The notes under the pieces are model-generated. The model did no database searches. It had not been told where the DNA came from and was given only the letters and a program-made list of their open reading frames with translations. The position numbers were made by a program, and so were the translations under genes. Positions 1 through 13,918 of a stretch of 13,918 nucleotides of DNA are shown here, one piece after another (the stretch's first letter is position 1; every line of letters starts with the position of its first letter). This DNA is from Nitrospinota bacterium (GTDB lineage: Bacteria > Nitrospinota > Nitrospinia > JACRGO01), in NCBI GenBank assembly GCA_016212295.1, contig JACRGO010000146.1:1-13918 (forward strand). Reading direction: 5' to 3'.

Positions 1-43
1 ACATGAGATTGCGTTCTTCTTTGGTCACGCGTGTGTAAGCCAT
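1..43 (-). CDS. Partial IS30-family-like transposase (N-terminus only)
   Basis: Reading leftwards from an ATG at 43-41 gives MAYTRVTKEERNLM before the window ends. The YTxxTxEER pattern is how IS30-family transposases typically begin, just before their helix-turn-helix. An AAGGAG ribosome site (complement of 50-55) lies 6 nt upstream, which supports a real start. Only 14 residues are visible, so the catalytic DDE domain and the intactness of the element cannot be judged. A chance N-terminal resemblance in an unrelated protein is possible. Confidence 0.5.
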   Translation of the reverse strand, partial: MAYTRVTKEERNLM

Positions 44-125
44 GTCGTTCTCCTTGTGTTGTGGCACAATACGAAGAACGTAGCTTACCTCGCGTGGCTT
101 TTTCTATCTACAAGTGTTGCAATAG
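1..125 (-). mobile_element. Probable edge of an IS30-like insertion sequence
   Basis: The partial transposase at 1-43 runs out of the window, and a GC-rich leader with a good ribosome site precedes it. IS30-type elements end in 20-30 bp inverted repeats, often with a TTGCAACA-like core. On the minus strand CTATTGCAACACTTGTAG occupies about 109-126 and is the best candidate terminus. The other end is not in the window, so the boundary is a guess. Confidence 0.3.
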
Positions 126-235
126 CCGGTAGCGCGCGGGGGATATAAAGATACATTTAACGGCGACTATCGGGGTTATATAATATTTCGCTGAATAGTT
201 ACATTTATTTTACGTTTTAAATCCTTTCTTCCCCT

Positions 236-270
236 TTCGGCGTTCGATGTTCAGTGTTCGATGTTCGACG
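236..270 (+). repeat. Heptamer tandem array, consensus TTCGATG, five units
   Basis: Five consecutive 7-bp units start with TTC at 236, 243, 250, 257 and 264. The variable positions give TTCGGCG, TTCGATG, TTCAGTG, TTCGATG and TTCGACG. Period and phase are exact. It lies in the non-coding gap between the IS30-like edge and the TatD fusion gene. Other arrays of the same period but different words occur elsewhere in the window. Confidence 0.8.
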
Positions 271-283
271 TTAATTCTTTAAA

Positions 284-309
284 GTCCGCCTGAAGAGCGT
301 TAAGTTCTT
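284..309 (+). repeat. Dispersed repeat, copy 1 (GTCCGCC...GCGTTAAGTTC)
   Basis: About 26 bp beginning GTCCGCC and ending GCGTTAAGTTC recurs at 6339-6364 in the same orientation with a few changes in the middle. Its end overlaps a small palindrome, GTTAAG-TT-CTTAAC at 299-312, about 25 nt upstream of the TatD fusion start. Function unknown; it may be a regulatory box or one more interspersed repeat. Confidence 0.5.
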
Positions 310-337
310 AACTCACTCCCCTTTCCCCCTTAAAAAA

Positions 338-1714
338 ATGTTCATAGACACCCATGCCCACTTGGAGATGGAGCAGTTTGATGCGGATAGGGCTGAAGTC
401 ATCCAGCGGGCGAAAAAAGCGGGTGTGGGAATGATTGTTACCGTCGGCTCGGACCTCGAAGGAAGCTTCAAGGCGGTCGATATCGCAAGGCAGTACGATT
501 TTATCCATGCCGCTGTTGGCATACATCCACATGAATCCGCTGACGTGGATGAGCGCATGCTCGCAAACCTTAAAAAGCTTGCCCGCGACCCGATAGTTAT
601 CGCCATTGGAGAGACCGGCCTGGATTATTTTAAAAAATATGCTTCCAGGGAGGCCCAGATACAGCTTTTTAAAAAACATATCAAGCTTGCGAGGGAAATA
701 AAAAAACCGGTTATTGTTCATTGCAGGGACGCATGGGAGGACGTCTTGTCCATTTTAAAGGCGGAAAAGGCGGAAGAGGTTGGAGGAATCATCCATTGTT
801 TCTCCGGAAATAGGGAAATGGCGTTAAAGTGCGTGGATTTAGGTTTTTTCATCTCTTTCGCCGGACCCTTGACCTACCCCAAATCCAGCCAACTAAGGGA
901 AGCGGCGATGGCCGTCCCCTCTGAAAGGCTTTTTACGGAAACGGATTGTCCGTACTTGGCCCCGCAATCCAATCGCGGAAGGCGTAACGAACCTGCCTTT
1001 GTCGTGGAAACCGCGAAAAAATTGGCGGAAATAAAGGGGGTTTCGCTGGAAGATTTAGGACGCATTATCCTGAAAAACATGGAAACTCTTTTTAAAATGG
1101 GTGAACCGGACGGTTTGGGCAAACCCGTCTACAAGATTCGCAATTCCCTTTATGTCAATGTGACCATGCGATGCACGAATGCTTGTGTGTTTTGCGGGAG
1201 GGAAAGAAACCCCATTGTCGCGGGACACAACTTGAAGTTGGATAATGAGCCTTCCGTGGAGGAGGCCATAAGGGGGATAGGGGACCCTTCCGCGTATGAC
1301 GAAGTGGTTTTTTGCGGATATGGGGAACCCACCTTGCGCCTTGATTTTGTAAAAGAGGTCGCGAAACAGGTCAAGGAAAAAGGGGGCAAAGTGAGAATCA
1401 ACACTAACGGGCAGGGAAATTTAATCCACAACAGGAATATTTTGCCGGAACTTCACGGCCTGGTGGATGTGATATCCGTAAGTCTTAACGCCGAGGATGC
1501 AGAACATTACCGCTTGCTTAGCCGGCCTGAGTTCGGGGAAGGGGCCTACCAGGCCGTGAAGGAGTTCATAAAGGAAGCTGTCAAATATATCCCAAAAGTG
1601 GTTGCGACTGCTGTCAGGGTCCCAGGCAGAGTGGATATACGCCAATGCGAAAAGTTGGCTGAAGAGGAACTAAAGGTCCCTTTTCGGGTCAGGGAATTCA
1701 ACGTTGTGGGATAA
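338..1714 (+). CDS. TatD-family metal-dependent hydrolase fused to a radical SAM domain
   Basis: Two complete domains in one 458-residue chain. Residues 1-255 are a TatD-type TIM barrel. The metal ligands are present: H6 and H8 (DTHAH), E92 (GETGLDY), H128 (VHCRDA), H153 (HCFSG) and D203 (TETDCPYLAP). TatD proteins are metal-dependent 3'-5' exonucleases or deoxyribonucleases. Residues about 260-458 are a compact radical SAM domain with CX3CX2C cysteines C279, C283 and C286 and a GYGEP SAM-binding motif at 327-331. It resembles the 'radical SAM protein, TatD family-associated' group, which is separate from or fused to TatD in different genomes. Its substrate is unknown. The ATG at 338 has no Shine-Dalgarno; the leader is pyrimidine-rich (CTTTCCCCCTTAAAAAA). 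The stop overlaps the rimO start by 11 nt, so the two genes are probably co-translated. Confidence 0.93.
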   Translation: MFIDTHAHLEMEQFDADRAEVIQRAKKAGVGMIVTVGSDLEGSFKAVDIARQYDFIHAAVGIHPHESADVDERMLANLKKLARDPIVIAIGETGLDYFKKYASREAQIQLFKKHIKLAREIKKPVIVHCRDAWEDVLSILKAEKAEEVGGIIHCFSGNREMALKCVDLGFFISFAGPLTYPKSSQLREAAMAVPSERLFTETDCPYLAPQSNRGRRNEPAFVVETAKKLAEIKGVSLEDLGRIILKNMETLFKMGEPDGLGKPVYKIRNSLYVNVTMRCTNACVFCGRERNPIVAGHNLKLDNEPSVEEAIRGIGDPSAYDEVVFCGYGEPTLRLDFVKEVAKQVKEKGGKVRINTNGQGNLIHNRNILPELHGLVDVISVSLNAEDAEHYRLLSRPEFGEGAYQAVKEFIKEAVKYIPKVVATAVRVPGRVDIRQCEKLAEEELKVPFRVREFNVVG

Positions 1715-3104
1715 GGCGCAGGCATTGAGGGAAAAAAAGAAAATCGCAATGGTCTCGCTTGGCTGCCCTAAAAACAGGGTTGATTCCGAGGTCATTCTGG
1801 GAGATGTAAAAAAAAATGGCTTTGAAATAATCGCGGAAGAGTCTAAAGCGGATATTATCATAGTCAATACCTGTGGTTTTATTGACGCTGCCAGGGAAGA
1901 ATCCGTGGATACAATTCTTCGCATGGCTGGACACAAAAAAAGAGGAGCATGTGAAACCCTTGTGGTAACCGGTTGTCTTTCCCAAAAATACAAGGAGGAT
2001 CTTTTGAGGGAAATACCCGAAATTGATCTCCTTTTCGGGACCACTCAATTGGGCCTTATTAGTAAAATTTTATTGAAAAAACAATTAGATAGAGAATTTG
2101 CCGGCAGGGAAGGAAAAATTTGGATAGGCGATCCGGACGCGCCTCCAGAAAATGGGGAAGGCCGATTTTTAACCACTTCCAGCCACAGCGTTTATTTGAA
2201 AATTTCGGAAGGGTGCTCAAGTTGGTGCAAGTTTTGCATAATCCCAAAACTACGTGGTAAATATCGAAGCCGTCACTTGGAATCAGTAATTAGTGAGGCA
2301 AAATCTTTGGCGCAAAGGGGCGCAAAAGAGATCAATTTGGTTTCTCAAGACACAACGTTATACGGCGCGGACCTCGGATTGAAAAAGGGATTAAGCCGCC
2401 TTTTGAGAGGCTTGGGAAAAATTGATGGAATTGAATGGATACGTTTATTGTATTGCCGGCCCTCGCTCGTGGATGATGAATTGGTTGAAACCATTGCCTC
2501 AACGGAAAAAATTTGTAAATATATAGACATTCCCATTCAGCACAGCCATGATGAAATGCTTGCGGCCATGGGAAGAAATGAAAACGAGAAAGAGATAAGA
2601 GACCTTGTGGAAAAATTAAGACAGAAAATCCCGGGCATTGCTATCAGGACAGAACTGATCGTGGGTTTCCCCGGGGAGAAAAAGAGGCATTTCAACCACC
2701 TGGCTGAATTCATTGAGGAAATGGAATTTGACAGGGTCGGGGTTTTTTCATATTCCCGCGAGGACGGCACTGAGGCCGCTGCCATGCCCAATCATGTATG
2801 CAGCTCGTTAAAAAAAGAACGGCTGGGGCAAATCCTGGAATTGCAAAGGCGTATTTCATTTTTTAAAAACAGGAAATTAATAGGGACCTTCCATAAAGTT
2901 TTAGTGGATGGTTTTGGATATTCTTCCGAGGACGACGGCGCGCCGGATGGCTTGCCCCTGGTGGAGGGGAGGCTGGCTTCCCAAGCGCCGGGAGGAATTG
3001 ACGGGGTGGTGTATCTGGACAGGACCCATGCGGCGCCGGGTGAATTAAAGGACGCAATGATTATTGATGCGGGTGATTACGATTTAATTGGGCGGTGTCG
3101 ATGA
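1704..3104 (+). CDS. rimO: Ribosomal protein S12 methylthiotransferase RimO
   Basis: RimO adds a methylthio group to a conserved aspartate of ribosomal protein S12, using two Fe4S4 clusters and SAM. The N-terminal UPF0004 domain carries the three auxiliary-cluster cysteines C21 (SLGCPKN), C57 (VNTCGF) and C91 (TGCLSQ). The radical SAM cysteines are C171, C175 and C178 in EGCSSWCKFCIIPKLRG, the RimO signature that separates it from MiaB. The C-terminus from about 390 is a TRAM RNA-binding domain. The 466-residue length is normal. The start is not ATG: TTG at 1704, behind AGGGA and overlapping the previous gene, gives MWDKAQALREKKKIAMVSLGCP. The only nearby ATG (1749) would cut into the first beta strand, and a TTG at 1725 is the alternative. 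The middle of the gene (about 2040-2560) is AT-richer than its surroundings. Confidence 0.95.
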   Translation: MWDKAQALREKKKIAMVSLGCPKNRVDSEVILGDVKKNGFEIIAEESKADIIIVNTCGFIDAAREESVDTILRMAGHKKRGACETLVVTGCLSQKYKEDLLREIPEIDLLFGTTQLGLISKILLKKQLDREFAGREGKIWIGDPDAPPENGEGRFLTTSSHSVYLKISEGCSSWCKFCIIPKLRGKYRSRHLESVISEAKSLAQRGAKEINLVSQDTTLYGADLGLKKGLSRLLRGLGKIDGIEWIRLLYCRPSLVDDELVETIASTEKICKYIDIPIQHSHDEMLAAMGRNENEKEIRDLVEKLRQKIPGIAIRTELIVGFPGEKKRHFNHLAEFIEEMEFDRVGVFSYSREDGTEAAAMPNHVCSSLKKERLGQILELQRRISFFKNRKLIGTFHKVLVDGFGYSSEDDGAPDGLPLVEGRLASQAPGGIDGVVYLDRTHAAPGELKDAMIIDAGDYDLIGRCR

Positions 3105-3247
3105 AATAAAAATAAAATATTTTTTGGGGTTGCGGACGTATTCGAGTTGTGCTATATTTTGTTATCCCATTCTGACCAAGGTTTTAGTAGTATTAAAGAA
3201 TTGCCGCCAATAGGCCGTTAAGAAAAAATAATTTCATGTTTTTTTTC

Positions 3248-3277
3248 TTGACAAACCATAATTGCTTGTTATATCAT
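3248..3277 (+). promoter_or_regulatory. Sigma-70-like promoter for the secreted paralogue pair
   Basis: A perfect -35 TTGACA at 3248-3253 is followed after 18 bp by TATCAT (3272-3277), five of six matches to the -10 consensus. Transcription from about 3284 would give an untranslated leader of about 150 nt before the ATG at 3437. It is one of the two best sigma-70-like promoters on the plus strand here. Confidence 0.6.
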
Positions 3278-3388
3278 AATCCATCTTTTTCGATTTGGAA
3301 GATAGAAAAGCAAAAAAAATTTTTAATAGAAAGGTGGTGGTTAGAAAAGTCCATATAAATAACTTGTTTTTGTTTTGAGGGGAATTTA

Positions 3389-3404
3389 ACGTTTTTTAAA
3401 ACGT
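3389..3404. promoter_or_regulatory. Short perfect inverted repeat in the leader of the secreted pair
   Basis: ACGTTTT-TT-AAAACGT forms 7-bp perfect arms around two bases, 32 nt upstream of the start codon. It could be an operator half-site pair or a small RNA hairpin. AT-rich context makes chance occurrence plausible. Confidence 0.35.
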
Positions 3405-3436
3405 ACATTAAAATAAATTTGGAGGAAAAAAGGGCA

Positions 3437-3985
3437 ATGAAAAAAATAGTTTATTCCTTTTTAGCGCTTGTATTCGCGTTCACCGGGGTGAATTCGGCCT
3501 CGGCTGACAAGATCATCGTTCCTGTTGTGTACCATTACGGGAACACCAATTATTCCCAGATTAATGTTAAAAACAACTCCGCTGAAGCAGTGCGGGTGTC
3601 GGTGACCTTTAACGGCAACATTACAGACTCGTCAGGGGTAACCACCAATACGAGCGATGCGACTGGAAAAAGCAGAACAATCCTGCTCGCCGGGAACACG
3701 ACCTGGACCTTGCTGACGAAGGACACGGATTTGTGGTCGACCACCACCTCCATGAAGAGGAACCAAGTGGTAGTTCAAACCTCTGCCGATGACACTCCCG
3801 GGACGATTGGGATGTCAGCTACTACCGGCCCGGTAACGGTAGGCGCGCTGTTTGTCGCTGCCGACAGCAGTGGAAATGTGTCAGGGTTCACTTTCCCGGC
3901 ATTTTATGCCACCAGGCAGTGGGCGTCCGTTACTGCTGAACTGGGCGCATTTGGCGGCTCGTATGTTGATATGTGGGAACAATAG
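3437..3985 (+). CDS. Secreted small protein of unrecognised family, paralogue 1
   Basis: A 182-residue protein with a clear Sec signal peptide: MKKIVYSFLALVFAFTGVNS then ASA, likely cut before DKIIVPV. The mature part has no cysteine, is rich in Ser/Thr/Gly/Val and alternates like a beta-sandwich. The start is ATG 3437 behind GGAGGA at 3421-3426; a TTG at 3419 overlaps that ribosome site and is not a start. It shares ordered blocks with the next gene: DKxxVPxxxHYGNTxYSQI, VRVSV, AGxxTW, TDL, SMKRxxVV, GFxFPAxY and a C-terminal YVDxxxQ. I do not recognise the family and assign no function; an exported surface or periplasmic protein fits. It is probably transcribed with its paralogue 79 nt downstream from the promoter at 3248. 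Confidence 0.85.
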   Translation: MKKIVYSFLALVFAFTGVNSASADKIIVPVVYHYGNTNYSQINVKNNSAEAVRVSVTFNGNITDSSGVTTNTSDATGKSRTILLAGNTTWTLLTKDTDLWSTTTSMKRNQVVVQTSADDTPGTIGMSATTGPVTVGALFVAADSSGNVSGFTFPAFYATRQWASVTAELGAFGGSYVDMWEQ

Positions 3986-4007
3986 GTCAACCCTGCTACC
4001 TATTGTT
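3978..4007 (+). terminator. Hairpin over the stop codon between the two secreted paralogues
   Basis: AACAATAGG (3978-3986) pairs perfectly with CCTATTGTT (3999-4007) across a 12-nt loop, and the left arm contains the TAG stop of the first paralogue. Only a short T-rich run follows, so full termination is doubtful. A partial terminator or an mRNA-processing or stability element setting the ratio of the two proteins is as likely. Confidence 0.45.
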
Positions 4008-4064
4008 TTGTGATTCAAACAAAAAAAACGATGATTATTATCTAATCAGGAGGAAAATCAGAAA

Positions 4065-4586
4065 ATGAAAAAATTAGTCCTTTTTATGGTTATGCTAGCG
4101 GCCACCCTGGTATCGGGAATAGCTTCCGCTGATAAGGTCTACGTCCCAATGTCTTTCCATTATGGAAATACTGATTACAGCCAGATTTTGGTCACCAACC
4201 TTGGCACAGCGTCTGTCAGAGTGTCCGTATCGTTTGATGGTTCTTTAACAACATACGCCGGTTCGACAATGAGCACCAACACATTGTCCGTTTCAACCAA
4301 CAAAACCGCTATAGTCGCCGGCGGCAACACCTGGATAGTGCTGACCAGGGAAACCGATTTATTCGGGGCCACCGCAAGCATGAAGAGGGGCTTGGTAGTA
4401 ATTCAATCCTCGGCTAGCGACTCACCGACTGTAGGCCAAGTCAGAGCCCATGGCTTTTTCATCCACGCGGGCACGACTCCTACCGGGTTTATTTTCCCGG
4501 CCAACTATAGGGTTAGAACCTGGACAAGTTCAGCAACAGCAGTAACACCAACCACACAACGTTATGTGGATCACATCAAGCAGTAG
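4065..4586 (+). CDS. Secreted small protein of unrecognised family, paralogue 2
   Basis: A 173-residue protein with signal peptide MKKLVLFMVMLAATLVSGIASA, likely cut before DKVYVPM. The CAGGAGG ribosome site at 4047-4053 is strong but 11 nt away. The mature part has no cysteine and is beta-rich. It aligns along its whole length with the preceding protein: the same DKxxVPxxxHYGNTxYSQ start, SVRVSVSFDG, NTW and TDL, SMKRGLVVIQSSA, GFIFPANYRVRTW and the YVDHIKQ end. The linkers between blocks vary in length and sequence. This is a tandem duplication that has diverged. A perfect terminator follows 27 nt after the stop, so the pair is a closed transcription unit. No function can be assigned from sequence. 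Confidence 0.87.
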   Translation: MKKLVLFMVMLAATLVSGIASADKVYVPMSFHYGNTDYSQILVTNLGTASVRVSVSFDGSLTTYAGSTMSTNTLSVSTNKTAIVAGGNTWIVLTRETDLFGATASMKRGLVVIQSSASDSPTVGQVRAHGFFIHAGTTPTGFIFPANYRVRTWTSSATAVTPTTQRYVDHIKQ

Positions 4587-4612
4587 CCTCTGGTTTGTGT
4601 AACTTGCAACAT

Positions 4613-4648
4613 AAAGCCCTGGCCTTTTTGGCCAGGGCTTTTTTTATT
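4613..4648 (+). terminator. Strong intrinsic terminator of the secreted pair
   Basis: A perfect 12-bp stem AAAGCCCTGGCC / GGCCAGGGCTTT (4613-4624 with 4630-4641), a TTTTT loop and a long T tract that continues past 4646. It sits 27 nt after the second paralogue's stop. Confidence 0.92.
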
Positions 4649-4654
4649 TTTTTT

Positions 4655-4870
4655 GTAACCGTTCACAGGGTTGTCATGAAAAAGCAGAGAAAGCCTCATT
4701 ATCTATTTGTTACATCCCCCTTAATCCCCCTTGCCAAAGGGGAATTAAAACAGATCCCATTTTAGGGCGTTTCCCGTATTCCCCCTTACCAAAGGGGGAC
4801 CAAGGGGGATGTGGTTTCCCCTGCAATTGAGCATGAAGCCGTTTCCATGGCACCTATCGTGAACGGTTAC
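4655..4870. repeat. 216-bp inverted-repeat (MITE-like) element with CCCCCTT blocks
   Basis: The two ends are a perfect 12-bp inverted repeat: GTAACCGTTCAC at 4655-4666 and its complement at 4859-4870. About 57 bp inside each end lies ACATCCCCCTT (4712 onward, and its complement ending at 4812), continuing as a second TCCCCCTT. Between these markers the arms show weaker matching (CATG.AAA, CTTCAT-like), so the arms are about 78-80 bp each and diverged. Two internal hairpins, CCCCTTGCCAAAGGGG and CCCCCTTACCAAAGGGGG, occupy the middle. No transposase is present. The element starts at the T tract of the terminator and ends 28 nt before the lipoprotein start. Confidence 0.65.
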
Positions 4871-4897
4871 CTATTTTCTTTGAGAGAGGCCTCACCC

Positions 4898-6115
4898 ATG
4901 CATGAATTACAATTGAAAATGAAAAATTCCGCTGTGCTTTTTCTGTTTCTTGTCCTTTTTATTTCCGCCTGCGGAGGGAAGGAATCGCAACAGGATGCCT
5001 CGCTGAAACTGGAAGAGGCGTTTATACACTACGAATTGGGCATGGATTATTACGGGATAGGAGAAATGGACAAGGCCGTGGCGGAATGGGAAGAGGCGGT
5101 GAAACTCAATCCCGATTCCGAGGCAAGGCACATGCTGGGACTCGCCTATTATTCCCAAAAAAACACGGATGGGGCCAGGAAGGAATGGGAATACATTCTG
5201 TCAAAGGACGGAAAAAATTTCATGGCCCTGAACAATCTTGGAAACCTTTACAAGGATTTAAAGGATCCCGATAAGGCGCTGGATTTTTTTTCCAGGGCAG
5301 TTGCTGCTAATCCCAAGGAGGCAATGCCTTTCTATAACATGGGCATAGTTTATAAGGAAAAGGGGGACCAAAAGCTTGCAAAGGAAAAATTTTTAAAAGC
5401 CTTGGAGTTGGACCCTCAACTGTCCATTGCCATGTTTGAAATGGGTAATATTCTTTGGGCGGAAGGGGAGAGGGAACAGGCGGCGCCGTATTTTAAAAAA
5501 CTGGCCGGGGGGGAAGGCCGAAAAGATCCTGGCTTTGACCCTATAGTGGCCGGCTATTCGAGCCTCGGGCAGCTATATCTCGAATCAGGAAATTTCGATG
5601 AAAGCGAAAAAAATCTGAAGAAAGGCATTGAAGTTCAACCTTCAAACCCCACGCTGCACTATAGCCTGGGCAATCTTTACGAGATTATGGAAAAAAAAGA
5701 GGAGGCCCTGAAACAATATAAATTGACCTTGCAAATGGACCCTGCCTTCCCGCATGTTTACAATGGGCTAGGGAACCTTTACGCGGAGATGGGAGGGGGC
5801 CATCTTGATGAAGCTGAAGGACTGCTTTTAAAAGGAATGGAAATTGATCCGGGCCTTAAGGACCATTTCCTGGATACTTTAGGATGGGTGTACTACAAGC
5901 AAGGAAAATTGGATGAAGCCATGGCCAAAGTGGAAGAGGCCATCGGATTGACCCCGGCCGACAAAAAAGAAAGTCTTTCCAATAAGCGTTATCACCTCGG
6001 AATAATTTATAAGGCAAAAGGGGACCAGGAAAAGGCGTTGGAAAATTTTAAAAAGGCCATTGAGCTCTATCCTGGCGGAGAAAGCGCTAAAAAAGCGAAA
6101 AAAAATCTTGGATAA
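4898..6115 (+). CDS. TPR-repeat outer- or inner-membrane lipoprotein
   Basis: A 405-residue protein from ATG 4898. It has a lipoprotein signal peptide with a hydrophobic run VLFLFLVLF and lipobox ISAC, so Cys25 would be lipidated. The rest is about ten tetratricopeptide repeats of 34 residues, easily seen as LGxxYxxxGxxxxAxxxxxxAxxxxP (for example residues about 40-73, 108-141 and 142-175, and the last at about 364-397). Such lipoproteins act as scaffolds for protein complexes; PilF/PilW-like pilotins are one class, but nothing here identifies the partner. The reading frame is open back to GTG 4811, inside the inverted-repeat element. I prefer ATG 4898 because GAGAGG lies about 9 nt before it; ATG 4919 (MKNSAVL) is also possible and sits in a 7-bp-periodic stretch. 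It stands alone and converges with mog. Confidence 0.9.
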   Translation: MHELQLKMKNSAVLFLFLVLFISACGGKESQQDASLKLEEAFIHYELGMDYYGIGEMDKAVAEWEEAVKLNPDSEARHMLGLAYYSQKNTDGARKEWEYILSKDGKNFMALNNLGNLYKDLKDPDKALDFFSRAVAANPKEAMPFYNMGIVYKEKGDQKLAKEKFLKALELDPQLSIAMFEMGNILWAEGEREQAAPYFKKLAGGEGRKDPGFDPIVAGYSSLGQLYLESGNFDESEKNLKKGIEVQPSNPTLHYSLGNLYEIMEKKEEALKQYKLTLQMDPAFPHVYNGLGNLYAEMGGGHLDEAEGLLLKGMEIDPGLKDHFLDTLGWVYYKQGKLDEAMAKVEEAIGLTPADKKESLSNKRYHLGIIYKAKGDQEKALENFKKAIELYPGGESAKKAKKNLG

Positions 6116-6133
6116 AATAGTATAGGAATTCCC

Positions 6134-6152
6134 ATTTTAAATCTTTTAAAAT
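6134..6152. terminator. AT-only inverted repeat after the TPR gene
   Basis: ATTTTAAA-TCT-TTTAAAAT, 8-bp arms and a 3-nt loop, 19 nt after the stop of the lipoprotein gene. With no G/C pairs it would be a weak terminator at best. Confidence 0.25.
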
Positions 6153-6168
6153 CAAATAGATATATGAA

Positions 6169-6273
6169 TCACACCCCCCTTGATCCCCCCTTGCCAGGGG
6201 GGAATTTCTGAGATATTCTCCGCCAGGGGGATTTTTAAATATTCCCCCTTAAAAAAGGGGGCCAGGGGGATGT
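6169..6273. repeat. Second CCCCCTT-type inverted-repeat element
   Basis: Starts with ACACCCCCCTTGATCCCCCC and ends with the near complement GGGGGCCAGGGGGATGT. Internal short hairpins CCCCCCTTGCCAGGGGGG and CCCCCTTAAAAAAGGGGG lie in the same layout as the core of the element at 4712-4812. It lacks the outer GTAACCGTTCAC ends of that copy. It lies between the convergent TPR and mog genes. Confidence 0.65.
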
Positions 6274-6290
6274 CAATTCTTTTGGTTGCG

Positions 6291-6323
6291 GCTTAGGGAA
6301 CGGTTTCAAACCGTTCCCTAAGC
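6291..6323. repeat. Perfect 33-nt palindrome between convergent genes
   Basis: GCTTAGGGAACGGTTT (6291-6306), a single C, then its exact complement (6308-6323). As RNA it would be a very stable hairpin on either strand, well placed to stop or protect both convergent transcripts, but neither side has a T tract. It abuts a TTTTGGTTGCGGC word at about 6280-6292. Confidence 0.75.
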
Positions 6324-6338
6324 AGTGTTCTATTTTCT

Positions 6339-6366
6339 GTCCGCCCGAGAAGGGCGTTAAGTTCAT
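6339..6366 (+). repeat. Dispersed repeat, copy 2 (GTCCGCC...GCGTTAAGTTC)
   Basis: Matches the 284-309 copy: GTCCGCC, a variable GA-rich middle, then GCGTTAAGTTC in the same orientation. It abuts the stop codon of mog, which is read from the other strand. The role is unknown. Confidence 0.5.
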
Positions 6367-6872
6367 CATACCTTTTCCCTCAAATGGGCGCAGTCTTCCC
6401 TGTCCCCGCTTATCTTCGCGATGGCATGCCCAAGGATGGGGAGAACTACCAGCAGATTTTCCTCCACGGCCTTAGGGTTGCCGGGAAGATTGATTATCAA
6501 AGACCTTTTGCGGATGCCCGCCTTACCCCTGGAAAGAATCGCGTAGGGCGTGAGACGGAGACCGGAAGCTCTCATGGCCTCTCCAAATCCCGGCAATTCT
6601 TTTTCCAGGACTGCGCCTGTGGCTTCCGGCGTAACATCACGGTCGCTTACGCCTGTGCCGCCGGTAGTGACAATCAAGGGCATACACAGAGAATCGCTCC
6701 ATTCCACCAATTTTTTTTTAATCTCTTCCACTTCGTCCGGGACAATGCAATAAAGCTGAATCCTGAATCCGCTGCCCTCAAGGATTCTTCTGGCTGTGGC
6801 CCCGGAAACGTCCTCCCGTTCCCCCTTCGACCCTTTGTCGCTTATTGTCAGAATGGCGGCATCAATACGCAT
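6366..6872 (-). CDS. mog: Molybdopterin adenylyltransferase, Mog/MoaB family
   Basis: A 168-residue cytoplasmic enzyme that would adenylate molybdopterin before metal insertion. Family motifs are all present: ILTISDKG (7-14), TTGGTG (69-74), RDVTPEAT (78-85) and LPGNPKAVEE (129-138). It is the last gene of the moaD-moaE-moeA-mog operon, 11 nt after the moeA stop. There is no Shine-Dalgarno; the junction reads GCTTTAA, CTTTTAA, TTTTATG, with the moeA stop and the mog start each closing a 7-nt unit. Mog and MoaB cannot be cleanly separated by eye; the length and the moeA neighbour fit either name. Confidence 0.93.
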   Translation of the reverse strand: MRIDAAILTISDKGSKGEREDVSGATARRILEGSGFRIQLYCIVPDEVEEIKKKLVEWSDSLCMPLIVTTGGTGVSDRDVTPEATGAVLEKELPGFGEAMRASGLRLTPYAILSRGKAGIRKRSLIINLPGNPKAVEENLLVVLPILGHAIAKISGDREDCAHLREKV

Positions 6873-6883
6873 AAAATTAAAAG

Positions 6884-8131
6884 TTAAAGCAAAAACCCGG
6901 TGACCATTTCACCTTTTTTAAAAAAAGATTTCTCATTGGAAAGAATGATGAAGCCATTGCAATCACAAATCAATTTTAAATTGCCTGAGCCTTGGTCCGG
7001 TAAGGGGGTGGCAATGAATTCACCGTTTTCCTCATGGATGACGGACGCAATAAATATTCTTCGCGCATCCACTTTCCTGTGAAGCTCGGTATCCAATCTG
7101 GCCTGGATGTGCGCATTGCGGTAATGGAGGAAGCCGCCTAACTTTTTTATGGCCGGTTGGACAAACTCATGAAAAGCGATGAATGAAGCGACCGGGTTCC
7201 CAGGGAGTCCGAAAAAGAGTTTTCCGTTAAGGCGTCCAAAAACCAATGGCTTTCCCGGCTTCATGGCCACTTTCCAAAAGGTCAACTCGCTCCCAAGCCT
7301 CTCCAGGACCGCCTTAACCAAATCATAATTTCCAACTGAAACCCCTCCGGTGGTAATTAAAATGTCGGACCTGGAGCCGGCCAGCAGCTTTGCCTCTATA
7401 GCGGCTTCCACGTCCCTGGCGATTCCAAGCAGTTCAGGACGTCCTCCGCACTCTGCAACCATTGCTGAAAGAAGGTGGCTGTTGGAATTTATAATTTGAC
7501 ATTCCGTGGGAGTTTCACCCACGTCCACAATTTCGTCGCCGGTTGCTAGTATTGCCACTGTGGGTCGCGCATAAACTGGGATAGCAGCCAAACACAGGGA
7601 GGAAAGCAGGCCCACCTGTTGAGGTCCTATATGCGTCCCCCGGCGCAAAACGGTTTCTCCTTTTTTTATATATTCCCCTTTGTAGCGTATATTGGCCCCT
7701 TTTCCGGCAGGCGATTTTAAAATAGCGGCTGTTTCACCCCCATAACCATCCGTGTCCTCGACCTGAATTACAGTGTCCGCGCCTGAAGGCATCATGGCGC
7801 CGGTCATGATCCTTGCCGCCTCTCCTTCTTTAAGGGCAAGGTTGAGATTTTTCCCGGCCGGTTGTTCTCCAATGACTCGAAGTGATTTTGGGGATTGAGG
7901 GGAAGCGCCCTGGACATCCTCGAACCGGAGGGCGAAACCATCCATTGCGGATTGATCGAAAGGAGGCAGGCCGAGGCCGGAGACCATATCCTTTTCAAGC
8001 ACGCGGCCGGAGGCGGATGCAACAGGAACAACCTCCGCGCCAAGCGGAGTAATTTGGGAAAGAATTATTTCAAGGGCTTCTTCTATGGAAATCAAGCCGG
8101 CCTCGCTAAATTGACAATTTTCAATTGACAC
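6884..8131 (-). CDS. moeA: Molybdopterin molybdenumtransferase MoeA
   Basis: MoeA inserts molybdenum into adenylated molybdopterin. From the GTG at 8131 it is 415 residues. Motifs: PPFDQSAMDGFA (56-67), RIMTGAMMPSGADTV (107-121), ATGDEIV (196-202), TTGGVSVGNYD (260-270), KPGKPLVFG (291-299) and GLPGNPVAS (308-316). The C-terminal domain IV is present. The start is uncertain. GTG 8131 has no ribosome site and its first ten codons are a heptamer-type repeat (AATTGAC units). TTG 8095 gives LISIEEALEI with a first-codon Met, matches the usual MoeA start and has GAGG 5 nt before it, so I lean to 8095 as the true start while giving the longer frame here. Third gene of the operon, 15 nt after moaE. 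Confidence 0.95.
   Translation of the reverse strand: MSIENCQFSEAGLISIEEALEIILSQITPLGAEVVPVASASGRVLEKDMVSGLGLPPFDQSAMDGFALRFEDVQGASPQSPKSLRVIGEQPAGKNLNLALKEGEAARIMTGAMMPSGADTVIQVEDTDGYGGETAAILKSPAGKGANIRYKGEYIKKGETVLRRGTHIGPQQVGLLSSLCLAAIPVYARPTVAILATGDEIVDVGETPTECQIINSNSHLLSAMVAECGGRPELLGIARDVEAAIEAKLLAGSRSDILITTGGVSVGNYDLVKAVLERLGSELTFWKVAMKPGKPLVFGRLNGKLFFGLPGNPVASFIAFHEFVQPAIKKLGGFLHYRNAHIQARLDTELHRKVDARRIFIASVIHEENGEFIATPLPDQGSGNLKLICDCNGFIILSNEKSFFKKGEMVTGFLL
8109..8129. repeat. Heptamer array AATTGAC / AATTTTC / AATTGAC at the moeA 5' end
   Basis: Three exact 7-nt units between the moaE stop and the conserved start of MoeA. They lie inside the first codons of the longer moeA frame, which argues for the shorter one. 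Confidence 0.55.
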
Positions 8132-8146
8132 TTTTTAATGGTTTTA

Positions 8147-8563
8147 TTAAGGATGGTCTTCCACCCAGACATCGCCGTCGACAGTAAATTCCTTTTTCCA
8201 GATAGGGACGCTCCTCTTGAGCTCATCAATGCAAAATTCACACGCCTTGAATGCTTCTTTCCTATGTTGGGAAACGACAATAATCAAAACGATGTTTTCG
8301 GCGATCTCTATCTTTCCAAATCTATGAATAATCCCTACGTCCAGGACGTCGAATTCCTTAAGGGTCCTGTCCCTTAGGCGCTCCAGGGACTTTTCCGCCA
8401 TTCCTGGATAATATTCAAATTCCAGGCCCTTGATATCTTTCCCTTTGGAAAAATCCCTTGCGGTTCCAAGAAAAACCACCGCCGCCCCGGTATTCCGGAA
8501 AGGCCCGCGCAGGGCCAGGGTTTCTTCCTCTATATTAAAATCAGCAAGTTGTAATTTAATCAT
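8147..8563 (-). CDS. moaE: Molybdopterin synthase catalytic subunit MoaE
   Basis: The large subunit of molybdopterin synthase, which transfers two sulfurs from MoaD thiocarboxylate to precursor Z. 138 residues, normal length. Family motifs: GAAVVFLGTAR (26-36), LEFEYYPGMAEK (47-58), HRFG (80-83), SQHRKEAFKACEFCIDELK (98-116) and PIWKKE (120-125), whose lysines K123/K124 belong to the active site. It follows moaD by 39 nt. The gap is almost entirely a 7-bp tandem array, and the ATG is the last three bases of that array. There is no Shine-Dalgarno. Confidence 0.96.
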   Translation of the reverse strand: MIKLQLADFNIEEETLALRGPFRNTGAAVVFLGTARDFSKGKDIKGLEFEYYPGMAEKSLERLRDRTLKEFDVLDVGIIHRFGKIEIAENIVLIIVVSQHRKEAFKACEFCIDELKRSVPIWKKEFTVDGDVWVEDHP

Positions 8564-8595
8564 TAACCGTAAACCGATAACCGTAAACTGTGAAC
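8561..8595. repeat. Heptamer tandem array CGTAAAC x5 between moaD and moaE
   Basis: On the plus strand the five units CATTAAC, CGTAAAC, CGATAAC, CGTAAAC, TGTGAAC follow each other with exact 7-nt phase, all ending in AAC. The first unit contains the complement of the moaE start codon, so the array runs into the gene. Confidence 0.85.
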
Positions 8596-8602
8596 TTTTT
8601 AT

Positions 8603-8863
8603 TCAGTTGCCGCCTGAAAGAGGAGGCAGTATGGCAACCTCGTCTCCGTCCTTTAACGTGGAAGAAAGGTCGGAGACCTCCTGGTTGACCGCGTAAAGAA
8701 ACCTTTTAGTGGCCGTAAGGGTCCTAAGCTCAGGATGCTTTTCTGAAATCCTGGTTATAAGTAGTGACAGGGTCAACCCGTTTTTATACTCAAAGGCTTC
8801 GCTTCCAAGCCCGAGCTTTTCCTTGACGGATGCAAAGTAGAGAACCTTTATCATGTTGACCAT
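8603..8863 (-). CDS. moaD: Molybdopterin synthase sulfur carrier subunit MoaD
   Basis: A ubiquitin-fold sulfur carrier, thiocarboxylated at its C-terminal Gly and partner of MoaE. The body reads IKVLYFASVKEKLG ... VNQEVSDLSSTLKDGDEVAILPPLSGGN. The frame opens at 8863, but ATG 8854 gives MIKVLYFA, the normal MoaD beginning (83 residues). ATG 8863 overlaps a TATAAT box, so 8854 is more likely the start, on a leaderless mRNA. Odd point: the family ends in Gly-Gly, but here an Asn codon follows before TGA. Activation by MoeB would then need that residue removed or tolerated. It is the first gene of the minus-strand operon. Confidence 0.93.
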   Translation of the reverse strand: MVNMIKVLYFASVKEKLGLGSEAFEYKNGLTLSLLITRISEKHPELRTLTATKRFLYAVNQEVSDLSSTLKDGDEVAILPPLSGGN

Positions 8864-8890
8864 TATAAGAAAGGGGCTCCGTTATTACAA
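8862..8890 (-). promoter_or_regulatory. Promoter of the moa operon, predicted leaderless
   Basis: On the minus strand TTGTAA (complement of 8885-8890), exactly 17 bp, then a perfect TATAAT (complement of 8862-8867). Seven bases later comes the ATG at 8854, so transcription would start at or next to the start codon. Confidence 0.65.
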
Positions 8891-8946
8891 GCCGATTCCA
8901 CCAATTTTGCTTTGGGGTGTCGGGAGGGGATAAAATAAGTCCATGT

Positions 8947-9046
8947 AATATCGAACAAGGAATAAAGAATGTAAAAAGAGGACCTTCAAAGTAAGGGCAC
9001 GGCGCGCCGTGCCCCTACAAAATTCCGCGGTCCCTTGTTAGATATT
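8947..9046. repeat. 100-bp nested inverted repeat with GGCGCGCC palindrome core
   Basis: Outer arms AATATCGAACAAGG (8947-8960) and the complement of AATATCTAACAAGG (9033-9046) match at 13 of 14. The centre is a near-perfect 28-bp palindrome, 8991-9018, with core GGGCACGGCGCGCCGTGCCC. The left arm also shows a 7-nt rhythm (AACAAGG, AATAAAG, AATGTAA). It fills the gap between the divergent moa operon and the membrane gene and holds no coding sequence. Confidence 0.65.
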
Positions 9047-9075
9047 CTTTATCCGATTTTAAAAAATTTTCCCCC

Positions 9076-9726
9076 GTGAACGGCTACAAAAAAACAATGT
9101 GTTTATTGGTTTTTTTTACGCTGGCAATGGCTTACATGGAAGCCGCCGTGGTCGTTTACCTGCGAGAACTCTTTTATCCGGAAGGGTTCCATTTTCCGCT
9201 GAAGGCGCTTCCAGCAAAGCTTGCCTGGATTGAAATCGGCAGGGAGGCGTCAACCATGGCCATGCTTATTGCCGTAGGGATGGCCGCCGGGAAAAGCCCC
9301 TGGTCAAGATTTTCTATTTTTATTCTGGTCTTCGGGGCATGGGACATTTTTTATTATCTGTGGCTGAAGATTCTGCTCGGCTGGCCCTCCTCGTTCCTTG
9401 AGTGGGACATTCTTTTTTTGATTCCTCTTCCGTGGACCGGGCCTGTAATTGCCCCAATGATTGTGGCAGCATGCATGATTTACGCGGCCCTTGAAGTTCT
9501 TTATATGGAGAAAAAGGGCCTTTCCTTTACTATAAAAAAAGGAGAGACGGTTTTCATCGCGCTAGGCGCGGCAGCCATTTTAGCGTCTTTTTTATGGGAC
9601 GCCGGGATTGTCCTCAACCAGGGAGTCCCCACAAAATTCCAGTGGAAAATTTTTGGGTCCGGGGAGCTTATGGGGCTGCTGGCTTTTGTCCAGGCGGCAA
9701 GGAGAAACAAGGCAAGGCGTTCTTGA
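9076..9726 (+). CDS. Multi-pass membrane protein of unknown function
   Basis: A 216-residue protein with five or six predicted membrane segments (about 8-28, 57-72, 78-100, 120-145, 158-178, 193-207). Well-defined polar or aromatic motifs sit at membrane edges: EAAVVVYLRELFYPEGF (22-38), EIGREAST (53-60), WDIFYYLWLK (89-98), GWP (102-104) and WDILFLIPLPWTGPVIAP (110-127). The density of charged and Trp residues beside helices suggests a conserved enzyme or transporter-like protein, but I cannot name a family. The GTG at 9076 has no ribosome site; ATG 9097 is an alternative. Its stop overlaps the -35 box of the next promoter. It diverges from the moa operon; no functional link is shown. Confidence 0.82.
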   Translation: MNGYKKTMCLLVFFTLAMAYMEAAVVVYLRELFYPEGFHFPLKALPAKLAWIEIGREASTMAMLIAVGMAAGKSPWSRFSIFILVFGAWDIFYYLWLKILLGWPSSFLEWDILFLIPLPWTGPVIAPMIVAACMIYAALEVLYMEKKGLSFTIKKGETVFIALGAAAILASFLWDAGIVLNQGVPTKFQWKIFGSGELMGLLAFVQAARRNKARRS

Positions 9727-9751
9727 CAACCTGTGCCAAAAATGGTATTAA
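9723..9751 (+). promoter_or_regulatory. Sigma-70-like promoter for the EF-G-like gene
   Basis: A perfect TTGACA (9723-9728) overlapping the stop of the preceding gene, 17 bp, then TATTAA (9746-9751) running into AAT. A second TATAAT at 9770-9775 lacks a good -35. Confidence 0.5.
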
Positions 9752-9791
9752 AATAGCCTACTTAGATTATATAATCAAACGTCTTGATGCA

Positions 9792-9829
9792 CGAAAATTT
9801 TATTTTGGCTGCGGCCGTGTCGCGCTATG
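9792..9829 (+). repeat. Dispersed TTTTGGTTGCGG-type repeat, copy at the EF-G start
   Basis: ATTTTGGCTGCGGCCGTG then TCGCGCTATGA, matching the copy at 12681-12718 (other strand) over almost its whole length. The ATG of the EF-G-like gene is part of the repeat's GCGCTATGA end. The repeat has a GCGGC...GCCGC hairpin core in its best copy. Confidence 0.7.
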
Positions 9830-11905
9830 AAAGAATACAAAACCGAAAATATCCGTAATGCGGGACTGATCGGCCATGGAAAGGCGGGCAAGACGTCACT
9901 GGCCGAGGCCATGCTCTTCACCTCCGGGTCGTCTGACCGGCTGGGAAAGGTGGGCGACAATTCCTGCGTAATGGATTTTGACCCGGATGAAATCAAAAGA
10001 GGGGTCTCAATCAACGTGTCACTGGCCTTTTGCGAATGGAAGGGCAAAAAGATAAATATTCTGGACACGCCGGGATTTACCAACTTCATAGCCGAAACAG
10101 AGGCTTGCATGAGGGTCATGGACTCCGCCATCCTTGTGCTGAACGCGGAATCCGGCGTTGAGGTGGTCACGGAAAAGGTCTGGAAATGGGCGGATGAAAG
10201 ACATCTCCCCAGGCTGGTCTATGTCAACCGGCTCGATCATGAGCAGGCCGACCCCATCCGTTGCTTTGACTCCATAGCTCAAAAATTCAAGCAGGACCCG
10301 GTGAGTTTTCAGCTTCCCATAGGCAAGGGGCCGGACTTTAAAGGCGTTGTGGATCTGTTGGCCATGAAGGCCGTTTATTTTTCCAAGGACGCAGGCGGGA
10401 AGTGCGAGATCAAGGAAATCCCGGATGATCTGAAGAAGAAGGCGGAGGAGCACAGGGAAAAGATAATAGAGCGCGCCGCTGAAACGGATGACGCCTTGAC
10501 CGAAAAATACCTGGAAGGGCAAACCCTGACAGAGGACGAAATTTTTAATGGCCTGAAGGCCGGGATTTTAAACGGCGGCATTGTGCCGGTGTTTTTTGGC
10601 TCGGCCATTAAAAATCAGGGCGTTTCCCTTTTGCTGGACGCCGTTCTCCAGTTTTTTCCTTCTCCATTGGAAGTTCCGGAAGCCAAGGGCGTGGACTTAA
10701 AATCGGGGCAGGAAACATCCATCAAAACTTCCGAGGACGGAAGCCTGGCGGCCCTGGTTTTTAAAACCATAGCGGACCCGTTTGCCGGGAAGCTAAGCCT
10801 GTTCCGTGTGTATTCCGGGGTTTTTAAAGGGGACCAGAACATTTTTAATTCTCAAAAAAACTCACAGGAACATGTCGGGCAGGTCTTTTTTCTCCTGGGC
10901 AAGAAACAAATATCCGTTCCCAGGGTCGTGGCCGGCGACTTCGGGTGCGTGGCCAAGCTAAAAGCCACTGAGACCGGAGACGCCTTGTGCCAGGACAATA
11001 AACATGCGGTGGTTTTTGAGAAGATATCCTTTCCGGAACCGGTCATCAGCATGGCGGTCATCCCTAAATCCAGAGAAGACGAAGAAAAGGTCTCCACCTC
11101 CATTCATCGCCTGATGGAGGAAGACCCGTCCCTGCGGGTCGGGCGCGATCCCCAGACCCATGAAATGATAATCTCCGGAATGGGAACTGTCCATTTGGAA
11201 GTGGTTGTGGAAAGACTGAAGAGAAAATTCGGGGTTGATGTGGAAGTGAGGACCCCTAAAATTCCTTATAAGGAAACAATCCGCGCTTCCATTAAAGTCC
11301 AGGGAAAATACAAGAAACAAAGCGGAGGCCGGGGACAATATGGTGACACATGCCTGGAAATAAGCCCGCTGAGGAGAGGCGAGGGTTTCGTGTTCGAGGA
11401 CAAAATAGTCGGAGGCGCCATCCCCAAGCAATACGTCCCGGCGGTGGAAAAGGGAATTGTCGAGGCAATGCAGGAAGGGGTCATCGCCGGTTATCCAATG
11501 GTGGACTTGAAAGTGGTCCTGTATGACGGCTCCTACCACGAGGTGGACTCTTCCGAAATGGCTTTCAAGATAGCGGGTTCAATGGGATTCAAGAAGGGCG
11601 CAATGGATTGCAAGCCGGCGCTGCTGGAGCCTATAAAAGACATGGAGATCACAGTGCCGACCGAGAACGTGGGCGATATAATGGGCGACATCAACTCCAG
11701 GCGCGGAAAGGTCTCCGGGATTGAGCCATCCGGCGATTGTCAAATCATCAAGGCCAAGGTCCCCATGTCTGAAATCCTGAGATACGCGTCGGATCTGAGG
11801 TCCATGACAGGCGGCCGTGGCTCTTTTCATTCTTCTTTCTCTCACTATGAGGAAGTGCCCGGGCACCTGGCGGAAAAAATCACCGCGGAAAGGAAGAAGG
11901 AGTAA
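9827..11905 (+). CDS. fusA: Elongation factor G-like GTPase (EF-G2 type)
   Basis: A 692-residue five-domain translational GTPase. G1 is GHGKAGKT (16-23), switch I EIKRGVSI (55-62), G3 DTPGF (80-84) and G4 NRLD (134-137). Domain IV follows (GGRGQYGD...), then domain V with GDIMGDINSRRGKV. The G1 spacing, the LGKVGDNSCVMDFDPDEI stretch and overall order match the EF-G-like second paralogue (EF-G2) rather than classical FusA. The usual catalytic His after DTPG is Phe84. EF-G2 paralogues often carry Tyr or another residue there, so GTP hydrolysis may be slow. No ribosome site is seen, and the start codon lies in a dispersed repeat. A canonical fusA presumably exists elsewhere. Confidence 0.93.
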   Translation: MKEYKTENIRNAGLIGHGKAGKTSLAEAMLFTSGSSDRLGKVGDNSCVMDFDPDEIKRGVSINVSLAFCEWKGKKINILDTPGFTNFIAETEACMRVMDSAILVLNAESGVEVVTEKVWKWADERHLPRLVYVNRLDHEQADPIRCFDSIAQKFKQDPVSFQLPIGKGPDFKGVVDLLAMKAVYFSKDAGGKCEIKEIPDDLKKKAEEHREKIIERAAETDDALTEKYLEGQTLTEDEIFNGLKAGILNGGIVPVFFGSAIKNQGVSLLLDAVLQFFPSPLEVPEAKGVDLKSGQETSIKTSEDGSLAALVFKTIADPFAGKLSLFRVYSGVFKGDQNIFNSQKNSQEHVGQVFFLLGKKQISVPRVVAGDFGCVAKLKATETGDALCQDNKHAVVFEKISFPEPVISMAVIPKSREDEEKVSTSIHRLMEEDPSLRVGRDPQTHEMIISGMGTVHLEVVVERLKRKFGVDVEVRTPKIPYKETIRASIKVQGKYKKQSGGRGQYGDTCLEISPLRRGEGFVFEDKIVGGAIPKQYVPAVEKGIVEAMQEGVIAGYPMVDLKVVLYDGSYHEVDSSEMAFKIAGSMGFKKGAMDCKPALLEPIKDMEITVPTENVGDIMGDINSRRGKVSGIEPSGDCQIIKAKVPMSEILRYASDLRSMTGGRGSFHSSFSHYEEVPGHLAEKITAERKKE

Positions 11906-11931
11906 TGGACCAGTTAATAGTTTTTAGAAAC

Positions 11932-11956
11932 TCGTGAAGGTTCGTGTCCATTCGTG
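11932..11956 (+). repeat. 10-bp-periodic TCGTG triplet
   Basis: TCGTG occurs at 11932, 11942 and 11952, exactly 10 bp apart, in the 76-bp gap between the EF-G-like gene and ihfA. Ribosome site GGAGGGAGG follows at 11968. Confidence 0.55.
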
Positions 11957-11981
11957 GCTGATTTAACGGAGGGAGGCAAAG

Positions 11982-12305
11982 GTGGTCAAGACAAGCATTG
12001 TTGATTATATCTATGAAAAAATCGGGCACCCGCGAAAATTGGCCGCCATCTCCGTTGAGGAAATAATCAACTCCATCAAGGAAACACTGGCGAACGGGGA
12101 AAACATTCAGATCGTCGGATTCGGACGATTCAATCTTAGAAAGAAGAATGAAAGGACCGGACGGGACCCGGCCACAGGGGAAGAAATTACCATATCCGCC
12201 CGGCAGGTCCTCACCTTCAAACCAAGCCGGCAGTTGAAGGACGCTGTATTGCGGCGCGTTCGCAACAAAAATAAATTTCGATGTAATAATAATATAAAGC
12301 CATGA
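11982..12305 (+). CDS. ihfA: Integration host factor alpha subunit (HU/IHF family)
   Basis: A DNA-bending nucleoid protein, heterodimer partner of IhfB. 107 residues from GTG 11982, behind GGAGGGAGG. Features: N-terminal helices with IVDYIYEKIG, then GFGRFNLRKKNERTGRDPATGEEITISARQVLTFKPS, the flexible DNA-binding arms with the intercalating Pro63. The body ends near residue 90, as in other IhfA proteins. A 17-residue basic tail (RRVRNKNKFRCNNNIKP) extends beyond it. The stop TGA overlaps the merR ATG (ATGA), so the two are translationally coupled. The ihfA-merR pairing is common in Deltaproteobacteria, where pheST often precedes it; here EF-G2 does instead. HU is the alternative, but the motifs and neighbour favour IHF. 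Confidence 0.92.
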   Translation: MVKTSIVDYIYEKIGHPRKLAAISVEEIINSIKETLANGENIQIVGFGRFNLRKKNERTGRDPATGEEITISARQVLTFKPSRQLKDAVLRRVRNKNKFRCNNNIKP

Positions 12306-12712
12306 CGGATATCCCGGACAAGCTCTTCTTTAAAATAGGGGAGGTTTCCACTATAACCCGGTTGGAGCCTCACATACTTCGATACTGGGAAACGGAATTC
12401 CAAGTTTTAAGTCCCAGGAAAAACGAGTCCGGCCAGCGCCTGTACATAAAACGTGATATAGAAACAATCCTGAAAATCAAAAAACTTCTTCATGAAGAAG
12501 GCTATACCATCCTTGGCGCCAAAAAGTTATTGACAAAAAAAAACAAGAAGCCGGAAATAAACGAGGCCGGCGCCGCCGGCCAAAAAATTCTCCAGCAAAG
12601 CCTTGATTTCGAAAGGAAGGAGCCCAACCTGGCGCTAAGGGAAATCAAGGAAGACCTCAAAGCTGTTTTGTCTCTTCTTTCTCATAGCGCGGCATGGCCG
12701 CAACCAAAATAA
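12302..12712 (+). CDS. MerR-family transcriptional regulator
   Basis: 136 residues. The N-terminal winged helix-turn-helix runs from FFKIGEVSTITRLEPHILRYWE through GQRLYIKRDIETILKIKKLLHEEGYTI to GAKKLL (about 8-77). A helical C-terminal segment (about 95-128) should form the dimer coiled coil. No cysteine pair is seen, so metal sensing is not indicated. It overlaps ihfA by 4 nt. The last codons and the stop are supplied by a dispersed repeat (see 12681-12718): the HSAAWPQPK tail is repeat-encoded and probably not ancestral. Confidence 0.9.
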   Translation: MTDIPDKLFFKIGEVSTITRLEPHILRYWETEFQVLSPRKNESGQRLYIKRDIETILKIKKLLHEEGYTILGAKKLLTKKNKKPEINEAGAAGQKILQQSLDFERKEPNLALREIKEDLKAVLSLLSHSAAWPQPK

Positions 12713-12718
12713 ATTTCT
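12681..12718 (-). repeat. Dispersed TTTTGGTTGCGG-type repeat at the merR 3' end
   Basis: On the minus strand it reads GAAATTTATTTTGGTTGCGG then CCATGCCGCGCTATGAG, with a GCGGC-CAT-GCCGC hairpin core. It matches 9792-9829 and, in opposite orientation, 12803-12838. It encodes the last residues of MerR and its stop. Confidence 0.75.
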
Positions 12719-12738
12719 ACGCATTCAAACGTTCGATG

Positions 12739-12891
12739 ATATTATTACGCTCAGAAATTTACGTTTTCCGCTTGAAATAAAATCAGCTTTGAATGCTTCA
12801 AGAGAAATTCATTTTGGTTGCGGACATGCGCGCTCCAGGAAGCGTTTGAAAACTTTGCGCGGAAAACGCAAATTTCTGAACGTAATAATAT
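12739..12891. repeat. 153-bp long inverted repeat (MITE-like or structured leader)
   Basis: The left arm 12739-12771 and the complement of the right arm 12859-12891 match at 31 of 33 positions; the arms begin ATATTATTACG and contain TCAGAAATTT and CGTTTTCCGC. The 87-bp interior contains another copy of the TTTTGGTTGCGG repeat (12803-12838). It has no transposase and no open frame. It ends directly before the AAGGAGG ribosome site of the next gene, so if transcribed it would be a large hairpin in its leader. Confidence 0.75.
12803..12838 (+). repeat. Dispersed TTTTGGTTGCGG-type repeat inside the long inverted repeat
   Basis: GAAATTCATTTTGGTTGCGG then ACATGCGCGCTCC, the complement-orientation partner of 12681-12718 with one deleted base and a few changes. 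Confidence 0.7.
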
Positions 12892-12906
12892 TGATAAGGA
12901 GGAAAT

Positions 12907-13434
12907 ATGGAAAATTTGGTATCCGTGAGGTATGGATTATTATTCGCCTTGATTACACTGATTTATGGATTTGGACTTGGGGGCGCGTTCGGCGCATTCG
13001 AGGAAAACATCATGGGACATTTGGAAGACAGCGCAAAGCAAGTATTGTCCGCGACTTACAATGGGGATGAAGCGAAAATGAAAAAAACAATCGAGAAGTC
13101 CTGGACTTATTTCAAGCGGGCGCATCTCCACGCGAATGGACTTGGAGCATCGGCTTTGGCGCTTATCCTGCTTGTGTCATTTCTTCCGGTTGGCAAGATA
13201 ATCAAAAGCATAAATGCGATATGTCTTGGCGCCGGGTCATTCGGGTATTCCATGTTCTGGATGCTGGCCGGCCTTAAAGCGCCGGGCATGGGGAGCACGG
13301 GCTTGGCGAAGGAATCCATGAAATGGCTGGCAGTGCCATCGGCCGGGCTTTGCATTATCGGGGTACTAATGGTTTTTGGATCAGCAATTATCACATTATT
13401 TTTCAAGGGAAATTCGTCCACCATGAAGGGGTGA
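12907..13434 (+). CDS. Small multi-pass membrane protein of unknown function
   Basis: 175 residues with four probable membrane segments (about 8-28, 77-95, 101-123, 140-166). A long soluble loop (30-76) ends in the conserved-looking KRAHLHANGLG (70-80), where His73 and His75 might bind metal or heme. Further motifs are GAGSFGYSMFWMLAGLKAPG (108-127). It has a near-ideal start: AAGGAGG at 12896-12902 and ATG 4 nt later. purS begins 10 nt after its stop, so the two are an operon. I do not recognise the family and give no function. Confidence 0.85.
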   Translation: MENLVSVRYGLLFALITLIYGFGLGGAFGAFEENIMGHLEDSAKQVLSATYNGDEAKMKKTIEKSWTYFKRAHLHANGLGASALALILLVSFLPVGKIIKSINAICLGAGSFGYSMFWMLAGLKAPGMGSTGLAKESMKWLAVPSAGLCIIGVLMVFGSAIITLFFKGNSSTMKG

Positions 13435-13444
13435 CACATAAATT

Positions 13445-13693
13445 ATGTTCACAGCGAAAGTTTTTGTTTCTCCAAAAAAAAATGTCCTGGATCCCCAAGG
13501 GAAGGCGGTCCACCACGCCCTCGAGTCCTTGGGCTTCGAGGAAATCAATGACGTGAGGGTCGGCAAATATATAGAGGTGAAGGTCAACCGGAAAGACAAG
13601 GCCGCGGCGGAGGCGGAGGTAAAAAGAATGTGCGACAGCCTCCTCGTGAATCCGGTTGTAGAAGAATATACCTTTGATATAAGCGCTGAGTAA
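13445..13693 (+). CDS. purS: Phosphoribosylformylglycinamidine synthase subunit PurS
   Basis: The small subunit of the three-part FGAM synthase (PurL-PurQ-PurS) in purine synthesis. 82 residues, normal length: FTAKVFVSPKKNVLDPQGKAVHHALESLGF, then VRVGKYIEV and LVNPVVEEYTFDI. The ribosome site AAGGGG lies 13 nt upstream and overlaps the end of the membrane gene. purQ, the usual next gene, does not follow: at least 225 bp of non-coding DNA come after it. Confidence 0.93.
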   Translation: MFTAKVFVSPKKNVLDPQGKAVHHALESLGFEEINDVRVGKYIEVKVNRKDKAAAEAEVKRMCDSLLVNPVVEEYTFDISAE

Positions 13694-13708
13694 ACAGTAG
13701 AGGATGTG

Positions 13709-13743
13709 GAGTTCAGGGGTCAGAAGCCAGAAGTCAGGATAAA
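13709..13743 (+). repeat. Heptamer tandem array around GAAGTCA, five units
   Basis: Units at 13709, 13716, 13723, 13730 and 13737: GAGTTCA, GGGGTCA, GAAGCCA, GAAGTCA, GGATAAA. The first four end in CA. A complementary 7-nt rhythm returns at 13763-13783 (TTCTGAC, TTTTATC, TTTTAGA). Confidence 0.7.
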
Positions 13744-13780
13744 GGAAGAAATTTTTTCCATATTCTGACTTTTATCTTTT
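13732..13780 (+). terminator. Probable terminator after purS
   Basis: AGTCAGGATA (13732-13741) pairs with TATTCTGACT (13761-13770) with one G-T pair. The enclosed GGAAGAAATTTTTTCC pairs on itself too. TTTATCTTTT follows. The arms are built from the heptamer array, so the terminator may be a by-product of the repeat. Confidence 0.45.
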
Positions 13781-13837
13781 AGAAGCTGTCTTGAAAAAAG
13801 CATTATGGTCCGCCGCCTTGCAAGCAGCCACTGAAAT

Positions 13838-13886
13838 CCTTAACACACCCCGGCCTTCGGCCACCCCTCTCAAGAGGGGAATTTTT
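13838..13886 (+). repeat. Double-hairpin repeat: GGCCTTCGGCC and CCCCTCT-CA-AGAGGGG
   Basis: Two perfect small hairpins side by side in the non-coding tail after purS. The second (13864-13879, 7-bp stem) is followed by AATTTTT and could end transcription. The rest of 13784-13918 shows no gene. Confidence 0.5.
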
Positions 13887-13918
13887 CAAAGGAAAAAATT
13901 TTAATCGCGGCAGTATAA

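Follow-up and report, generated by a model that had tools for sequence, protein, structure and literature searches.

Period-7 intergenic arrays of a Nitrospinota bacterium as probable arms of small mobile elements carrying an S23 gene

Genes and period-7 arrays of the window

The stretch of DNA that was analysed (13,918 nucleotides, here called the window) is an entire contig (G000:C103) of a Nitrospinota genome of 3.74 Mb in 237 contigs, and its EF-G shares 75% identity with the EF-G of the Nitrospinia MAG OFTM173, the closest named relative. The genes, called with a simple ORF rule, include TatD-radical SAM, moaB/moeA-type, EF-G-like, TPR and PurS genes, together with RimO-, moaE-, moaD-, IHF- and MerR-like genes that were identified by eye. 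A fusion of a TatD DNase and a radical SAM domain occupies a single ORF at 338-1714, and the adjacent pair at 3437-3985 and 4065-4586 encodes similar, apparently secreted proteins with no match in Pfam. A TIR-type repeat (GGTAACCGTTCAC...GTGAACGGTTACC), distinct from the heptamer arrays, lies at 4656-4871; its copy at L022:6365-6560 sits within a heptamer-armed hairpin and has a clean 8-bp duplication, CAATTCCA. G/C-rich repeats of the CCCCCTTAATCCCCCTTGCC type, direct and inverted, are present at 4714-4812 and 6171-6271. The window contains no S23 gene. S23 (PF05635/TIGR02436) is the family to which the ORF of 23S rRNA intervening sequences (IVS) belongs, and a relative of Avd, a protein of diversity-generating retroelements (DGRs).

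Arrays were scored against local dinucleotide shuffles. The forward-strand array GTTCGAT/GTTCAGT/GTTCGAC at 229-272 (score 15.0, P < 0.001) extends with an attached 3' piece (TTAATTCTTTAAAGTCCGCC) to 229-310 and is a single arm of a dispersed family, located upstream of the TatD-radical SAM gene, with 53 matches in the genome sample. The word of 229-272 (GTTCGAT/GTTCGAC; TTCGATG) also brackets the S23 gene L157, and GTTCGATGTTCGA has 22 exact sites genome-wide, versus 0 for reversed controls. On the reverse strand, the array CGTAAAC/CGATAAC at 8556-8596 (score 14.2, P < 0.001) belongs to a feature at 8556-8602, whose part 8564-8602 is the entire spacer from the moaD stop to the moaE start. The array is 87.5% identical over 32 bp to the 5' arm of the S23 element L144, and CGTAAAC is found around L143 and L144. 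The forward-strand array at the moaE-moeA junction, AATTGAC/AATTTTC at 8109-8139 (P = 0.008 for 8109-8133), is better described as period 14, the period given by TRF; it matches the arm beside an S23 gene (L046/L154) at 85% over 39 bp, and CAATTTTCAATT lies beside L154. Directly 3' of the purS stop, GGGGTCAGAAGCCAGAAGTCAGG (GAAGTCA; 13713-13746, forward strand, score 9.4, P = 0.002) has a short inverted match, TATTCTGACTT, near 13762-13772. The region 13700-13755 shares 87.5% identity with L059:2921-2976, an array that is itself accompanied by an inverted partner, and GTCAGGGGGCAGG is a looser word match between 13713-13746 and the surroundings of the S23 genes L145 and L156. A weak stretch, GAACAAGGAATAAAGAAT (AACAAGG/AATAAAG; P = 0.018), is the left arm of a short hairpin at 8953-8973 on the forward strand, and its any-lag P for 8953-8970, which allows lags 5-10, is 0.14. 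The inverted partner, CTTGTTAGATATTCTTTAT, forms the right arm at 9036-9053 on the reverse strand (partner score 11.5, by alignment). Between these arms a palindrome, GGGCACGGCGCGCCGTGCCC, lies at 8995-9014, with similar ones at L025 and L009.

The sequence-only reading had named arrays at seven places in the window. Those at 236 and 8561 are secure and those at 13709 and 8109 good, the one at 8947 is weak, and the two at 4904-4931 and 6870-6890, with any-lag P values of 0.41 and 0.07, were rejected as chance. Words of resident S23 elements are matched by three of the five arrays, and the other two are linked to S23 weakly. Through words in common, matches over short lengths (E 1e-6 to 2.5e-4) and membership in dispersed families, the window arrays are assigned to S23 elements as their putative non-coding derivatives, either hairpins or single arms.

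The constant period with differing words, which had been claimed from the window, was borne out in the host genome. In the intergenic DNA of 44 stretches (537 kb) picked regardless of repeats, the lag-7 match rate is 0.306 versus 0.265 in shuffles (z = 27), with harmonics at lags 14 and 21 (z = 13), and coding DNA of the same stretches gave no lag-7 signal. Against 138 intergenic arrays at lag 7, lags 6, 8 and 9 have 3, 29 and 26, so that period 7 exceeds the neighbouring periods almost five-fold or more. The earlier claim of an exact 7-nt phase is too strict because a minority of arrays have period 8 (L150, L159, L178, L201 and L227), and a fixed period of 7 was rejected, although 7 is dominant; period-6 elements are rare. 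One genome holds dozens of words, and words drift along single arrays (e.g., L048:11275-11387). A degenerate core, NNRTTYG, is common to them and fits better than column-permuted controls, and the words are many but not arbitrary.

Inverted arms and the anatomy of S23 elements

Of 144 arrays, 58% are accompanied within 300 bp by their own word in inverted orientation; the corresponding figure is 8% when the flanks are taken from other arrays and 9% when direct copies are counted. The arrays are therefore arms of hairpins; about 40% lack a detectable inverted partner. Two hairpins in the stretch L046 enclose small genes of the "four-helix-bundle" type. A family search found 18 PF05635 (23S_rRNA_IVP) genes in the genome, and nearly all of them lie between inverted period-7 or period-8 arrays, each with its own word. 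Their proteins match TIGR02436 and PDB 2GSC, an S23 crystal structure from X. campestris, and also weakly NF033474 (Avd, E 2e-6). A full element consists of a heptamer (sometimes octamer) array, one S23/IVP ORF and the same array inverted; it measures about 420-600 bp and usually fits tightly between two genes. The arms (median 4.6 units, typically 4-5) are terminal inverted repeats that close a stem around the ORF, and the 5' arm in gene sense is purine-rich in 69 of 88 cases (P = 8e-8), which is a strand polarity. Full elements encode PF05635 and the window arrays do not. Non-coding derivatives, as hairpins of about 100-200 bp or as one arm, far outnumber the full elements.

Some loci depart from this anatomy. 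At L046:1525-1994 (L149), the S23 gene has long inverted arms (CAAGTGACTAAAGTTTCAAGTGAAC...) that are repetitive without a clear period 7, possibly an older or different arm type. At L162, L204 and L219, long arrays of the same word stand on both sides of the S23 gene in direct orientation, rather than or besides inverted. Integron attC sites were considered for the hairpins that recur between genes in L046 and L022 and were rejected: the hairpins separate ordinary chromosomal genes, and an attC core was not seen there.

The flanking rule was compared with control genes of similar size, and most of the genomes used were drafts that were read as samples, the host genome as 60 stretches. In the genome itself, period-7 and inverted flanks were found at 65% and 88% of S23 genes versus 22% and 8% of control genes, the background of this genome being itself high. 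The corresponding values are 52% and 76% versus 1% and 0% in Nitrospinota relatives, and 75% and 79% versus 1% and 1% in Desulfobacterota-type genomes. Among 30 further Desulfobacterota-type loci, period 7 was found in 22, periods 6-8 in 28 and inverted flanks in 28. Viral-contig loci have period-7 flanks in 19 and inverted flanks in 21 of 23 cases, and plasmid loci, mostly cyanobacterial but including Azospirillum and Gemmatirosa, have period 7 or 8 in 14 of 14. Summed by hand over 137 loci (Nitrospinota, Desulfobacterota, Cyanobacteriota and others), about 97 (71%) have period 7 and 115 (84%) are inverted, while about 1% of control genes outside the genome have such flanks. Array density follows S23 gene count: genomes that lack S23 genes have no arrays or almost none, and those with ten have as many as 40 per 100 kb (Spearman coefficient 0.87 in 16 genomes, uncorrected for kinship). 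The same trend is present in 45 genomes. The same-genus genome G001 is an exception, having 15 S23 genes and yet few arrays in its sample.

Inheritance of the word and mobility of the elements

Arms within one element match each other in 72-93% of cases, versus 1.5-7% for arms of other elements, and gene-less arrays match resident S23 arms in 40% but foreign arms in 6-10%. The arm word tracks protein similarity among 99 elements (Mantel r = 0.22; 0 of 2000 permutations as high). Among 119 elements with GC-matched controls, arms are similar in 60% of related-protein pairs versus 1.9%; long arrays inflate these arm scores, so that the effective information is about seven bases, and the empirical baselines (about 2%) allow for this inflation. 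By band of protein similarity, from 0.85, 0.75, 0.65 and 0.60 upward, 100, 89, 62 and 31% of pairs have similar arms, against about 2% at low similarity, and in 12 of 17 protein clusters arms are common to at least half of the pairs. Words are also shared across phyla, the Desulfobacterota-type L196 having the GTCAGAA-type word of the cyanobacterial L228 and L229, and the Nitrospinota element L179 shares its word with L199. The coupling persists at saturated fourfold-degenerate sites (0.29 vs. 0.28 in unrelated pairs). Judged by these comparisons, the word behaves as a heritable property of the S23 protein lineage beyond neutral expectation; part of the word similarity could be co-inheritance, the saturation argument being indirect and the pairs non-independent.

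Several comparisons point to movement. Over 431 bp the S23 elements L143 and L144 share 81% identity, and their homology stops at the arms. One non-coding hairpin family (L022-type) combines inverted ends with 22 near-identical copies in 808 kb, which differ by exact 7-nt units. Filled and empty sites were compared in related plasmids of cyanobacteria whose sequences around the site are roughly 85-95% identical. In Nostoc ATCC 53789 (L228), a 418-bp element interrupts a stop codon and is bordered by TTCTA at either end, and two other plasmids have the empty site. In Nostoc C052 and Picosynechococcus PCC 7003, an element takes up the whole interval between a stop codon and the following gene, which in relatives is a short spacer. 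In a Peltigera cyanobiont plasmid, a non-coding hairpin of 182 bp, whose arms carry the same word, interrupts the S23 gene itself. The sites compared showed no consistent duplication of the target: TTCTA stands on both sides at L228, none is evident at the L359 insert, and the spacer is replaced at L230 and L225. In the nrd comparison, L217 and L358 are too diverged for exact element ends. On the evidence of the aligned plasmids, insertions of S23-type elements do occur. Between the arms of the S23 elements read, no transposase was found. S23 genes also lie inside cas operons at L219, L224 (cas6/cas4) and L225 (cas10/cmr3), with period-7 or period-8 flanks in all three, and one of the three has an empty-site relative.

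The sequence-only reading had favoured a process generating heptamer arrays rather than the spread of one element. The inverted arms, the high-copy families, the filled and empty sites and the inheritance of the word with the S23 protein reverse this judgement and indicate one class of spreading element with lineage-specific words. A single dispersed repeat behind all arrays was rejected, since words differ and arms of different elements do not match; fragments of a longer dispersed repeat account in part for single words, as for 229-310, but not across words.

Explanations of the arrays and their relation to known repeats

The arrays are likely to be arms of small mobile elements of one class, which carry an S23 gene, and of their non-coding relatives; some would be single arms left behind. 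The data themselves show the bracketing of S23 genes in several phyla, the inversion of the arms, words specific to each element, 7-nt unit indels, filled and empty sites and strand polarity; the arms are probably read by an S23 pentamer, and we infer both this protein binding and the chemistry of transposition. The pentamer would recognise the word of its own element, most probably in single-stranded form, with about one unit per subunit and 7-8 nt as the inter-subunit spacing. TRAP is a ring protein that binds regularly spaced (G/U)AG repeats, and a ring protein of this kind would explain the fixed spacing and the arms of 4-5 units. Through recognition of the word, S23 would act on elements in cis and in trans, while slippage and template errors would alter the unit number and probably make the word drift slowly. 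To our knowledge, S23 has no transposase-like catalytic residues, and because it is related to Avd, a homologous four-helix-bundle protein, movement by way of RNA or reverse transcription is worth considering. Unlike DGRs, the S23 loci read have no reverse transcriptase or variable repeat.

Could the arrays be RNA-level elements like the IVS of 23S rRNA, with the arms as an RNase III stem, the protein incidental and the words free because only complementarity counts? The arms do form a closing stem, insertion is in intergenic spacers with strand polarity, and in Coxiella the IVS is cleaved by RNase III at the first heptamer (PMC4990558). That IVS carries tandem GACAGAT heptamers in the 5' arm beside the S23p ORF, with 2-3 units by strain (PMC4990558). 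Pairing alone, however, would not make words follow the protein at saturated divergence, nor does it account for the 7-nt repeat, and this explanation is regarded as unlikely. The elements resemble the IVS of Leptospira and Coxiella in having an S23/PF05635 ORF in a stem of terminal inverted repeats but differ from them in lying between protein genes, wherever neighbours were read, rather than in a 23S rRNA gene, in their many copies per genome with differing words, and in their abundant non-coding derivatives. Ordinary DNA transposon or MITE ends served by an unrelated transposase, with S23 as a passenger, would fit the high-copy MITE-like families, and a clean 8-bp duplication is known for another, TIR-type repeat (L022:6365-6560). 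Yet S23 is the gene enclosed time after time in several phyla, the arms of the elements read have no transposase between them and the words follow S23, which makes such a passenger role decidedly improbable. The elements share with MITE/REP sequences the form of short dispersed intergenic hairpins but differ in that their arms are tandem heptamers and the partner gene appears to be S23.

Pure replication slippage, one of the two kinds of process named by the sequence-only reading, supposes that polymerase geometry favours heptamers anywhere and that words arise by chance at each locus (Mrazek, as cited in passages of PMC4692102). The exact 7-nt unit indels among the 22 copies of one family and the word drift within L048:11275-11387 agree with it, as does the over-representation of heptamers among simple repeats of many bacteria in the same passages (PMC4692102). 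Same-word inverted partners, the bracketing of S23 genes, the near absence of arrays from genomes without S23 genes and a word common to cyanobacterial and Desulfobacterota elements with related proteins are not expected from it. As a full account slippage is very improbable; the inverted partners and the bracketing speak against it as sole cause, and it stays as the source of unit-number change. Duplication could also have spread regulatory binding sites that control transcription or translation, an origin proposed for TAACTGA in Beggiatoaceae, and this would suit arrays that adjoin start or stop codons (8564-8602; passages of PMC4679880). Such sites would not be expected to bracket S23 genes, and empty sites in related plasmids and an insertion inside an ORF (L359) also stand against this idea, which is hardly probable at all.

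Heptameric repeats were described earlier as STRR and related families, namely GGGGATT in Nostoc and GGGAATC in Xanthomonas (PMC4692102), TAACTGA in Beggiatoaceae (PMC4679880) and GGACCGG in Geobacter (PMC2700814), and S23 is not mentioned in the searched passages of these papers. In Xanthomonas, 70 inverted pairs near stop codons were reported, again in passages of the paper (PMC4692102). Like the arrays studied here, these are intergenic tandem heptamers, typically of about 4 units; in the passages concerned they are treated as families of a single word or as G-quadruplexes and are not connected with S23, whereas dozens of words were found here in one genome rather than one fixed word per family. 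The cyanobacterial STRR, cited by the sequence-only reading as a precedent in which each uses a fixed word, are a true heptamer precedent, and they turn out to obey the same flanking rule (14/14 plasmid loci, mostly cyanobacterial). In a search of published open-access papers, the S23-heptamer link was found only in the Coxiella IVS paper (PMC4990558).

We tentatively propose, as a reading that could well prove too broad, that these are widespread mobile elements without a transposase, in which an Avd-like pentamer would read a 7-8 nt word in both arms. Each protein lineage having its own word, the protein and its arms would together constitute a recognition code found in nature, and the elements may have left most of the heptameric repeats of bacteria (STRR etc.) as traces. 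The proposal links two old puzzles, the many heptameric repeats found in cyanobacteria, Xanthomonas, Geobacter and Beggiatoaceae, and a very widespread S23 gene without an assigned function. Its direct prediction is that every S23 protein would bind its own seven-letter word, and the S23 genes that two studies (PMC3936711, PMC10910872) associated with CRISPR may be inserted elements.
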